DNA from: Bacteroidota bacterium
GTDB taxonomy: Bacteria; Bacteroidota; Bacteroidia; 2-12-FULL-35-15
Assembly (NCBI GenBank): GCA_947476185.1
Contig: CANJPX010000014.1
Coordinates: 1 to 57,090 of the forward strand
DNA length: 57,090 bases
Reading direction: 5' to 3'
In this document: in pieces, positions 1 to 57,090 of the stretch
Numbering within the stretch: the first letter of the stretch is position 1
Layout: every line of letters begins with the position of its first letter
The notes under the pieces: model-generated
What the model saw: only the letters and a program-made list of their open reading frames with translations
What the model was told of the DNA's origin: nothing
Databases searched by the model: none
Made by a program: the position numbers and the translations under genes

Positions 1-1
1 G

Positions 2-43
2 AAAAAAGAAGAAGAAATTGTATTAGAAAACTTTAAAAACTAA
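2..43 (+). CDS. possible 3' end of a gene entering from the left edge
   Basis: Frame 2 reads an acidic/lysine-rich tail ending KNFEN-like residues followed by TAA. Frame 1 is also open to a stop at 34-36, so the frame is not certain. It is too short to name a product. No terminator is seen between it and the next gene. Confidence 0.2.
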   Translation, partial: KKEEEIVLENFKN

Positions 44-137
44 CTTAGCCGAAGAATGCTAAAACAGATTTAGATTAAACTAAAAATGCAGTTGGAAATG
101 AGGGGGCTGAATGTTTGATCTTGAGGGGGCTCTTTAA

Positions 138-998
138 GTGAAATATCTACCTTTCTATAAAAAGTTAATTAATAAAATAAATAATGTTACAATTAAAATA
201 TTAAATAATAATTCTAAAATAAATAAAAAAGAGAATACATTAATTTCAAAATTAGACACTGGGGATATTTGGATACGGGACTTTATGCCTATCCCTACTA
301 ATATTACTAATCCTAAGTATATTAAATTTCAATACAATCCAATTTATCTAACTCAAAAGGATGATTCAATTAAAAAGCTAGGCGATTCAACATCGAATAG
401 ATTAAAGAGTCATTTCTCTCCAGAGAATCAACATTATTCAAACATTATTCTAGATGGAGGAAATTTCATTTCAAACGGAATTGGCACAGCAATTACAACA
501 AATAGAATCATTACAGATAACGAAGGTTATGCAATTGATGAAATAAAAGTCTATACCAAAAAAAATTTAGGAATTACCAATCTTATAATACTTCCTGTTG
601 AACCAGGTGATATTACAGGGCATATTGACGGAATGGTCAGGTTTGTATTTGAAACAACAGTTGTCGTTGGAGATTACCCCTCCTCCTATTCTATTGGGAA
701 AATATTTATGAATAAGATTGCCCAAACAATGCTTCAACTTGGATTCAATGTTATTCGTGTAATGAATGATATACCCAAGATCTCTAAAAACAAATTTCCT
801 AGTGCCGTTGGCAATTATATAAACTATCTGAGAGTTGGAAATACGATCTATCTGCCTATTTATAAAAACAAAGAAAGCTTTAACAAAAAAGCAATTAAAG
901 TTTATAAATCCTTTGGACTAGAAGTTATCCCAATACTATCAGATGAACTAGCTGAATATGGTGGAGTTCTTAATTGCATAACATGGCATTTTTACTAA
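138..998 (+). CDS. agmatine deiminase / peptidyl-arginine deiminase-like protein, short form
   Basis: This belongs to the guanidino-group-modifying superfamily, which hydrolyses agmatine or arginine guanidino groups through a cysteine. The visible core is complete: DTGDIWIRDF near residues 40-49, LDGGNF near 106-110, GHIDG with His162 and Asp164, and the nucleophile Cys280 in NCITWH close to the C-terminus. At 286 residues it is shorter than the usual 330-370, because the N-terminal strand region before the first motif is only about 40 residues. The start is a GTG directly after an in-frame TAA, so no longer version exists in this frame. The protein is Asn/Lys/Ile-rich and the gene very AT-rich. 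The substrate is not known. Confidence 0.75.
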   Translation: MKYLPFYKKLINKINNVTIKILNNNSKINKKENTLISKLDTGDIWIRDFMPIPTNITNPKYIKFQYNPIYLTQKDDSIKKLGDSTSNRLKSHFSPENQHYSNIILDGGNFISNGIGTAITTNRIITDNEGYAIDEIKVYTKKNLGITNLIILPVEPGDITGHIDGMVRFVFETTVVVGDYPSSYSIGKIFMNKIAQTMLQLGFNVIRVMNDIPKISKNKFPSAVGNYINYLRVGNTIYLPIYKNKESFNKKAIKVYKSFGLEVIPILSDELAEYGGVLNCITWHFY

Positions 999-1009
999 AA
1001 ACTAATAAT

Positions 1010-1336
1010 ATGAAAACAGTCAAACAAAAATTAAAAGAGATTCCTCTTCCGAACGCATCCTGGGAAAGAATATCCAAATATGCATTAATTCACAATGGTT
1101 ATACCCATAATACTGATTTGGCAAACTTTGCAAATTCAGTTTCAATTTATTTCAGTAATAAAAAAGAAATCCCTGATCCTTTTGACATTGGAGATTTAAA
1201 AGATTGTCTTTTCTACGAACAAAGAAGGTTTAGACATTTTGGTTATGCTCCATCAGGTGAAGATTTTGAATACATAAAAGCACTAATGTCTGGAATTCGA
1301 AAAAGAACAATCGAATCATTAATAGGAAATAGATAA
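1010..1336 (+). CDS. hypothetical protein
   Basis: A protein of about 108 residues that I do not recognise. It is charged and soluble, with no signal peptide or membrane segment. The middle has a GDLKDCLFYEQRRFRHFGY-like stretch that looks like a folded domain. The ATG at 1010 is preferred over an in-frame TTG at 974, which would overlap the end of the preceding deiminase gene. It lies 11 bases after that gene and is probably cotranscribed with it. Confidence 0.55.
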   Translation: MKTVKQKLKEIPLPNASWERISKYALIHNGYTHNTDLANFANSVSIYFSNKKEIPDPFDIGDLKDCLFYEQRRFRHFGYAPSGEDFEYIKALMSGIRKRTIESLIGNR

Positions 1337-1362
1337 AATAATTAAACTAAAAAATAAAAGAT

Positions 1363-1710
1363 ATGTGGATATTTACTAAGTATGGATTCTACTCCATCGT
1401 ACAAGACAACAATGATAAAAATTTATTTAAAGTAAGAGCTAGAAAGAAAGAAGATCTTGAAGAGTTACAAAAAAAAGTGGACGGAATCTCTCTATTTAAA
1501 ATCCATAAGGATGAAAGAGCAGACTATAGATTCAGAATTTTTATTACCTCTGAAAAGCTAGTTGAAATAATGGTAATGTTTTCGACCTCCATTGACTATT
1601 CTAATTTTAAAGACTCGATATATCGAAACAAGGCACAGAAAGATAAGCTAGATAGCTATCATCAGATATGGGAGGTGATGTATGAGTATCAAAATATAAA
1701 TCAAAGTTGA
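1363..1710 (+). CDS. conserved small hypothetical protein (MWIFT-type family)
   Basis: The 115-residue protein has the start MWIFTKYGFYS and the later pattern DYSNFKDSI...YHQIWEVMY. I associate this with a widespread uncharacterised bacterial family: an N-terminal beta-strand, 'RAR' and 'ADYRFRI' strands, then 'IDYxNFKD' and a terminal 'YHxIW'. No catalytic residues are evident and no function is assigned. It is the third gene of the same-strand run beginning with the deiminase. Confidence 0.65.
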   Translation: MWIFTKYGFYSIVQDNNDKNLFKVRARKKEDLEELQKKVDGISLFKIHKDERADYRFRIFITSEKLVEIMVMFSTSIDYSNFKDSIYRNKAQKDKLDSYHQIWEVMYEYQNINQS

Positions 1711-1737
1711 ATTACTTGGCTTAATCCTATTTAAAAA

Positions 1738-2199
1738 TTATTTTGAATATTGATGTCGATAAGTGCCAAGATGTTTCAATTTACTAGCATCAAACAATTC
1801 TTGAAAAGACTTACCTTTAAACTTGCCGAAATAATTTTTAAAAATTTCACTTGAAAAAGTATTTGACTTATCATTATTGCAAAAATAGCATGAGGCAACT
1901 AAATTATTAACATCATTATCAATCTTGTTGGCATTTTTATGATCTAATTCAAAATGAAAACCACTATATCCATGAACCCCTCGTTTTCTTGGATTTATTA
2001 ATCCAGTGTAAATTAATTCTTGAATTGTCTCAATATTTGTATTGCAATAGAAACAAGAAAAATTTTGTTCATTTATTAAATTAGCCCACTGAATTCCGCT
2101 AATACAGCTATTATTACTCATTCGTTTCTTTTCAAAATCAAGATAAGCCTCTTTAGAAATTTTGATTTTAAAAAGCAGTAAATACTCTTCAATGTTCAT
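1738..2199 (-). CDS. HNH endonuclease-like protein
   Basis: The 153-residue protein shows a treble-clef HNH nuclease. CFYC near residues 49-52 and CYFCN form the zinc-binding knuckles. Between them FELDHKN supplies the first His and Asp-His, and NDVNNLVASC the Asn. The gene is isolated and convergent with the preceding plus-strand genes. No methyltransferase, integrase or terminase lies beside it, so a restriction, homing or phage role cannot be chosen. The surrounding AT-rich stretch suggests acquired DNA. Confidence 0.75.
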   Translation of the reverse strand: MNIEEYLLLFKIKISKEAYLDFEKKRMSNNSCISGIQWANLINEQNFSCFYCNTNIETIQELIYTGLINPRKRGVHGYSGFHFELDHKNANKIDNDVNNLVASCYFCNNDKSNTFSSEIFKNYFGKFKGKSFQELFDASKLKHLGTYRHQYSK

Positions 2200-2256
2200 T
2201 ATAATAGATTATGTTACAAAAGATTTCACAGAATTTTAGGTAATATTTTAAAAATA

Positions 2257-2487
2257 TTATTTACCATTTATTAGCCTGATTAAACTATCCATTGGTTGTT
2301 CAGTAATAATAAAATCTATCCCATCATTTTTTTCTAATACTACTTTTATGCAATTACCTCCAAACTGAGTAATTTCATATATAAAATCAGTATTAATAAA
2401 ATAAGAATTTTGATTAATTAATTCAACCAAATGCTCTTCTTCATAGTGTATATTCTTACACCCTTCAATTTCTATAATTTTCCCCAT
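2257..2487 (-). CDS. small hypothetical protein
   Basis: The 76-residue protein has a central strand pattern (FINTDFIYEITQF...IKVVLEKN...FIITEQPMDSLIRLI) that resembles the short beta-fold of FlbD/LytTR-like small proteins. That resemblance is only by eye. It is upstream of the HNH gene on the same strand with a 57-base gap, so the two may be cotranscribed. No function is assigned. Confidence 0.4.
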   Translation of the reverse strand: MGKIIEIEGCKNIHYEEEHLVELINQNSYFINTDFIYEITQFGGNCIKVVLEKNDGIDFIITEQPMDSLIRLINGK

Positions 2488-3400
2488 ATTACATAATGTT
2501 TAATTTAATTTATTTTCACTGAGCGTATTTGTCAAAAATCAAATCCAATTATTAGCTTCGTTTATAAAATCTATATTAATTTGTTATTCCCAAAAAAGAT
2601 CATTTAAGCTAAGCTAATAAAAATAATTGTCTCTTATTATTCCCATATTATTTTTTAGCAAAATCGGACAACCAAATAAAAGTTCGAAAAGCGGCACAAA
2701 ATCTCACAAAAATTTCGTGGAACATAAAATAACTTTTTGCGAATCCTCCAGACGTCTTTTCCAGAAGTAACTACAGCACTTTCCAAAAAAGATATCAACA
2801 TACCAAAAAAAATCTTATATTTATTGTGATGATATGTTAGCAATAAGTCATCTAAAAAATAAAAAAAACGCTTGTACGATTTACTGTGATTGAGCAATAT
2901 GGAATTCGATGAAAGACTGTACCTTTTCTGTACCTCGTTCGTTGGATGTCCTACGTAACCGCAAGTAATTACATATTGTATCGGAAAGTAGGAGCCCTAA
3001 TTTCCTTTTGGAGGCATAGTCTGATTTTTCACAAGACATCCAAGTGGCCACTAACAATCATTCAGGTAATTGATGGAAAATTATTTTGGTCTTATTTGAG
3101 TAATTTGTAAGGCCGGCATTACCAGAATAAAGTAAATCTTTATCACTGTCCTCAGAATATATTGAAAATACCATATATACTCCAGGCCTAAAAGGAATAT
3201 TCGATTTATATATTTTGAGCATAAGTTACGCAGAGCGCACCTTTGTTATGTGCTGGGTTTGTTTTTTATTTGAATATATATCCATTTTAACAACACGGAG
3301 TACAATGGCTCATTGAGCCATATGGATGGTGACAAGGACATTTACATGACATTCCAAGTTTAAATAAAATACACTCTGCTGTTAAAATCAACCATGCCAT
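2488..3400. other. long gene-poor AT-rich stretch
   Basis: Nothing convincing is coded here apart from the degenerate GIY-YIG-like fragment listed separately. An open frame at 2655-2897 (minus) has no recognisable features. A short perfect palindrome, ATGGCTC-ATT-GAGCCAT, lies at 3305-3321 but has no T-tract on either side. It looks like a decayed accessory region between the small-gene cluster and the carotenoid operon. Confidence 0.5.
3058..3222 (-). pseudogene. GIY-YIG nuclease-like N-terminal fragment
   Basis: An unlisted minus-strand reading frame of 54 residues starts MLKIYKSNIPFRPGVYMV and continues with DKDLLYSGNAG. This resembles the start of small GIY-YIG-family proteins (GVY ... 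LLYIGKAG), but the YIG motif reads YSG. It stops after about 54 residues, where the family normally continues with the catalytic Arg and Glu helices. Downstream frames show no clean continuation, so I read it as a decayed remnant rather than a functional small protein. Confidence 0.4.
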
Positions 3401-4090
3401 TTAAATTTTAGATCGACCAGAAAGGTATTCGTAAACAGAAACAGAAAGCATCAATAAGAACATGCCATAAAAAATATCTTCGAACGGAATGGTAAGTATT
3501 CTGATTCCTAAATTTTGATTGTTATTGTACCATACAATTGGCTCATTAAGCCCTGTGCCAGTTAAAAGACCGTTTACAATAATAAATGGGACCAACAAAA
3601 TAAGGTAAGAAAAATAAAATTTATGTAACCACGAAACCCTAAGAATGTATTTTAAAAACAAAATAAAAACTGCCAGCGCACTAAAAGTAACAGAAGTATA
3701 AAGCCTGCTATAATTCAAAGCTGCATATACTGTAAGAAAAAGTATAAGCGAGATAGAGATCTGTTTTTCAAACTTCAAAAAACGATCCATTCTCATAAAT
3801 TTATTAACACAATGATATGTGAAAATACAAGCATAAGGGATGCACAAAAAGAACATAACCTCTTCTATGGGAAGATTAAAAAAATTAACACCAAGAACAT
3901 AATTACTATTAAACCCCCAAACTCCTAAATATGTAAATAATATATCCCAAGGAATAAAAAAGACTAAAGCAAGAAGCATTGCTGGAAAAATTGAACTATA
4001 TTTTTCATAAAATTTAATTTTAGGATGAAAAGAAAATAGAATGGGAACAATTACCGATGCTATATTTATAATGAGGTATAACTGTTTCAT
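3401..4090 (-). CDS. crtY: lycopene beta-cyclase (CrtYcd-type membrane protein)
   Basis: The 229-residue polytopic membrane protein belongs to the fused heterodimer-type lycopene cyclase family, not the FAD-dependent CrtY. The family signature PIEEVMFF lies near residues 75-82, with a second copy of the repeat, IPFEDIFYG, near the C-terminus, as expected from two tandem CarR-like halves. It converts lycopene to beta-carotene in the membrane. It is the last gene of the crt operon and overlaps crtZ by four bases, implying translational coupling. Confidence 0.85.
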   Translation of the reverse strand: MKQLYLIINIASVIVPILFSFHPKIKFYEKYSSIFPAMLLALVFFIPWDILFTYLGVWGFNSNYVLGVNFFNLPIEEVMFFLCIPYACIFTYHCVNKFMRMDRFLKFEKQISISLILFLTVYAALNYSRLYTSVTFSALAVFILFLKYILRVSWLHKFYFSYLILLVPFIIVNGLLTGTGLNEPIVWYNNNQNLGIRILTIPFEDIFYGMFLLMLSVSVYEYLSGRSKI

Positions 4091-4557
4091 TTGCGGTTGG
4101 CTTTAGTCGTTTTGAAATATTTTATGGGCACCCATAGCATACCAAAGGATTCACCATTATTTTTTGTTAAATGTTTATGGTGCATTTTATGAGCTCTGCG
4201 TATAGCACGCAGATATGACGAATCTATATTTCTAAAAGCATTAAAGCGTTGGTGAATAAATATTTCATGCACGAAAAAGTAAGCAGCCCCATATAAAGTA
4301 ATACCACTGCCAATCATTAACAGATAAATTGAATAATATACACTTCCAAAAAGGAAACAAAGGATTCCGGGTATTGCAAATATTAAAAAGAAGAAATCGT
4401 TTTTCTCAAAGAAGCCTTCAATTTCTTTTTGATGATGGTCCTTATGCAAAAACCAACCAAAACCATGCATTATGTATTTATGAGCAAGCCAAGCTACACA
4501 TTCCATACTTAAGAATGAAACAAATAACACAGAGCTGTTTGTTAAAAGCTGAATCAT
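4087..4557 (-). CDS. crtZ: beta-carotene hydroxylase
   Basis: The 156-residue membrane di-iron hydroxylase of the fatty-acid-hydroxylase superfamily adds 3-hydroxyl groups to beta-carotene, giving zeaxanthin. All histidine boxes are visible: HKYIMH near residues 26-31, HKDHH at 38-42, HEIFIHQRF near 96-104 and RAHKMHHKH near 122-130. Length matches the family. It overlaps idi and crtY by four bases each. There is no crtW ketolase in the window, so zeaxanthin is the expected end product. Confidence 0.9.
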   Translation of the reverse strand: MIQLLTNSSVLFVSFLSMECVAWLAHKYIMHGFGWFLHKDHHQKEIEGFFEKNDFFFLIFAIPGILCFLFGSVYYSIYLLMIGSGITLYGAAYFFVHEIFIHQRFNAFRNIDSSYLRAIRRAHKMHHKHLTKNNGESFGMLWVPIKYFKTTKANRK

Positions 4558-5102
4558 GATATCGTTAATGAACCATTTTTAAGTTCTTCCATTGTTAAAG
4601 AGTTTGTCAACTGATCAAGAGCTAATTTTAACCAGGCTGTATAAAGAGCTGGATTAATATTGATATCTTTTTTAAGCGCATCAATATCCATCCATTTCCA
4701 TGCGTTGGCTTCGTTTTTGTTAATAACAGGTTCATCATCGCAATACCCTATAAACACATGATCATATTCATGTTCAATTAAACCATTCTTCAATTCAGCT
4801 TTATAAATAAATTTAGAAATAGGTGTTAAATCACAGGAAATACCCATTTCGTCAATTAACCTTTTATGAGCGCAGACTTCCGTCAATTGGTTTGCAACAG
4901 GGTGACTGCAGCAGGTATTGGTCCATAATCCACCAGAATGGTATTTACCCAATGCTCTTTGCTGCATCAATAATTGACCTCGATTATTAAAAATAAATAT
5001 TGAAAAAGCACGATGAAGTACTCCTTTTTTATGAGCCTCCATCTTAGGCATGAGACCAATTTGCTCGTCATTTGTATTTACTAAAATAACATGTGTGTTC
5101 AT
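4554..5102 (-). CDS. idi: isopentenyl-diphosphate delta-isomerase, type 1
   Basis: The 182-residue Nudix-fold isomerase interconverts isopentenyl and dimethylallyl diphosphate and supplies precursors for the carotenoid pathway. It shows the active-site cysteine motif TNTCCSHP, the N-terminal HRAFSIFIFN strand and the EHEYDHVF segment carrying the catalytic glutamates. Its place inside the crt operon supports a dedicated precursor role. A gap of about 140 bases separates it from crtB, the only sizeable gap in the operon. No transcription signal is obvious there. Confidence 0.92.
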   Translation of the reverse strand: MNTHVILVNTNDEQIGLMPKMEAHKKGVLHRAFSIFIFNNRGQLLMQQRALGKYHSGGLWTNTCCSHPVANQLTEVCAHKRLIDEMGISCDLTPISKFIYKAELKNGLIEHEYDHVFIGYCDDEPVINKNEANAWKWMDIDALKKDININPALYTAWLKLALDQLTNSLTMEELKNGSLTIS

Positions 5103-5245
5103 TTGTAAATTATTTTTTCGTTAGTGATACATAAATTTGAGATCAGCATCTATTTTATTATTATCTTTTTAGATAGAAATCAGTTGATGCGCTTGATGTA
5201 TAAAAGTTCAAAAGTTTATTTAATTGAAAGTTCAGTGCATAACTC

Positions 5246-6082
5246 TTATAATAAATTTATCTGGTTTCTTATAAGCGAGTTAAACATTAAGCTGACTTTA
5301 TTAAGATTCGGAATTCGAATTCTTGCGGTCATTACTTTTTCGGCTGGAGTTTGTTTTATTTTTAAAAAAAGTTTTTTATAATAATAGTATGCTAAATAAA
5401 CACCTCCCCTTGACCCCGATGGAAGAATTTTTATTCCTAAAAGGGCATGTTGAAATTCTGCTTCTATCTCCTCTTCTATTCTTATTTTTTCAATGTGTGA
5501 AAATTGCTCGAAATTCACTCCAGGGAAATAAGTTCTACCAAGTATGGTGTAATCGGCTTGAATATCACGTAAAAAGTTAACTTTTTGGAAAGCAGAGCCT
5601 AAGCTCATAGCGTAGGGTTTCAATTTATAATAAATCACATCATCTCCTTCTGCAAATACACGAAGACACATCAAGCCAACAACTTCTGCGGACCCCAGTA
5701 TGTAATTTTTGTAGGATTGATCATCATGTTCTTTTTGCATGAGGTCCATTTCCATGCTTTTTAGAAACGTATCAATTAGTTCCCATTCGATATTGTAAGA
5801 ATGAACAGCTTGTTGAAACTGATTAATAATTGGGTTAAGACTAATTTTATCCTCAATTGCTTGTATCGTATCACATCTCAATCTTTCCATGAGCAAAGGT
5901 TTATCATAGTCATGAAAACTGTCTACGATTTCATCAGCTAACCTAACAAAACCATATATACCATAAATTGGTTCATGAAATTTTTTATTTAAAAAGTAGA
6001 TCCCCAAAGAAAAACTCGTGCTATACTCCCGGGTAACATTTTTGCTACACTGAGCGGATATTTTATCGAATACTGCTTTCAT
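5246..6082 (-). CDS. crtB: phytoene synthase
   Basis: The 278-residue all-alpha trans-isoprenyl diphosphate synthase condenses two geranylgeranyl diphosphates into phytoene. The two aspartate-rich metal-binding motifs are present: LADEIVDSFHD near residues 46-56 and NFLRDIQADY near 170. It follows crtI by two bases. No crtE (GGPP synthase) is present in the window, so that substrate must come from a gene elsewhere. Confidence 0.92.
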   Translation of the reverse strand: MKAVFDKISAQCSKNVTREYSTSFSLGIYFLNKKFHEPIYGIYGFVRLADEIVDSFHDYDKPLLMERLRCDTIQAIEDKISLNPIINQFQQAVHSYNIEWELIDTFLKSMEMDLMQKEHDDQSYKNYILGSAEVVGLMCLRVFAEGDDVIYYKLKPYAMSLGSAFQKVNFLRDIQADYTILGRTYFPGVNFEQFSHIEKIRIEEEIEAEFQHALLGIKILPSGSRGGVYLAYYYYKKLFLKIKQTPAEKVMTARIRIPNLNKVSLMFNSLIRNQINLL

Positions 6083-6084
6083 AG

Positions 6085-7557
6085 TTAAGATTTTAAATGT
6101 TTCATTAATTCAGTTGCTGCAATTTGTCCGGAAATAATTGATGGCGGTACACCAGGGCCAGGAACGGTTAATTGTCCTGCAAAAAATAAATTTTGCACTT
6201 TTTTACTTTTCATTTTTGGTTTTAAAATGGCTGTTTGCCGAAGCGTATTTGCTAAACCATACGCATTTCCTTTGTATGCATTATAGTCGCTGATAAAGTT
6301 GGAAACAGAATAACTTTTTTTATATACGATGTTTGGGCGAATATCTTCGCCAACATATTTGCATAAACGATCCATCATTATGTTATAATAACGTTCACGT
6401 GTTTCTTCGTCATCACTTAAACCTATTGAAATTGGCATCAAAAGAAATAAATTTTCTGAACCTTCAGGCGCAACGCCAGGATCTGTTTTTGAAGGACAAC
6501 ATACATAGAACAATGGCTTAGAAGGCCATTGTTTGCTTTTGTAAATTTCCTCAGCATGTTCTTCAATATTTTCATCAAAAAATAAATTATGATGAATTAG
6601 CTTATCTACTTTTTTATTCACTCCTAAATAATAAATCAAGGAAGATGGGGCAAACGTTTTTTTATTCCAATAGCGATCATCATATGTACGGTACTCTTTA
6701 GGAAGTAATTCCTTTTCAATATGATGATAATCTGCCGAAGCAATAACAGCATCCGTTTCAATTCGTATACCATTTGAGCGTATATGGCTTATTGTTCCAT
6801 TTTGAATATATAACTCCTCAATATTCTCTGAAGTTTTAAACATTACACCTGAGTCTATGGCAATTTTTTTAAATGCATCTACCACTTTTCCAAAACCTCC
6901 CATAGGATAAAAAGTACCTTGCTTCAGTCCGGCATAATTCATTAAGCTATATAAAGCCGGTGTATCTTTTGGTATTGCTCCAAGAAAAAGAACAGGAAAT
7001 TCAATGATTGCAATTAATCTAGGGTTTTTAAAATATGACCTTACATGATTTTTAAAAGAAGAGAAAAGTTGAATATTTATAGCATCTTTTAGTAAAGCGA
7101 AGCTCATGAATTCTTTAATGGAGTGACCTGGTAAATAAACCATATCGGACATTCCTACTTTGTATTTATATTCGGCTTGCTTTATGAATTTTTTAAGACT
7201 GACGGCACTGCCTTTCTCAATACTTTCGAATAGAGAACACAATTGATCAAAATCTTCGGGTACATCAATATGGTCACCTACTCCAAAAATAACCCTGAAC
7301 CCCGGATCGAGTTTTTTTAATTCATAAAAATCAGACGCTGTGTGATCAAATAAATTATAATAGCGTTCAAACACATCAGCCATCCAATACCAACTAGGCC
7401 CCATATCAAACAAAAATCCATTTGCCTGCATCGTTCTGGCTCGGCCACCTATTGAATCATTCTTTTCGAATACAGTCACAGAATTCCCCTTTGCAGAAAG
7501 CATAGCTGAAGCTGATAAACCCGAAAAACCTGAACCTATGACCGATATTGATGACAT
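6085..7557 (-). CDS. crtI: phytoene desaturase
   Basis: The 490-residue FAD-dependent CrtI-type desaturase introduces four double bonds into phytoene to make lycopene. It has the N-terminal dinucleotide-binding motif GSGFSGLSASAML followed by FEKNDSIGGRART, and the family C-terminal signature FFAGQLTVPGPGVPPSI. It is the first gene of the crt operon. The upstream region carries a TATATTTG -7 element flanked by a perfect inverted repeat, described separately. Confidence 0.93.
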   Translation of the reverse strand: MSSISVIGSGFSGLSASAMLSAKGNSVTVFEKNDSIGGRARTMQANGFLFDMGPSWYWMADVFERYYNLFDHTASDFYELKKLDPGFRVIFGVGDHIDVPEDFDQLCSLFESIEKGSAVSLKKFIKQAEYKYKVGMSDMVYLPGHSIKEFMSFALLKDAINIQLFSSFKNHVRSYFKNPRLIAIIEFPVLFLGAIPKDTPALYSLMNYAGLKQGTFYPMGGFGKVVDAFKKIAIDSGVMFKTSENIEELYIQNGTISHIRSNGIRIETDAVIASADYHHIEKELLPKEYRTYDDRYWNKKTFAPSSLIYYLGVNKKVDKLIHHNLFFDENIEEHAEEIYKSKQWPSKPLFYVCCPSKTDPGVAPEGSENLFLLMPISIGLSDDEETRERYYNIMMDRLCKYVGEDIRPNIVYKKSYSVSNFISDYNAYKGNAYGLANTLRQTAILKPKMKSKKVQNLFFAGQLTVPGPGVPPSIISGQIAATELMKHLKS

Positions 7558-7665
7558 ATCATTTGTTTTTAAAAGCTAAAGCAACCATTAAGCATAATTA
7601 GACTTCATTATTATATTTAAAATATCAACCAAACTTTATAGTGATATTTAAAAACAACATATATA

Positions 7666-7701
7666 TTTTGTTTAACAATATGCAAATATAGTTAAACAAA
7701 A
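7666..7701 (-). promoter_or_regulatory. crt operon promoter with palindromic operator
   Basis: Two perfect 11-bp arms, TTTTGTTTAAC at 7666-7676 and GTTAAACAAAA at 7691-7701, flank a 14-bp spacer. On the minus strand the spacer contains TATATTTG (7683-7690), a perfect Bacteroidota -7 element reading toward crtI. Each arm contains TAAACA, which fits the TnnACA half-site reported for CarH-type regulators. I infer that the neighbouring MerR/B12 protein binds here in the dark and occludes the promoter. Confidence 0.65.
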
Positions 7702-7915
7702 CAATAAAACAATAATAGTTATAAATTAAATAGCATATTCGATGAAATAGCTGAAAATCTTTCCGTATCAAAAGAAAGTAATTGTGGAATTGATTGGCAA
7801 CATAAGTTAAGCGAATAAGCTCAGTTCTTTAAGGAATAAGAGCTAACTTACAAATAGAGATTTGCTCAAAGAGAATAGATCCAGAAGGGCTGTTATTTAT
7901 ATTAAAGAATTATTA

Positions 7916-8794
7916 CTATAAATAACTAAATAGATCTTTGGGATGAATAACAACATTTGCACCGAGCTTAACCTTTAAAAAATCAGTAATGTCAGATTGT
8001 CCACTAATTATCAATTTTGTGTTTTCACCCAAGTCTATATATTTTTTAAAGTCGCTATAAACGTCTTTAGGGTTTTGTGGTACCGTAAAAAATGTAACTA
8101 CAAAATTGGGTTTGGTTTGTTTTAATACTGAAGAAATATTCTCGTAGGGCACGTCTTGCCCCAGATATATAGTTTCATGCCCCTTAGAGCGAATAATATA
8201 ATTTGCAAATAAAAGACTTATATCGTGCATTTCTCCCGGAACTAGTAATAAAAGAAATTTCTTTTTTCTGCCTTTTGCAAAAGGTAATCCGTCCGTTGCC
8301 GACATAATTTTCCGTTCGATTAAACAACTGGCAAAATGTTCCTGTACAGGGCTGACATCATTTATCGTCCATAGTAGTCCTATTTTAGCCAAAAAAGGGT
8401 AAAACACAGTTAGCATAGATTCAAAAAGGCCAAAGCGATTTATAACAGCCGAGTAGGTCTTTTCAAATGCCTGTTCATCAAAATCAATCATTGCACTAAG
8501 CAAGTCATTAATAAATGTTGTACAGATAACATCTTCCTTACCAGTTGTCATTAATTCTAAAACTTTTAAATGAAAGTCTTTCTCACTAAGGGCCGCTATT
8601 TTTGAGATCTTATATCCATTTGATAAAAGTGTGGTAACATTTAATAATTTTTTCACCTGTTCATCACTATACCTTCTGTAGTTAGTACTTGTACGGTCAG
8701 GTTCAATAAGATTATAACGCTTCTCCCATATCCTTATGGTGTGCGCTTTGATACCTGTTAATTGTTCTAATTCTGTAATTTGATATAATCTCAT
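7916..8794 (-). CDS. CarH/LitR-type MerR regulator with B12-binding light-sensor domain
   Basis: The 292-residue protein has an N-terminal MerR-type winged helix (residues 1-70, TGIKAHTIRIWEKRYNL). A four-helix cap carries the diagnostic W-x9-E-H motif (Trp142, Glu152, His153). A Rossmann-like cobalamin-binding domain has His190 in PGEMHDIS, the counterpart of the lower-axial-ligand histidine (family E/D-x-H-x-x-G; here Ser replaces Gly). Such proteins repress carotenoid genes in the dark as adenosylcobalamin-bound tetramers and fall apart in light. The residue after Trp142 is Thr, where Thermus CarH has the histidine that ligates cobalt after photolysis. The position between folE and the crt operon fits a photoprotective regulator. 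Confidence 0.8.
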   Translation of the reverse strand: MRLYQITELEQLTGIKAHTIRIWEKRYNLIEPDRTSTNYRRYSDEQVKKLLNVTTLLSNGYKISKIAALSEKDFHLKVLELMTTGKEDVICTTFINDLLSAMIDFDEQAFEKTYSAVINRFGLFESMLTVFYPFLAKIGLLWTINDVSPVQEHFASCLIERKIMSATDGLPFAKGRKKKFLLLLVPGEMHDISLLFANYIIRSKGHETIYLGQDVPYENISSVLKQTKPNFVVTFFTVPQNPKDVYSDFKKYIDLGENTKLIISGQSDITDFLKVKLGANVVIHPKDLFSYL

Positions 8795-8818
8795 GTGGCA
8801 ACTAGTAAGATGCTAATT

Positions 8819-8826
8819 TAAACAAA
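8819..8826 (-). promoter_or_regulatory. possible regulator half-site upstream of merR
   Basis: TAAACAAA, the half-site core found twice in the crt operator, lies in the 70-base gap between folE and the MerR gene, about 25 bases upstream of the merR start. A single short AT-rich match is weak evidence, but its position would allow autoregulation. Confidence 0.3.
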
Positions 8827-8864
8827 TAAAGCTTTATCATTAAGTATAATTTCCCCTTTGATCA

Positions 8865-9581
8865 TTAGTAAATACTTTTAAAATTTAAATAATTCAGAAA
8901 TTCTGCTTTTGTTTGTTCGACTTTAAATTTGCCGCCATAATAAGAAGTAATAGTTGATGAGCTATCATCTTTTATGCCTCGGGAAGAAACGCATAAATGC
9001 CTTGCTTCTACAACAACTACAACATCTTCTGTATTCAAAACATCTTTTAATTCATTTGCAATTTGCATTGTTAAACGTTCCTGCACCTGCGGGCGATTAG
9101 CATAATAATTCACTATACGGTTAAGTTTAGACAACCCTATTACTCTACCATTTGGAATATAAGCTACGTGTGATTTTCCAAAGAATGGCACAAAGTGATG
9201 TTCGCAATTACTATAAAATGCAATATCCCTTTCAACAAGCATTTGGTTATATTGATATTTATTGTCAAATAACTTAACGGAGGGTTTATTTGCAGGATTT
9301 AGACCATTAAAGATTTCCTTTACATACATTTTCGCAACGCGATGCGGCGTCCCACTCAAACTATCGTCATTAAGATCAAGTCCTAATGTTTCCATTATCT
9401 CTCTAAAATGTACCTCTATCTTTTTTATTTTCTCCTCTTCGCTTAAAACAAAAGCATCCTTTTTCATTGGTGTTTCAATAACTGAGCCAACATGATTGCG
9501 AACAATTCCATGTATTTGCTTCCCTCTCATCAACATCCCATTGTTATGCTTGGCTTTCGCCACAATTACTTTCTGTTTCAT
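8865..9581 (-). CDS. folE: GTP cyclohydrolase I
   Basis: The roughly 238-residue enzyme converts GTP to 7,8-dihydroneopterin triphosphate, the first step of tetrahydrofolate and pteridine synthesis. The zinc ligands are visible as CEHHFVPFFG and RHLCVSSRG, with the substrate loop RPQVQERLT between them. An N-terminal extension of about 50 basic residues precedes the catalytic core. The ATG at 9581 is chosen over an in-frame TTG at 9614. It is cotranscribed or coregulated with the MerR gene. Folate genes recur in light-regulated CarH/LitR regulons, probably for the photolyase antenna, though no photolyase is in this window. Confidence 0.92.
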   Translation of the reverse strand: MKQKVIVAKAKHNNGMLMRGKQIHGIVRNHVGSVIETPMKKDAFVLSEEEKIKKIEVHFREIMETLGLDLNDDSLSGTPHRVAKMYVKEIFNGLNPANKPSVKLFDNKYQYNQMLVERDIAFYSNCEHHFVPFFGKSHVAYIPNGRVIGLSKLNRIVNYYANRPQVQERLTMQIANELKDVLNTEDVVVVVEARHLCVSSRGIKDDSSSTITSYYGGKFKVEQTKAEFLNYLNFKSIY

Positions 9582-9670
9582 ATAACACAAATTTAATTTC
9601 AAATAGTTTATCAATCCTAGAACTTAGCACAGAATTGATTTATGAAGTTCTATCTTGGGAAATAGAACTC

Positions 9671-9735
9671 TAAACAAACATATCAATGGCAAAACTACAA
9701 TTTATTTGTTTAATAATATAATTTATTTGTTAAAC
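9671..9735 (-). promoter_or_regulatory. folE promoter region with repeated operator half-sites
   Basis: TATGTTTG on the minus strand (9675-9682) is a perfect TAnnTTTG -7 element pointing to folE and overlaps the half-site TAAACAAA (9671-9678). Upstream, TTTATTTGTT occurs twice, at 9701 and 9722, a direct repeat with a 21-bp period that contains TTTGTTTA and TTTGTTAA. These are the same half-sites as in the crt operator in a different arrangement, suggesting shared control by the MerR/B12 protein. Confidence 0.45.
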
Positions 9736-9982
9736 ATTCATACTAATCACAGAAAATCAGTAATCACAATTCAAAAGTTAGAATTTTGCCAATTTAAATT
9801 AAACTGAAATAATAATAAAACTATCGTGTTTAATAATTTCAAATGAAAATTGATATCTAATTTGGACTCAGATAAGAGTATGGAATTATTTCAAAAAACA
9901 ACAATTCCACGAATAATTTTGTAAATTCGAGGAAGGGAAATAAATTAATATTTCTCCTGTTAAACTTTAAAATAAACTATTT

Positions 9983-10498
9983 ATGAAAACTAAAATCCTA
10001 TTTTTTGCTCTAATTTCAATTTTGGTAAATAATTTATCTTTTGCTCAAACATTACCTTTTACATTTATTAAAAGTTGCATTTCATTTGAAAGGCCCGCTT
10101 TTACAGATGACATGGCAAAAAAGAAATTTTATATTCTTGAAGAATCAACAAAAAAAGTGACGAATAAATTAATGGAAGGAGCCACCTTTTATTGCAACGA
10201 GAAAGAAAGAGAACTAGGCTATGCCGAAATTGATGTTTTGTCTATTATCAATGGAACAAAAAAAATTACGGAAATTACCTTTCAAAAAGGTGGTAAACAC
10301 GACTATTCTAAAAATTTCGGTGAAATATACAATCAAATGTCTTCCATATTAAACAAGACCGCCGCCTTTCAGAGTAAAAAATACAAAACCGAGGTGACAA
10401 CATTTACTAAAAATCAAGTGTATTATTACACATACAAATTGAATGATGTACCTATTATTGTCATTTCCAATTACAAAATTGATGAGGAATATTTTTAA
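9983..10498 (+). CDS. secreted hypothetical protein
   Basis: The 171-residue protein has a clear Sec signal peptide (MKTKILFFALISILVNNLSFA, cleavage likely before QTLP). The mature part is a small alpha/beta domain rich in Lys and Thr, with one cysteine pair candidate (KSCIS and FYCNE). No family is recognised. The 368 bases upstream hold the folE regulatory region and no other gene. Its end is 10 bases from the convergent reductase gene. Confidence 0.6.
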   Translation: MKTKILFFALISILVNNLSFAQTLPFTFIKSCISFERPAFTDDMAKKKFYILEESTKKVTNKLMEGATFYCNEKERELGYAEIDVLSIINGTKKITEITFQKGGKHDYSKNFGEIYNQMSSILNKTAAFQSKKYKTEVTTFTKNQVYYYTYKLNDVPIIVISNYKIDEEYF

Positions 10499-10508
10499 AT
10501 ATTCATGA

Positions 10509-11363
10509 TTAAACTTTAGCAGAACTGATCAAATTTAATTCTTTCATTTCAGAATCAGTAAACTTGATAGAAGCACACTTCATGTTCTCCTCCAGATGAG
10601 CAATACTGGATGTCCCAGGTATCAAAAGAATATTGTTTGAGTGCTGCAACAACCAATTCAAAGCGATTTGATTAACAGTAGAGTTTTGTTGCTCTGCAAT
10701 TTTTTGCAACACATCTAACTTTTTTACATTTCCGGCATTCAATGGATTCCATGGAATAAATGCTATTTCATTAGCGGTACAATATTCCAATACAGATTCC
10801 CAATTGCGAATATCAACACTGTATTTATTTTGGACAGATACAACATTAAAAAACTGCTGTGCCATTTTTATTTCTTCAACACTCACTTCCGATAATCCAA
10901 TATGTTTTATTTTCCCTTTTAGCTGTTCTTGTTTTAAAAATTCGAATGTTTTTTCTGCAGGCACTTGGGGGTCAATACGATGCAACTGATAAAGATCTAT
11001 AGCTTCAAGCTTTAATCTTTTCAAACTTCCCTCCAAAGCTTTCCTTAAATTATCAGGACTAGCATCGATAGACCATTCATTAGGTCCGGATCTTAGGAAG
11101 CCGCCTTTGGTTCCTATCACCAGATCTTTAGGATAAGGAAAAAGTGCTTCTGCAATCAGCTCTTCTGAAACATTCGGGCCATAACTGTCGGCCGTGTCAA
11201 TAAAATTGACACCCAATTCAACAGCACGTTTCAATACTTTTAATGTTTCACCCTTATTTTCAGGTTGCCCCCAAATCCCCTTTCCTGTTATTCGCATTGC
11301 GCCATAACCGATACGATTTACTGTAAGTTTTCCACCAATATTAAAGTTCTTTTCAAATTTCAT
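10509..11363 (-). CDS. aldo/keto reductase
   Basis: The 284-residue (beta/alpha)8 NADPH-dependent oxidoreductase shows the catalytic tetrad: Asp and Tyr in DTADSYGPN, Lys in IGTKGGF and His in YQLHRID. The C-terminal LLIPGTSSIAHLEEN segment is the NADP-phosphate-binding region. Length fits the class of stand-alone bacterial AKRs that act on small aldehydes or ketones. The substrate is not predictable from sequence. The upstream gap to the aminotransferase gene is short (45 bases), so they may share a transcript. Confidence 0.9.
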   Translation of the reverse strand: MKFEKNFNIGGKLTVNRIGYGAMRITGKGIWGQPENKGETLKVLKRAVELGVNFIDTADSYGPNVSEELIAEALFPYPKDLVIGTKGGFLRSGPNEWSIDASPDNLRKALEGSLKRLKLEAIDLYQLHRIDPQVPAEKTFEFLKQEQLKGKIKHIGLSEVSVEEIKMAQQFFNVVSVQNKYSVDIRNWESVLEYCTANEIAFIPWNPLNAGNVKKLDVLQKIAEQQNSTVNQIALNWLLQHSNNILLIPGTSSIAHLEENMKCASIKFTDSEMKELNLISSAKV

Positions 11364-11408
11364 ATTTTCTCTTTTTGATTTCTATATAATAAAATAATGC
11401 TTCTTTAT

Positions 11409-12665
11409 CTATCCCTGCGCGATCTCAGCCAAAGCTTTTAAAAACAGATCCAGTTCAGCTGTTGTTGTATAAACATGAGGTGTTATTCTCACACCATGCA
11501 CATTTGCAGTATCGATTGCTACCGTCCATACTTTGTATTTCTCTAGTAATATTTTTGATAGATCAGCAGGTTTTACCCCTTCGATACCAACATTGGCGAT
11601 ACCACAACTTCTTGCAGGATCAGCAGGAGTATTGATATATACTTTTTTTATTTTCTTCGCCTTGCCGGTCCAATATGTTTGCAGAAACCGTAAACGATCT
11701 TCTTTACGTTTGATGCCAATCTTTTCATGATAATCGATCGCATGATGAATAGCGATATCTGTCGAGACAGGATGTGTTCCTGTATGATTCAGTTTCCGCA
11801 CATCTGTTTCTTCAAAACCAAATTCGCCATAGATTGGCCAATGCGTTTTGATCTTTTCTTTTCTTATAAACAATATACCAGCGCCCATTGGTGTACCCAA
11901 CCATTTATGCAAGCTACTTCCGTAATAGTCACAGTTAAGTTCTGATATTTTAAAATCGATATGCGCCACTGCATGAGCTCCATCAACCATTACTTCCACT
12001 CCTTTGGCATGTGCCATATCACAGATCTTTTTTACAGGTAAAATATGTCCGGTAATATTAATCATATGACAGATCATTATCAATCGGGTTTTGGGCGTTA
12101 TGGACTTTTCATACAAGTCAACAATTTCTTCATCCGTTTTTGGATCCAGTGGTACAGAAACAATTTTTTGCACCAATCCATATCGCTTACTTTGTTGCTT
12201 GAACATATCGAGCATGCTGCCATAATCTTGTTCGGCCATGATCACTTCGTCACCTTCTTTCCAGTCAATGCCTGAAATTACTGTATCCAATGATTCCGTA
12301 GTATTTCGGGTGATGATAAGTTCTTCAGGTGAACAACCCAACAAATTTGCCAGACGATCATTTATTTTTTTCTTATTTTCAAATTGGATGGTGCGCATAT
12401 AATAAGATGCTTCCGTATTGATCAGCCGAACATCATCAAGATATTTGTTCAAAACAGGCTGTGCCATCATACTGAAGTAACCATTTTCCAGATTGATATA
12501 ATCGGGTTTTAATTTATAATCGTTTCGGATCTGCAACCAAAAGTCATCAAATTTTTCATTTGTGAATTCTTGAGGAATTTCAGCAAGAATATTTTTAGCT
12601 TTTAATGTAAATGGAATTGCTGTCATCAAAAGCAATGATTTAATAAATTTCCTTTTGTTATACAT
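11409..12665 (-). CDS. exported class V aminotransferase (isopenicillin-N-epimerase-like)
   Basis: The 418-residue PLP enzyme of fold type I has a hydrophobic N-terminal leader (about residues 9-26), so export is likely. The cofactor residues are visible: DGAHAVAHIDF supplies the Asp that contacts the pyridine nitrogen, and SSLHKWLGTPMGAG holds the Schiff-base lysine. Family members include cysteine desulfurase-like and isopenicillin-N epimerase-like proteins. The closest pattern here is the secreted type that I cannot assign to a substrate. Confidence 0.85.
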   Translation of the reverse strand: MYNKRKFIKSLLLMTAIPFTLKAKNILAEIPQEFTNEKFDDFWLQIRNDYKLKPDYINLENGYFSMMAQPVLNKYLDDVRLINTEASYYMRTIQFENKKKINDRLANLLGCSPEELIITRNTTESLDTVISGIDWKEGDEVIMAEQDYGSMLDMFKQQSKRYGLVQKIVSVPLDPKTDEEIVDLYEKSITPKTRLIMICHMINITGHILPVKKICDMAHAKGVEVMVDGAHAVAHIDFKISELNCDYYGSSLHKWLGTPMGAGILFIRKEKIKTHWPIYGEFGFEETDVRKLNHTGTHPVSTDIAIHHAIDYHEKIGIKRKEDRLRFLQTYWTGKAKKIKKVYINTPADPARSCGIANVGIEGVKPADLSKILLEKYKVWTVAIDTANVHGVRITPHVYTTTAELDLFLKALAEIAQG

Positions 12666-12708
12666 CTATATTTTTTTTAGCCTGGTTAACAACCATGCAA
12701 TTAATGCA

Positions 12709-13758
12709 CTATTTCATTATAGCCCAACGCAGCTTAGCTGAACGTGCACGAGGATTGGTATTAGATTCTTCAGCTGTGGGTCGGATCGGGTCGGGAGCGA
12801 TTTCACTGTAAATACCCTCGCGAAATAAGCTTTGAAATGATTTCTTAACACGCCTGTCCTCTCCAGAATGAAACGATAATATCGCAACTCGACCACCCGG
12901 AGCCAAGGCTAAAGGAAGCTTTTCAAGAAATTTATCCAACACACCGAACTCATCATTCACTGCAATCCGTAATGCCTGAAAGCATCGTTGACACGATTTC
13001 TTGGTTAGTTCCTTCCGCGTATTAGCCGGCAAAAATTCCAGCGCCTCCGTAATGATCTGCTGTAAATGTGTGGTTGTCGCAATTAAAACTCCTTTTTCTA
13101 TTCTGGTTATTATTGCTTTCGCAATTTTTTCAGCATATGGCTCGTCTGCATTTTCAATGAATAAATCTTCCAATTTTTGCAGAGAAATATTTTTCAAAAG
13201 CGCTGAGGCCGGTTTTCCGCTATTGGGATTAAGTCTTAGATCTAAAGGTCCTTCGATCTTAAATGAAAACCCTCTTTCCGGATTATCTATTTGCATCGAG
13301 GAAACGCCAAGATCTGCAAGAACAAAATTTAAAGGTCCCGCTTCGGAAGCTATCTGATCGATTCCTGAAAAATTCATTTTCTTAATGACCAACACATCAG
13401 GCCCGAAACCTAAGGCTGCCAATCGATCTCGTGTTCGAGGCAATTCGATAGGGTCGACATCAATAGCATACAATCGTCCACCAGGCAACAAAAGCTTTAA
13501 CATTTCAGCACTATGTCCGCCATAACCCAAAGTAGCATCCAAGCCAATTTGACCGGGAACAATTGAAAGGAATTTCATTATTTCGTTAACACAAATAGAG
13601 CGGTGCATACCTGCCGGAGTGCGGCCTTGATCCATCACCTTTGCAATATCCTCCTTATAAATATCGGGTTGAAGTTCCTTGTATTTTTCTTTATATGATT
13701 TTGGATGTGTGCCTTTGTATCTTTCTCTTCGGACACGTTCCGGCTTCTTATCGTCCAT
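12709..13758 (-). CDS. RsmH-like 16S rRNA (cytosine-N4)-methyltransferase
   Basis: The 349-residue SAM-dependent enzyme resembles RsmH, which methylates C1402 of 16S rRNA. Motif I reads GLDATLGYGGHSAEML. LADLGVSSMQIDNPERGFSF, LDLRLNP and the C-terminal NPRARSAKLRW are all present. It is longer than typical RsmH (about 300) because of a basic N-terminal extension of about 45 residues, and motif I has DATLGYGGH rather than the common DxTLGxGGHS. It is not beside mraZ/ftsL/ftsI, where Bacteroidota normally keep rsmH, so it may be a second, divergent copy. Confidence 0.8.
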   Translation of the reverse strand: MDDKKPERVRRERYKGTHPKSYKEKYKELQPDIYKEDIAKVMDQGRTPAGMHRSICVNEIMKFLSIVPGQIGLDATLGYGGHSAEMLKLLLPGGRLYAIDVDPIELPRTRDRLAALGFGPDVLVIKKMNFSGIDQIASEAGPLNFVLADLGVSSMQIDNPERGFSFKIEGPLDLRLNPNSGKPASALLKNISLQKLEDLFIENADEPYAEKIAKAIITRIEKGVLIATTTHLQQIITEALEFLPANTRKELTKKSCQRCFQALRIAVNDEFGVLDKFLEKLPLALAPGGRVAILSFHSGEDRRVKKSFQSLFREGIYSEIAPDPIRPTAEESNTNPRARSAKLRWAIMK

Positions 13759-13917
13759 CTGATCTTTATATAATTACTTTTGTTTAATTTATATTGCGTA
13801 TGCAACGTATACAAACTTAACCATAATTTTTTCGATAGAAGATTTGATTTTACTCTTTTTCAAAAACACAATTCCAACTGGAACGCAATTATATTTGGCT
13901 AATTGTCAGTGTTTGCT

Positions 13918-14397
13918 TTAATTTCCACGTTTATACAAAGGCAAGGAAACCAAGTGTGCCAATGTTTCTGAGCCAAGATCTCCCTCTTTGCTGAAAGCCC
14001 AGACAAATAATGCCTTTAAAGGATGGTTCTTTCTTATCTTTTCTATTGCATCCAGTGCCAATTGTTTTGCGATACCTTTTCTTCTGAATTCCTCCAAGAC
14101 CATTGCCGAACAAAGGTATACCGCTTCATATTTTATATTCAAAGGTGTTTGTTCGAACAGTTCTTTTTCTGATATCCTCTTTTCCAGAAATTTATTCATC
14201 AATACAATCGTAGTGGGAATAAGCAAAACCCAAGCTACGGGTCCATTTCCATCATCATATTCAGAAACGGAAGAAGGATGAATTTTTTCTAAACGTTCAA
14301 GTATTTCCTGATCCACATCCAATTGTGTGGGATCATTTTTGCTGGCAAAAACATCTTCTGCCAATTGTATCATACGTTCGAAATTGCTTAAAGACAT
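13918..14397 (-). CDS. GNAT-like acetyltransferase
   Basis: The 159-residue protein carries the GNAT acetyl-CoA-binding signature in EEFRRKGIAKQLALDAIEKI, preceded by the AVYLCSAMVLEEF strand. No activity-specific residues are visible. The gene stands alone, 159 bases from the rsmH-like start. The 253-base gap to the DUF4139 genes holds no further gene. Confidence 0.6.
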   Translation of the reverse strand: MSLSNFERMIQLAEDVFASKNDPTQLDVDQEILERLEKIHPSSVSEYDDGNGPVAWVLLIPTTIVLMNKFLEKRISEKELFEQTPLNIKYEAVYLCSAMVLEEFRRKGIAKQLALDAIEKIRKNHPLKALFVWAFSKEGDLGSETLAHLVSLPLYKRGN

Positions 14398-14650
14398 ACT
14401 GTAAAAATAGAATATTTTGGCCTTATAAGGTTGTTAAATATTTTAAAATCAGACTACAAATCTGATGATATAGGTCATGCAATATGAATCTTAAAGCCTT
14501 CAAGGGAATGAAGAACTGTATCAATAAAAATATTTTATAAAATAATCTTTATGGAATTTCGTTTACAATTGCGTCTGTAAATAGAATCGTTTTACTCAAA
14601 ATATTATACTTTAAACTCAATTCACTATTATTGTATTATATATCCTCCAA

Positions 14651-16567
14651 ATGAAAAAAATACTGCCTTTGTTTCTCCTGCTTACATTACATGCGAAAGG
14701 GAAAGAGATCGAATTAAAAACCACCATCACGGAAGTTACCGTTTTTCAGAGTGGGGCTCAAGTGAAACGCACAGGTGCCACTACCCTGCCTACCGGTGAG
14801 TTCGACATCATCATCCGTGATGCCACAGCACTTCTTAAAAAAGAAAGCATTCAGGTGAAAGGTGATGGAAACTTCACCATAATCTCGGTTAATCATCAGA
14901 TAAATCTAGATGATCAGAAACAAGATAAAGTAAAGTGGTTAGAACTGGAGACCAAAGAAAAAGATCTGAAACGAAGAATGGAAGATCTCTCTGTGAAAAT
15001 AGAAGTGCTACGAACAGAAGAGGCCTTGATCAATAATCTTCAGTCGGTAAGTACTTCTACCGAAGGTGTTACCGTGGAGCAAGTTGCCAAAGCACAGGAA
15101 CTTTTGAAAACAAAACTGGCACTCATCAAAAATGATAAACTAGTTGCGAGTCGACAAATGCAAGACCTTTATGAAGAACATCAAAAGATTTCACAGGAAT
15201 TAAGTGTTCTGAAAACACCAAAACAAAATGTGAGTTATGAAATTGTCATTAAGGTATTAGCCAAAGAAGAAACGAAAGCAGAATTTACATTAAGCTATAT
15301 TGTTCCTAATGCACGCTGGTTTCCAACCTACGATCTTCGCGTAAAAACAGTTGCTGAACCAATGGTGATCGATTACAAAGCGAATGTAACACAACAAACG
15401 GGTGAAGATTGGAACAATGTGAAACTGAAACTTTCTACCGGTGACCCATCACTTTCTTCACAAAAACCGAAAATAGAAACATGGTGGCTAAATCTGAATC
15501 AACGGTATGTTCAGCCAAAACAGCAATCTAATTATTACCGTTATACAGATGCGAAATTTACCAAGCTGAAAGGAACTGTATTGGATAAGAAGACAGGCGA
15601 ACCGCTTCCATTCGCCTCGGTAATGGTGGACGGAACAAATATTGGGGTAAGCAGTGATATAGATGGAAATTTCAGTTTAGTGCTTCCCGAAAATGCTGCT
15701 AATATTAAAGTGGCATATATCGGATATAATCAACAAATTGTTGCCATCACTTCCGAAGAAATGAATATTTATATGGAAGGTAACGTTCAAGAGCTAAATG
15801 AAGTAATGGTTATGTCAACAACAGCAGGTGTTTATGCGAATGATGAAATTTCCTCGGAAATACAAAAAACTCCGGGTGTAAGAGGCGGACGAAATCGTTT
15901 TTCCAAAAGTGAAGTTGACGGAATAGCAACTAACCCCACCGCCACTCCAACTTTGAACATCGTTAGCACCGAATTTAATATTGATGAAAAATATACTATC
16001 ATCTCCGATCCGAAAAACATTGTTGTGTCCATTCAATCCATTGAATCGAATGTGAAATATCAATATTATTGCGCTCCCCGTTTGGAGAAAGATGTTTTCT
16101 TAACAGCTCAGATGACCGACTGGGAAAAATATAATTTATTGGAGGGTCAGGCGAATGTATTTTTCGAAGGCACTTTCATTGGCAGCACTTTATTGGATAC
16201 CCGCTTTTTAACAGATACACTTGAAATATCCTTGGGACGCGACAAAAGTGTGAAAGTAGAGCGTAAAAAATCAAAGGAGTTTAATAAACATACTGTTTTT
16301 GGCAATGACAATATTGCTTATCGCGAATGGGATATTGCAGTGAGAAATGGTAAACAGCAAAAGATCGATATTATTATTGAAGATCAATTTCCGATCTCAG
16401 GAGATAGTAAGATCAATGTTAAACAGGAAGAGAAAAGCGGTGGCATTTTAGATGAGAAAACAGGAATCGTTACCTGGCAATATGTTATCGATCCTAGCGG
16501 AACAAAAACTATGCAATTGAAATATACAGCCAAGTATCCGAAAGGAAGTTTTATAGGGCTCGATTGA
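14651..16567 (+). CDS. DUF4139 (MuiA-like) secreted protein with inserted carboxypeptidase-regulatory domain
   Basis: The 638-residue protein has a short signal peptide, the N-terminal DUF4140-like region (TEVTVFQSGAQVKRTG), a coiled-coil stretch near residues 90-200, and a DUF4139 beta-rich region beginning IVPNARWFPTYDLR. The DUF4139 part is interrupted at about residues 305-395 by a beta-sandwich like CarboxypepD_reg domains (LKGTVLDKKTGEPLPFASV), ending in NEVMVM as in TonB-dependent transporters. DUF4139 resumes at EKYTIISDPK. Family members are linked to envelope mucoidy phenotypes, but the biochemical role is unknown. It forms a tandem pair with the next gene. Confidence 0.8.
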   Translation: MKKILPLFLLLTLHAKGKEIELKTTITEVTVFQSGAQVKRTGATTLPTGEFDIIIRDATALLKKESIQVKGDGNFTIISVNHQINLDDQKQDKVKWLELETKEKDLKRRMEDLSVKIEVLRTEEALINNLQSVSTSTEGVTVEQVAKAQELLKTKLALIKNDKLVASRQMQDLYEEHQKISQELSVLKTPKQNVSYEIVIKVLAKEETKAEFTLSYIVPNARWFPTYDLRVKTVAEPMVIDYKANVTQQTGEDWNNVKLKLSTGDPSLSSQKPKIETWWLNLNQRYVQPKQQSNYYRYTDAKFTKLKGTVLDKKTGEPLPFASVMVDGTNIGVSSDIDGNFSLVLPENAANIKVAYIGYNQQIVAITSEEMNIYMEGNVQELNEVMVMSTTAGVYANDEISSEIQKTPGVRGGRNRFSKSEVDGIATNPTATPTLNIVSTEFNIDEKYTIISDPKNIVVSIQSIESNVKYQYYCAPRLEKDVFLTAQMTDWEKYNLLEGQANVFFEGTFIGSTLLDTRFLTDTLEISLGRDKSVKVERKKSKEFNKHTVFGNDNIAYREWDIAVRNGKQQKIDIIIEDQFPISGDSKINVKQEEKSGGILDEKTGIVTWQYVIDPSGTKTMQLKYTAKYPKGSFIGLD

Positions 16568-16584
16568 TACTTTGTTATTTGACG

Positions 16585-16610
16585 TTTAAAGTTGAAATTT
16601 AAAGTTGAAA
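16585..16610 (+). repeat. tandem 13-bp direct repeat
   Basis: Two perfect adjacent copies of TTTAAAGTTGAAA lie in the 107-base gap between the two DUF4139 genes. A partial third copy follows near 16639-16655. No function is evident. Confidence 0.6.
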
Positions 16611-16674
16611 AATTTGTTGGTCGTTGTTGAAGTCAGAAAGTTGAATTTAAAAGTTTTGAAATAAAAAAATTAAT

Positions 16675-18717
16675 ATGAGAACACTTGCTCTATTATTCAT
16701 TCTTATCGCATTTAAAATTAGTGCGAAGGATGTTGAACTAAAAACCTCGATCACCGAAGTCACCGTTTTTCAAAGTGGTGCTCAGGTGAAACGTACCGGC
16801 TCCGTTAAGATCCCTGCCGGTGAATCGGAAATAATAATTTATGATGCTACTTCTTTATTGAAGAAAGAAAGCATTCAGGTAAAAGGTGAAGGAAACTTTA
16901 CTATTCTTTCAGTGAACCATCAGGCGAAACTTTCTGATGTAGACAATGAAAAAACAAAATGGGATGCACTTGAAGCAAAACAAAAAAGTCTGATGCAACA
17001 ACTCGAAGACCTGAGTGTAAAAATCCAGGTATTGAATTCTCAGGAAGCAGCGATCATGAATCTGAAAGATATCTCTACGACCACCAAAGGCGTTACTGTT
17101 GAGCAGATCGCGAAAGCACAGGAACTCGTTCGCTTAAAACTTACAGAAATAAAAATTGAAAAATTAAAAAATTCACGGTTGATCCTCGATCTTTTTGAAG
17201 AACATAAAATCGTTACTCAGCATTTAGTTGCTCTTAAAACTCCCAAACAAACCATTCAATATGAGATCGTCATTAAAGTATCGGCAAAAACGGCAGTAAA
17301 CGGAGATTTTGTTGTCAGCTATATCGTTCCGAATGCGCATTGGTATCCTACTTACGACCTGCGTGTGAAGAATGTTTCGGAGCCGATGACCATTGAATAC
17401 AAAGCGAATGTTTCGCAGGAAAGTGGTGAAGACTGGAACAATATTAAATTAAAATTATCGACAGGCGATCCTTCACAGTCGTCACAGAAGCCAAAAATTG
17501 AAGCCTGGTGGTTATACCTGAATCAAAATTATGTTCAACCTCGTCAGCAAGATAATTTTTATCGTTATACCGATGCACGTTTCACACATGCAAATGGAAT
17601 AATCATCAATAACTATACAGGTGCGGCAATTCCGTGGTGTACCGTTATGGTGACCGGGACAAATATCGGAACAACTGCTGATGCCGATGGAAATTTCTCA
17701 CTGCTCCTTCCCGAAAATGCAAAACAACTGACCATTTACTCTATCGGTTATGATGCACAATCGGTTAACGTTTCTGAAAAAAACCTGACCGTAAAAATGC
17801 AGAAACATGAAATGGCAATGAATGAAACTGTGAAAACAGATTATGACAAAGAATTACTTGCAGTGCAGTCGCCCATGTTCAATACCGATTATGATAAAGA
17901 TCTTGTGACACTTGATGTTCCTGTAGAACCGGTTTATCAATACGGAATGGTAAGTGGTGAAGGAAATGCTGAGAATATCATGGCAGGTGCTTATAATTAT
18001 AGTTCTGCCGATTTTAAGTCGGGCTCTACAGTGACCAGAGAAACGTATTCTAGCATGTCTACAAAAAATATTGCTGCACTGCAAGTTGTTGCAACAAAAA
18101 CACTCAACATTGTGAGCAGTGAATTTTCCATAGAAGAGAAATATTCTATTCCTTCCGATCCTAAAAATATCACCGTATCGATACAAAGCATCACTACCGA
18201 TGCGAAGTACCAATATTACTGTGCTCCACGACTGGATAAAGATGTTTTCATTACCGCTCAGTTAACGAACTGGGAACAGTATAATCTATTGGAAGGACAG
18301 GCAAATGTATTTTTTGAAGGCACCTTTATCGGTAATACATTTTTCGATACACGGTATTTGGTGGATACACTTGAAATTTCTTTGGGGCGTGATAAAGGAA
18401 TAAAAGTAGAACGCAAAAAATCGAAAGATTATAATAAACGTCAGATCGTTGGCAACGATAATATCGCCTACCGCGACTGGGATATTACGGTACGCAATGC
18501 AAAACAGCAGGCGATAGATATTATCATCGAAGACCAGTTTCCTGTTTCTGCAGATAGTAAAGTGGTGATCACACAAGAAGAGAAAAGCGATGGCAAATTG
18601 AATGAACAGACAGGAATTGTCTCCTGGCCTTTTAAATTGGAGCCTTCGGCAACAAAGAGTCTACAGTTGAAATATAAAGTAAAGTATCCGAAAGGTAATT
18701 TTGTAGGCTTGGATTGA
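16675..18717 (+). CDS. DUF4139 (MuiA-like) secreted protein, tandem paralogue
   Basis: The 680-residue paralogue of the preceding protein has the same order: signal peptide, DUF4140-like start, coiled coil, and DUF4139 split by a CarboxypepD_reg-like insert (HANGIIINNYTGAAIPWCTV). It differs by a longer low-complexity linker (about residues 385-465, several TDYDKDL and Ser/Thr-rich stretches) between insert and second DUF4139 half. The two halves align almost without gaps to the first copy, indicating tandem duplication with the linker diverging fastest. Both genes are probably one transcription unit. Confidence 0.8.
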   Translation: MRTLALLFILIAFKISAKDVELKTSITEVTVFQSGAQVKRTGSVKIPAGESEIIIYDATSLLKKESIQVKGEGNFTILSVNHQAKLSDVDNEKTKWDALEAKQKSLMQQLEDLSVKIQVLNSQEAAIMNLKDISTTTKGVTVEQIAKAQELVRLKLTEIKIEKLKNSRLILDLFEEHKIVTQHLVALKTPKQTIQYEIVIKVSAKTAVNGDFVVSYIVPNAHWYPTYDLRVKNVSEPMTIEYKANVSQESGEDWNNIKLKLSTGDPSQSSQKPKIEAWWLYLNQNYVQPRQQDNFYRYTDARFTHANGIIINNYTGAAIPWCTVMVTGTNIGTTADADGNFSLLLPENAKQLTIYSIGYDAQSVNVSEKNLTVKMQKHEMAMNETVKTDYDKELLAVQSPMFNTDYDKDLVTLDVPVEPVYQYGMVSGEGNAENIMAGAYNYSSADFKSGSTVTRETYSSMSTKNIAALQVVATKTLNIVSSEFSIEEKYSIPSDPKNITVSIQSITTDAKYQYYCAPRLDKDVFITAQLTNWEQYNLLEGQANVFFEGTFIGNTFFDTRYLVDTLEISLGRDKGIKVERKKSKDYNKRQIVGNDNIAYRDWDITVRNAKQQAIDIIIEDQFPVSADSKVVITQEEKSDGKLNEQTGIVSWPFKLEPSATKSLQLKYKVKYPKGNFVGLD

Positions 18718-18861
18718 CAGTGTTATTATAATTGAAGCAAAAGAAACCAGACCTTCAAAAATAAATTCACTTCGGAGAAGTGTCAGGAGGTTGTTTTAAA
18801 TTTTATTTTTCTGCTTCATTGGAAATTACAAAACTATGATAAGAGTTTATCGACAAATAAA

Positions 18862-20370
18862 TCAAATTTTAAAACCAATAACCAAAATGTCATCTGTTTG
18901 ATCATTGATTCCTTTCCAATCATCAATATAATTATCCAATTTTATTTTTTGACTTGTTAAGTCCTCCAGATAGATCTCATTCAATATATTTTGAAATCTT
19001 TTGGTCATTAATTTTTTATTTCCTTTTCCACCGAACTGATCCACATAACCATCCGTAAACAGGTAAAAACATTTATCATTAATTTCTATTTCCTGCAGAT
19101 CAAAAACTTTCTTTTCCCTGCTATTGCTACCACCTGAACCACCTATCGCCATTTTAGTCGGCTTTAATACATTCAGGGAATTATTTTCAAAATAAATCAA
19201 TGGTCTGTTTGCTCCGGAATAATATAATTTATTTTCATGTTTATTTATCAGACACAGCGCAATATCCATCCCGTCTTTCGATTCTTCATATTTCCCTTCT
19301 TGCTTCAGAACATCTACAATACCTTCATTCAATATTGCGAGGATCTTATCCGGCATCACCACTTTTCTCTCATTGATGATGTGTTTAAGCAGATCATTCC
19401 CGATCATTGACATCAAAGCTCCTGGAACACCGTGTCCGGTGCAATCAACAACTGCGATAAAAAATATTTTCGGATCACTGGTTGGGTGAAAATAATAAAA
19501 ATCACCACTGACGATGTCTTTCGGTTTATAAAGCACAAAGGAATTTGGCAAGTATTCACTTATCAGATCCAATGGCGGCAAAATAGCAGTTTGGATCTTT
19601 TTTGCATAGTTTATACTTTGAATAATATCATTATTTTTCTCTTCAATGATCTTTTTGCTCTCCTCCAATTTTGATTTAATTGTTTCTTCACCTACCAAAA
19701 CTATCCTGACATAACGCAAAAGCACAATGCTTGTCACAACAAAAATCAAGATCGACGCCAACAGGTTCATAAAAAGCAGCCTGTTTGCCTTTCCAATAAA
19801 AGAGTCAAATTTCATGTCCACCTCTATCGCGGCAACCGTTGTATTTGCAGCATTTTTGATTGGTGTCAAAGATGTGAGCCAGGTTCCGAATTCATCTTCA
19901 TAAGGCCCGAGCGTTCCGCCATTTTCATATTTTGCATTAAATTCAACAGGCGTATTTAAATACGGATCACTGAAAAAAGTTGTATCGGAAGAATTTGCAA
20001 TAAAAGCATATTTATCTTTTTTACGGTTGTAAAACATTATGGCGATCGGCTCCTCGACCTTATTAATTATTGCGGCTTTATTTAATTGGTTTTGGATTGA
20101 CACTAAAACAGGATCCTTGCTGACCTCACTTTTCACTTTCCCCATTAAAAATAAAGAGTCTAAATATTCCTGCTCCTTGGGGTCAATTTGTAACGAAAGT
20201 GTATTGGATATCGCTTCAAGGTTCTTTAAAACACTGGTTTGAGCACTCTGCAAATAGCTTCTATAAGAACTTACAATAAAAAAGGAAGATAGAATGAATA
20301 ATGCAACGAATACGACTATTACTATTTTTGTGCTGGATTTATTCCAATCTAAAATCTTTATTTTTATCAT
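18862..20370 (-). CDS. membrane sensor with PP2C-type SpoIIE phosphatase domain
   Basis: About 502 residues. One transmembrane helix (IVIVVFVALFILSSFFIV) is followed by an extracytoplasmic sensor region (about residues 40-190), a second transmembrane helix (LLASILIFVVTSIVLL), a coiled linker (EESKKIIEEKNNDII) and a C-terminal serine phosphatase. The phosphatase shows SGDFYYF and VDCTGHGVPGALMS, with the metal-binding Asp/Gly residues, and a late DDILVIGF. Such proteins usually dephosphorylate anti-sigma-factor antagonists, but no partner is nearby. The ATG at 20370 is preferred to an in-frame TTG at 20388. Confidence 0.85.
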   Translation of the reverse strand: MIKIKILDWNKSSTKIVIVVFVALFILSSFFIVSSYRSYLQSAQTSVLKNLEAISNTLSLQIDPKEQEYLDSLFLMGKVKSEVSKDPVLVSIQNQLNKAAIINKVEEPIAIMFYNRKKDKYAFIANSSDTTFFSDPYLNTPVEFNAKYENGGTLGPYEDEFGTWLTSLTPIKNAANTTVAAIEVDMKFDSFIGKANRLLFMNLLASILIFVVTSIVLLRYVRIVLVGEETIKSKLEESKKIIEEKNNDIIQSINYAKKIQTAILPPLDLISEYLPNSFVLYKPKDIVSGDFYYFHPTSDPKIFFIAVVDCTGHGVPGALMSMIGNDLLKHIINERKVVMPDKILAILNEGIVDVLKQEGKYEESKDGMDIALCLINKHENKLYYSGANRPLIYFENNSLNVLKPTKMAIGGSGGSNSREKKVFDLQEIEINDKCFYLFTDGYVDQFGGKGNKKLMTKRFQNILNEIYLEDLTSQKIKLDNYIDDWKGINDQTDDILVIGFKI

Positions 20371-20472
20371 TTTTTTATTTTTTAGCAATGAATTTGATTG
20401 TTGTTCAGTAATTTAAATCGTGAAATTAAAATTTCAACTATTCACATATCTTATAAAAAACGATCTATTATT

Positions 20473-21801
20473 TTAAACAAGATCTCTTTTAATTTTCAGT
20501 TCCGGATTTCTCCAAACAATGAATCTCCATAGTATTTCGGCCGTTGCCAGTATCCCTAAGGAAAACAAAACGGTCCACATCGTATTTTCTGAATTCATGA
20601 CAGCTCCTGTAAGGGCAATAAAATAAACACCTATCGGGAGACAGATCATAAAAAATAATCCCGGAATATTTAATGGTATCATGAAAGGTCTGTTTTGATC
20701 GGGGAGTTTTATACGTAAGATCAGCAAGGATGCAAACTCAAGAAATAATGCAGCACCATATATTATCACATCCATTATCAACAGATCAGAAAAAGTAAAG
20801 ACGATCAAAAAACTAACGACAACAGAACAACAAATAATTGAAATGTATGGCGTATTGAATTTTGAATGTAACTGATGCAATTTTCTCGGCAACAGTTTAT
20901 CATCCGACATCGCTTTAGGCACCCTTGAAACTGAAAGCAATACAGAAGAATACAACCCTATTCCACTGGCCATACCACCTATGGCAACCAAGGCACCCAT
21001 CCATTTCCCTCCGATAAGCTCACCCAATGCAGGAAATCCTTCTTTACTCAACACATCATAATTTATTCCCGAGTGGATCGAGAGTTGGATGATAAAAAAA
21101 TAAACTAAAAAAATAACCACAAATGCAATGACGATAGATCTCAGATAAGTGCGTATAGGTTGAGTGACTTCATCTGCATAGGTGGTGACATTATCCCAGC
21201 CTAGGAAATTCCACATTACAGTATACAAACCTAAGCCGAAAGCTGAAAATTTAATTTCTTTCAATGGGGCTGATGACAAAGGAACAGATAAGGAGTGATG
21301 TGTGAGAAAACAAATGAAAAGTATAAAGAAAGGAAACAATACGATGATACCTAATATTACTGCAGTCTTTCCAACAGGTACTATACCCCTGATATTTAAA
21401 AGTGCTGTCGACCAGATAATAATAAGACAGATAGGTATTTTGAATGCTTCGGTCTCAGGAAATAAATAACCTAAATATTCCATGAATAATACCGGATAGA
21501 TTGCGAGATCAACAAAAGTGTAAAGCCATGTCCACCAGCCTTCATACCATGCAAAACGAAGTCCCATTGCCCGTTTTACCCATTGATAATAACCACCGGT
21601 AAGCGGCATCATGCTATTCAACTCCAATACGGTAAAAATTGTTGGAATATCCCACAGCACGGGAGTTATTATCAATAATAGGATCGCCCAATTATTACCA
21701 ACATCTGCAAGCAAGGATTCTAAACCATATGGTCCACCCGAAATAGTTAAAAATATGATGGCGGCTAATTGTACCAGCCGTAATTTTTTTGTCTTTCTCA
21801 T
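20473..21801 (-). CDS. APC-family amino acid permease
   Basis: About 442 residues with roughly twelve hydrophobic segments. The TM1 unwound region reads ISGGPYGLESL (family consensus G-[S/G]-G) and GGYYQWVKRAMG follows TM2, both characteristic of the amino acid-polyamine-organocation superfamily. The substrate is unassigned. The ATG at 21801 is used because the longer reading starts at TTG. No related metabolic gene flanks it. Confidence 0.85.
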   Translation of the reverse strand: MRKTKKLRLVQLAAIIFLTISGGPYGLESLLADVGNNWAILLLIITPVLWDIPTIFTVLELNSMMPLTGGYYQWVKRAMGLRFAWYEGWWTWLYTFVDLAIYPVLFMEYLGYLFPETEAFKIPICLIIIWSTALLNIRGIVPVGKTAVILGIIVLFPFFILFICFLTHHSLSVPLSSAPLKEIKFSAFGLGLYTVMWNFLGWDNVTTYADEVTQPIRTYLRSIVIAFVVIFLVYFFIIQLSIHSGINYDVLSKEGFPALGELIGGKWMGALVAIGGMASGIGLYSSVLLSVSRVPKAMSDDKLLPRKLHQLHSKFNTPYISIICCSVVVSFLIVFTFSDLLIMDVIIYGAALFLEFASLLILRIKLPDQNRPFMIPLNIPGLFFMICLPIGVYFIALTGAVMNSENTMWTVLFSLGILATAEILWRFIVWRNPELKIKRDLV

Positions 21802-22052
21802 TTTTTTACCGGAGATCTTCAAAAATTTTTTCTCACGAAGAAAATTTTGAAGTAAAAATTCATGCTTTTTTTATCAACCTAAAGTAGTTAAAAAAAAGAG
21901 AAAGCGGTACTAAAATTTGATATACTGTATCTCTTGGATAATGAACCTGCTGATCTTCAGAAACACGATCAAAAAATATTATTTTGAGATGGTTCGTTTC
22001 ATTAGCATACTAAAAGCAAACCATTCTGCGTTAGAAGCTAAATCACTCTATC

Positions 22053-22838
22053 ATGAAAAAGCTAATTATCATCCTCTGTGTTTTACTTGGCATAACATCA
22101 GTAACCGCACAAAACACAGACAGTCTTGTTTATTTTGATCAGGACACTACAGGTTTGGCAAAGAGTATCGCTAACGATGAAGCAGCATGGACAAAGCCTG
22201 AAACATTTGCCGAAGCAGATCATTCGAGAGTGGATAATTATGTATTGCAAATTAAGGGGCGCTATAAAAATATTCCATCGCTTGCAAAGGATATCACACA
22301 ACCATTTACTACCGATGAAGATAAAGTGAGGGCTATTTTCAGATGGATGACAAATAATATCGCTTACGATTGTAAGGAATATCACAACAAGAACAGAAGC
22401 ATTGGCGGAGGCATCAGCTATAACAAAAAAACAACCAAGCAAGAGAAAGCCGGCAAATGGGAAGATGTTTATTTTCGTTATGCAACAAGGGTTTTGAGAA
22501 GCAAAAAAGGCATTTGTGAAGGATATGCAACCTTGTTCTATGAATTATGTATTTATAGCGGAGTGCAATGTGAAGTGATCACGGGAAAAGCTGATGGAGG
22601 GCATAAGGAAAAACCAAAATTCAGCGGTCATGCATGGAATAAAGTACGGATCGGTGAGGATTGGTATTTTACGGATGTGTGCTGGTCAAGCGGTTTCTCT
22701 GATGAAAAAGTAACAAAATTCACAAAATCATTCAGTAATTATTATTATTTAACTCCGGAGGATAAACCTTTTCCTGATCATATCGCGAATGAAAAACGAA
22801 GCAAAAGAAGAAATGAGCTTGTCGGAAATTTTCATTGA
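22053..22838 (+). CDS. secreted transglutaminase-like protein
   Basis: The 261-residue protein has an N-terminal signal peptide (MKKLIIILCVLLGITSVTAQ). The transglutaminase-like (papain-fold) triad is visible as Cys in KKGICEGYATLF, His in SGHAWNKVRI and Asp in WYFTDVCW. Members act as proteases or amidases on the cell surface rather than true cross-linkers. The target here is unknown. It is isolated between divergent and tandem genes without an obvious partner. Confidence 0.85.
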   Translation: MKKLIIILCVLLGITSVTAQNTDSLVYFDQDTTGLAKSIANDEAAWTKPETFAEADHSRVDNYVLQIKGRYKNIPSLAKDITQPFTTDEDKVRAIFRWMTNNIAYDCKEYHNKNRSIGGGISYNKKTTKQEKAGKWEDVYFRYATRVLRSKKGICEGYATLFYELCIYSGVQCEVITGKADGGHKEKPKFSGHAWNKVRIGEDWYFTDVCWSSGFSDEKVTKFTKSFSNYYYLTPEDKPFPDHIANEKRSKRRNELVGNFH

Positions 22839-23031
22839 TATTCAAAAGAATAATTTTATTTTTTTCAAGAACAGCATGAATACAAAAGTCCTGTTCATAA
22901 ATTAACACCCTCCAAAACCTTTAACACACAAAGGTTATAAGAAATGCTAAAATACGTAGCACACTTTTACTAAATATATTGGTTAATTTTAGTTCGAAAA
23001 TTACACTCCGATTCCTAATACAATTATCCAA

Positions 23032-24189
23032 ATGGACAAGCGCACAATAGTGCATATGGATCTCGATTCTTTTTTTGTTTCCGTTGAACGGTTATTAGAT
23101 ACCAGTCTCAACGGTAAACCTGTAATTATTGGCGGCACCTCCGATCGCGGCGTTGTCGCTTCCTGCAGTTACGAAGCGCGGAAGTTTGGTGTACACAGTG
23201 CCATGCCTGCAAAAATGGCGAAACAACTTTGTCCGCATGCAATCTTTGTGCGTGGCGACATGGATATGTATTCGAAATATTCCAACATCATCACACAGAT
23301 CATTGAAGAACAAGCGCCATTGGTGGAGAAGGCATCCATTGATGAGCATTACCTCGATATCTCGGGAATGGACCGCTATGTAAAAAACAGCATGTTGTGG
23401 ACGCATGAGCTCCGTCAGAAGATCATAAAAGAATCGGGATTACCGATCTCTTACGGCTTATCAATAAATAAAACAGTTTCGAAAGTAGCTACGGGTGAAG
23501 CAAAGCCGAACGGAGAAAAAAAAGTAGATCCTGGAATAGAAAAATTATTTCTCGCACCGCTCTCCATAAAAAAGATCCCGGGCATTGGCGATAAAACATA
23601 TATGATGCTGCGTAACATGGGCATCGAAAAGGTGGAATCCATACAACAGATGCCGCTGCAGATCATCCAGCGTGTGCTTGGTGAAAACGGACAATCGATA
23701 TGGAGAAAGGCTAACGGCATTGACAATAGTCCGATAGAACCATACTCCGAACAAAAAAGCATGAGTACCGAAACTACTTTCGATAAGGATACTACAGATA
23801 TTACGCAACTGAAAAATGTATTAACAACCATGATAGAAGGCCTGGCATTTGATCTGAGGAAATCAAAAAAAGTATCCGGCTGCATCACACTTAAACTTCG
23901 CTACTCCGATTTTCAGACACATACGTTTCAGTGCCGCATTGCATATACCGCTTCCGACCATGTGTTACTCGATAAAGTGCTGGAACTGTTTAAAAAAAAT
24001 TATACCCGCAGAGTGCTCATCCGTTTGATCGGTGTAAAGTTCAGCCACCTTGTTTCAGGAAATACACAAATTGATCTGTTTGATGATACGGAAGAAATGA
24101 TCAGTCTGTATCAATCGCTGGATAAGATACGGTTGCGTTTTGGTGATAAGGCCATCATGCGTAGCATCGGATTGGGAACTAAAAAATGA
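23032..24189 (+). CDS. dinB: DNA polymerase IV (Y family)
   Basis: The 385-residue translesion polymerase has catalytic acidic residues in HMDLDSFFVSVE and ASIDEHYLDIS, and the steric-gate region present. IPGIGDKTYMMLRNMGI is the helix-hairpin-helix of the thumb. The little-finger domain is complete, so it looks active, unlike ImuB proteins which lack these acids. It overlaps the following polymerase gene by ATGA, implying translational coupling in a DNA-damage operon. No recognised LexA box could be picked out upstream. Confidence 0.92.
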   Translation: MDKRTIVHMDLDSFFVSVERLLDTSLNGKPVIIGGTSDRGVVASCSYEARKFGVHSAMPAKMAKQLCPHAIFVRGDMDMYSKYSNIITQIIEEQAPLVEKASIDEHYLDISGMDRYVKNSMLWTHELRQKIIKESGLPISYGLSINKTVSKVATGEAKPNGEKKVDPGIEKLFLAPLSIKKIPGIGDKTYMMLRNMGIEKVESIQQMPLQIIQRVLGENGQSIWRKANGIDNSPIEPYSEQKSMSTETTFDKDTTDITQLKNVLTTMIEGLAFDLRKSKKVSGCITLKLRYSDFQTHTFQCRIAYTASDHVLLDKVLELFKKNYTRRVLIRLIGVKFSHLVSGNTQIDLFDDTEEMISLYQSLDKIRLRFGDKAIMRSIGLGTKK

Positions 24190-27128
24190 TACTGAATGCA
24201 CATTCAAATTACAGTTTACGTTACGGAGTTATTTCAATTGAAGACCTCGTTCAATCTGCTATTGACAACAACTACGAAGCAATGGCGATTACAGATATCA
24301 ACAACTCATCTGGGGTATTGGATTTTGTAAAGATCTGTTTCGAAAAGGGAATAAAACCAATTGTCGGGATGGAATTCAGAGCCGGTGACGAATTACTATT
24401 CATTGCTCTTGCCAGAAATAACGCAGGTTTCCAAGAGATAAATGAATTGATGACCAACAGCAATTTAACACAAACCCCGCTCCCGCTCCAACCCTTTTTT
24501 TTAAATTGTTATGTGCTTTATCCTTACGGAAAAATAAAAGTTGAATCGCTAAAGGAGCATGAATATATAGGGATACGTCCGAATCAGCTAAACAGATTGC
24601 TGTACGAAAAAACACATCAGCAAAAAAAATATGTGATCCAGCAACCTTATACTTATAAAGATTACAAAGGATATGAAACGCATAAAAAGTTACGAGCGAT
24701 AAGCCATAACATTCTCTTATCGCAAATTGATCCTTCACAATTGGCGGGCACTGACGAGTTTATCATCAGTCAAAAACAATTATTGAAAAAGTATGAGGAC
24801 TATCCGCAGCTGATAGAAAATACGAACAGGATAATAAATGATTGCAATTTCAGTTTCGATTTTAAAAGTATAAAAAATAAAAAAACGTATACAGGATCAT
24901 TGTATGATGATAAACTCTTGTTGGAAAAGCTTGCCTTTGACGGATTGAAATACCGTTACGGCTCGGGAAATAAAATTGCTGTGGCACGTGTAAAAAAAGA
25001 ATTGGAGATCATCGATACCCTTGGTTTCTCGGCTTACTTCCTGATCACTGCCGACATCATCCGCTATTCGATGCAACGCGGTTATTATCATGTGGGTCGA
25101 GGAAGCGGTGCAAACAGTGTGGTGGCATACTGTTTACGTATCACCGATGTTTGTCCGATCGAGTTGGATCTGTATTTCGAGCGCTTTTTAAATCCGAAAC
25201 GTAAATCACCTCCCGACTTCGACATCGACTACAGCTGGCGTGAACGTGATGATGTGACCGAATATATCTTCAAGCGTTATGGCAGAAAACATACTGCATT
25301 GCTTGGTGCGATGTCTACTTTTAAAGACCGTTCCATCATCCGGGAAATGGGAAAAGTATATGGCTTGCCAAAAGAAGATATCGATCGTTTGATACGCTAT
25401 CCGAATTCGCCCTTGAATCAAAATGAAATTTGCAAAGATATTTTAGCACATTATACATCCATCGAAGATTTCCCGAATGTGCGCACTATTCATGCAGGCG
25501 GAGTTCTTGTTTCGGAAGAGCCGCTCACCTGTTACACTTCTTTAGACCTGCCACCAAAAGGCTTTCCTACCACGCAGTTCGATATGTATCTGGCAGAAGA
25601 CATCGGCTTCGAAAAACTAGATATACTTAGTCAGCGTGGTATCGGTCACATCAAAGATGCTGCTGAAATTATTTATAAGAACAGAGGAATAAAAGTAGAT
25701 GTGCATGAAGTGGAGAAATTCAAGAAAGATGAAAAAGTAAAAGCACAATTAAGATCCGGTGATACCATCGGTTGTTTTTATATTGAGAGTCCGGCGATGC
25801 GAGGATTATTAAAAAAATTAAAATGCGATACTTATCTCACTTTGGTAGCAGCAAGCTCGATCATTCGGCCGGGAGTAGCAAAAAGCGGAATGATGAAAGC
25901 CTACATTCAACGTTTTCACGATCCCTCGATGATAAAATATCTACATCCTGTGATGGAAGATCAACTCAAGGAAACGTATGGTGTGATGGTATTTCAGGAG
26001 GACGTATTAAAAGTAGGACATCACTTTGGCGGATTAGATCTCGCTGATGCGGATGTTTTGCGAAGAATGATGAGTGGGAAATCACGCAACAAAAAACACC
26101 TGGAAGAAATTACAGAAAAATATTTCGCGCATTGTAAAACGATGGGTTATTCCGAAGAAGTGAGCAAAGAAGTATGGCGGCAAATAGAATCTTTTGCCGG
26201 ATACAGCTTCAGCAAAGCACATTCGGCAAGTTATGCGGTAGAGAGTTTTCAAAGTTTATTTTTAAAGACCTATTATCCGCTGGAATTTATGGTTGCGGTA
26301 ATCAACAACTTCGGTGGTTTCTATTCCACAAAAGCATATATCAACGAAACAAAAAAAGCCGGTGGCACACTACATCTGCCATGTGTAAATAACAGCACAC
26401 ATTTAACAACACTTTACGGAACGGATGTTTTTCTCGGATTGATACATATCAAATCCCTGGATCATTCGATAGCACAAACCATTGAGCAGGAAAGGGAAAA
26501 GAACGGAAAATATATCAGTCTGGAAGATTTTATTTTACGGACAAACATCGGAATAGAAACCTTACGCACACTCATCCGCGTCAATGCCTTACGTTTTACC
26601 GGCCAGAATAAACGTCAACTGCTATGGGAAGCACATATGTTATTCGATAAAGAAAAAACAAAACAATTCGTCTCTTCCTTGCCGATGTTTGAAATTGCGA
26701 TTCCCGATTGGGAGATCCCTAAACTTGTGGAGAATAAAGTTTCCGATGTATATGACGAACTGGAGCTGTTAGAATTCCCTTTCACACTTTCTGCTTTCGA
26801 TCTTCTGAAGTCTGATTTCAGAGGAGAGTTAAAAGCGAAAGCACTTTGTAACAGCATCGGAAAAACTGTAAGGATGCTCGGGAACTATGTTACGTACAAA
26901 GGTGTGAAGACAATACGCGGCGACTATATGGCCTTCGGAACATTTCTGGATGATGAAGGAAACTTTTTTGATACTACACATTTTCCGCCAAGTTTAAAGA
27001 AATTTCCTTTTACAGGTGCCGGCGTTTATTTAATTTTGGGTAAGGTAGTTGAAGAGTTTGGCTTTCCGAGTATTGAAGTTCAAAAGATGGCGAGGATGGA
27101 ATATATAAAAAATCCAATTTCAGAATAG
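24186..27128 (+). CDS. DNA polymerase III alpha-subunit-like (DnaE2-type) polymerase
   Basis: The 980-residue C-family polymerase is shorter than replicative DnaE (about 1150-1200). Catalytic aspartates Asp344 and Asp346 stand in PPDFDIDYSWRERD, and the third lies in EKLDILSQRG. VGRGSGANSVVAY and YSFSKAHSASYAV are intact. The N-terminal PHP domain looks metal-dead: the first H-x-H reads N-A-H (Asn4), and TDH reads TDI (Ile38). The short C-terminus and coupling to dinB point to a translesion role like the ImuB-DnaE2 mutasome rather than replication. It is followed directly by the SRAP gene. Confidence 0.88.
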   Translation: MILNAHSNYSLRYGVISIEDLVQSAIDNNYEAMAITDINNSSGVLDFVKICFEKGIKPIVGMEFRAGDELLFIALARNNAGFQEINELMTNSNLTQTPLPLQPFFLNCYVLYPYGKIKVESLKEHEYIGIRPNQLNRLLYEKTHQQKKYVIQQPYTYKDYKGYETHKKLRAISHNILLSQIDPSQLAGTDEFIISQKQLLKKYEDYPQLIENTNRIINDCNFSFDFKSIKNKKTYTGSLYDDKLLLEKLAFDGLKYRYGSGNKIAVARVKKELEIIDTLGFSAYFLITADIIRYSMQRGYYHVGRGSGANSVVAYCLRITDVCPIELDLYFERFLNPKRKSPPDFDIDYSWRERDDVTEYIFKRYGRKHTALLGAMSTFKDRSIIREMGKVYGLPKEDIDRLIRYPNSPLNQNEICKDILAHYTSIEDFPNVRTIHAGGVLVSEEPLTCYTSLDLPPKGFPTTQFDMYLAEDIGFEKLDILSQRGIGHIKDAAEIIYKNRGIKVDVHEVEKFKKDEKVKAQLRSGDTIGCFYIESPAMRGLLKKLKCDTYLTLVAASSIIRPGVAKSGMMKAYIQRFHDPSMIKYLHPVMEDQLKETYGVMVFQEDVLKVGHHFGGLDLADADVLRRMMSGKSRNKKHLEEITEKYFAHCKTMGYSEEVSKEVWRQIESFAGYSFSKAHSASYAVESFQSLFLKTYYPLEFMVAVINNFGGFYSTKAYINETKKAGGTLHLPCVNNSTHLTTLYGTDVFLGLIHIKSLDHSIAQTIEQEREKNGKYISLEDFILRTNIGIETLRTLIRVNALRFTGQNKRQLLWEAHMLFDKEKTKQFVSSLPMFEIAIPDWEIPKLVENKVSDVYDELELLEFPFTLSAFDLLKSDFRGELKAKALCNSIGKTVRMLGNYVTYKGVKTIRGDYMAFGTFLDDEGNFFDTTHFPPSLKKFPFTGAGVYLILGKVVEEFGFPSIEVQKMARMEYIKNPISE

Positions 27129-27863
27129 ATGTGTTATAGCGTAGAGATACCCAGCAAAGTGGAGATCGATGATTTCATGGATCAGAATTTTGAAAATTCC
27201 ATCAACAACGATGACTGGGATGGATGCATCTACAGGTTGTCGGGGTTCTCGTTCGCCAAAGTTCCTGTTTTAACATCAGAAGATCCTGACAAGGTGCAAG
27301 CCTTTAACTGGGGCTTGATCCCAAAGTGGAGTAAAGATGAAGAACAGGCGAACGAATTAAAGATACATACATTAAATGCACGTTCAGAAACCGTATTCGA
27401 GAAACCATCATTCCGGTCGAGCATAAGTAAAAAACGCTGCTTACTTTTTGTAAAAGGATTTCATGAATGGAGGGAGTTCAACAAAAAAAAATATCCGTAT
27501 TATATCCATCTGAAAGACCAAGAAGTTTTTACACTGGGCGGAATTTATGAGTCCTGGGTAAATAAGGAAACGGGAGAACTATTTAATACAACGTCTATCA
27601 TCACCACAGAAGCAAATCCGCTGATGGAAAAAATTCATAATTCAAAAAAGAGAATGCCCTTGATCCTAACTGGAGATGCAATGCAGCAATGGATCGACCC
27701 AACGATAAACAAAGAACGCATCACTGATCTGATGCGTCCTTTTGATGAAAAGAAAATGCTTGCTTATACGATTTCAAAACTGATCACTTCCAGAAAAGAA
27801 GATCCCAATCAGGAAAAGGTGAAAAAAGAATTCGTGTATGAGGACTTACCTCCTATCGGTTAA
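27129..27863 (+). CDS. SRAP / HMCES-type abasic-site DNA-protein crosslinker
   Basis: The 244-residue SOS-response-associated peptidase family protein covalently traps abasic sites in single-stranded DNA through Cys2, exposed after removal of Met1. Here the start is MCYSVE. The other active-site residues are in LNARSETVFEKPSFR, FHEWREF and EKIHNSKKRMPLIL. The ATG abuts the dnaE stop with no gap, making a dinB-dnaE-SRAP operon, a coherent lesion-tolerance cassette. Confidence 0.92.
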   Translation: MCYSVEIPSKVEIDDFMDQNFENSINNDDWDGCIYRLSGFSFAKVPVLTSEDPDKVQAFNWGLIPKWSKDEEQANELKIHTLNARSETVFEKPSFRSSISKKRCLLFVKGFHEWREFNKKKYPYYIHLKDQEVFTLGGIYESWVNKETGELFNTTSIITTEANPLMEKIHNSKKRMPLILTGDAMQQWIDPTINKERITDLMRPFDEKKMLAYTISKLITSRKEDPNQEKVKKEFVYEDLPPIG

Positions 27864-27980
27864 TATTTTTTGATGGATTAAATAAGATCGCTTATTAATA
27901 AGAAATAGAAAATCTACTCTTTCTCTTCTATTAAAATTTATTGTGTCAAAACACCAAATGCAGATCAGATGATGAGCACG

Positions 27981-28286
27981 TTATTGATTTTTTATTTTCT
28001 TTTTAGCATTTTTGATAGAATCCAATTTTTCCTGATCGGATGAGTTGTGAATTATAGCGTTGGAACCAACCGTTTTTGGAATACTATCCTTTTTGATCCC
28101 CGGACCGGCACCTGCAGTACCTAAAACATCACTATGGCTAGAACCTTTTGCGGTGTCGGACGCAACAACACTGCCATTGATCGTTGACTTCGTTTCAGGG
28201 ATATTTACAGTTGATTTCGAATGTCTATTCTGACAGGCGAATAACAAAAAACAAACAATATTAGTCAGCAATAATAATTTTTTCAT
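27981..28286 (-). CDS. small lipoprotein
   Basis: The 101-residue protein has a lipobox LLFAC, the cysteine near residue 18 being the likely lipidation site. The rest is low-complexity, rich in Ser, Thr, Lys and Gly, with no recognisable fold. The start overlaps the end of the upstream T9SS gene by 26 bases in another frame, suggesting coupled expression. Confidence 0.55.
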   Translation of the reverse strand: MKKLLLLTNIVCFLLFACQNRHSKSTVNIPETKSTINGSVVASDTAKGSSHSDVLGTAGAGPGIKKDSIPKTVGSNAIIHNSSDQEKLDSIKNAKKKIKNQ

Positions 28287-30123
28287 TTTTAATAGTGTTA
28301 AAATTGTTTTTAATATTTAAAAAATAAGTTCCGGCAGAAAGATTTGCCTTGTTGAATGAAAAAACATTGTCTCCCTGTATTCCTCTTCCATGGTATATTT
28401 CTTTCACCAATTTCCCGGTAATATCAAAAATGCCAATTTCAAGATCGGTAGTTTCTGTCAGAGAAAATTCAACAGAAAATGTTTCAATAACAGGATTAGG
28501 AAACACTTTCAAGTCATTCACATTATTATTTTCAGTGATGCCAACAGGTAATGCATGAATTTCAGAAACCCAGGTACTCCATTCATTTAAAGGAGTTCCA
28601 TACATTCCATTCATCCAAATGGAAGGAGATGTGCTATTATGTTTTCTGGTAGTTCCTGTATAATCGCCCCATCTTTCATTAGTAGTTGACGTATAACTAA
28701 CAAAACTACTGCTGGATTTTACCAAAGTAGAACCTGACCACCCCATTGCATTATCACAATTAACAACCCTTACTTCAGGGTAAATTGTCGAACTAGCCCT
28801 ACCAAATCCTATCATAACAGATTTATCGATTGAAGATGTAGCAAATGAAACAACAGAAGGATAGGAATAATCAAAACTACCTGCTGAACCGAATGTGCTG
28901 GAGACATTTGTTAAAGAACCAACTGTTAAACGGTTATAATTAATACCATTCCAACCACTTCCGATATCAGAATGAAAAACAAAATGGATAACACCATTTA
29001 AATAGAATCCACTCAAGGTTCTGCAATCACCATTATCAAGAAGGCAGGCTGTTCCAAGTTGAGATGCGTCAGCGGAAGGGGAATAAGGAGTAGTAGGAAC
29101 ATTGTAATAATTCAGAGACGGGGAACCCGACATATCATCTGTCAGATCATATAATTTTATGGATGCGGATCCTGAAGAAGCAGTAGCTACCAAATAACAA
29201 CCTGGCCCATAAGATAATCCCTGTCCATCACTTACAGGCAATAAAGTAAAAGGAGAACCGGATATACCCGTCCAAAATTGCCAGTTTAAAGTTCCACCAG
29301 CATAACCACCAGTCTTTTGAATTTGATATAATATCGCCTGATCAAAAGTACCAGATGGTTCAAAAAATAAATTCCCCGTCACATATAATTCATTATTAGA
29401 AACTGCCAGTTTAGGATAATCAAATCCTTCAGCAAGACTAAGAGGATTTCCTGTAAGTGTATAAACCCACCATCCACTATTGGGGTCGTTTGTTTTTGAA
29501 AAGCAGATCAAAATTTTTGAATTCGCATCAATTGGACTCGTTTGACAAAAGAAAATAAATCTGTCAGCTAACTTATCATATAGAACAACAGGATCACAAA
29601 CACTAGTGATAAGTGGGTCATTTAGAAAAGCGATAATATTGTTATAATAAACAGTTGCACCACTCGTATTGTCGTATTCAATGGTGTTGTTAGCAACACT
29701 AACAATCCAACCTCCATTGGAAATAGCTAATTGATTATCCATTGGGGATGAGCCACTGTTCTCATTCCCCAAATAGTTGGTTCCGACAAGAGGAGTAACT
29801 GATTGCGTTGAAACCTCAGAGCCATTATTTTTATTTTGTGCCTGCTGTTGTTTGATGATCAATTTCTGAGCTTTGATGCGTTCTATCAATTCAGCATCCG
29901 GAGACTGAGGTTCAAATGAAACAATTTTTTTTGTCAAAATAGGTCTCCATTTCAGGTCTGCACTTGGCGTGTTTATTTCTCCTCTTCGTTCAACAGAATA
30001 TTTTTCAGATTTGGTGGCGCTGCCAAGTTTCTTGCTTTGGTCAATAACCATTTTTTTTTCTTGAGAAAATGCGCTCAAACCCAATATGGCGAGCAAATTA
30101 ATGATCAGTAGTTTCGTTCTCAT
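28261..30123 (-). CDS. secreted protein with type IX secretion sorting domain
   Basis: About 620 residues. The Sec signal peptide (MRTKLLIINLLAILGLSAFSQ) is followed by an Asn/Gln/Ser-rich stretch, a beta-propeller-like body with repeated hydrophobic/Gly-Asp blades, and a C-terminal T9SS type A sorting domain. The last shows VFPNPVIETFSVEF, IFDITGKLV and AGTYFLNI. The protein is expected at the cell surface or outside. The ATG at 30123 is supported by a perfect TAnnTTTG element at 30141-30148, which lies inside a longer reading frame from 30153. Confidence 0.8.
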   Translation of the reverse strand: MRTKLLIINLLAILGLSAFSQEKKMVIDQSKKLGSATKSEKYSVERRGEINTPSADLKWRPILTKKIVSFEPQSPDAELIERIKAQKLIIKQQQAQNKNNGSEVSTQSVTPLVGTNYLGNENSGSSPMDNQLAISNGGWIVSVANNTIEYDNTSGATVYYNNIIAFLNDPLITSVCDPVVLYDKLADRFIFFCQTSPIDANSKILICFSKTNDPNSGWWVYTLTGNPLSLAEGFDYPKLAVSNNELYVTGNLFFEPSGTFDQAILYQIQKTGGYAGGTLNWQFWTGISGSPFTLLPVSDGQGLSYGPGCYLVATASSGSASIKLYDLTDDMSGSPSLNYYNVPTTPYSPSADASQLGTACLLDNGDCRTLSGFYLNGVIHFVFHSDIGSGWNGINYNRLTVGSLTNVSSTFGSAGSFDYSYPSVVSFATSSIDKSVMIGFGRASSTIYPEVRVVNCDNAMGWSGSTLVKSSSSFVSYTSTTNERWGDYTGTTRKHNSTSPSIWMNGMYGTPLNEWSTWVSEIHALPVGITENNNVNDLKVFPNPVIETFSVEFSLTETTDLEIGIFDITGKLVKEIYHGRGIQGDNVFSFNKANLSAGTYFLNIKNNFNTIKNEKIIIAD

Positions 30124-30140
30124 TTTTCTTAATTTACCTA

Positions 30141-30148
30141 CAAAGATA
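30141..30148 (-). promoter_or_regulatory. -7 promoter element of the T9SS gene
   Basis: On the minus strand this reads TATCTTTG, a perfect match to the Bacteroidota TAnnTTTG element. It lies about 18 bases upstream of the ATG. No paired FNR-like boxes precede it, in contrast to promoters in the neighbouring stress island. Confidence 0.5.
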
Positions 30149-30319
30149 TACAATAATAATTATATCGAGACAGGCTATTACAGAGAGCTTCAACCCGTGC
30201 TACAAACAACAGCCAAACAACAAAATAAGAATATAATAATCGGAATTTTATTGTATCATATTATGGCAAAAAAAATCAAAAAAATCAGATCTACTTTAAA
30301 GATAATAGAAAATAAAAAA

Positions 30320-30345
30320 GCCCCTGTGAATAAATCCACAGAGGC
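30320..30345 (-). terminator. intrinsic terminator after the BON gene
   Basis: GCCCCTGTG and CACAGAGGC form a 9-bp stem with one mismatch around an 8-base loop. On the minus strand it is followed by a long T-tract (TTTTTTATTTT), 20 bases beyond the BON-protein stop codon. Confidence 0.75.
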
Positions 30346-30364
30346 CATTTACTAATTTAACTAA

Positions 30365-31033
30365 CTAATACGCAAATATTTCGGTATCGATCACGATATT
30401 ATTATCCACTGAACTTACACCAGGAGCTGCCCATGCAGCATTCTCTGCATCTTTCTTTTCAGCCCAGGAACGGACTTTACCGGTCAAAATAACTTTATTG
30501 CCAATTGCCTCAATTGAAACTTTTTCTGAATCAATAGTGGCACTCCGATGAAAAGCAAAACTTATTTTTTGTTTGATCTCTTTTGAACTCAATTTTGGAG
30601 TAACCTTCAAAAGATTTGTGATACCTGTTACACCCAAAAGATCTTCCACCAAAGTGCGTGCTGCAATACGCTGAAACTCCCATTCAACTTCACCTTCTAA
30701 AGTTACCCAACCATCTTCTACCTTCACTTTTATTTTATCCTCCTTAAGAGTACTGTGCCACTTAATAGCATTCAAAACTGTTTGTGCTATTTCAGTATCA
30801 TTTTTCTTACCAAAACTGGAAAGCTTTACATCAATGTCTAAAGCTACAGCTCGTACACCTGCCACTTTTTTAGCGGCACGCTCCGCTGCTACTTTTTTTG
30901 AAAAAGTATCAACTGTTCCGGAAAGCGTAACAATTTCGTTTTTAACTGCAACACCAATTTCACTGGCATTAAGAATCGGCTCAAACTTAAGCTCTTCCAT
31001 TACATCTTTTTGAATTTCTAAATCTGTTTTCAT
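30365..31033 (-). CDS. triple BON-domain protein
   Basis: The 222-residue protein consists of three consecutive BON domains (about residues 5-70, 78-145 and 150-217), each with the beta-alpha pattern V-x-L-x-G-x-V and a conserved central Gly. No signal peptide is seen, so it appears cytoplasmic, unlike OsmY. BON proteins bind phospholipids or act in envelope/osmotic stress. It is transcribed divergently from DUF2267-usp-usp from a shared operator region with two FNR-like boxes. Confidence 0.85.
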   Translation of the reverse strand: MKTDLEIQKDVMEELKFEPILNASEIGVAVKNEIVTLSGTVDTFSKKVAAERAAKKVAGVRAVALDIDVKLSSFGKKNDTEIAQTVLNAIKWHSTLKEDKIKVKVEDGWVTLEGEVEWEFQRIAARTLVEDLLGVTGITNLLKVTPKLSSKEIKQKISFAFHRSATIDSEKVSIEAIGNKVILTGKVRSWAEKKDAENAAWAAPGVSSVDNNIVIDTEIFAY

Positions 31034-31065
31034 GTTTTATATAAATAAGGTTAATATTTTTTCTA

Positions 31066-31161
31066 CAAAGAAATAGATTAACCGGGCGCAACCAAATGAC
31101 CACAATCAAAATGGAAATTGACTAAAATCATCAAAAACAAAATAGGCTGAGATTAGCTTTG
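31066..31161. promoter_or_regulatory. paired FNR-like operator 1 with divergent promoters
   Basis: Boxes ATGAC-CACA-ATCAA (31096-31109) and TTGAC-TAAA-ATCAT (31118-31131) start 22 bp apart. Rightward, TAGCTTTG (31154-31161) is a perfect -7 element 22 bases after the second box. Leftward, TTTCTTTG on the minus strand (31066-31073) lies 22 bases from the first box. The region serves the BON gene on one side and DUF2267-usp-usp on the other. Confidence 0.75.
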
Positions 31162-31180
31162 ATAGATAAAAAACAAGACC

Positions 31181-31666
31181 ATGAACTTCAATAAACATGC
31201 ACAAAAAGGCAACCTTTTTCTTAAAGAACTCGCAAAAGAATTAGGTGATGTATCAGATATAAACAGAGCAAATAGATTACTGAGGGCTGTGTTACACACT
31301 TTGCGAAATCATATTCCACAAAGAGAAAGTTTTCAATTTATATCTCAACTTCCAATGATGCTAAAAGCACTATATGTTGACGGTTGGATCCCAACAGAAG
31401 AACAAAAAAGTTCGAAAAAAAAGGAAAAATTTATTGAGGAAGTACTTCGTAACGATTATTTCAGTTTAAATAAAGACTTTTCGAAGTTCGAAGAAGGATT
31501 AAAAGTCACAAAAGCGGTTTTTAGAGTGTTAAAAAAACATGTATCTGAAGGAGAGTATAAAGACATAGAGGCAACATTGCCAAAGAAACTGAAGGATCTT
31601 TTAAAAAGTAGAATTCAATACAAAAAAATTAAATTGGAAAATGTTTACCAGCTTACTACCGCATAA
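31181..31666 (+). CDS. DUF2267 domain protein
   Basis: The 161-residue all-alpha soluble protein contains two tandem halves resembling DUF2267, with ANRLLRAVLHTLRNHIPQRESFQFISQLP in the first and the KAVFRVLKKHVSEGEYKDIEATLP pattern in the second. It is found next to universal stress and BON proteins in many stress islands, and its biochemical role is unknown. It is the first gene of an operon with two universal stress proteins. Confidence 0.8.
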   Translation: MNFNKHAQKGNLFLKELAKELGDVSDINRANRLLRAVLHTLRNHIPQRESFQFISQLPMMLKALYVDGWIPTEEQKSSKKKEKFIEEVLRNDYFSLNKDFSKFEEGLKVTKAVFRVLKKHVSEGEYKDIEATLPKKLKDLLKSRIQYKKIKLENVYQLTTA

Positions 31667-31708
31667 TTTATTTAATGAAAAAATTATTTGTAAGATAATC
31701 AAGATATA

Positions 31709-32608
31709 ATGAAAAATAAAAAATCAATTATATTAGTGGCTCTAGATTTTTCAAAATGTTCTGAAAATGCATTGGATTATACCATAAAAAGCTATAGGGA
31801 ATATAACGCCAAGATTGTTCTTGTTCATGCTATTCAAGAAAATTACACTGAACCATCGATTAAGAAGCTCATTGATAAGGATAAAAAAAAAACGAAAGAA
31901 AACATCAGTAAGAAGCTTGAAGATATTCTCCTGAAAAAATTAAAAAAAACAAGTTCAAGATGTGAATATGAGATAATAACAGAATTTGGTCCACCCTTAG
32001 AAACAATTCTAAAAACAATACGGAAGGTTAAACCATTCTTCGTGATAATAGGAGCAAAAAAGACGATAGGTTTTATGCAACGTTTTTTCCGGAATGACAC
32101 CATCAAAGTAGCAAAACAAACTAAATTTCCGGTGGTCATAATTCCTGAGGATGCCCATTATAAAAAAATAAAAAGGATAACATTTGCAACCAATTATAAT
32201 CTGAGTGATATAAAATCAATAAAAAATCTAGCAGAACAGGCAAAGCCCTATAATATAGAAATCATTGTTTTACATATATCAGATGGTGAATTTGACATTG
32301 AATTTGAAGATTTAATGATAAATGATTTTAATAAAAAGGTAAGTAAAAGAGTCCATTATAAAAATATTTCATATAGGATAATAGAAGGCGATAATATTGA
32401 CGAGATCATTAAGCATTATTTAACGCAAAAAAACACAGAACTGTTTGCGTTTGCCACCTGCATAAATAATGGACGGCATTTAGATCTGTTGGAGAACAGA
32501 GTCAGCAAAATAATTCCACAAAGCCCAATTCCTTTAATGGCGTACCATTATAAAGGAGAAAAAGATTTTCTATATACAAAAAAAATAAAACATGAAAGAG
32601 CATTATAA
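31709..32608 (+). CDS. universal stress protein (tandem Usp domains)
   Basis: The 299-residue protein contains two Usp alpha/beta domains (about residues 5-145 and 150-285). The first ends in FVIIGAKKTIGFMQRFF, a poor version of the ATP-binding G-2x-G-9x-G-S/T motif, and the second lacks it, so nucleotide binding is doubtful. Its end overlaps the next usp gene by 17 bases. Expression should follow the upstream paired operator. Confidence 0.85.
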   Translation: MKNKKSIILVALDFSKCSENALDYTIKSYREYNAKIVLVHAIQENYTEPSIKKLIDKDKKKTKENISKKLEDILLKKLKKTSSRCEYEIITEFGPPLETILKTIRKVKPFFVIIGAKKTIGFMQRFFRNDTIKVAKQTKFPVVIIPEDAHYKKIKRITFATNYNLSDIKSIKNLAEQAKPYNIEIIVLHISDGEFDIEFEDLMINDFNKKVSKRVHYKNISYRIIEGDNIDEIIKHYLTQKNTELFAFATCINNGRHLDLLENRVSKIIPQSPIPLMAYHYKGEKDFLYTKKIKHERAL

Positions 32609-33521
32609 TATTCTGCTAGCCACCGATTATTCGGAAGCTGTGATGAATGCGGAACGCTATGCGGTCCAATTCGCACAAAAAACAAATTCAAACCTTACAC
32701 TACTGCACGTATATAAGGGTCCTTTGATTTCACTTCTAACTGAAAATAAAGAAATTACAGTGAAATTGGCGGAATACAAAGAGAAACAATTAAGATCATT
32801 AAAAAGTCACACTAGTAGGCTATTAAAAACGTTAAAACTCAGCAAGTATGATATCGAATGCCAGGAGATTGTGAGAGAAGGAAGTGCCGGCAAAGAGATC
32901 TTGGAAGAAGCGAAAGAAATGGATGTAGATTTTATCATCGTTGGTACACACGGGGAAAGTGGTTTCAGGGAAACATTTTTCGGAACACATACATGGCAAG
33001 TAATAAAAGAAGCAGCAATACCTGTTCTAGCAATTCCTCAAGATGCATTTTATAAAGGAATCAAAGAGATCGTTTTTGCCACAGAATTCCGGGAAGGAGA
33101 AATCCCTGTCATTAAATTTCTTTCACATCTGGCAAAGCAATTCGATGCGGCGTTAACAATACTCCACATCACGAATAATACCCTTCCGAAAGATTTTGAA
33201 AAACAATTGATGAAAAACTTTTTGGATGAAGCAAAAAGTCAAACAAATAACTATGCGTTGAATATAGAGATCTTGAAAAATGATGATATAAATGAAGGAA
33301 TTAATAATTATTGCAACAATAATCCGGTGGATTGGCTGATAATGTCGTCTGAAAAAAAATTCATATTTGAAAAAATATTTGCATCCGGTCCAAATAAAGT
33401 AAAAAAAATGGCATTTCAAACCCTAATACCCTTATTAACTGTTCCTGATCATTATGATCCCCGATTTTCAAAATTCCTGGATATCGTTGATGTAAACACC
33501 TATATGGATGATGCCTATTAA
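32592..33521 (+). CDS. universal stress protein (tandem Usp domains, ATP-binding type)
   Basis: The 309-residue protein is a two-domain Usp. The first domain has a textbook nucleotide-binding loop, GTHGESGFRETFFGTHT, matching G-2x-G-9x-G-S/T, so it probably binds ATP. The second domain is degenerate. It is the third gene of the DUF2267-usp-usp operon and is followed by a strong hairpin terminator. Confidence 0.88.
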   Translation: MKEHYNILLATDYSEAVMNAERYAVQFAQKTNSNLTLLHVYKGPLISLLTENKEITVKLAEYKEKQLRSLKSHTSRLLKTLKLSKYDIECQEIVREGSAGKEILEEAKEMDVDFIIVGTHGESGFRETFFGTHTWQVIKEAAIPVLAIPQDAFYKGIKEIVFATEFREGEIPVIKFLSHLAKQFDAALTILHITNNTLPKDFEKQLMKNFLDEAKSQTNNYALNIEILKNDDINEGINNYCNNNPVDWLIMSSEKKFIFEKIFASGPNKVKKMAFQTLIPLLTVPDHYDPRFSKFLDIVDVNTYMDDAY

Positions 33522-33544
33522 TTGCTAAGCATCATTAATTATAA

Positions 33545-33576
33545 AAAGAACCGCTAGTTTCAACGAGCGGTTCTTT
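33545..33576. terminator. bidirectional hairpin terminator
   Basis: Perfect 11-bp arms AAAGAACCGCT and AGCGGTTCTTT surround a 10-base loop, with A-rich sequence before and ATTTTT after. It can end both the rightward usp transcript and the leftward TerB-like transcript. Confidence 0.85.
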
Positions 33577-33636
33577 ATTTTTAATATCACAGGTAATTTT
33601 TCAGTGAAGAAAATTTCACATTTTTGTTAATCATTT

Positions 33637-34260
33637 TCACCAAATAAAAACAGGATTAGAACCATAAATTTTATTTACACTTCCATCGTTCATACGTTTT
33701 AACCTTCTTTCCAATTTATGATTATATTCTTCGATGATATCATCCATATTCCCATAGTTCGAAACTAATTCCTGCTCAATAGGCTCATTTTCAAAATCCT
33801 CTTTGGGTTCTGCAGAAAAAAGAGGATCTACTCCCACTTCACCAGAATGACTCTTATTATTCCGGATATCCAATAAATTCAATTTATCCCTCAACTCTTT
33901 AATAAGTTCATTTTCCTTTTTATTTATTCCCCTGTAAGAAGAGGCGATTTCCTTTACAACATGGATACACACCCTTTTCATTTTGGCATCAAAAGCCGTA
34001 TGATGTTCAGTTATAAAATCTATAAATGAATTAAATGCAGCTTCTGAATCTAAAAATTGCTCATCACTGAAATCAAATTCAATTTCCGAATAAAATGCTG
34101 CGATTGTCCCGAATTCATCCGTATGTTTTTCATAGGGGACCAATTCCTCTCTGACAATCTTTTGCAATTTTAATTTTTCCTGCTGGGTTATTACTTTGTC
34201 GATATCTGCCACGGCATATAGTAACTTGCCAAGCTCTGAGTAAAATTCTTTGTAAAGCAT
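33637..34260 (-). CDS. TerB-like protein
   Basis: The 207-residue soluble helical protein begins with a TerB-like pattern (ELGKLLYAVADIDKVITQQEKLKLQKIV) and further acidic helices with SYRGINKKENELIKEL. The acidic C-terminal 70 residues look disordered. It resembles the smaller 135-residue protein encoded at 51.0-51.4 kb, so the island holds two paralogues. TerB folds bind metal or membranes in tellurite/stress systems, but the specific role is unknown. Its promoter carries the paired FNR-like boxes. Confidence 0.6.
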   Translation of the reverse strand: MLYKEFYSELGKLLYAVADIDKVITQQEKLKLQKIVREELVPYEKHTDEFGTIAAFYSEIEFDFSDEQFLDSEAAFNSFIDFITEHHTAFDAKMKRVCIHVVKEIASSYRGINKKENELIKELRDKLNLLDIRNNKSHSGEVGVDPLFSAEPKEDFENEPIEQELVSNYGNMDDIIEEYNHKLERRLKRMNDGSVNKIYGSNPVFIW

Positions 34261-34330
34261 GATTTTAAAATTTTAGTGAATATCAATATTTATAGTTCAT
34301 AAATCCGAATGGTAAACCCTAATTATAGCA

Positions 34331-34396
34331 CTAAACTAATTTTATAAAATATAAATGACTTTGATGAAAATCAAAACCGCCGCTGATATAGATCAA
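34331..34396 (-). promoter_or_regulatory. paired FNR-like operator 2
   Basis: TTGAT-GAAA-ATCAA (34361-34374, a perfect FNR consensus) and CTGAT-ATAG-ATCAA (34383-34396) start 22 bp apart. On the minus strand TAGTTTAG (34331-34338) lies 22 bases downstream as the likely -7 element of the TerB-like gene. Confidence 0.75.
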
Positions 34397-34552
34397 TGAA
34401 AATAAAAAAACTAGTAAAATAAAGGATTTCAAAGCAAGAAACATATTAACAATTTTTCAAAAAGTACGGTACAAGTCTTAAAACAAAAATCACAAAATAA
34501 AATATTAGGTTAGTTTTATTTCAAAAAACAGAATGTTCATTTCAGAATACTC

Positions 34553-35146
34553 CTATGCCATGTGCTCAGCAGAAGTACTTTCAAAATCTTCAGTAGAATG
34601 ATTAACATCGGTCGGGTGCTGATCAGGATTAATCTTCAGTTTATGATTATGATTATTCATACCCCCCTTTAGCGAATTCATATACCAGATAAGATTAGCG
34701 GATGTAATGGCGATAACAATTCCAAAATAAAGAACCTCCAACGGATTTTTCCATTCAACAATTTTTTGAACCATAAAGACTGCCAAAAAAACAATAACCG
34801 CTTTGGCTAACTCTGATTTCATTTCATCAAGAGAATCAATATGAAACCACCAAAGCACCTGCAAAGGTCCAACAAATAACTTATAGATCCCGACAGAAAA
34901 CATATAAAAAATGATCGCCTGCAAATAGATCTCTATGATAAGCAAGAACTTTGCAGATATCTTTAATGTATCAATATCATGAGTAATAAATATCTCAGAA
35001 TATAACTCGTTGGCGATAAAACAAATTTTTAATATCCCAATTATTACAAGAAGTACAGCAGCGAGATCTAAAACTACAACTGCAAGGGAAGCAAAACCTT
35101 TACTCCTACTCAAAAAAGTTCCTATATGAATTATTTTTTTTAGCAT
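34553..35146 (-). CDS. UPF0114 (YqhA-type) membrane protein
   Basis: The protein has 197 residues from the ATG at 35146. Four hydrophobic segments and the YKLFVGP...HIDSLDEMKSELAKAVIVFLAV signature match the UPF0114/YqhA family. The C-terminal 40 residues are hydrophilic and His-rich. A longer reading from 35230 is rejected because the promoter's -7 element (35187-35194) and the proximal FNR-like box (up to 35230) would fall inside it. The function of the family is unknown. Confidence 0.75.
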   Translation of the reverse strand: MLKKIIHIGTFLSRSKGFASLAVVVLDLAAVLLVIIGILKICFIANELYSEIFITHDIDTLKISAKFLLIIEIYLQAIIFYMFSVGIYKLFVGPLQVLWWFHIDSLDEMKSELAKAVIVFLAVFMVQKIVEWKNPLEVLYFGIVIAITSANLIWYMNSLKGGMNNHNHKLKINPDQHPTDVNHSTEDFESTSAEHMA

Positions 35147-35186
35147 CCTGAACAATTTAAAAAAAAATGAAATATTAACACGTTTG

Positions 35187-35252
35187 CAAATGTAATCCGA
35201 CAAAAATATTTTGATATTGAGAAATATCAAAATACAAATTGATAGAAAACAT
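35187..35252 (-). promoter_or_regulatory. paired FNR-like operator 3
   Basis: TTGAG-AAAT-ATCAA (35217-35230) and the weaker TTGAT-AGAA-AACAT (35239-35252) start 22 bp apart. A perfect minus-strand -7 element TACATTTG (35187-35194) follows 22 bases beyond the first box, toward the UPF0114 gene. Confidence 0.7.
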
Positions 35253-35280
35253 AGAAGCGTTCCAATTAAAAATCATTCTA

Positions 35281-37041
35281 TTAATATTCATGTTTAAGTT
35301 TTTTTTCGAATTTTAAAAGTTTGAATTTATTTATTTCTTCCCATGATCTTGTATTCAAAACATCTCCCTTTTTACACCAGGCACGCCTGGCAATCGAAAC
35401 ACCTAATTTCATGAATTCGAAATTTTTAAGAGCGTGACTATCTGTACTGATCGAGAGCATTACTCCCCTCTCAACTGCAAACTTTGCAAGTATCTCATTC
35501 AGGTCCATTCGATCCGGCTGAGCATTTATCTCTAAAGCTGTATTTGTATATTTTGCCGTTTCCATCACCTTTTCAAAATCAATTTGATAGGATTCCCGTT
35601 TACCGATCAACCTGCCTGTAGGATGGCCGATACAATTCACAAAGGGATTTTCACACGCTTTTATGATCCGATCAGTATTATCAATATTAAATCTACTATG
35701 AATAGATGCGGTAACCCAATCAAACTCTGCAAGAAGTTCATCAGAAAAATCAAGACCTCCGTCAGGAAGAATATCAACCTCAATGCCTGCTTTTACATAA
35801 TCTTCATCAAGTTCCTTATTAATACTTCTTATCTCATGTAATTGTTGCAGGACTCTTTTTTTATCCATTCCATGGGCAATACGCGAAGATCTGGAATGAT
35901 CGGTAATAACGATATACTTATAATCATAATTCTTTCTGACATGATGAACGATCGCTTCCATGGTGTTCAGGCCGTCACTGTAAATGCTATGCATTTGCAT
36001 ATCTCCGGCAATGTCATTCTCATTGATAAGTTCAGGTAATTTATGTTTTTGTCCCAACTCAATTTCACCTTTATCCTCGCGCAGTTCAGGAGGAATATAT
36101 TGAAACCCAAGGGTAGAATAAATGTCCTTTTCAGTTTTACTTGCAATACGTTTACCGGTTTTTATTGAAAATATACCGTATTCAGAAATTTTAAATCCTT
36201 TTTCCTTGGCGATGGTTCTCAAGTGCACACTGTGCTCCTTAGAGCCTGTAAAATAAAGCAAAGCAGAACCCCATTCATCTTCATTAACAATTCTCAGATC
36301 AACTTGTCTCCCATTCTCCTTCAAAATAATACTAACCATCGTATCGCCTTTTACTAAAACTTGTCCGGCAAAATCTGTGTCCGCAAAATGCTTAACAACA
36401 ATTTTACGTGCCCTTTCATCACATGAAACCAGAATATCAATATCGCCAATGGTTTCCTTTCTCCGTCTTAAACTACCGGCTAATTCGGCATTATGAATTT
36501 CAGGGATCTGTCTCAGCCAATTCAAAACAGTTTCACCGACCTCAAGTGCGTCCCAAAGCAGAAGACGTTCTTCAATCGTTTTGTGGATCTTGAGACCTAC
36601 TAACATCTTGTTGACCTTTGTTTTTCCAAATCCTTTGATCTTTGCTATTGAACCATTATGCAAAGCTTCTATGATCTCTTCTTTTGTTGAAATGTGCAAT
36701 TTTTCATGAATATTTTTTAATGATTGTGTACCAAAACCAGTTATATCCATCATATCAAGTAATTCAAAAGGCACTCCTTTTTTTAACTCTTCAAATTTTT
36801 TTATTTTCCCTGTCCGGATGTATTCTTTAATCTTTCCGGCCATACCCTCCCCTATTCCACTTAAACCCTCCAATGTATCATTTTGCAAATAGGTGGATAT
36901 ATTCTTAGGCAAGGAAGCCAACATTTTTGATGCTTTCAAGTATGCCAAACACCGAAAACGTTCTTCTGCTCCCTTATATTTATAAATGTTTGACATTTCC
37001 ATAAATATTTTCACCAGTTCCATATTTTTTTTGAACCCCAT
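35281..37041 (-). CDS. polX: DNA polymerase X family protein with PHP domain
   Basis: The 586-residue protein has N-terminal helix-hairpin-helix units (GIGEGMAGKIKEYI, GFGKTKVNKMLV). The polymerase X nucleotidyltransferase core has metal-binding acids in TIGDIDILV and RQVDLRIV. The C-terminal PHP phosphoesterase has MQMHSIYSDG, ITDHS and EINAQPDRMD. PolX fills short gaps in base-excision repair and has 3' processing activities. Unusually it shares a control region with the ferritin-like YciE gene and carries paired FNR-like boxes, placing DNA repair in the stress regulon. Confidence 0.92.
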   Translation of the reverse strand: MGFKKNMELVKIFMEMSNIYKYKGAEERFRCLAYLKASKMLASLPKNISTYLQNDTLEGLSGIGEGMAGKIKEYIRTGKIKKFEELKKGVPFELLDMMDITGFGTQSLKNIHEKLHISTKEEIIEALHNGSIAKIKGFGKTKVNKMLVGLKIHKTIEERLLLWDALEVGETVLNWLRQIPEIHNAELAGSLRRRKETIGDIDILVSCDERARKIVVKHFADTDFAGQVLVKGDTMVSIILKENGRQVDLRIVNEDEWGSALLYFTGSKEHSVHLRTIAKEKGFKISEYGIFSIKTGKRIASKTEKDIYSTLGFQYIPPELREDKGEIELGQKHKLPELINENDIAGDMQMHSIYSDGLNTMEAIVHHVRKNYDYKYIVITDHSRSSRIAHGMDKKRVLQQLHEIRSINKELDEDYVKAGIEVDILPDGGLDFSDELLAEFDWVTASIHSRFNIDNTDRIIKACENPFVNCIGHPTGRLIGKRESYQIDFEKVMETAKYTNTALEINAQPDRMDLNEILAKFAVERGVMLSISTDSHALKNFEFMKLGVSIARRAWCKKGDVLNTRSWEEINKFKLLKFEKKLKHEY

Positions 37042-37108
37042 AATATAAATAATTAAAATAAATTAGTAGTCTCTAACCATTACTTCAAAAATAAAATATT
37101 AAAATTTT

Positions 37109-37204
37109 CAAAAATATTACAACTCTCCTTACTTCTGATTGAACTTTATCAAAGGGGGGCTTGATAATCATCATTCAAATTATGTATTTACGTATCTATT
37201 TTTG
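37109..37204. promoter_or_regulatory. paired FNR-like operator 4 with divergent promoters
   Basis: TTGAA-CTTT-ATCAA (37139-37152) and TTGAT-AATC-ATCAT (37161-37174) start 22 bp apart. Perfect TATTTTTG -7 elements lie on both sides at exactly 22 bases: minus strand 37109-37116 toward polX and plus strand 37197-37204 toward the YciE-like gene. This is the cleanest divergent example in the window. Confidence 0.85.
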
Positions 37205-37225
37205 TCTCGATAAAATTGAAACACT

Positions 37226-37738
37226 ATGAACAGGATACATGACTTGTCAGAATTATTTATGGAATACCTAAAGGATATTTACAGTGCAGAAAAGCAACAA
37301 TTAGAATGCCTTCCGAGATTCATATCAAAACTCGAGAACATAAATTTAAAAGAGCTTTTGGAACGGAATTTAGAAAGGACAAAGGTGCATGAAAAGAGAA
37401 TTGAAAGTATTTTTGAATTATTGAAAGATAATTTTCATTTACATTCGGATCTGGTGATGGAGGAATTACTTTGCAGGATCAATAAATTACTCAAGTACAG
37501 TGATAATAATAAAATATTAGATGCAAGTTTTATTTCTTCCATGCAAGGCATTGTATATTATGAAATAGCGACCTATGGTATGCTGCGATCACTAGCCGCT
37601 ACACTCAATTATCACCCAGAGATCATCTCCCTGTTAATACAAACATTAGATGATGAAAATAGATTTGAACTTGAATTGGAAAACCTTGCAAAAGAAGCTG
37701 TATTTAAAAAAGTAAAACAATTTTCCATTGCTGTCTGA
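37226..37738 (+). CDS. YciE/YciF-type ferritin-like protein (DUF892)
   Basis: The 170-residue four-helix protein has the DUF892 start LSELFMEYLKDIYSAEKQQLECLPRF, with repeated E-x2-K/H pairs (RTKVHEKRIESIF; YYEIATYGMLRSLAATL) suited to a dinuclear metal centre. The family is induced by osmotic and oxidative stress and its enzymatic role is not settled. It is divergent from polX over the shared operator. Confidence 0.82.
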   Translation: MNRIHDLSELFMEYLKDIYSAEKQQLECLPRFISKLENINLKELLERNLERTKVHEKRIESIFELLKDNFHLHSDLVMEELLCRINKLLKYSDNNKILDASFISSMQGIVYYEIATYGMLRSLAATLNYHPEIISLLIQTLDDENRFELELENLAKEAVFKKVKQFSIAV

Positions 37739-37866
37739 TAATTATTTGAAGTGGCAAAAGCTACTTCCTGTTTTCCCCTGATTTCCAGAAATAATTCCAA
37801 TACAGATTTCTCTTAACTCCATCCAAAATAAAGAAATCTGCAATTTACTCTACACTGTTTTTCATT

Positions 37867-37933
37867 TTGATGAATATCAATCCCCAGATTGATATTCATC
37901 ATTTATAAGAATCGTACTGCTTCTATAAATTTG
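37867..37933 (+). promoter_or_regulatory. paired FNR-like operator 5
   Basis: TTGAT-GAAT-ATCAA (37867-37880, perfect) and TTGAT-ATTC-ATCAT (37889-37902) start 22 bp apart and also form a 13-bp inverted repeat with each other. TAAATTTG (37926-37933) follows 23 bases later as the -7 element for the glycosyltransferase-like gene. Confidence 0.8.
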
Positions 37934-37992
37934 AGAACATTAAATGCCGAATAAAAAAGCAATTATCATAAATCATCCTCAATTGTGATCCA

Positions 37993-39726
37993 ATGAAAAA
38001 AGAAAATGAAATACTATTGATGAGTGCATATAAACCTCAGGATAGAATGGTTGCAGAGTATTGCTACGAAGTTTTTCAAGCAATAAAACAAACATTTACT
38101 GATTCGATCTCAATAAAAGTTTGTACGATAGAAAGAAAAAAAACGAATTATAAATATTCCCCCGAAGTAAAATACAAACTTCTGATATCGGATCAGAAAC
38201 AGTATAATAATATTGCCGGACAGATCAATAAGAATGATGCTATAAACTTATTATGTTTACAATATGATTTTGACCTGTATAATGAGGCGTTTAACAAAAA
38301 CATACTAAATATCCTCTACACTATTTCAAAACCAATTGTACTAACATTTCATCATATAACAGAAGACAGGAGGATTGCAGATAAGAATGTAATAACAGAA
38401 ATGATAAATATCTCTAAAAAGATCATTGTTACAAATCTATACGATGCAGAAGTCCTTAAAAGTGTTTTTAACACACCTTATGAAAAAATTCTGGTAATTG
38501 AATTTACAGATCCACAGGATTATTCATATAACTGGAAACACAATCATGACAATGAGATACAAAACTCAGCCATTGCTTACGCCAATCTGTTTAAAAAACT
38601 GATAAATGAGAGATCAACATTAAAATATAGTGTATCGGCTATTGCGCTTGACCATTTAAAAAACCTTACCAACCATGTGGGAATAATCAGATATTCCAAG
38701 GGTAGTCAGCCCGATCTGAATTCAGGATATTCACTTAACGATCAGGCACATGCTTTAATAGCTTTAACCCTTTACAACGAAATGATGTTAAACCAAGCTT
38801 CTCCTGAACAAATTGATATCTTTTTACAATACATCGAAGTTAATCAAAGACCTAACGGGACATTCATCCCTCTTCGCAATAAATATGGAAATCCTAAATT
38901 GAATAATTCAAATTCATTCAATCAAATTGCAATTGGCAGAACCATCTGGGCATTGGGAGAATTTGTTTCAAGAGCACATCTATTTAGTCCAAATCAAATC
39001 AAGACCGCAGAAAAACTATTAGAAAGATCTATTCCCATTATCGAAGAATTTGATAGTCCAAAAGCAATTGCATTTGCCATAAAAGGTTTATATCATTATA
39101 ACATTAATAAGAAAAGTGAATATATTAAACGGCTTATTATTTTAATAGCGAATAATTTGATCTCAAAATACAAAGGGCTAAATACGATTGAAACCGAATG
39201 GTTCGAAGACTCTATTACATTCGAGAACAGCGTTCTGCCGGAATCCTTGCTATATGCATATCTTGAAACAGGAAAGGAAATTTATAAAACGGTTGCAAAA
39301 CAGTCATTTGATCATCTGTTATCCATAACATTTGATGCGGATAAGATACAAATTGTATCAACAAAAGAATTTTACGAAAATGATCATGAATTATTTCTTT
39401 TTCATGAATATCCAATTGATGTTTCTTATACAATTCTGGCACTTGACCTGTTTTTAGAGATTTTCAATGAAACAGAATATTGGGATAAATTAGAGATGGC
39501 ATTCAGTTGGTTTAATGGTAATAATAGCCTATTGGAAGTTATGTATGATAAAACTACAGGAGGCTGTTATGATGAATTGAAAGAAAACCCTAAAAATTTA
39601 AATGAAAGTGCTGAATCAACATTAACCTATCTGATCGCAAGATTGATAATTGAAAAATACATTACAACAACCGAAGAAAAAGAAAAAGAAGAGGTAGTAC
39701 CAGAACCTGAAATATTAGTATATTAA
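37993..39726 (+). CDS. glycosyltransferase-like N-domain fused to an alpha/alpha-barrel domain
   Basis: The 577-residue protein starts like a GT-B glycosyltransferase acceptor domain (ILLMSAYKPQDRMVAEYC; PIVLTFHHI; KKIIVTNLYDAEVL, to about residue 180). The expected second Rossmann domain with the donor-sugar E-x7-E region is absent. From about residue 205 it becomes a long helical domain with GYSLNDQAHALIALTLYNE near 245, reminiscent of the GY-x-x-DD-x-ARAL motif of (alpha/alpha)6 domains attached to glycosyltransferases. The acidic Glu-rich C-terminus looks disordered. Function is unknown, and a catalytically truncated transferase or a carbohydrate-binding role are alternatives. Confidence 0.6.
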   Translation: MKKENEILLMSAYKPQDRMVAEYCYEVFQAIKQTFTDSISIKVCTIERKKTNYKYSPEVKYKLLISDQKQYNNIAGQINKNDAINLLCLQYDFDLYNEAFNKNILNILYTISKPIVLTFHHITEDRRIADKNVITEMINISKKIIVTNLYDAEVLKSVFNTPYEKILVIEFTDPQDYSYNWKHNHDNEIQNSAIAYANLFKKLINERSTLKYSVSAIALDHLKNLTNHVGIIRYSKGSQPDLNSGYSLNDQAHALIALTLYNEMMLNQASPEQIDIFLQYIEVNQRPNGTFIPLRNKYGNPKLNNSNSFNQIAIGRTIWALGEFVSRAHLFSPNQIKTAEKLLERSIPIIEEFDSPKAIAFAIKGLYHYNINKKSEYIKRLIILIANNLISKYKGLNTIETEWFEDSITFENSVLPESLLYAYLETGKEIYKTVAKQSFDHLLSITFDADKIQIVSTKEFYENDHELFLFHEYPIDVSYTILALDLFLEIFNETEYWDKLEMAFSWFNGNNSLLEVMYDKTTGGCYDELKENPKNLNESAESTLTYLIARLIIEKYITTTEEKEKEEVVPEPEILVY

Positions 39727-39799
39727 AAATGGTATCAAATTTCAGAATAATTTCAATGATTGGTAATAATCATCTTTAAGTCATAAAAATGAATAAAGC

Positions 39800-40390
39800 T
39801 CAGCTGTTTGAAAAGATAATCTTACTTTTTGCCATCTTAACATACAAATCTAATTCAGATAACTGACTCCTGCCCGATCTCTTCAGATCGTCCAATCCTG
39901 TCCAAAGAATAAACCATCCGGCAGGTTCCAGAATTACCAACAACGTATGCATCATAAAATTTTTCGAATTTAAAAGGGAAATATAACTGGCAACCATCAT
40001 TAATATGATCCCAGAAATTACAAACATCCAACCATTCCTTTTTTGAATTTTGATGACCTCTAAAAAATCGTGGTAATTCTTTTTTAAATGAGTATGCAGT
40101 CGTTTTATGATTAAATTCTCATATTCAGCATTCCTATATTCATCGGGCACAAGTAGTTTCAGTGAATTTATTGGAGACTTATTTTCCTTGCAGACTTTCT
40201 TTAATTCATAAAGAAAGTCATCAGAAATATTTCTCTCAGAAAATATTCTAGGATCAAAATCTGAAAAAATATCATCATAACTATCCAATATAATGCTAAT
40301 ATCACGAAAAGGATGATTTTTACTATCCTCTTGGATTAATTTTAAATTGGAAATGATTTCATGGTCGGCTTCGCGTTCATTCTTATTCAT
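39800..40390 (-). CDS. hypothetical membrane protein
   Basis: The 196-residue protein has a soluble acidic/helical N-terminal half, two transmembrane helices (about residues 122-142 and 146-165) and a short cytoplasmic tail. The pattern matches no family I know. It follows the erythromycin-esterase-like gene by 12 bases on the same strand, so it is probably the second gene of that operon. Confidence 0.6.
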   Translation of the reverse strand: MNKNEREADHEIISNLKLIQEDSKNHPFRDISIILDSYDDIFSDFDPRIFSERNISDDFLYELKKVCKENKSPINSLKLLVPDEYRNAEYENLIIKRLHTHLKKNYHDFLEVIKIQKRNGWMFVISGIILMMVASYISLLNSKNFMMHTLLVILEPAGWFILWTGLDDLKRSGRSQLSELDLYVKMAKSKIIFSNS

Positions 40391-40402
40391 ATTCCGCGTT
40401 TC

Positions 40403-41740
40403 TTAAAATCCAAAAGGATATGTTTCAGGGATCTGTTTATCATCAGCCTTTATGCTTAGAGGATGCAACGCTTTTGTCTCATCAATAAAAACAAATGCGT
40501 CATAACGCATCGGTAATATACTTGGAACATAGCTCCCGAATTTTTCTCTTTCAGGATTATAAACCACCCCAATCGCCCGATGCCCGATGTGATTGCCCAT
40601 TTCTTTCAAATTTTTTAAATTGTCGAGCATCAACAATCTGTTTTTTCCACCAGTTGCTGTATGCAAAATATGCTCCCAACTTCCATCTATGGCATCAGGC
40701 ATCTCCATGTTCAATACTTCTTTCCCCCAGCCTGTACTTGCAATCACAGAACCTTTATAGGATCCGAATCCAACTAAAACAATGCCTTCTTTGGCGTGTC
40801 CTTCTGTCATCAACTGCCCCACATTAACCATTCCCTCATTTACCATATCCGTAGCACGTGCATCACCAATATGGGTATTATGCTCCCAAATAATTATTTT
40901 AGAATTTTTGCCATGGAAATTCATTAAGCGATCAATTGTCTCCATCATATGTCTGTCGCGGATGTTCCATGATTTGGATCCGTCATTAACCATTGCACGA
41001 TAATATCTCTCGGCATTTACTGCAACCAAAGCATTTTGTTCAGTACTGAAAGAGTTTTCAAGATCAGAACTATAATGATCCATTTTTGAACGTATCTCGC
41101 TCAAAAGTGTAACGATCTCGCTTGTACACGGTGTAGGAATAAAAGTAGACGCCCTCGCATACGATTGGCCTTCATTTTGTCCGAATTGGTCAAAACATTT
41201 TTTTGCATTTATCGCAGTTTGCAATATTTTAGGATCCTCCTTTTTTAAAAACTCAACAATGGCATCCATCGATTCCCATAAGCTATAAACATCTAATCCA
41301 TAAAACCCTACTTTATCATTCAAAAGAAATTTTTCATTGTGATATTTTAACCATTCAATAAAAGCTACCATCTCCCAATTTGCCCACATCCAGGTAGGCC
41401 AGCGATTGAACGTATTAAGTATTTCAATTGGATTTTCTGCACCAGTAGAATACCCTTTTATATACCGATTTACTTTATAACAATCAGGCCAGTCGCCCTC
41501 TACGGCAATAAATGAAAATCCCTTTTCTTCAATCAAGCGTTTCGTAATCTTCATCCGCCAGGTATAATATTCATGCGTGCCATGTGAAGCTTCACCAAGC
41601 AAAACACAACGTGCATCTCCTATATAATTCATTAAAGGATTCAGATCCGTAGAATCTTCGAGCGGAGTTGATAAATTCCCAATACTCTTTGCCAATGCTT
41701 TTTCATCGAAAATTACATCTTCAAAATATTTATGTCGCAT
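40403..41740 (-). CDS. erythromycin esterase family protein
   Basis: About 445 residues. The EreA-like fold is indicated by CVLLGEASHGTHEYYTWR, AVEGDWPDCYKVNRYI, WANWEMVAFIEWL and IIWEHNTHIGDARAT, which carry the conserved Glu and His residues. Homologues in stress islands are rarely true macrolide esterases, and the natural substrate is unknown. The ATG at 41740 is preferred because the longer reading from 41767 begins inside the promoter's -7 element. It is divergent from the small protein and phosphoribosyltransferase. Confidence 0.85.
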   Translation of the reverse strand: MRHKYFEDVIFDEKALAKSIGNLSTPLEDSTDLNPLMNYIGDARCVLLGEASHGTHEYYTWRMKITKRLIEEKGFSFIAVEGDWPDCYKVNRYIKGYSTGAENPIEILNTFNRWPTWMWANWEMVAFIEWLKYHNEKFLLNDKVGFYGLDVYSLWESMDAIVEFLKKEDPKILQTAINAKKCFDQFGQNEGQSYARASTFIPTPCTSEIVTLLSEIRSKMDHYSSDLENSFSTEQNALVAVNAERYYRAMVNDGSKSWNIRDRHMMETIDRLMNFHGKNSKIIIWEHNTHIGDARATDMVNEGMVNVGQLMTEGHAKEGIVLVGFGSYKGSVIASTGWGKEVLNMEMPDAIDGSWEHILHTATGGKNRLLMLDNLKNLKEMGNHIGHRAIGVVYNPEREKFGSYVPSILPMRYDAFVFIDETKALHPLSIKADDKQIPETYPFGF

Positions 41741-41764
41741 AATTTCCAAGATTAAATTCAACTG

Positions 41765-41861
41765 CAAAATACTTTAATAACATAGTTAAATTTAATGACT
41801 ACTATCAAAATAGTATTTGATAGTCATCATTTAAACGAAGAAGTAAGTTGTAATAAATTTG
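41765..41861. promoter_or_regulatory. paired FNR-like operator 6 with divergent promoters
   Basis: ATGAC-TACT-ATCAA (41795-41808) and TTGAT-AGTC-ATCAT (41817-41830) start 22 bp apart. Rightward, TAAATTTG (41854-41861) is a perfect -7 element at 23 bases. Leftward, the minus strand reads GTATTTTG (41765-41772) at 22 bases, the same octamer found at operator 8. Confidence 0.75.
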
Positions 41862-41927
41862 AACGAAATAAAACAAATAAAATTGAAAACGATAGCAGCA
41901 ATATATATTCTCTTTTTTGTTACGACA

Positions 41928-42284
41928 ATGGAACTTTTGCTAAAAAACAATATCCAGGTAACAAACGGACCACATGGAGGAAAACTAAAAAAGACTGAAA
42001 CTTTTTACATTGAAAAGGTTCAATCGCATGAAAATATTTACGTTTATCTTTTGAATAACAAATGTATTCCTATTAACAATAAGGAGATCAAAGGCGAAAT
42101 AAGATTTTACTTTAGAGACCAGACAACTTCTGATGCTCCGCTAATACCTTTTGAATCAGAAGGATTTGAGGCAAAAATGAGTGACGAGAATTATCACGCA
42201 TGTCGGATCACATTTGTAATTTCCGGAAAATCTATATCAGCGATCTTTGACAATGATAACCTGATCGTACAAAAAAATAAATAA
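41928..42284 (+). CDS. small conserved hypothetical protein
   Basis: The ATG at 41928 gives 118 residues. A longer reading begins with TTG at 41859, but that codon lies inside the perfect -7 element of the upstream promoter. The protein has an NGPHGGKLKKTETFYIE start and beta-rich body (VYLLNNKCIPINNKEIKGEIRF). I recall this pattern from small Bacteroidota proteins near metal or stress genes, but I cannot name a function. It is followed by the phosphoribosyltransferase gene after 99 bases. Confidence 0.55.
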   Translation: MELLLKNNIQVTNGPHGGKLKKTETFYIEKVQSHENIYVYLLNNKCIPINNKEIKGEIRFYFRDQTTSDAPLIPFESEGFEAKMSDENYHACRITFVISGKSISAIFDNDNLIVQKNK

Positions 42285-42383
42285 AGACATGATCTTCTAC
42301 CAATACAATAATACAATTAGTATTAAAGCAAATGAGAATAAAGTATTAAGACAGTTAATAATACCTGATAAAAACGAAATAAG

Positions 42384-43016
42384 ATGTTCAGAAACCGACA
42401 TGATGCAGCAATAGTAATAGCTGCAAAGCTCAGCAGATATAAAGGTGAAAAGGGAATCGTATTGGCTATCCCACGGGGCGGAGTACCAATTGGGAAAATA
42501 ATTGCAGATGAACTAAATTTCCCATTAGAAATTATTCTGGCAAAAAAGATCGGACATCCGAACAATCCTGAATATGCGATTGGCTCACTCAGTGAATTAG
42601 GCTGGGTTATAAACGAAAATATAAAAGATGTATCTATGGATTACATCCAGAAAGAATCGGCGCGACTATCGATTAAATTAAAAAAAATATATAAATTATA
42701 TATGGGAGATAAAAAGCCCAGCGACCTTAAAAATATGATCGTGATTTTGGTTGACGATGGTATTGCCACAGGCAGCACGATGATCGCAACTATTAATATG
42801 ATCAAAAAAAGTTTGCCAAAAAAATTGATCCTTGCCGTTCCGGTTGCCCCACCAGAAATTGTCAGAAAATTATCCAAGGAAGTGGATGAACTCATCTGTT
42901 TATTAACGCCCTCCGATTTTTATTCAGTAGGACAATTTTACGAAGACTTTTCACAAGTAAGTGATGAAGATGTGATTCGATTATTAGACACAAAAGTCGT
43001 AATCGAAAAAGCATAG
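42384..43016 (+). CDS. phosphoribosyltransferase family protein
   Basis: The 210-residue type I PRTase fold shows the PRPP-binding loop VILVDDGIATGSTMIA near residues 113-128 and the early GIVLAIPRGGVPIGKIIADEL strand-loop. The KIGHPNNPEYAIGSLSE insert is typical of the stress-island subgroup often paired with erythromycin-esterase or hydrolase genes, whose base substrate is unknown. It is cotranscribed with the preceding small gene. Confidence 0.85.
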   Translation: MFRNRHDAAIVIAAKLSRYKGEKGIVLAIPRGGVPIGKIIADELNFPLEIILAKKIGHPNNPEYAIGSLSELGWVINENIKDVSMDYIQKESARLSIKLKKIYKLYMGDKKPSDLKNMIVILVDDGIATGSTMIATINMIKKSLPKKLILAVPVAPPEIVRKLSKEVDELICLLTPSDFYSVGQFYEDFSQVSDEDVIRLLDTKVVIEKA

Positions 43017-43199
43017 TGTTTTAAGGGATCAAGATTCTGAAAAATTACTTCAAGGATAAATCTGAGATTTCAAAAACAAGATTCACGTTATAAAAAAAGT
43101 TCATATCAAATAGCAATCAAAATGAAAGCTAAAAATGCAATTAATGTAAACGCTTCCTATCCGAAATAAACTTCAATAGTACCGATACTTAAAACTACA

Positions 43200-44267
43200 C
43201 TAATTCTTTAAATTCCTGAGTTTTTTGAAATTAAGAATTTTAATGATACCGTTATCAATTTCAATTAACTTATCCTCTTTGAACTCGGTAAGGTTTCTGC
43301 TAACAGATTCAGGAGAAATACCGGCCAATGCAGAGATATTTTCACGGGCAACAGGGAAATATTCGTTCTCCTTGTCTTCAGAAAAATATTTACTATAAAT
43401 AAAAAGCAAGGCTTCAGAAACTCTTTTTCTGGCAGAATTATATGCCAATTTCAACAAGTTCTCTTCTGCTTCTAAAAGATTATTGGACAATAATTTAATG
43501 AACTTCAAAGAAACTTCATTATTAGAAAAAAGTAATTGGTAAAAATCATTTTTTGGAATTGGGGAGATCTCCGAATCTTCAATAGCCACAGCAGCTTCTT
43601 TATGATTCGACTGATCAAGCAAAGCATGATAACCAAAAAAATCACCTTCTTTATAGATCTCTGTAATGAATTCTTTACCCAATTCGTTGGTTTTAAATGT
43701 CTTTATTTTCCCTTTTACGACATAATACAGAAAATTCGGAGTATCAATTTCTAAATAAACATGTTCCTTTCTTTGAACTTTTTTTATAGTCCTGTGTTCC
43801 GAAAAAGCATTCATTTCCTTATCTGCTTTAACAACATTAATCAGACTGTCGAGGTCTTCAAAATTCCTGTTAAATTTATCCATTAAAGACTGATTCTTTT
43901 TGATTCTGGAACTGACAACACGTAAAAGATCTGTGCCGGTGAACGGTTTTGTAAGATAATCATCCGCACCAAGATCCATTCCAACCCGGAAATCTTTCGC
44001 TTCAGCCTTTGCTGTAATAAATACAAATGGAACGCCTGTCATATCCGGATTATTCTCGATGGCACGTAAAACACCGTATCCATCCAACTCCGGCATCATT
44101 ATATCACAAAGGATAAGATCAAGTTTATTATTTCTGGCTATTTCCAATCCTTCCATACCGTCATTTGCAGTAAGAACGTTATAATTCGCCAGCTTAAGAA
44201 TTTCAGATGTATTCTCTCTTACATCTTTGTTATCCTCTATTATCAGAACTGTATTATTTATTATCAT
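43200..44267 (-). CDS. response regulator-FNR/CRP fusion transcription factor
   Basis: The 355-residue protein has a receiver domain (residues 5-120) with acidic pocket Glu11-Asp12, phospho-acceptor Asp55 in LCDIMMPE, Thr85 and Lys107. A cyclic-nucleotide-type beta-roll follows (about 150-250), then an FNR/CRP winged helix (about 275-350). The recognition helix reads ISPESVSRNL. Glu320, Ser323 and Arg324 match FNR Glu209/Ser212/Arg213, which read TTGAT. FNR's iron-sulfur cysteines are absent, so input is likely phosphorylation. I infer that it controls the 22-bp paired boxes across this island, including its own promoter. No histidine kinase is nearby. Confidence 0.88.
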   Translation of the reverse strand: MIINNTVLIIEDNKDVRENTSEILKLANYNVLTANDGMEGLEIARNNKLDLILCDIMMPELDGYGVLRAIENNPDMTGVPFVFITAKAEAKDFRVGMDLGADDYLTKPFTGTDLLRVVSSRIKKNQSLMDKFNRNFEDLDSLINVVKADKEMNAFSEHRTIKKVQRKEHVYLEIDTPNFLYYVVKGKIKTFKTNELGKEFITEIYKEGDFFGYHALLDQSNHKEAAVAIEDSEISPIPKNDFYQLLFSNNEVSLKFIKLLSNNLLEAEENLLKLAYNSARKRVSEALLFIYSKYFSEDKENEYFPVARENISALAGISPESVSRNLTEFKEDKLIEIDNGIIKILNFKKLRNLKN

Positions 44268-44317
44268 GAGTAAGAAAAATTTAATTTAATATGTATATAT
44301 CTGATAAAACAATCACA

Positions 44318-44383
44318 CAAATATAATTAATGCTTAAAGAATATTCCATGATTCAAATCAGCATTTAATATGATCCGGAAAAG
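44318..44383 (-). promoter_or_regulatory. paired FNR-like operator 7 (regulator's own promoter)
   Basis: ATGAT-TCAA-ATCAG (44348-44361) is a good box. Its partner 22 bp upstream, ATGAT-CCGG-AAAAG (44370-44383), keeps only one half-site. A perfect minus-strand -7 element TATATTTG (44318-44325) follows 22 bases beyond the good box, toward the response regulator-FNR gene. The weaker pair could tune autoregulation. Confidence 0.65.
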
Positions 44384-44406
44384 ATTCTGCAAATAATCAT
44401 TTAAAA

Positions 44407-45228
44407 CTATTCGTGTATTGCCAAAAGTGGTACATGCGTGTGAAATGCCACCTTCTTGGTATTTGTTTGTTGAAACAAATGCGCTAAAAAGTTATGTTTC
44501 TGTGGTATCATTATTAACATATCCACGTTGTGTTTATCCACAAAATCATTGATGCCGAAAACAAGATCATCGTTTTCCGGAAAATAGACGGAATATTTAA
44601 TATTTTCAAAAACATTTTTGATCTTTGTTTCCGAATATGCAGTTTCAAAAACCGGTTTTGCAGTTGGTTCAACAACGTTAAATATCATCAAATTGGCTTT
44701 AAAAATACCCAGGAACATTTTAATTTTTTTGATTGCCGGAGAATCACTGATTTCCTCGTAATCACAAGCTAATGCAACATTATGAACTTTTTTGTATTTC
44801 GCATTTTGAGGAACGATCAAGGTTGGACAATCGACATTTTTGATCACACCTGTTGCGTTTGTTCCGATAAGTTCTGACAATTTTCCGTCTCCGGTAATAC
44901 CCATAACGATAAGATCAACTTTTTTGGAACTGACAATATCACTTACCTCGTCAATAACAAAACCTAGGACCGCTTTCTTTTCAATGAGTATATTCTTGCC
45001 ATGTTTTGCATGTAACGTCTTTTCACAAGCAGTAAGTTGCTTCATACTATTTCTTTCCAATTCGTCTATCGAAGGCATCACAACAGGAATATCACTTGCA
45101 ACCATTGGCAAATGAAAAACATGCATCAAGATTACTTTTGCGTTGGTAAGTTTTGCAATTTCGACAGCATAATCCGCTGCATTATTTGCAGTTTTGGAAA
45201 AATCCGTGGGCATTAATATTGTTTTCAT
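44407..45228 (-). CDS. universal stress protein (tandem Usp domains)
   Basis: The 273-residue protein is a two-domain Usp. The first domain has LIVMGITGDGKLSELIGTNATG, close to the G-2x-G-9x-G-S/T ATP-binding motif. The second is degenerate and ends PQKHNFLAHLFQQTNTKKVAFHTHVPLLAI. It follows the hemerythrin-like gene after 54 bases on the same strand with no own box pair, so it is probably cotranscribed from operator 8. Confidence 0.87.
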   Translation of the reverse strand: MKTILMPTDFSKTANNAADYAVEIAKLTNAKVILMHVFHLPMVASDIPVVMPSIDELERNSMKQLTACEKTLHAKHGKNILIEKKAVLGFVIDEVSDIVSSKKVDLIVMGITGDGKLSELIGTNATGVIKNVDCPTLIVPQNAKYKKVHNVALACDYEEISDSPAIKKIKMFLGIFKANLMIFNVVEPTAKPVFETAYSETKIKNVFENIKYSVYFPENDDLVFGINDFVDKHNVDMLIMIPQKHNFLAHLFQQTNTKKVAFHTHVPLLAIHE

Positions 45229-45282
45229 AGTATATCTGATTTAAACCGTTACTAATTTGTATATTTTATTTAAAATATTTCC

Positions 45283-45786
45283 TTAAGCCAGTATTGCCGA
45301 TAAATATTTCTTTTCCATTTCAAAATACCGTAAACAATTTTTTTCTAGCATCCGCATATCCAAATAACATTGCCTTAAGGAAGGAGATGCTATTGCTGAT
45401 GAATTGTAATTATTTGTCAGAGAATTGATTCTCTTTAACAAAGTTGAAATTATATCAATATCATTCCAAACCCTATGATATACCTTTTTATATTCAGTCG
45501 CAATGAAACTCAATTCATCGGTTAAACTTAACTTTTGAATAGCAGGGAAAAGAATAAATTTCTCTTTCGAAATATGCTGCTCCATAAGAATTTTAAATTC
45601 TATAAAATACGCATTTATTTTATCCAGATCAGACACAACCTTATCATCTATTTTTGCAACAGCGGACAATATTGTAGCTATTGCCGGTAAACTATTCCTG
45701 AAATATGAATGGTATTCTGAGACAATTGAATCAATTGCCTCATGAACAGGCATTTTTTGAACATTCGGCTGAGTTAATTTCTCCAT
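45283..45786 (-). CDS. hemerythrin-like (RIC/YtfE-type) protein with a changed metal ligand
   Basis: The 167-residue four-helix protein resembles the C-terminal domain of RIC/YtfE di-iron proteins. His26 stands in EYHSYFR, His71 and Glu75 in EQHISKEKFILFP (same spacing as RIC His129/Glu133), and His104 in VYHRVW. The last helix reads LRYFEMEKK, with Tyr154 and Glu158 where RIC has His204 and Glu208, so one iron ligand appears lost. The ATG at 45786 is used because a longer reading from 45819 would start inside the -7 element. The family repairs iron-sulfur clusters or senses NO/O2. Confidence 0.65.
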   Translation of the reverse strand: MEKLTQPNVQKMPVHEAIDSIVSEYHSYFRNSLPAIATILSAVAKIDDKVVSDLDKINAYFIEFKILMEQHISKEKFILFPAIQKLSLTDELSFIATEYKKVYHRVWNDIDIISTLLKRINSLTNNYNSSAIASPSLRQCYLDMRMLEKNCLRYFEMEKKYLSAILA

Positions 45787-45808
45787 TTTAACAGTTTTTT
45801 TCCAACAC

Positions 45809-45874
45809 CAAAAATACATGAGTTTATTTTTTGATTATTTGATATGAATCAAGACAGAGAGTGATTAATATCAC
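45809..45874 (-). promoter_or_regulatory. paired FNR-like operator 8
   Basis: TTGAT-ATGA-ATCAA (45839-45852, perfect) and GTGAT-TAAT-ATCAC (45861-45874, perfect palindrome) start 22 bp apart. The minus strand has GTATTTTG (45809-45816) 22 bases on, toward the hemerythrin-like gene, the same -7 variant as in operator 6. Confidence 0.78.
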
Positions 45875-46008
45875 TACCTAGATTTCATAACCAATATCAT
45901 ACTTTACTTTTAACAAAAAAATTCCAAGGTAAAACATCCTGGGTCAATGGGAGAATTACTTTTTTTCAATTATTAATGTCGAAATAATATTTGAATTTGT
46001 ATTCAGAA

Positions 46009-46074
46009 ATGAAATACATCAATAGAAATTTTGATTTCTATCAGATCTTTTTTTTTATTTCTAAAATATCTTTG
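46009..46074 (+). promoter_or_regulatory. paired FNR-like operator 9 upstream of the 31-residue gene
   Basis: ATGAA-ATAC-ATCAA (46009-46022) and TTGAT-TTCT-ATCAG (46031-46044) start 22 bp apart. A perfect -7 element TATCTTTG (46067-46074) follows exactly 22 bases later, only 10 bases before the ATG of a 31-codon reading frame. The transcript would therefore be nearly leaderless. Confidence 0.75.
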
Positions 46075-46084
46075 GCTAACTTTT

Positions 46085-46180
46085 ATGAAAAACACAGAAA
46101 ACATATTATTTATAATTTTATCTTTCGGCATTATTGGATTTTTGACCATACTTATGTTTACTACTGCCATCGGAAAATAA
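46085..46180 (+). CDS. 31-residue single-pass membrane protein
   Basis: This short frame begins MKNTENILFI, has one continuous hydrophobic helix (about residues 7-28) and ends TTAIGK. It resembles in size and layout the small subunits of membrane complexes such as CydX or KdpF, but I see no sequence match to either. The main evidence that it is real is the promoter: the paired-box/-7 architecture shared with the rest of the island sits immediately upstream, and no other gene lies downstream until the SprB-type gene, which has its own pair. Confidence 0.6.
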   Translation: MKNTENILFIILSFGIIGFLTILMFTTAIGK

Positions 46181-46400
46181 ATTCTATTTATAATAGAGAA
46201 ATTGGGTTGTACTCAAAACACAATATTTCTATTTATAATCCTTCAATTTATTTTTGTTGAATAATTAATTTTTCAATTATTATTTTAACACCAAACAAAA
46301 ACCCTTAAACATATTAATAACAGTACGTTTTTCAGTTCCCAAACACTTCCATTCCATCCTCATCAAAAAAAAGTGCAACCTTTCAAATATTTTCAGCAAT

Positions 46401-46466
46401 GTGATTAGCATCACAATTCATTTTGATGCGAATCATTTTACATGGAAGGTCCGAGCAATATTTTTG
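46401..46466 (+). promoter_or_regulatory. paired FNR-like operator 10
   Basis: GTGAT-TAGC-ATCAC (46401-46414) and TTGAT-GCGA-ATCAT (46423-46436) start 22 bp apart. The first box with its flanks reads TGTGA-N6-TCACA, a full CRP consensus. TATTTTTG (46459-46466) follows 22 bases later as the -7 element of the large surface protein gene, 42 bases before its ATG. Confidence 0.8.
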
Positions 46467-46508
46467 TTCGGAAATTTAAATTCAATTATTAATTAAAAAC
46501 TATAAATT

Positions 46509-49500
46509 ATGAAACGAACGATTACCTCAATTACTGCAGGACTTTTTCTTTTCTTTTCGAGTTTGCAGGCGCAAACAACTTGTTCGGATGATCGGGTTGC
46601 TTACGTTAACTCAAAGAATGTACCCTCCACAACAGGAGCGTATACATTATCTATAGGAGCTGAAGAAAAAGCTTCGCAAGCATATCATTATTCCGGACCA
46701 GGAAAAGTTGGTGGCGCAAGAGTGTATGGAGATGTCCTTTCATTAGTAGGTGTAAAACTAAAAGTTAGTTTATACAATGTTGATGCAAACGACAGACCAA
46801 CAGGATTAGCTTTAGCATCCGCACCTATCACACCATTTTTTGCGTGGAGTGCATCCTATTTTGATGTTAATTTTTCTCCAGCTGTTCCTATCAGTTCAAA
46901 TTTTGCATTGGTAGTCGAAATCATAAATTATCCGGGCTGGGGGCACGAATTTGACCTTCGGTATACTGGGAACGGTGAAGGTTTAGGGGAGGATCTTGCA
47001 TCAATTGCAGGTACCACAACCGGACATAACTGGGCAAGTGCAATGGACGATTTTGGTAAAGATGGCGACTTTTTCATTTATCCAAGAATGACACATTTTA
47101 ATTCACCTTTGTTTACTATTGCTACTTCTTGCGTAAATGCTGGAGTTCCAGTGACTTTTTCTAATTCAACAGAAATGACCACTGATAGAATGTTTAACAT
47201 CATTACACAACCTGGCTATTCAGGTACAAATTTTTTATATACATGGAATTTTGGTGACGGATCAGCGGTTTCTCATTTACCAAATCCAAGTCACACTTAT
47301 GCAGCAGCAGGTTCATATACAATTTCATTAACAACTACAATTGATGGTTGGGATTTGGATTGTTCAAAAACATATTCAAAACCAATTTCAGTCGGACTTT
47401 CTGTAAATGCGACATCTGTTACAAATGTTTCTTGTAACGGTGGTAATAACGGAAGTGCTGTAGCTGTTGGTGCTGGTGGTGCTTCTCCATATACCTATAG
47501 TATCAATGGAGAAAGCTATCAAACAAGTACTTCATTCAGTGGTTTAATTGCCGGAGCATATACTTTATATATTAAAGATAATCTTGGGTGTATTAAAACC
47601 ACCAGTTTTACAATTACACAACCTTCTGCTATTCATTTTACTTCTGCAACTTCAACAAATGCAAGTTGTGGAAATGCTGATGGAGGTATCTTAGTTGCAT
47701 CTTCAGGTGGAATTCCGCCAATGCAATATCAAATAAATTCAGGGGCATTTCAATCAAGCGGAGCATTTACTTCTTTGAGTACTGGAGCATACACTGTGAC
47801 GGCAAAAGATGCAAATGGATGTACCTACTCTAACATTGTTCTTGTGAATGATGTTGGCGGACCAGTATTTAGTATTGTTAACGCTACAAATGTTAGTTGC
47901 TATGGAGGAAATGATGGAACTATTTCATTGTCTTCATTAGGAGGAACAGGAACAATCCTATATAGTATAAATGGTGGAACGACTTTTCAAGCAAGCGGTT
48001 CATTTACAAATGTAACTGCCGGAACATATACAGAGATCGTGAAAGATGCTGCAGGTTGTACAGACCTACAAGTTGTTACTATTAATCAGCCACAACAATT
48101 GACATTAACAGCATCGGCAGTAGCTCTTACATGCAACGGAAGTAGTAATGGTCAAATAAACGTTACTTCTGCTTCCGGTGGAACAGGAGCTATATCCTAT
48201 AGTATAAATGGAATTAGTTATCAATCAGGTACAAATTTTCATGGCTTATCTGCTGGTTCTTATACAGTATATGCAAGAGATGTAGCAGGATGTGTAAAAA
48301 CAGTGTCAGTGAATGTATTCCAGCCATCAATATTAACAGCTACTGTTTCAGTAACAAATGCGGCTTGTAATAATTACCAAGATGGTTCGATTACTATTAC
48401 GGCAAGCGGTGGAACACCTGGATATACTTATGGAATAGAAGATGATTATGAATATCAAGCATTAAGCAGTTTTGGAAATTTAGCTGCTGGAACCTACGCT
48501 TTGATTGTTATAGATGCTAATGGATGCATTTTAAATACATCCGCAACTATTAACCAACCAACAGCTATAGCGCCAGTTGCAACATCAACAAATTCTACTT
48601 GTGGTAATTCTAATGGAGGAATTCTTGTTATAGCAAGTGGCGGTTCAGGTTCAGGTTACACTTATAGTTTAAATGGTGGCGCTTTTGGAGTTGGAACTTT
48701 CACTGCATTGCTACACGGGACTTATGTTGTAACAGCAAAAGATGGATCGGGATGTATGTCTGCAATCAATGTAACTATTCTTGATTCTGACGGACCATCT
48801 GTGGTTTCTTCATCTCATACAAATGTTAATTGTCACCAGGGCAGTGATGGAACCATCACAGTAGGAACAGTAACAGGTGGTACAGGAGCTCTTACATATT
48901 CTGTTAACGGAACAACGTATCAATCATCACCCGTATTTACAGGATTAGCTGCCGGAGTTTATGATGTAACAGTAAAAGATGTTGTAGGTTGTGTTGGAAA
49001 TGTAACAATCACAGTTACAGAACCAAATGCATTTGTAATTACAACTTCTGTTGTAAATGAATTATGTAACGGAAGCGCTACTGGTACAGCAGCAATGCTA
49101 GTTGGTGGTGGTTCAGGAACTTTAGCTTATAGCAATAACTACGGTAGTTCATTTCAATCTAGCAATACATTTACTGGCTTAGCAGCAGGCAATTACGTTT
49201 TAATGGTAAAAGATGCCGGTGGTTGTATCGGAAGTGCCGCTATAACAATTACTCAACCGGATGCTATTCACGCTTTCTATGGATCATTAAATGTAACTTG
49301 TAATGGCGCAAATGACGGGACAATAAATGTTTTTGCATATGGCGGAACAGGAACCTTACAATACAGTTTAAATGGAACCACTTACCAGCTCTCAAACATT
49401 TTCTTCGGCCTTTCAGGTGGGACTTACAGTGTTTATGTAAAAGATGCAAACGGATGTGTTGTAGTTATAACTGCTGCTGTATATCAACCTGCAACATTAG

Positions 49501-50201
49501 CAGTTGCTTCAAATCTGACTGACGTAACTTGTTCTGGTGGAAATAATGGTGTAATTGACTTAAGTATTTCAGGTGGAACTCCCCAATATTATTTTGATTG
49601 GTCAAATGGTGTTTACACTGAAGATAATTTTAACCTTACAGCTGGAACTTACACGGTAATTGTAAGTGATGGTTATGGTTGTTCTAATACACTTACATAT
49701 ACAATTGAAGAGCCTGCAGTACCGGTAATTGTCAATGGAACAGTAGTGAATTCTTCAGGAACTAGCAACGGTTCTATTGATGTAACAACAACAGGCGGTG
49801 TAGGAGCATATACTTTCTCATGGTCAAATGGCGCAACTACTGAAGACATCACCGGTTTAGCTCCGGGTGTTTACACAGTTATTGTGACTGATGCAAATGG
49901 TTGTGCTGCTTCTTCAACATTTGTTGTTGCAAGTGCTGTCGGAATAGCCACAATCGATGCAGTTAGCAGTCAGGTTTATGTTTATCCTAACCCTGCAAAT
50001 GATTATGTAGTAATCGAAATTAATGGATATAAAATGGAAAAAGTTGAAATCTATGATGTTCTTGGTCAGATCATGTTTACCGGAGAACCGAATAGCTCAA
50101 AACTGCAAGTAAATACTTCAGAATTAAGCCAAGGTGTTTATCTTGTTAAAATCATGGTAGATAATAAATTAATAACTAAAAAGATGAAAGTTATTAAATA
50201 G
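46509..50201 (+). CDS. large surface protein with PKD domain, 11 SprB-type repeats and T9SS sorting domain
   Basis: The 1230-residue protein starts with a signal peptide (MKRTITSITAGLFLFFSSLQAQ). A beta-rich N-domain runs to about residue 200. A PKD domain (YTWNFGDGSAVSHLPNPSHTY) lies near 245-295, then eleven 70-80-residue repeats of the SprB family with core C-x-G-x2-G-x-I ... G-T-Y-x-V-x-V-x-D-x2-G-C. The C-terminal sorting domain (VYVYPNPANDYVVIEI ... GVYLVKIM) sends it through T9SS. SprB-type proteins are gliding or adhesion filaments. Placement behind a CRP/FNR-type site pair suggests stress-controlled attachment. Confidence 0.85.
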   Translation: MKRTITSITAGLFLFFSSLQAQTTCSDDRVAYVNSKNVPSTTGAYTLSIGAEEKASQAYHYSGPGKVGGARVYGDVLSLVGVKLKVSLYNVDANDRPTGLALASAPITPFFAWSASYFDVNFSPAVPISSNFALVVEIINYPGWGHEFDLRYTGNGEGLGEDLASIAGTTTGHNWASAMDDFGKDGDFFIYPRMTHFNSPLFTIATSCVNAGVPVTFSNSTEMTTDRMFNIITQPGYSGTNFLYTWNFGDGSAVSHLPNPSHTYAAAGSYTISLTTTIDGWDLDCSKTYSKPISVGLSVNATSVTNVSCNGGNNGSAVAVGAGGASPYTYSINGESYQTSTSFSGLIAGAYTLYIKDNLGCIKTTSFTITQPSAIHFTSATSTNASCGNADGGILVASSGGIPPMQYQINSGAFQSSGAFTSLSTGAYTVTAKDANGCTYSNIVLVNDVGGPVFSIVNATNVSCYGGNDGTISLSSLGGTGTILYSINGGTTFQASGSFTNVTAGTYTEIVKDAAGCTDLQVVTINQPQQLTLTASAVALTCNGSSNGQINVTSASGGTGAISYSINGISYQSGTNFHGLSAGSYTVYARDVAGCVKTVSVNVFQPSILTATVSVTNAACNNYQDGSITITASGGTPGYTYGIEDDYEYQALSSFGNLAAGTYALIVIDANGCILNTSATINQPTAIAPVATSTNSTCGNSNGGILVIASGGSGSGYTYSLNGGAFGVGTFTALLHGTYVVTAKDGSGCMSAINVTILDSDGPSVVSSSHTNVNCHQGSDGTITVGTVTGGTGALTYSVNGTTYQSSPVFTGLAAGVYDVTVKDVVGCVGNVTITVTEPNAFVITTSVVNELCNGSATGTAAMLVGGGSGTLAYSNNYGSSFQSSNTFTGLAAGNYVLMVKDAGGCIGSAAITITQPDAIHAFYGSLNVTCNGANDGTINVFAYGGTGTLQYSLNGTTYQLSNIFFGLSGGTYSVYVKDANGCVVVITAAVYQPATLAVASNLTDVTCSGGNNGVIDLSISGGTPQYYFDWSNGVYTEDNFNLTAGTYTVIVSDGYGCSNTLTYTIEEPAVPVIVNGTVVNSSGTSNGSIDVTTTGGVGAYTFSWSNGATTEDITGLAPGVYTVIVTDANGCAASSTFVVASAVGIATIDAVSSQVYVYPNPANDYVVIEINGYKMEKVEIYDVLGQIMFTGEPNSSKLQVNTSELSQGVYLVKIMVDNKLITKKMKVIK
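47409..49935 (+). repeat. eleven tandem SprB-type repeat units
   Basis: The eleven units are diverged at DNA level but keep two cysteines, an internal YSING/YSLNG strand and a GxxAGxYxVxVKDxxGC end. Units 2 and 6 form a subtype (N-A/S-T/S-CGN...GGILV), as do 1, 3, 7 and 9, suggesting duplication in blocks. The last two units switch to a WSNG-containing form. Confidence 0.8.
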
Positions 50202-50223
50202 TATTTTTTCTTTAACATCAATT

Positions 50224-50257
50224 AAAGAGCGCCCTACAGTTTTGCAGGGCGCTCTTT
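50224..50257 (+). terminator. strong hairpin terminator after the SprB-type gene
   Basis: Perfect 12-bp arms AAAGAGCGCCCT and AGGGCGCTCTTT enclose a 10-base loop, 22 bases after the stop codon. The following T-tract is short (TTTATG). Confidence 0.8.
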
Positions 50258-50291
50258 ATGATTACAATACATACTGAATTTTTTTGTCAGA

Positions 50292-50750
50292 TTATTTTCC
50301 AAAATAATATTTATAACCTACCTGAAATTCAACTGCTCGGGGAATAATTGGAAAACCATTTTGAATCTTATTATTAATATTTTTTAATAGAACAGTAAGA
50401 CGAGCCTCACCATAAATAGATCCAAAACTAAATGCTTTTTCATATCCAGCTATCCAACTTGGCACCAGGTCAAATCCCTAAATATTGGTTAGATTTCTTC
50501 TGATATAATAATTTTGAGAATCATAAGAGCTATACGTTGGATGTGTAATTGAAGCAAATAAGAAAACTCCTGCACCACAATAAAGTCCGCCCTCTCTTAT
50601 ATTTCCATTTCCAAAGTATCTTTTCACATCAGTACCAAAGGAAATAATATGTGAAAAATCAGTATATTTTATTGATATCTCCTGGATGGAGTTTAAATTG
50701 TCTGAAGCGTATGCGTTACCACAAGGATTAAATGTCAGATTAAAACCTCC
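50292..50750 (-). pseudogene. outer-membrane beta-barrel protein remnant
   Basis: Reading the minus strand from 50750, the frame gives a GGFNLTFNPCGNAY start and alternating beta strands to a VGYKYYFGK end, typical of small outer-membrane barrels of Bacteroidota. An in-frame TAG at 50478-50480 interrupts it, another TAG sits just before the readable part, and there is no start codon or signal peptide. It is therefore a 5'-truncated pseudogene. Confidence 0.55.
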
Positions 50751-51004
50751 CTATGAACTATAATTTAATTAAAAACCGAAAGCTTTAGGAAACAGCTATT
50801 CATTACAAAAAAGTATTTGAAAAAAAATATTTCACAGCATTATTGGAGAGCATTTGCAGAAAAAAAAGATCATCTCATTGCACATTTCCATTACATGGAA
50901 CTGAAACACTGAAATGATCACTTTACTTACGACATCTTAAATTTAGGAAAATAAAATATGCATTCTTCAATATTGAATCATTTGAAATATCAAGGCAAGA
51001 ATTT
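50751..51004. other. intergenic, no feature seen
   Basis: AT-rich sequence between the barrel remnant and the second TerB-like gene. I see no open frame, no paired boxes and no clear hairpin. Confidence 0.5.
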
Positions 51005-51412
51005 TTAGCGCACCTTGCTTGCATAGTAAACAGGGTCTCCCTTCAAGGGTAATATGAGTTTTTTAAATTTATCGATCATATCTCTTTCTTCTTTGGTAAC
51101 CGGAGGAAATGCCTTCGCTATATTTTCCATAACATTAATGAATTTACTTTTCAGCTTCGGACTCAAATAATGGCTGTTATTGTTTACTTCTTTAACAGCC
51201 CATTTAAAAACAGTTTCGCTATCCTGTTTATCCTTATCCATTATCTGAAAAATAATATCAGAGATATCAAAATCATGATCATCTTTCAATTCCGAAACAA
51301 TTATGGAATGAAACTTTTCGCGTTCCTCTTTCTGAACTTTGCCATCAATATTTGCGATGCAATATGCCATTTCACCAATGGCATAATGAAGATTTTTTAT
51401 AGGAGAATCCAT
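51005..51412 (-). CDS. TerB-like protein, small paralogue
   Basis: The 135-residue helical protein starts NLHYAIGEMAYCIANIDGKVQKEEREKF, matching in pattern the first half of the 207-residue protein at 33.6-34.3 kb (ELGKLLYAVADIDKVITQQEKLKL). A C-terminal FPPVTKEERDMIDKFKKL helix repeats the ITxxEx motif, giving the two-fold layout of TerB folds. It is cotranscribed with the upstream glycine-zipper stress protein gene (27-base gap). The role is unknown. Confidence 0.6.
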   Translation of the reverse strand: MDSPIKNLHYAIGEMAYCIANIDGKVQKEEREKFHSIIVSELKDDHDFDISDIIFQIMDKDKQDSETVFKWAVKEVNNNSHYLSPKLKSKFINVMENIAKAFPPVTKEERDMIDKFKKLILPLKGDPVYYASKVR

Positions 51413-51439
51413 TTTCTTAAAATTTTTTATATGTTAATA

Positions 51440-51976
51440 TTACATTATAACCAACTCAATATAATTTCCAACCTTATGAGCAATTTTCTTGGCCTTTTCA
51501 GCTGTAGCTTTATTTGAATTAAGAATAACAAGGTATTTACCTTCCTTAAGATGTTTGTGGTACGAAACTATTTTATCTTTTTTGATCCCGATATTCAATA
51601 AAATAGTAGCAATGCCACCCGACACTAATCCTATATCAAAACCGGCAAGAGCGCCAACAATAGCACCTGCACCATAAACAAAGCCCAATCCGGGAACGGC
51701 CCAAATACTTGCACCGGCCAATACACCAAGTAATGGTCCAAGTACAGCACCTATTGCCACCGGAGCATTTTTCACATTTTTAGTAGAGTGGACATGAAGA
51801 TCATCTGCAACGATAACTGCAGTACTTAAAAATGAAATGTTCTCAACAGGTATCCCAGCCTTCTCCAAGGCTACAATAGCATTAATGGCTTCATCGTGAG
51901 ATTGATAAACCCCAACAGTAGTACGGATCATATCCAACTCGTTTTTTTCTATTTTATTAATAAGGTCTCGTTGCAT
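51440..51976 (-). CDS. general-stress-type protein with N-terminal 17M-like domain and glycine-zipper
   Basis: About 178 residues. An alpha/beta domain (TVGVYQSHDEAINAIVALEKAGIPVENISFLS) resembles the YflT/general stress protein 17M fold. A long Gly/Ala-rich hydrophobic segment (GAVLGPLLGVLAGASIWAV ... GAIVGALAGFDIGLVSGGIA) follows, likely a membrane-inserting glycine zipper, with a C-terminal ferredoxin-like strand set. ATGs at 51976 and 51931 are both possible. It is divergent from the NRAMP gene over a shared box pair. Confidence 0.68.
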   Translation of the reverse strand: MQRDLINKIEKNELDMIRTTVGVYQSHDEAINAIVALEKAGIPVENISFLSTAVIVADDLHVHSTKNVKNAPVAIGAVLGPLLGVLAGASIWAVPGLGFVYGAGAIVGALAGFDIGLVSGGIATILLNIGIKKDKIVSYHKHLKEGKYLVILNSNKATAEKAKKIAHKVGNYIELVIM

Positions 51977-52027
51977 GACAGATATTTTTAATATTATGAA
52001 CAACATTTAAAAAAGAAACTACAGAGT

Positions 52028-52123
52028 CAAATTTCATTATACGACATTCAATTTTCAATGATCTCAAATACTTCAAACAGTGATTTCAATCACAACATTT
52101 ATTATAATGAATAGTCATATTTG
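52028..52123. promoter_or_regulatory. paired FNR-like operator 11 with divergent promoters
   Basis: ATGAT-CTCA-AATAC (52058-52071, one good half) and GTGAT-TTCA-ATCAC (52080-52093, perfect palindrome) start 22 bp apart. Rightward, CATATTTG (52116-52123) lies at exactly 22 bases toward the NRAMP gene. Leftward, the minus strand reads GAAATTTG (52028-52035) at 22 bases toward the stress protein. Confidence 0.65.
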
Positions 52124-52150
52124 ACTGCTGATAGCAATCGTTTTGCATCG

Positions 52151-53413
52151 ATGAAAAAATTAAATTTCACAATCAAAAAATTAAGAGCTCTTTGGAAAAC
52201 GCTCGGACCAGGCCTAATCACAGGAGCTAGTGATGATGACCCATCGGGCATAGCAACCTACTCACAGGCTGGAGCAAAATACGGACTGCAACTTTTATGG
52301 ACAGCAATATTCACCTATCCATTAATGGTGGCGATTCAGGAAATGTGCGCACGCATAGGGATAGTAACAAAAAAAGGACTTACAGGAATAATTAAAAACA
52401 ATTATCCGAAACCAATTCTATATACTATTTTAATAATAAGTTTCCCTTCCATTATTTTCAATATTGGTGCTGATATTGCCGGAATGGGAGCGGTAGGGAA
52501 TTTATTGGTTCCATGGATTCCATCCTATATTTTTTCAATACTTTTCACGGGTATCTTGGTTTATTTCATAATTTTCTGGTCCTATAAAAAGATCGCTTCT
52601 ATAATGAAATGGCTGTGCATATCACTTTTTAGCTATATGATCATCCCATTTTTAATTGATACAGAATGGAATGCCGTTTTTAAAAATGCTTTTATCCCAA
52701 CACTGATAAACGATAAAGATTTTTTCATGGTGCTTGTTGGAATATTGGGAACCACTATATCACCCTATTTATTCTTTTGGCAAACATCCATGGAAGTGGA
52801 GGATAAAAAAGAAAGAAAATTAATAGTCAATAAAAAAATAATAGCTGAAATGGAGACTGATATTACCGGTGGTATGCTCCTCTCCAATCTTGCATTCTTT
52901 TTTATCGTGTTGACAACAGGATCCGTTTTATTTAATGCAAATATTCATAATATAACAACTGTCGAAGAAGCAGCAAAAGCTTTAAAACCATTAGCAGGTG
53001 ACTTTTCTTACCTGCTATTTGCAATTGGAGTATTGGGAACAGGATTCTTAGCTATTCCGGTACTTGCAAGTTCTTTAAGTTACATGATGGCAGAAACATT
53101 CGGCTGGAAAGAAGGTTTAAATAAAAAATTCAAACAAGCTCCAGGATTTTATCTAACAATGGTTATTTCATTAGTTATCGGCCTTCTTATCCCTGTGCTG
53201 GGTATAAGTCCTATTAAAGCATTATTATATACAGCAGTTCTTTACGGAATGACAGCACCTGTCCTTATTGGGATAATATTACATATCTGCAATCAGAAAA
53301 AAATAATGGGCGAATACACCAATGGCAAATGGTCAAATATCTTTGGCGGGATCACCTTTTTGATCATGCTTGTATCTACACTATTTTTAGTTTATTACCA
53401 ATTCAGTAATTAA
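52151..53413 (+). CDS. NRAMP-related divalent metal transporter, non-canonical
   Basis: About 420 residues with around eleven transmembrane segments and the NRAMP start GPGLITGASDDDPSGIATYSQAG. The metal-binding DPGN of TM1 reads DPSG (Asp30, Gly33), and TM6 has GTTISPYLFF where Mn/Fe transporters have an A-x-x-M-P-H motif. It therefore belongs to a divergent NRAMP-related group, some of whose members move magnesium. Substrate is uncertain. The ATG at 52151 is chosen because a TTG at 52121 lies in the -7 element. It shares a box pair with the divergent stress gene. Confidence 0.8.
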   Translation: MKKLNFTIKKLRALWKTLGPGLITGASDDDPSGIATYSQAGAKYGLQLLWTAIFTYPLMVAIQEMCARIGIVTKKGLTGIIKNNYPKPILYTILIISFPSIIFNIGADIAGMGAVGNLLVPWIPSYIFSILFTGILVYFIIFWSYKKIASIMKWLCISLFSYMIIPFLIDTEWNAVFKNAFIPTLINDKDFFMVLVGILGTTISPYLFFWQTSMEVEDKKERKLIVNKKIIAEMETDITGGMLLSNLAFFFIVLTTGSVLFNANIHNITTVEEAAKALKPLAGDFSYLLFAIGVLGTGFLAIPVLASSLSYMMAETFGWKEGLNKKFKQAPGFYLTMVISLVIGLLIPVLGISPIKALLYTAVLYGMTAPVLIGIILHICNQKKIMGEYTNGKWSNIFGGITFLIMLVSTLFLVYYQFSN

Positions 53414-53489
53414 TACTTTGAGCGTTTTTAATAAGTCCAAAATAATTTTTTTGATGGAGTTTAATTAAACCTAAAAAGTTCACGATATT

Positions 53490-53888
53490 CTATTCCGTGG
53501 TGACTCCTTCAAATTCCGCTTCATATTTTACAGCATCTTGTTTTGTTGCACGTACAATACCATCTTTATGATGAGCAGGAGCATAAATAGTGTACATTTT
53601 TAGTGCATTGGAATTATCAGTATTAATAACATTGTGTTTTGACCCTGCAGGTATGACAACAACATCTCCTTCTTTAACATTATATTCAACGCTGTCAATT
53701 ATGACTTTACCTTTTCCACTTTCAAAACGAAAGAACTGATCATTCTTCTCATGAATCTCTTCGCCAATTTCCTCAAGTGGTTTCAGGCTCATTAATACCA
53801 ATTGACAATACTTGGCAGTATACAACACCTTGCGAAAATTTGTATTTTGCAATGTGTCCTTTTCGATGTTTGCTTTAAATCCTTTCAT
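53490..53888 (-). CDS. cupin-domain protein
   Basis: The 132-residue single-domain cupin has motif 1 EIGEEIHEKNDQFFRFESGKG with an incomplete metal set (one His and Glu) and motif 2 VVIPAGSKHNVIN with the second His. It lies 55 bases after the efflux permease gene on the same strand and may be the last gene of that operon. Substrate unknown. Confidence 0.78.
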   Translation of the reverse strand: MKGFKANIEKDTLQNTNFRKVLYTAKYCQLVLMSLKPLEEIGEEIHEKNDQFFRFESGKGKVIIDSVEYNVKEGDVVVIPAGSKHNVINTDNSNALKMYTIYAPAHHKDGIVRATKQDAVKYEAEFEGVTTE

Positions 53889-53943
53889 TTTATTGATTTT
53901 AAAATTTATATTATTTAGTGTATTTGGATTATTTAGAAATTAC

Positions 53944-55164
53944 CTATTCATATCGTAAAGCATCTATAGGGTTTAAATTTGCGGCTTTACGGGCAGGATA
54001 CCATCCGAAAAACAAACCCACAACAGCGGAAAACAAAAATGATAATACTATTGAAAAGATCGTCACAGAAACCGGCCATCCACCAAAATTGGCAACCATC
54101 ATAGAAATTAATATTCCAAATGCGATCCCGACAAAACCACCAAGAAAACTGATAAATATTGATTCGATCATGAACTGGATCAACACATCTCTGCTTTTAG
54201 CACCAACAGCCAACCTGATCCCGATCTCACGGGTCCGTTCTGTTACCGATACGAGCATGATATTCATGATCCCTATTCCACCAACGAGCAAGGATATACT
54301 TGCAATGCTCGCCAATAAGATTGTAAGCACTTTTGAAATGCTTCCAAATATATTGCTCAGATCACTTTGCGTTCTTACCATAAAGTCATCATCATCTTCA
54401 TTTAAAATTTTATGACGCACCCGTAACAATTGGGTGATCTGCTCTTTTGCTTCATCAATCTGCGCTTCCGTTTGTGCTGAGGCCATAACCATGTGAACAT
54501 TTGTGGTAGACAACATCCGTTTCTGAACAGTGGCAAAAGGTGCAATAATAATATCATCCTGATCCTGTCCAAACGTATTCTGCCCCTTTTTATCCAACAG
54601 CCCTATTATCTTAAAAGGAATTCGGTTGATACGAATTGTTTGTCCAATAGGATCAGCATTTTCACCAAAAAGATTTGTTGAAACTGTAAGACCAATTACA
54701 CAAACTTTTGCCGCGGCTTTATCTTCCAACAAACTAAAAACAGCTCCACTTTGAATGGTAAGATTTCTCGCAAAAAAATAATCCGGAAATACGCCCAATA
54801 CCATGGTTCTCCAATTTTGTGAACCGGCTATAATTTGTGCTCCAGTTTGTATCACCGGAGAAATATATTTTACGGCATCGCATTTTGAACCAATAGCTTC
54901 AGCATCTTCACGGGTTAAACTTTGCTGAGAACCCGCTTCCATGTGAACGCCTCCTTGCGTAATTGAACCCGGCATGATCATAACCGAATTAGTTCCCAAA
55001 CTGGAAATAGAAGCCTGAATGTTTTGCTTTGAACCTTCACCAATAGCGAGCATGGCAATTACAGACGCAACGCCTATTATTATTCCCAACATCGTAAGAA
55101 ATGTCCGCAGTTTATTTCTACTCAAAGAACGATAAGCCACAATTAACAGATTCCCGATTTTCAT
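53944..55164 (-). CDS. MacB-type ABC transporter permease
   Basis: The 406-residue protein has four transmembrane helices in the MacB/FtsX arrangement: one at the N-terminus (FLTMLGIIIGVASVIAML), a large periplasmic domain (about residues 45-275) and three near the end (IASISLLVGGIGIMNIMLV onward). The MacB-characteristic TERTREIGIRLAVGA follows the second helix. It works with the separate ATPase and adaptor encoded next to it as a mechanotransmission efflux pump for peptides, lipids or drugs. Start overlaps the ATPase gene by four bases. Confidence 0.88.
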   Translation of the reverse strand: MKIGNLLIVAYRSLSRNKLRTFLTMLGIIIGVASVIAMLAIGEGSKQNIQASISSLGTNSVMIMPGSITQGGVHMEAGSQQSLTREDAEAIGSKCDAVKYISPVIQTGAQIIAGSQNWRTMVLGVFPDYFFARNLTIQSGAVFSLLEDKAAAKVCVIGLTVSTNLFGENADPIGQTIRINRIPFKIIGLLDKKGQNTFGQDQDDIIIAPFATVQKRMLSTTNVHMVMASAQTEAQIDEAKEQITQLLRVRHKILNEDDDDFMVRTQSDLSNIFGSISKVLTILLASIASISLLVGGIGIMNIMLVSVTERTREIGIRLAVGAKSRDVLIQFMIESIFISFLGGFVGIAFGILISMMVANFGGWPVSVTIFSIVLSFLFSAVVGLFFGWYPARKAANLNPIDALRYE

Positions 55165-55919
55165 GCAGTTGCTTTTACAATAGTTTGTTTTTTAATGATA
55201 TCCAATTCCTTTGTTGCAAACTTTCTATCTTTTACCGGACTATTAGCAATTATTTTCCCATCCTTAAAAATGATATTACTCAATGCAAACTGTGCGATAT
55301 CGGGTTCATGTGTGACCATAACAATCGTGATGCCTTTATTATTCAGGTTCTGAAAAATTTCCATTATTTCATAACTTGTACGTGAATCCAAATTTCCTGT
55401 AGGTTCATCCGCCATAATTACAATGGGTTCATTTACTAATGCGCGGGCAATTGCAACGCGTTGTTGCTGTCCACCCGACAGTTGATTTGGAAGAGAATAT
55501 TGCCGCTCTCCTAAACCCACAGAGCGTAAAGCCTGATAAGCCCTTTCTTTTCTATCTTTATTCGTTACCGAGCTATTATAAAGAAGTGGTAATTCCACAT
55601 TTTCAAGTGCAGAAGTCCTTGCAAGAATATTAAAAGACTGGAAAATGAATCCAATTTTTTTATTCCGGAATTCTGCTAATTGGTTCTTATCTAATTTATT
55701 CACATCTGCCCCATCAAGGAAAAAAGTACCTTTAGAAGGCCGATCTAGGCAACCTATAATATTCATAAATGTAGATTTACCACTGCCACTTGCACCCATG
55801 ATCGCAATAAATTCGCCTTTATTGATATCAATGCTCACATCACTTAATGCATGGACCTCAATTTCGCCCATACCATATATTTTACAAATGTTCTTTACAG
55901 AAATAAGTAGATCAGACAT
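55161..55919 (-). CDS. MacB/LolD-type ABC transporter ATP-binding protein
   Basis: The 252-residue ATPase has Walker [13 protein letters not shown], signature [19 protein letters not shown], Walker [14 protein letters not shown] and H-loop VTHEPD. The split ATPase/permease organisation is the YknY/YknZ-like form of MacB systems. It lies 11 bases after the adaptor gene and overlaps the permease gene. Confidence 0.93.
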
Positions 55920-55930
55920 GGTATTAATTT

Positions 55931-57090
55931 TTATTTTTTAGGTGCGGAACGTTTCATACTCGGCATAAATGGATTTTTTACGCTATTACCGTCAACTTCT
56001 TCCTTGTTGATACCGGTCACCACTTCCGTTCCAAGATTGATATTTCCTGAAATTTCAATATTACTATCATCGGACAATCCGACAACAACTTTTTCAGGAT
56101 AAATATCATCACCTTTTTTTATCCAGATATAATGAGTTGAATCTTGTTTTATATTACTGAACTTATTTTTCTCATTAGTCTGATTTAATTTATTTTTCCA
56201 AAAGCTCTTTGTAGAATCTGATAAGACAGTAGTCTTATCGAAATATTCAACCGGAGGTTGAAAGCGGAGTGCATTTGCAGAAACTCTTAAAATATTATCA
56301 TGTTCATTCACGATGATATTGATGTTAGCTGTAAGTCCAGGCATAAGCTTTAGCTCAGGATTTGGAACATCAATGATCACTGTATAATTAACTACATTTT
56401 GAATGACAGAAGGCTGCAACCGGATCTGTTTTATCACTCCATTAAAAGATTCATTCGGATAAGCATCCACAGTAAAAAAAGCTTTCTGATCGATCTTAAT
56501 TTGTCCGATGTCTGCTTCATCCACATTTGCATTTACCTGCATTTTTGTAAGGTCATTAGCAATAGTAAAAAGAACAGGAGAATTAAAACTAGAAATAACA
56601 GTTTGCCCAACATCCATATTACGAGAAATAATAGTTCCACTGATAGGAGCGCGAACAAAAGCATATTGTAAATTTATTTTCGATCTGTTCAACTGTGCTT
56701 TCGCGGATTTTAAAACGCTTTCAGCCGTTTCATAATTTGTCAACGCCAAATCATATTCTGACTGAGAGATCACACTTTTATCGAATAATACTTTTACCCG
56801 TTCGTATTCACGCTTCGCCTGTATTACTTGTAAAGTGGCTTTTTCAACAGCTGCTTCAGCATCTTCTTTCGAGGCAGAAAGAAACGTTGTATCCAATAAT
56901 GCGATCAATTTCCCCTTCTTAACAACGGAATTGAAATCGGCAAAAAGTTTTGAAATTGTTCCTGAAACCTGCGTACCAACTTGAACAGTTGTCAAGGCAT
57001 TGATTGAACCTGTTGCAGTAACAATTATCCTAACATTCCCTCTTTCAACTGCAGCAGTTTTCCAAATAATAATTTTCTCTGAAGTTCTAA
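55931..57090 (-). CDS. MacA-type periplasmic adaptor, incomplete at the right edge
   Basis: The membrane-fusion adaptor of a MacAB-TolC-type pump. The open frame continues to the window edge through ...GNVRIIVTATGSINALTTVQVGTQVSG, so the N-terminus and signal anchor are outside the window. Visible parts are the lipoyl half (GTISKLFADFNSVVKKG), an alpha-helical hairpin, the second lipoyl half (FVRAPISGTIISRNMDVGQTV) and beta-barrel/MP domains. It is the first visible gene of the adaptor-ATPase-permease operon. Confidence 0.88.
   Translation of the reverse strand, partial: RTSEKIIIWKTAAVERGNVRIIVTATGSINALTTVQVGTQVSGTISKLFADFNSVVKKGKLIALLDTTFLSASKEDAEAAVEKATLQVIQAKREYERVKVLFDKSVISQSEYDLALTNYETAESVLKSAKAQLNRSKINLQYAFVRAPISGTIISRNMDVGQTVISSFNSPVLFTIANDLTKMQVNANVDEADIGQIKIDQKAFFTVDAYPNESFNGVIKQIRLQPSVIQNVVNYTVIIDVPNPELKLMPGLTANINIIVNEHDNILRVSANALRFQPPVEYFDKTTVLSDSTKSFWKNKLNQTNEKNKFSNIKQDSTHYIWIKKGDDIYPEKVVVGLSDDSNIEISGNINLGTEVVTGINKEEVDGNSVKNPFMPSMKRSAPKK

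What the first reader, a model, noticed from the sequence alone, without database searches (positions are those of the whole stretch)
31066..52123. A compact regulon defined by two FNR-like boxes exactly 22 bp apart and 22-23 bp from a TAnnTTTG element
Eleven intergenic regions carry two TTGAT-N4-ATCAA-like boxes whose first bases differ by exactly 22 (box starts 31096/31118, 34361/34383, 35217/35239, 37139/37161, 37867/37889, 41795/41817, 44348/44370, 45839/45861, 46009/46031, 46401/46423, 52058/52080). All 22 boxes keep the first TGA, and 19 keep TCA. In about 15 directions a -7-like element begins 22 (sometimes 23) bases after the proximal box, which puts that box centre near -40/-41, the class II activator position. 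The distal box is two helical turns farther on the same face. I know of FNR/CRP class II promoters, but not of this strict double-site code in Bacteroidota. The genes served form a stress/low-oxygen-type island.
Basis: partly seen in the sequence, partly recalled or inferred. Interest (0 to 1): 0.93.

Follow-up and report, generated by a model that had tools for sequence, protein, structure and literature searches.

The report
Double-box promoters of receiver-CRP fusion regulator
In this Bacteroidota bacterium and many relatives, stress and respiration genes carry two FNR-like DNA boxes 22 letters apart at a fixed distance from the promoter core, a layout that is likely read by a protein in which a two-component receiver is fused to a CRP/FNR-type DNA-binding part, which would make it a strict and easily tested gene switch.

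Summary
Eight of the eleven pairs match TGA-N6-TCA twice at a 22-bp period exactly (0.01 expected); the genome has 22 exact pairs, 0 in the reversed control. TAnnTTTG begins 23 or 24 bases after the proximal box in 10 of 22 window directions, 14 with one mismatch. With the published -7 position the boxes centre on -41.5 and -63.5. The geometry recurs around homologues of the regulator in Bacteroidota (50 pairs at 22, none in control). That regulator (43200-44267) is a receiver + cNMP + Crp-HTH fusion; a PAS histidine kinase gene sits directly upstream in 61 of 66 named homologues, though not here. Pairs cluster near fusion genes (39 of 97; 1.8 expected; 8 genomes). Genes beside pairs elsewhere include cbb3 oxidase, lactate-type dehydrogenase, Usp, Hsp20. 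Best model: a phospho-switched CRP/FNR activator binding two abutting sites, DosR-like in logic. Against exclusivity: genomes without a detected fusion use the same layout, so other CRP/FNR proteins read it too. Binding, start sites and the oxygen signal are untested.

The parts
43200..44267 (-). Regulator: receiver (PF00072) + cNMP-binding (PF00027) + HTH_Crp_2 (PF13545), 355 aa; predicted reader of the pairs
   Evidence: 29 homologues aligned (D55, T85, K107 invariant)
31097..31130 (+). Exact pair; -7 TAGCTTTG at 31154-31161, towards DUF2267 and two Usp genes (31181-33521); 5/6 -7 in the other direction, towards the BON gene (30365-31033)
34362..34395 (-). Exact pair; 5/6 -7 element TAGTTTAG at 34331-34338, towards 33637-34260 (TerB-like, below Pfam cut-off)
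35218..35251 (-). Pair with 1 mismatch; -7 TACATTTG at 35187-35194, towards the UPF0114 gene (34553-35230 as called mechanically; true start must be further in)
37140..37173 (.). Exact pair with exact -7 elements on both sides (37109-37116 towards the PolX-like gene 35281-37041; 37197-37204 towards the DUF892 gene 37226-37738)
37868..37901 (+). Exact pair; -7 TAAATTTG at +24 (37926-37933), towards a 577-aa protein without Pfam match (37993-39726)
41796..41829 (+). Exact pair; -7 TAAATTTG at +24 (41854-41861), towards 41859-42284 and a phosphoribosyltransferase gene (42384-43016)
44349..44382 (-). Pair with 2 mismatches; -7 TATATTTG at 44318-44325, towards the fusion gene itself (predicted autoregulation)
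45840..45873 (-). Exact pair; -7 TATTTTTG at 45809-45816, towards the hemerythrin-like gene (45283-45819) and Usp (44407-45228)
46010..46043 (+). Exact pair; -7 TATCTTTG at 46067-46074; no clear ORF of 60 aa or more starts within 400 bp downstream
46402..46435 (+). Exact pair; -7 TATTTTTG at 46459-46466, towards the SprB-repeat protein gene (46509-50201)
52059..52092 (.). Weakest pair, 2 mismatches, 5/6 -7 elements on both sides, between the YflT-like gene (51440-52006) and the Nramp gene (52121-53413)

Best explanation
Each pair is a two-site promoter element, boxes 22 bp apart with a TAnnTTTG element 23-24 bases downstream in most cases, that is likely bound by two abutting dimers of the receiver-CRP/FNR fusion encoded at 43200-44267, or of a related protein, and would activate transcription from centres at -41.5 (class II) and -63.5. 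Inferred steps: a soluble PAS histidine kinase, encoded next to the paralogue in this genome and next to most homologues, phosphorylates the receiver; phosphorylation favours binding of two dimers side by side on one face of the helix; the proximal dimer contacts RNA polymerase and the distal one stabilises it; the fusion feeds back on its own gene; the signal is most likely low oxygen or a related respiratory stress. Shown: geometry, statistics, domain make-up, neighbourhood, distribution. Not shown: binding, phosphorylation, cooperativity, start sites, signal.
For: Pairs and -7 spacing far above controls. 70 of 72 exact pairs (22 own, 50 in named loci) lie outside ORFs of 90 aa or more. 39 of 97 exact pairs in the eight genomes whose sites were all listed (G000-G007, of 36 in the genus) lie within 25 kb of a fusion gene, 1.8 expected. 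Pairs in 28 of 28 fusion genomes and 3 of 8 others of the genus; in the class 179 of 198 with a full-length fusion, 66 of 109 with a partial match only, 21 of 87 with none, one repeat-rich genome dropped. G003: nine exact pairs (control 1) and two Crp-type HTH proteins, of which only the fusion has the E...R signature of the recognition helix. Kinase directly upstream in 61 of 66 named fusions. DevR/DosR precedent: its receiver part gives cooperative binding to an adjacent box (PMC3029386, passages).
Against: Genomes without a detected fusion also hold pairs with the same -7 distance, so the fusion is not the only reader and the receiver is not needed for the spacing. 37 of 69 named loci have no exact pair within the 10 kb looked at, and 19 of 198 fusion genomes have none at all. 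Kinase promoters are only mildly enriched: exact pair in 8 of 61 against 16 of 285 random ORF starts of the same loci. The window's copy has no kinase next to it. A link between site flank and recognition helix holds for G000 and G001 only; G002 and G010 break it. The genomes compared are related, so p-values overstate independence.
Confidence: 0.66

Rival explanations
1. The pairs are read mainly by standalone FNR/FixK-like proteins; the fusion is one more target or a modulator.
For: Own genome has 13 HTH_Crp_2 matches, among them three FNR-like proteins with an N-terminal cysteine cluster and one without. Pairs lie just upstream of a standalone CRP gene in G014 and G022, which lack a detected fusion. 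Class genomes with only a partial match to the fusion profile have more pairs than those with none (median 1 against 0).
Against: Pair counts are highest with the fusion (median 4) and pairs cluster next to it. In G003 the fusion is the only protein with the E...R signature, yet it has nine pairs. The FNR-like gene on C6 has a single-type promoter, and single promoters differ in the 5' base (A in 8 of 11; T in 15 of 18 doubles).
Confidence: 0.24
2. Mixed occupancy: one box is bound by the fusion and the other by an FNR-like protein, so that the pair works as an AND gate of kinase and oxygen signals.
For: Both protein kinds are present in this genome and the box cores are alike.
Against: No consistent difference between distal and proximal box was found that would fit two readers; G003 has only one candidate reader.
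Confidence: 0.08
3. Chance or repeat elements in AT-rich DNA.
For: None found beyond AT-richness (window G+C 0.345).
Against: Shuffles and reversed-pattern controls, varied letters between the fixed positions, fixed -7 distance.
Confidence: 0.01

Closest known systems
CRP/FNR class II activation with the proximal site at -41.5, as in E. coli CRP and FNR (recalled)
   Same: TGA-N6-TCA palindrome; proximal centre at -41.5 by calculation from the -7 element
   Different: A second site at a fixed 22-bp step, the Bacteroidota -7 element, and a receiver domain on the candidate regulator
DevR/DosR of Mycobacterium tuberculosis (PMC3029386, passages)
   Same: Response regulator; closely packed boxes, the proximal one at the -35 region; receiver-dependent cooperativity and autoregulation in DevR; Usp and Hsp20 among the genes (recalled for DevR)
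   Different: DevR has a NarL-type output domain, here it is Crp-type; cooperativity here is untested
FixL/FixJ/FixK of rhizobia (recalled)
   Same: PAS kinase, receiver and CRP-type regulator; FixO/COX1 genes beside pairs
   Different: Here receiver and CRP parts are one protein; the kinase scores 102 bits on the FixL model against a cut-off of 850
Low-oxygen-activated (lxa) locus of Burkholderia cenocepacia (listing and abstract starts only)
   Same: Usp-rich island tied to low oxygen
   Different: Other phylum; regulator and promoter layout were not compared here

Membership tests
CRP/FNR superfamily regulator | cNMP-binding domain followed by Crp-type HTH | tested here: met
   PF00027 63.9 bits (cut-off 27.5), PF13545 46 bits (cut-off 27)
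FNR proper | N-terminal cysteine cluster for an Fe-S centre | tested here: not met
   the 355-aa protein has one cysteine, C54, in the receiver; it scores 67.9 bits on the Fnr model, cut-off 228
CRP proper | cAMP binding | tested here: inconclusive
   no conserved arginine at residues 212-226 in 29 homologues, where E. coli CRP has R82 (recalled); 72.7 bits on the CRP model, cut-off 266; binding not testable
Two-component response regulator | receiver domain with phospho-acceptor Asp, Thr and Lys | tested here: met
   PF00072 97.1 bits; D12, D55, T85, K107 invariant in 29 sequences
Two-component response regulator | cognate kinase encoded alongside | tested here: inconclusive
   61 of 66 named homologues and the own paralogue on C73, but not the window's copy
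DosR/DevR (NarL family) | NarL/LuxR-type output domain | tested here: not met
   output domain is cNMP + HTH_Crp_2
FixL | FixL model score above cut-off | tested here: not met
   L084 kinase 102.2 bits, cut-off 850; haem binding not testable
Class II CRP/FNR promoter | activator site centred at about -41.5 from the mapped start | tested here: inconclusive
   -41.5 computed from the -7 element at +23 and its published place (-12 to -5); start sites not mapped

The most novel reading that the evidence does not exclude
A phylum-wide two-component dormancy/low-oxygen switch built on a CRP chassis: phosphorylated receiver domains bridge two CRP/FNR dimers into a unit that reads only boxes 22 bp apart at -41.5/-63.5, turning graded kinase input into all-or-none activation, while single-box promoters of the same genome (5' A type) answer to classical FNR.
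Probability: 0.25. Interest if true: 0.82.

Novelty: new variant of a known kind. Interest (0 to 1): 0.66.

Why it matters
A promoter code that can be read from sequence would cover many Bacteroidota genomes and tie a large regulator family (7191 proteins at E <= 1e-30 among 7998 scored candidates) to concrete target genes. It allows a direct test of whether receiver domains help CRP-type dimers to bind in tandem, and gives a regulon predictor for low-oxygen and stress physiology in soil, water and host Bacteroidota. No paper describing this promoter layout or the fusion's function turned up in the listings (open-licence papers only; one search returned no paper); most subscription papers are not in that library.

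Tried and rejected
Receiver domain as the general cause of the 22-bp spacing: rejected as a general rule, because pairs with the same -7 distance occur in genomes without a detected fusion. A code between recognition-helix residue 323 (S or I) and the inner flanking base: T at 79 of 124 flanks in G000 + G001 against 19 of 114 in 12 genomes with the I-type only, but G002 (1 of 16) and G010 (1 of 10) carry the S-type and break it (one search had left out G010, G024 and G025, added; for genomes with more than five sites only the listed ones were used); in the named loci the difference is weak. Kinase promoters as preferred sites: only mild enrichment. Fusion as the sole CRP protein of G003: a second one (L247) exists, without the E...R signature. 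The AlphaFold model (pLDDT 79, pTM 0.41, weak linker 134-158) gives no reliable domain arrangement. Among the 60 best chains shown in each PDB sequence search none matches both the receiver and the CRP part. The first class tally had one count misplaced and was redone; G343 (135 pairs, 68 in the control) was dropped there as repeat-rich. Of the 32 promoters, one (on C88) was not held as sequence, so 31 were scored.
Full report
OBSERVATION. As TGA-N6-TCA twice at period 22, eight are exact; 35218 has one mismatch, 44349 and 52059 two. The exact pattern occurs 8 times in the window against 0.01 in shuffles. The window has 38 single boxes, and among all box pairs up to 80 bp apart only spacing 22 occurs, 8 times. 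In the whole genome (4.25 Mb, 220 contigs, 92% complete) there are 22 exact pairs against 0 for the reversed pattern, and 50 against 8 with up to one mismatch. A variable-gap search not tied to 22 found 28 distinct places, 12 of them at period 22 and at most 3 at any other.

PROMOTER GEOMETRY. TAnnTTTG starts 23 bases after the proximal TCA in 8 and 24 bases after it in 2 of the 22 window directions; with one mismatch allowed it is 14 of 22. Over the 22 exact pairs of the own genome (44 directions, the window's included) it is at +23 in 13, at +24 in 2, and once at each of two other offsets; over 50 pairs in named loci (100 directions) it is at +23 in 19 and at most once at any other offset. 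In Flavobacterium psychrophilum the -7 box lies at -12 to -5 (PMC9723704, passages). That puts the proximal centre at -41.5 and the distal one at -63.5. Start sites are not mapped here.

TWO PROMOTER CLASSES IN ONE GENOME. A search for box + 23 + TAnnTTTG that ignores the distal box found 32 places in the own genome (both strands) against 1 in the control. For 31 of them the upstream DNA was held: 18 have a distal box of at least 5 of 6 letters at exactly 22, 2 have 4 of 6, 11 have 3 or fewer; no other offset from 13 to 44 reaches 5 of 6 more than once. Of the 11 singles, two lie inside long ORFs and one more has no ORF downstream, so some are chance. Doubles are preceded by T (15 of 18), singles by A (8 of 11; Fisher p 0.0003 and 0.00004). 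Ten downstream genes were scanned: on the single side a Nuo chain 3, an electron transfer flavoprotein, a 3-hydroxyacyl-CoA dehydrogenase, a 2-hydroxyglutaryl-CoA dehydratase subunit, an Fe-S protein, a ScdA/hemerythrin protein and one without match; on the double side a nitroreductase and a short-chain dehydrogenase; one unclear case a START-domain protein. The FNR-like gene on contig C6 has a single-type promoter. I infer at least two readers.

THE REGULATOR. 43200-44267 encodes receiver + cNMP-binding + HTH_Crp_2. D55, T85 and K107 are invariant in 29 homologues, and no FNR-type cysteine cluster is present. A paralogue (47% identical) on contig C73 has a PAS-HisKA-HATPase kinase gene just upstream and an exact pair 187 bp beyond the kinase start; its perfect -7 element points to the divergent gene, not to the kinase. 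In 66 named fusions a kinase homologue is directly upstream in 61. In genus loci (one per genome) 8 of 9 fusions of the window's subtype show no kinase within the roughly 1.5 kb held, some of them near contig ends, while 19 of 19 of the other subtype do. The window's copy therefore looks like an orphan duplicate placed in a stress island; it has a weak pair and a perfect -7 element in its own promoter.

DISTRIBUTION. Around 69 named loci matched by the fusion profile (66 with both parts in one ORF; 1.28 Mb): 50 exact pairs at 22, 7 at 23, at most 3 at any other spacing up to 100, none at 22 when the sequence is reversed; 32 of 69 loci have at least one. In 395 genomes of the class (five best candidates scored per genome), exact pairs occur in 179 of 198 with a full-length fusion (E <= 1e-75; median 4), in 66 of 109 with only a partial match (median 1) and in 21 of 87 with none (median 0), one repeat-rich genome left out. 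In the genus, 28 of 28 fusion genomes and 3 of 8 others have a pair. These genomes are related, so the p-values overstate independence. Nearness is the stronger link: 39 of 97 exact pairs in G000-G007 (the genomes whose sites were listed in full, 8 of 36) lie within 25 kb of a fusion gene, 1.8 expected. G003 has nine exact pairs (one in the control) and two Crp-type HTH proteins, of which only the fusion has the E...R signature in the recognition helix (93% complete).

AGAINST EXCLUSIVE READING BY THE FUSION. Genomes without a detected fusion also hold pairs. In 20 stretches from seven of them TAnnTTTG is at +23 in 8 of 52 directions; in two a standalone CRP gene lies just downstream of the pair; in G297 and G326 three boxes stand in a row at 22. 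The 25 genes beside these pairs include cytochrome c/cbb3-type proteins, a hydrogenase small subunit and pyruvate:ferredoxin oxidoreductase, and no homologue of the window island was found in these stretches. So the layout belongs to a group of Bacteroidota CRP/FNR proteins of which the fusion seems the main user where present. G022, with nine pairs and no fusion found, is only 78% complete.

FUNCTION. Genes around the window pairs: Usp, BON, DUF2267, DUF892, hemerythrin, PolX-like, UPF0114, SprB-repeat protein and others. Of 61 genes beside pairs in the named loci, either side and with or without a -7 match: PAS kinase 8, Usp 4, YceI 4, 2-hydroxyacid dehydrogenase 3 with both domains (6 match the catalytic model), cation ATPase 3, FixO 2, COX1 2, hemerythrin 2; an Hsp20 gene in L112. 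A homologue of the window's Usp proteins lies within 10 kb of the fusion in 28 of 69 named loci. These families are typical of low-oxygen regulons (recalled), and F. psychrophilum raises cbb3 oxidase under oxygen limitation. Oxygen as the signal is an inference.

MECHANISM. Two CRP-type dimers at a 22-bp step would abut on one face of the helix (inference from the known 22-bp CRP site length, recalled). In DevR/DosR determinants in the receiver part give cooperative binding to a second, closely packed box (PMC3029386, passages). The same logic with a CRP output is the most economical reading where the fusion is present. Nothing here shows cooperativity, and since fusion-less genomes use the same spacing, the receiver cannot be the only cause of it.

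Noticed in passing
46402-50201: A 1230-aa protein with ten SprB repeats and a type IX secretion sorting tail stands under an exact pair with a perfect -7 element, so a secreted surface protein would belong to the stress regulon.
   Followed up: no
L176, L177 (G297) and L180 (G326): Three TGA-N6-TCA boxes in a row at 22-bp steps in genomes without a detected fusion.
   Followed up: partly
own genome, contigs C1, C6, C13, C37, C39 and others (L193-L222): Single-box promoters with 5' A (ATGA-N6-TCAT) in front of respiratory and energy genes, apparently a second promoter class.
   Followed up: partly
23032-27863: Y-family polymerase gene, a 980-aa ORF and an SRAP gene in a row, which looks like a mutagenesis/SOS cassette; the 980-aa ORF was not scanned.
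   Followed up: no
40403-41767: Erythromycin-esterase-family protein inside the stress island, next to an exact pair but without a -7 match in its direction.
   Followed up: no
14651-18717: Two tandem DUF4139/DUF4140 proteins with carboxypeptidase-regulatory-like inserts.
   Followed up: no
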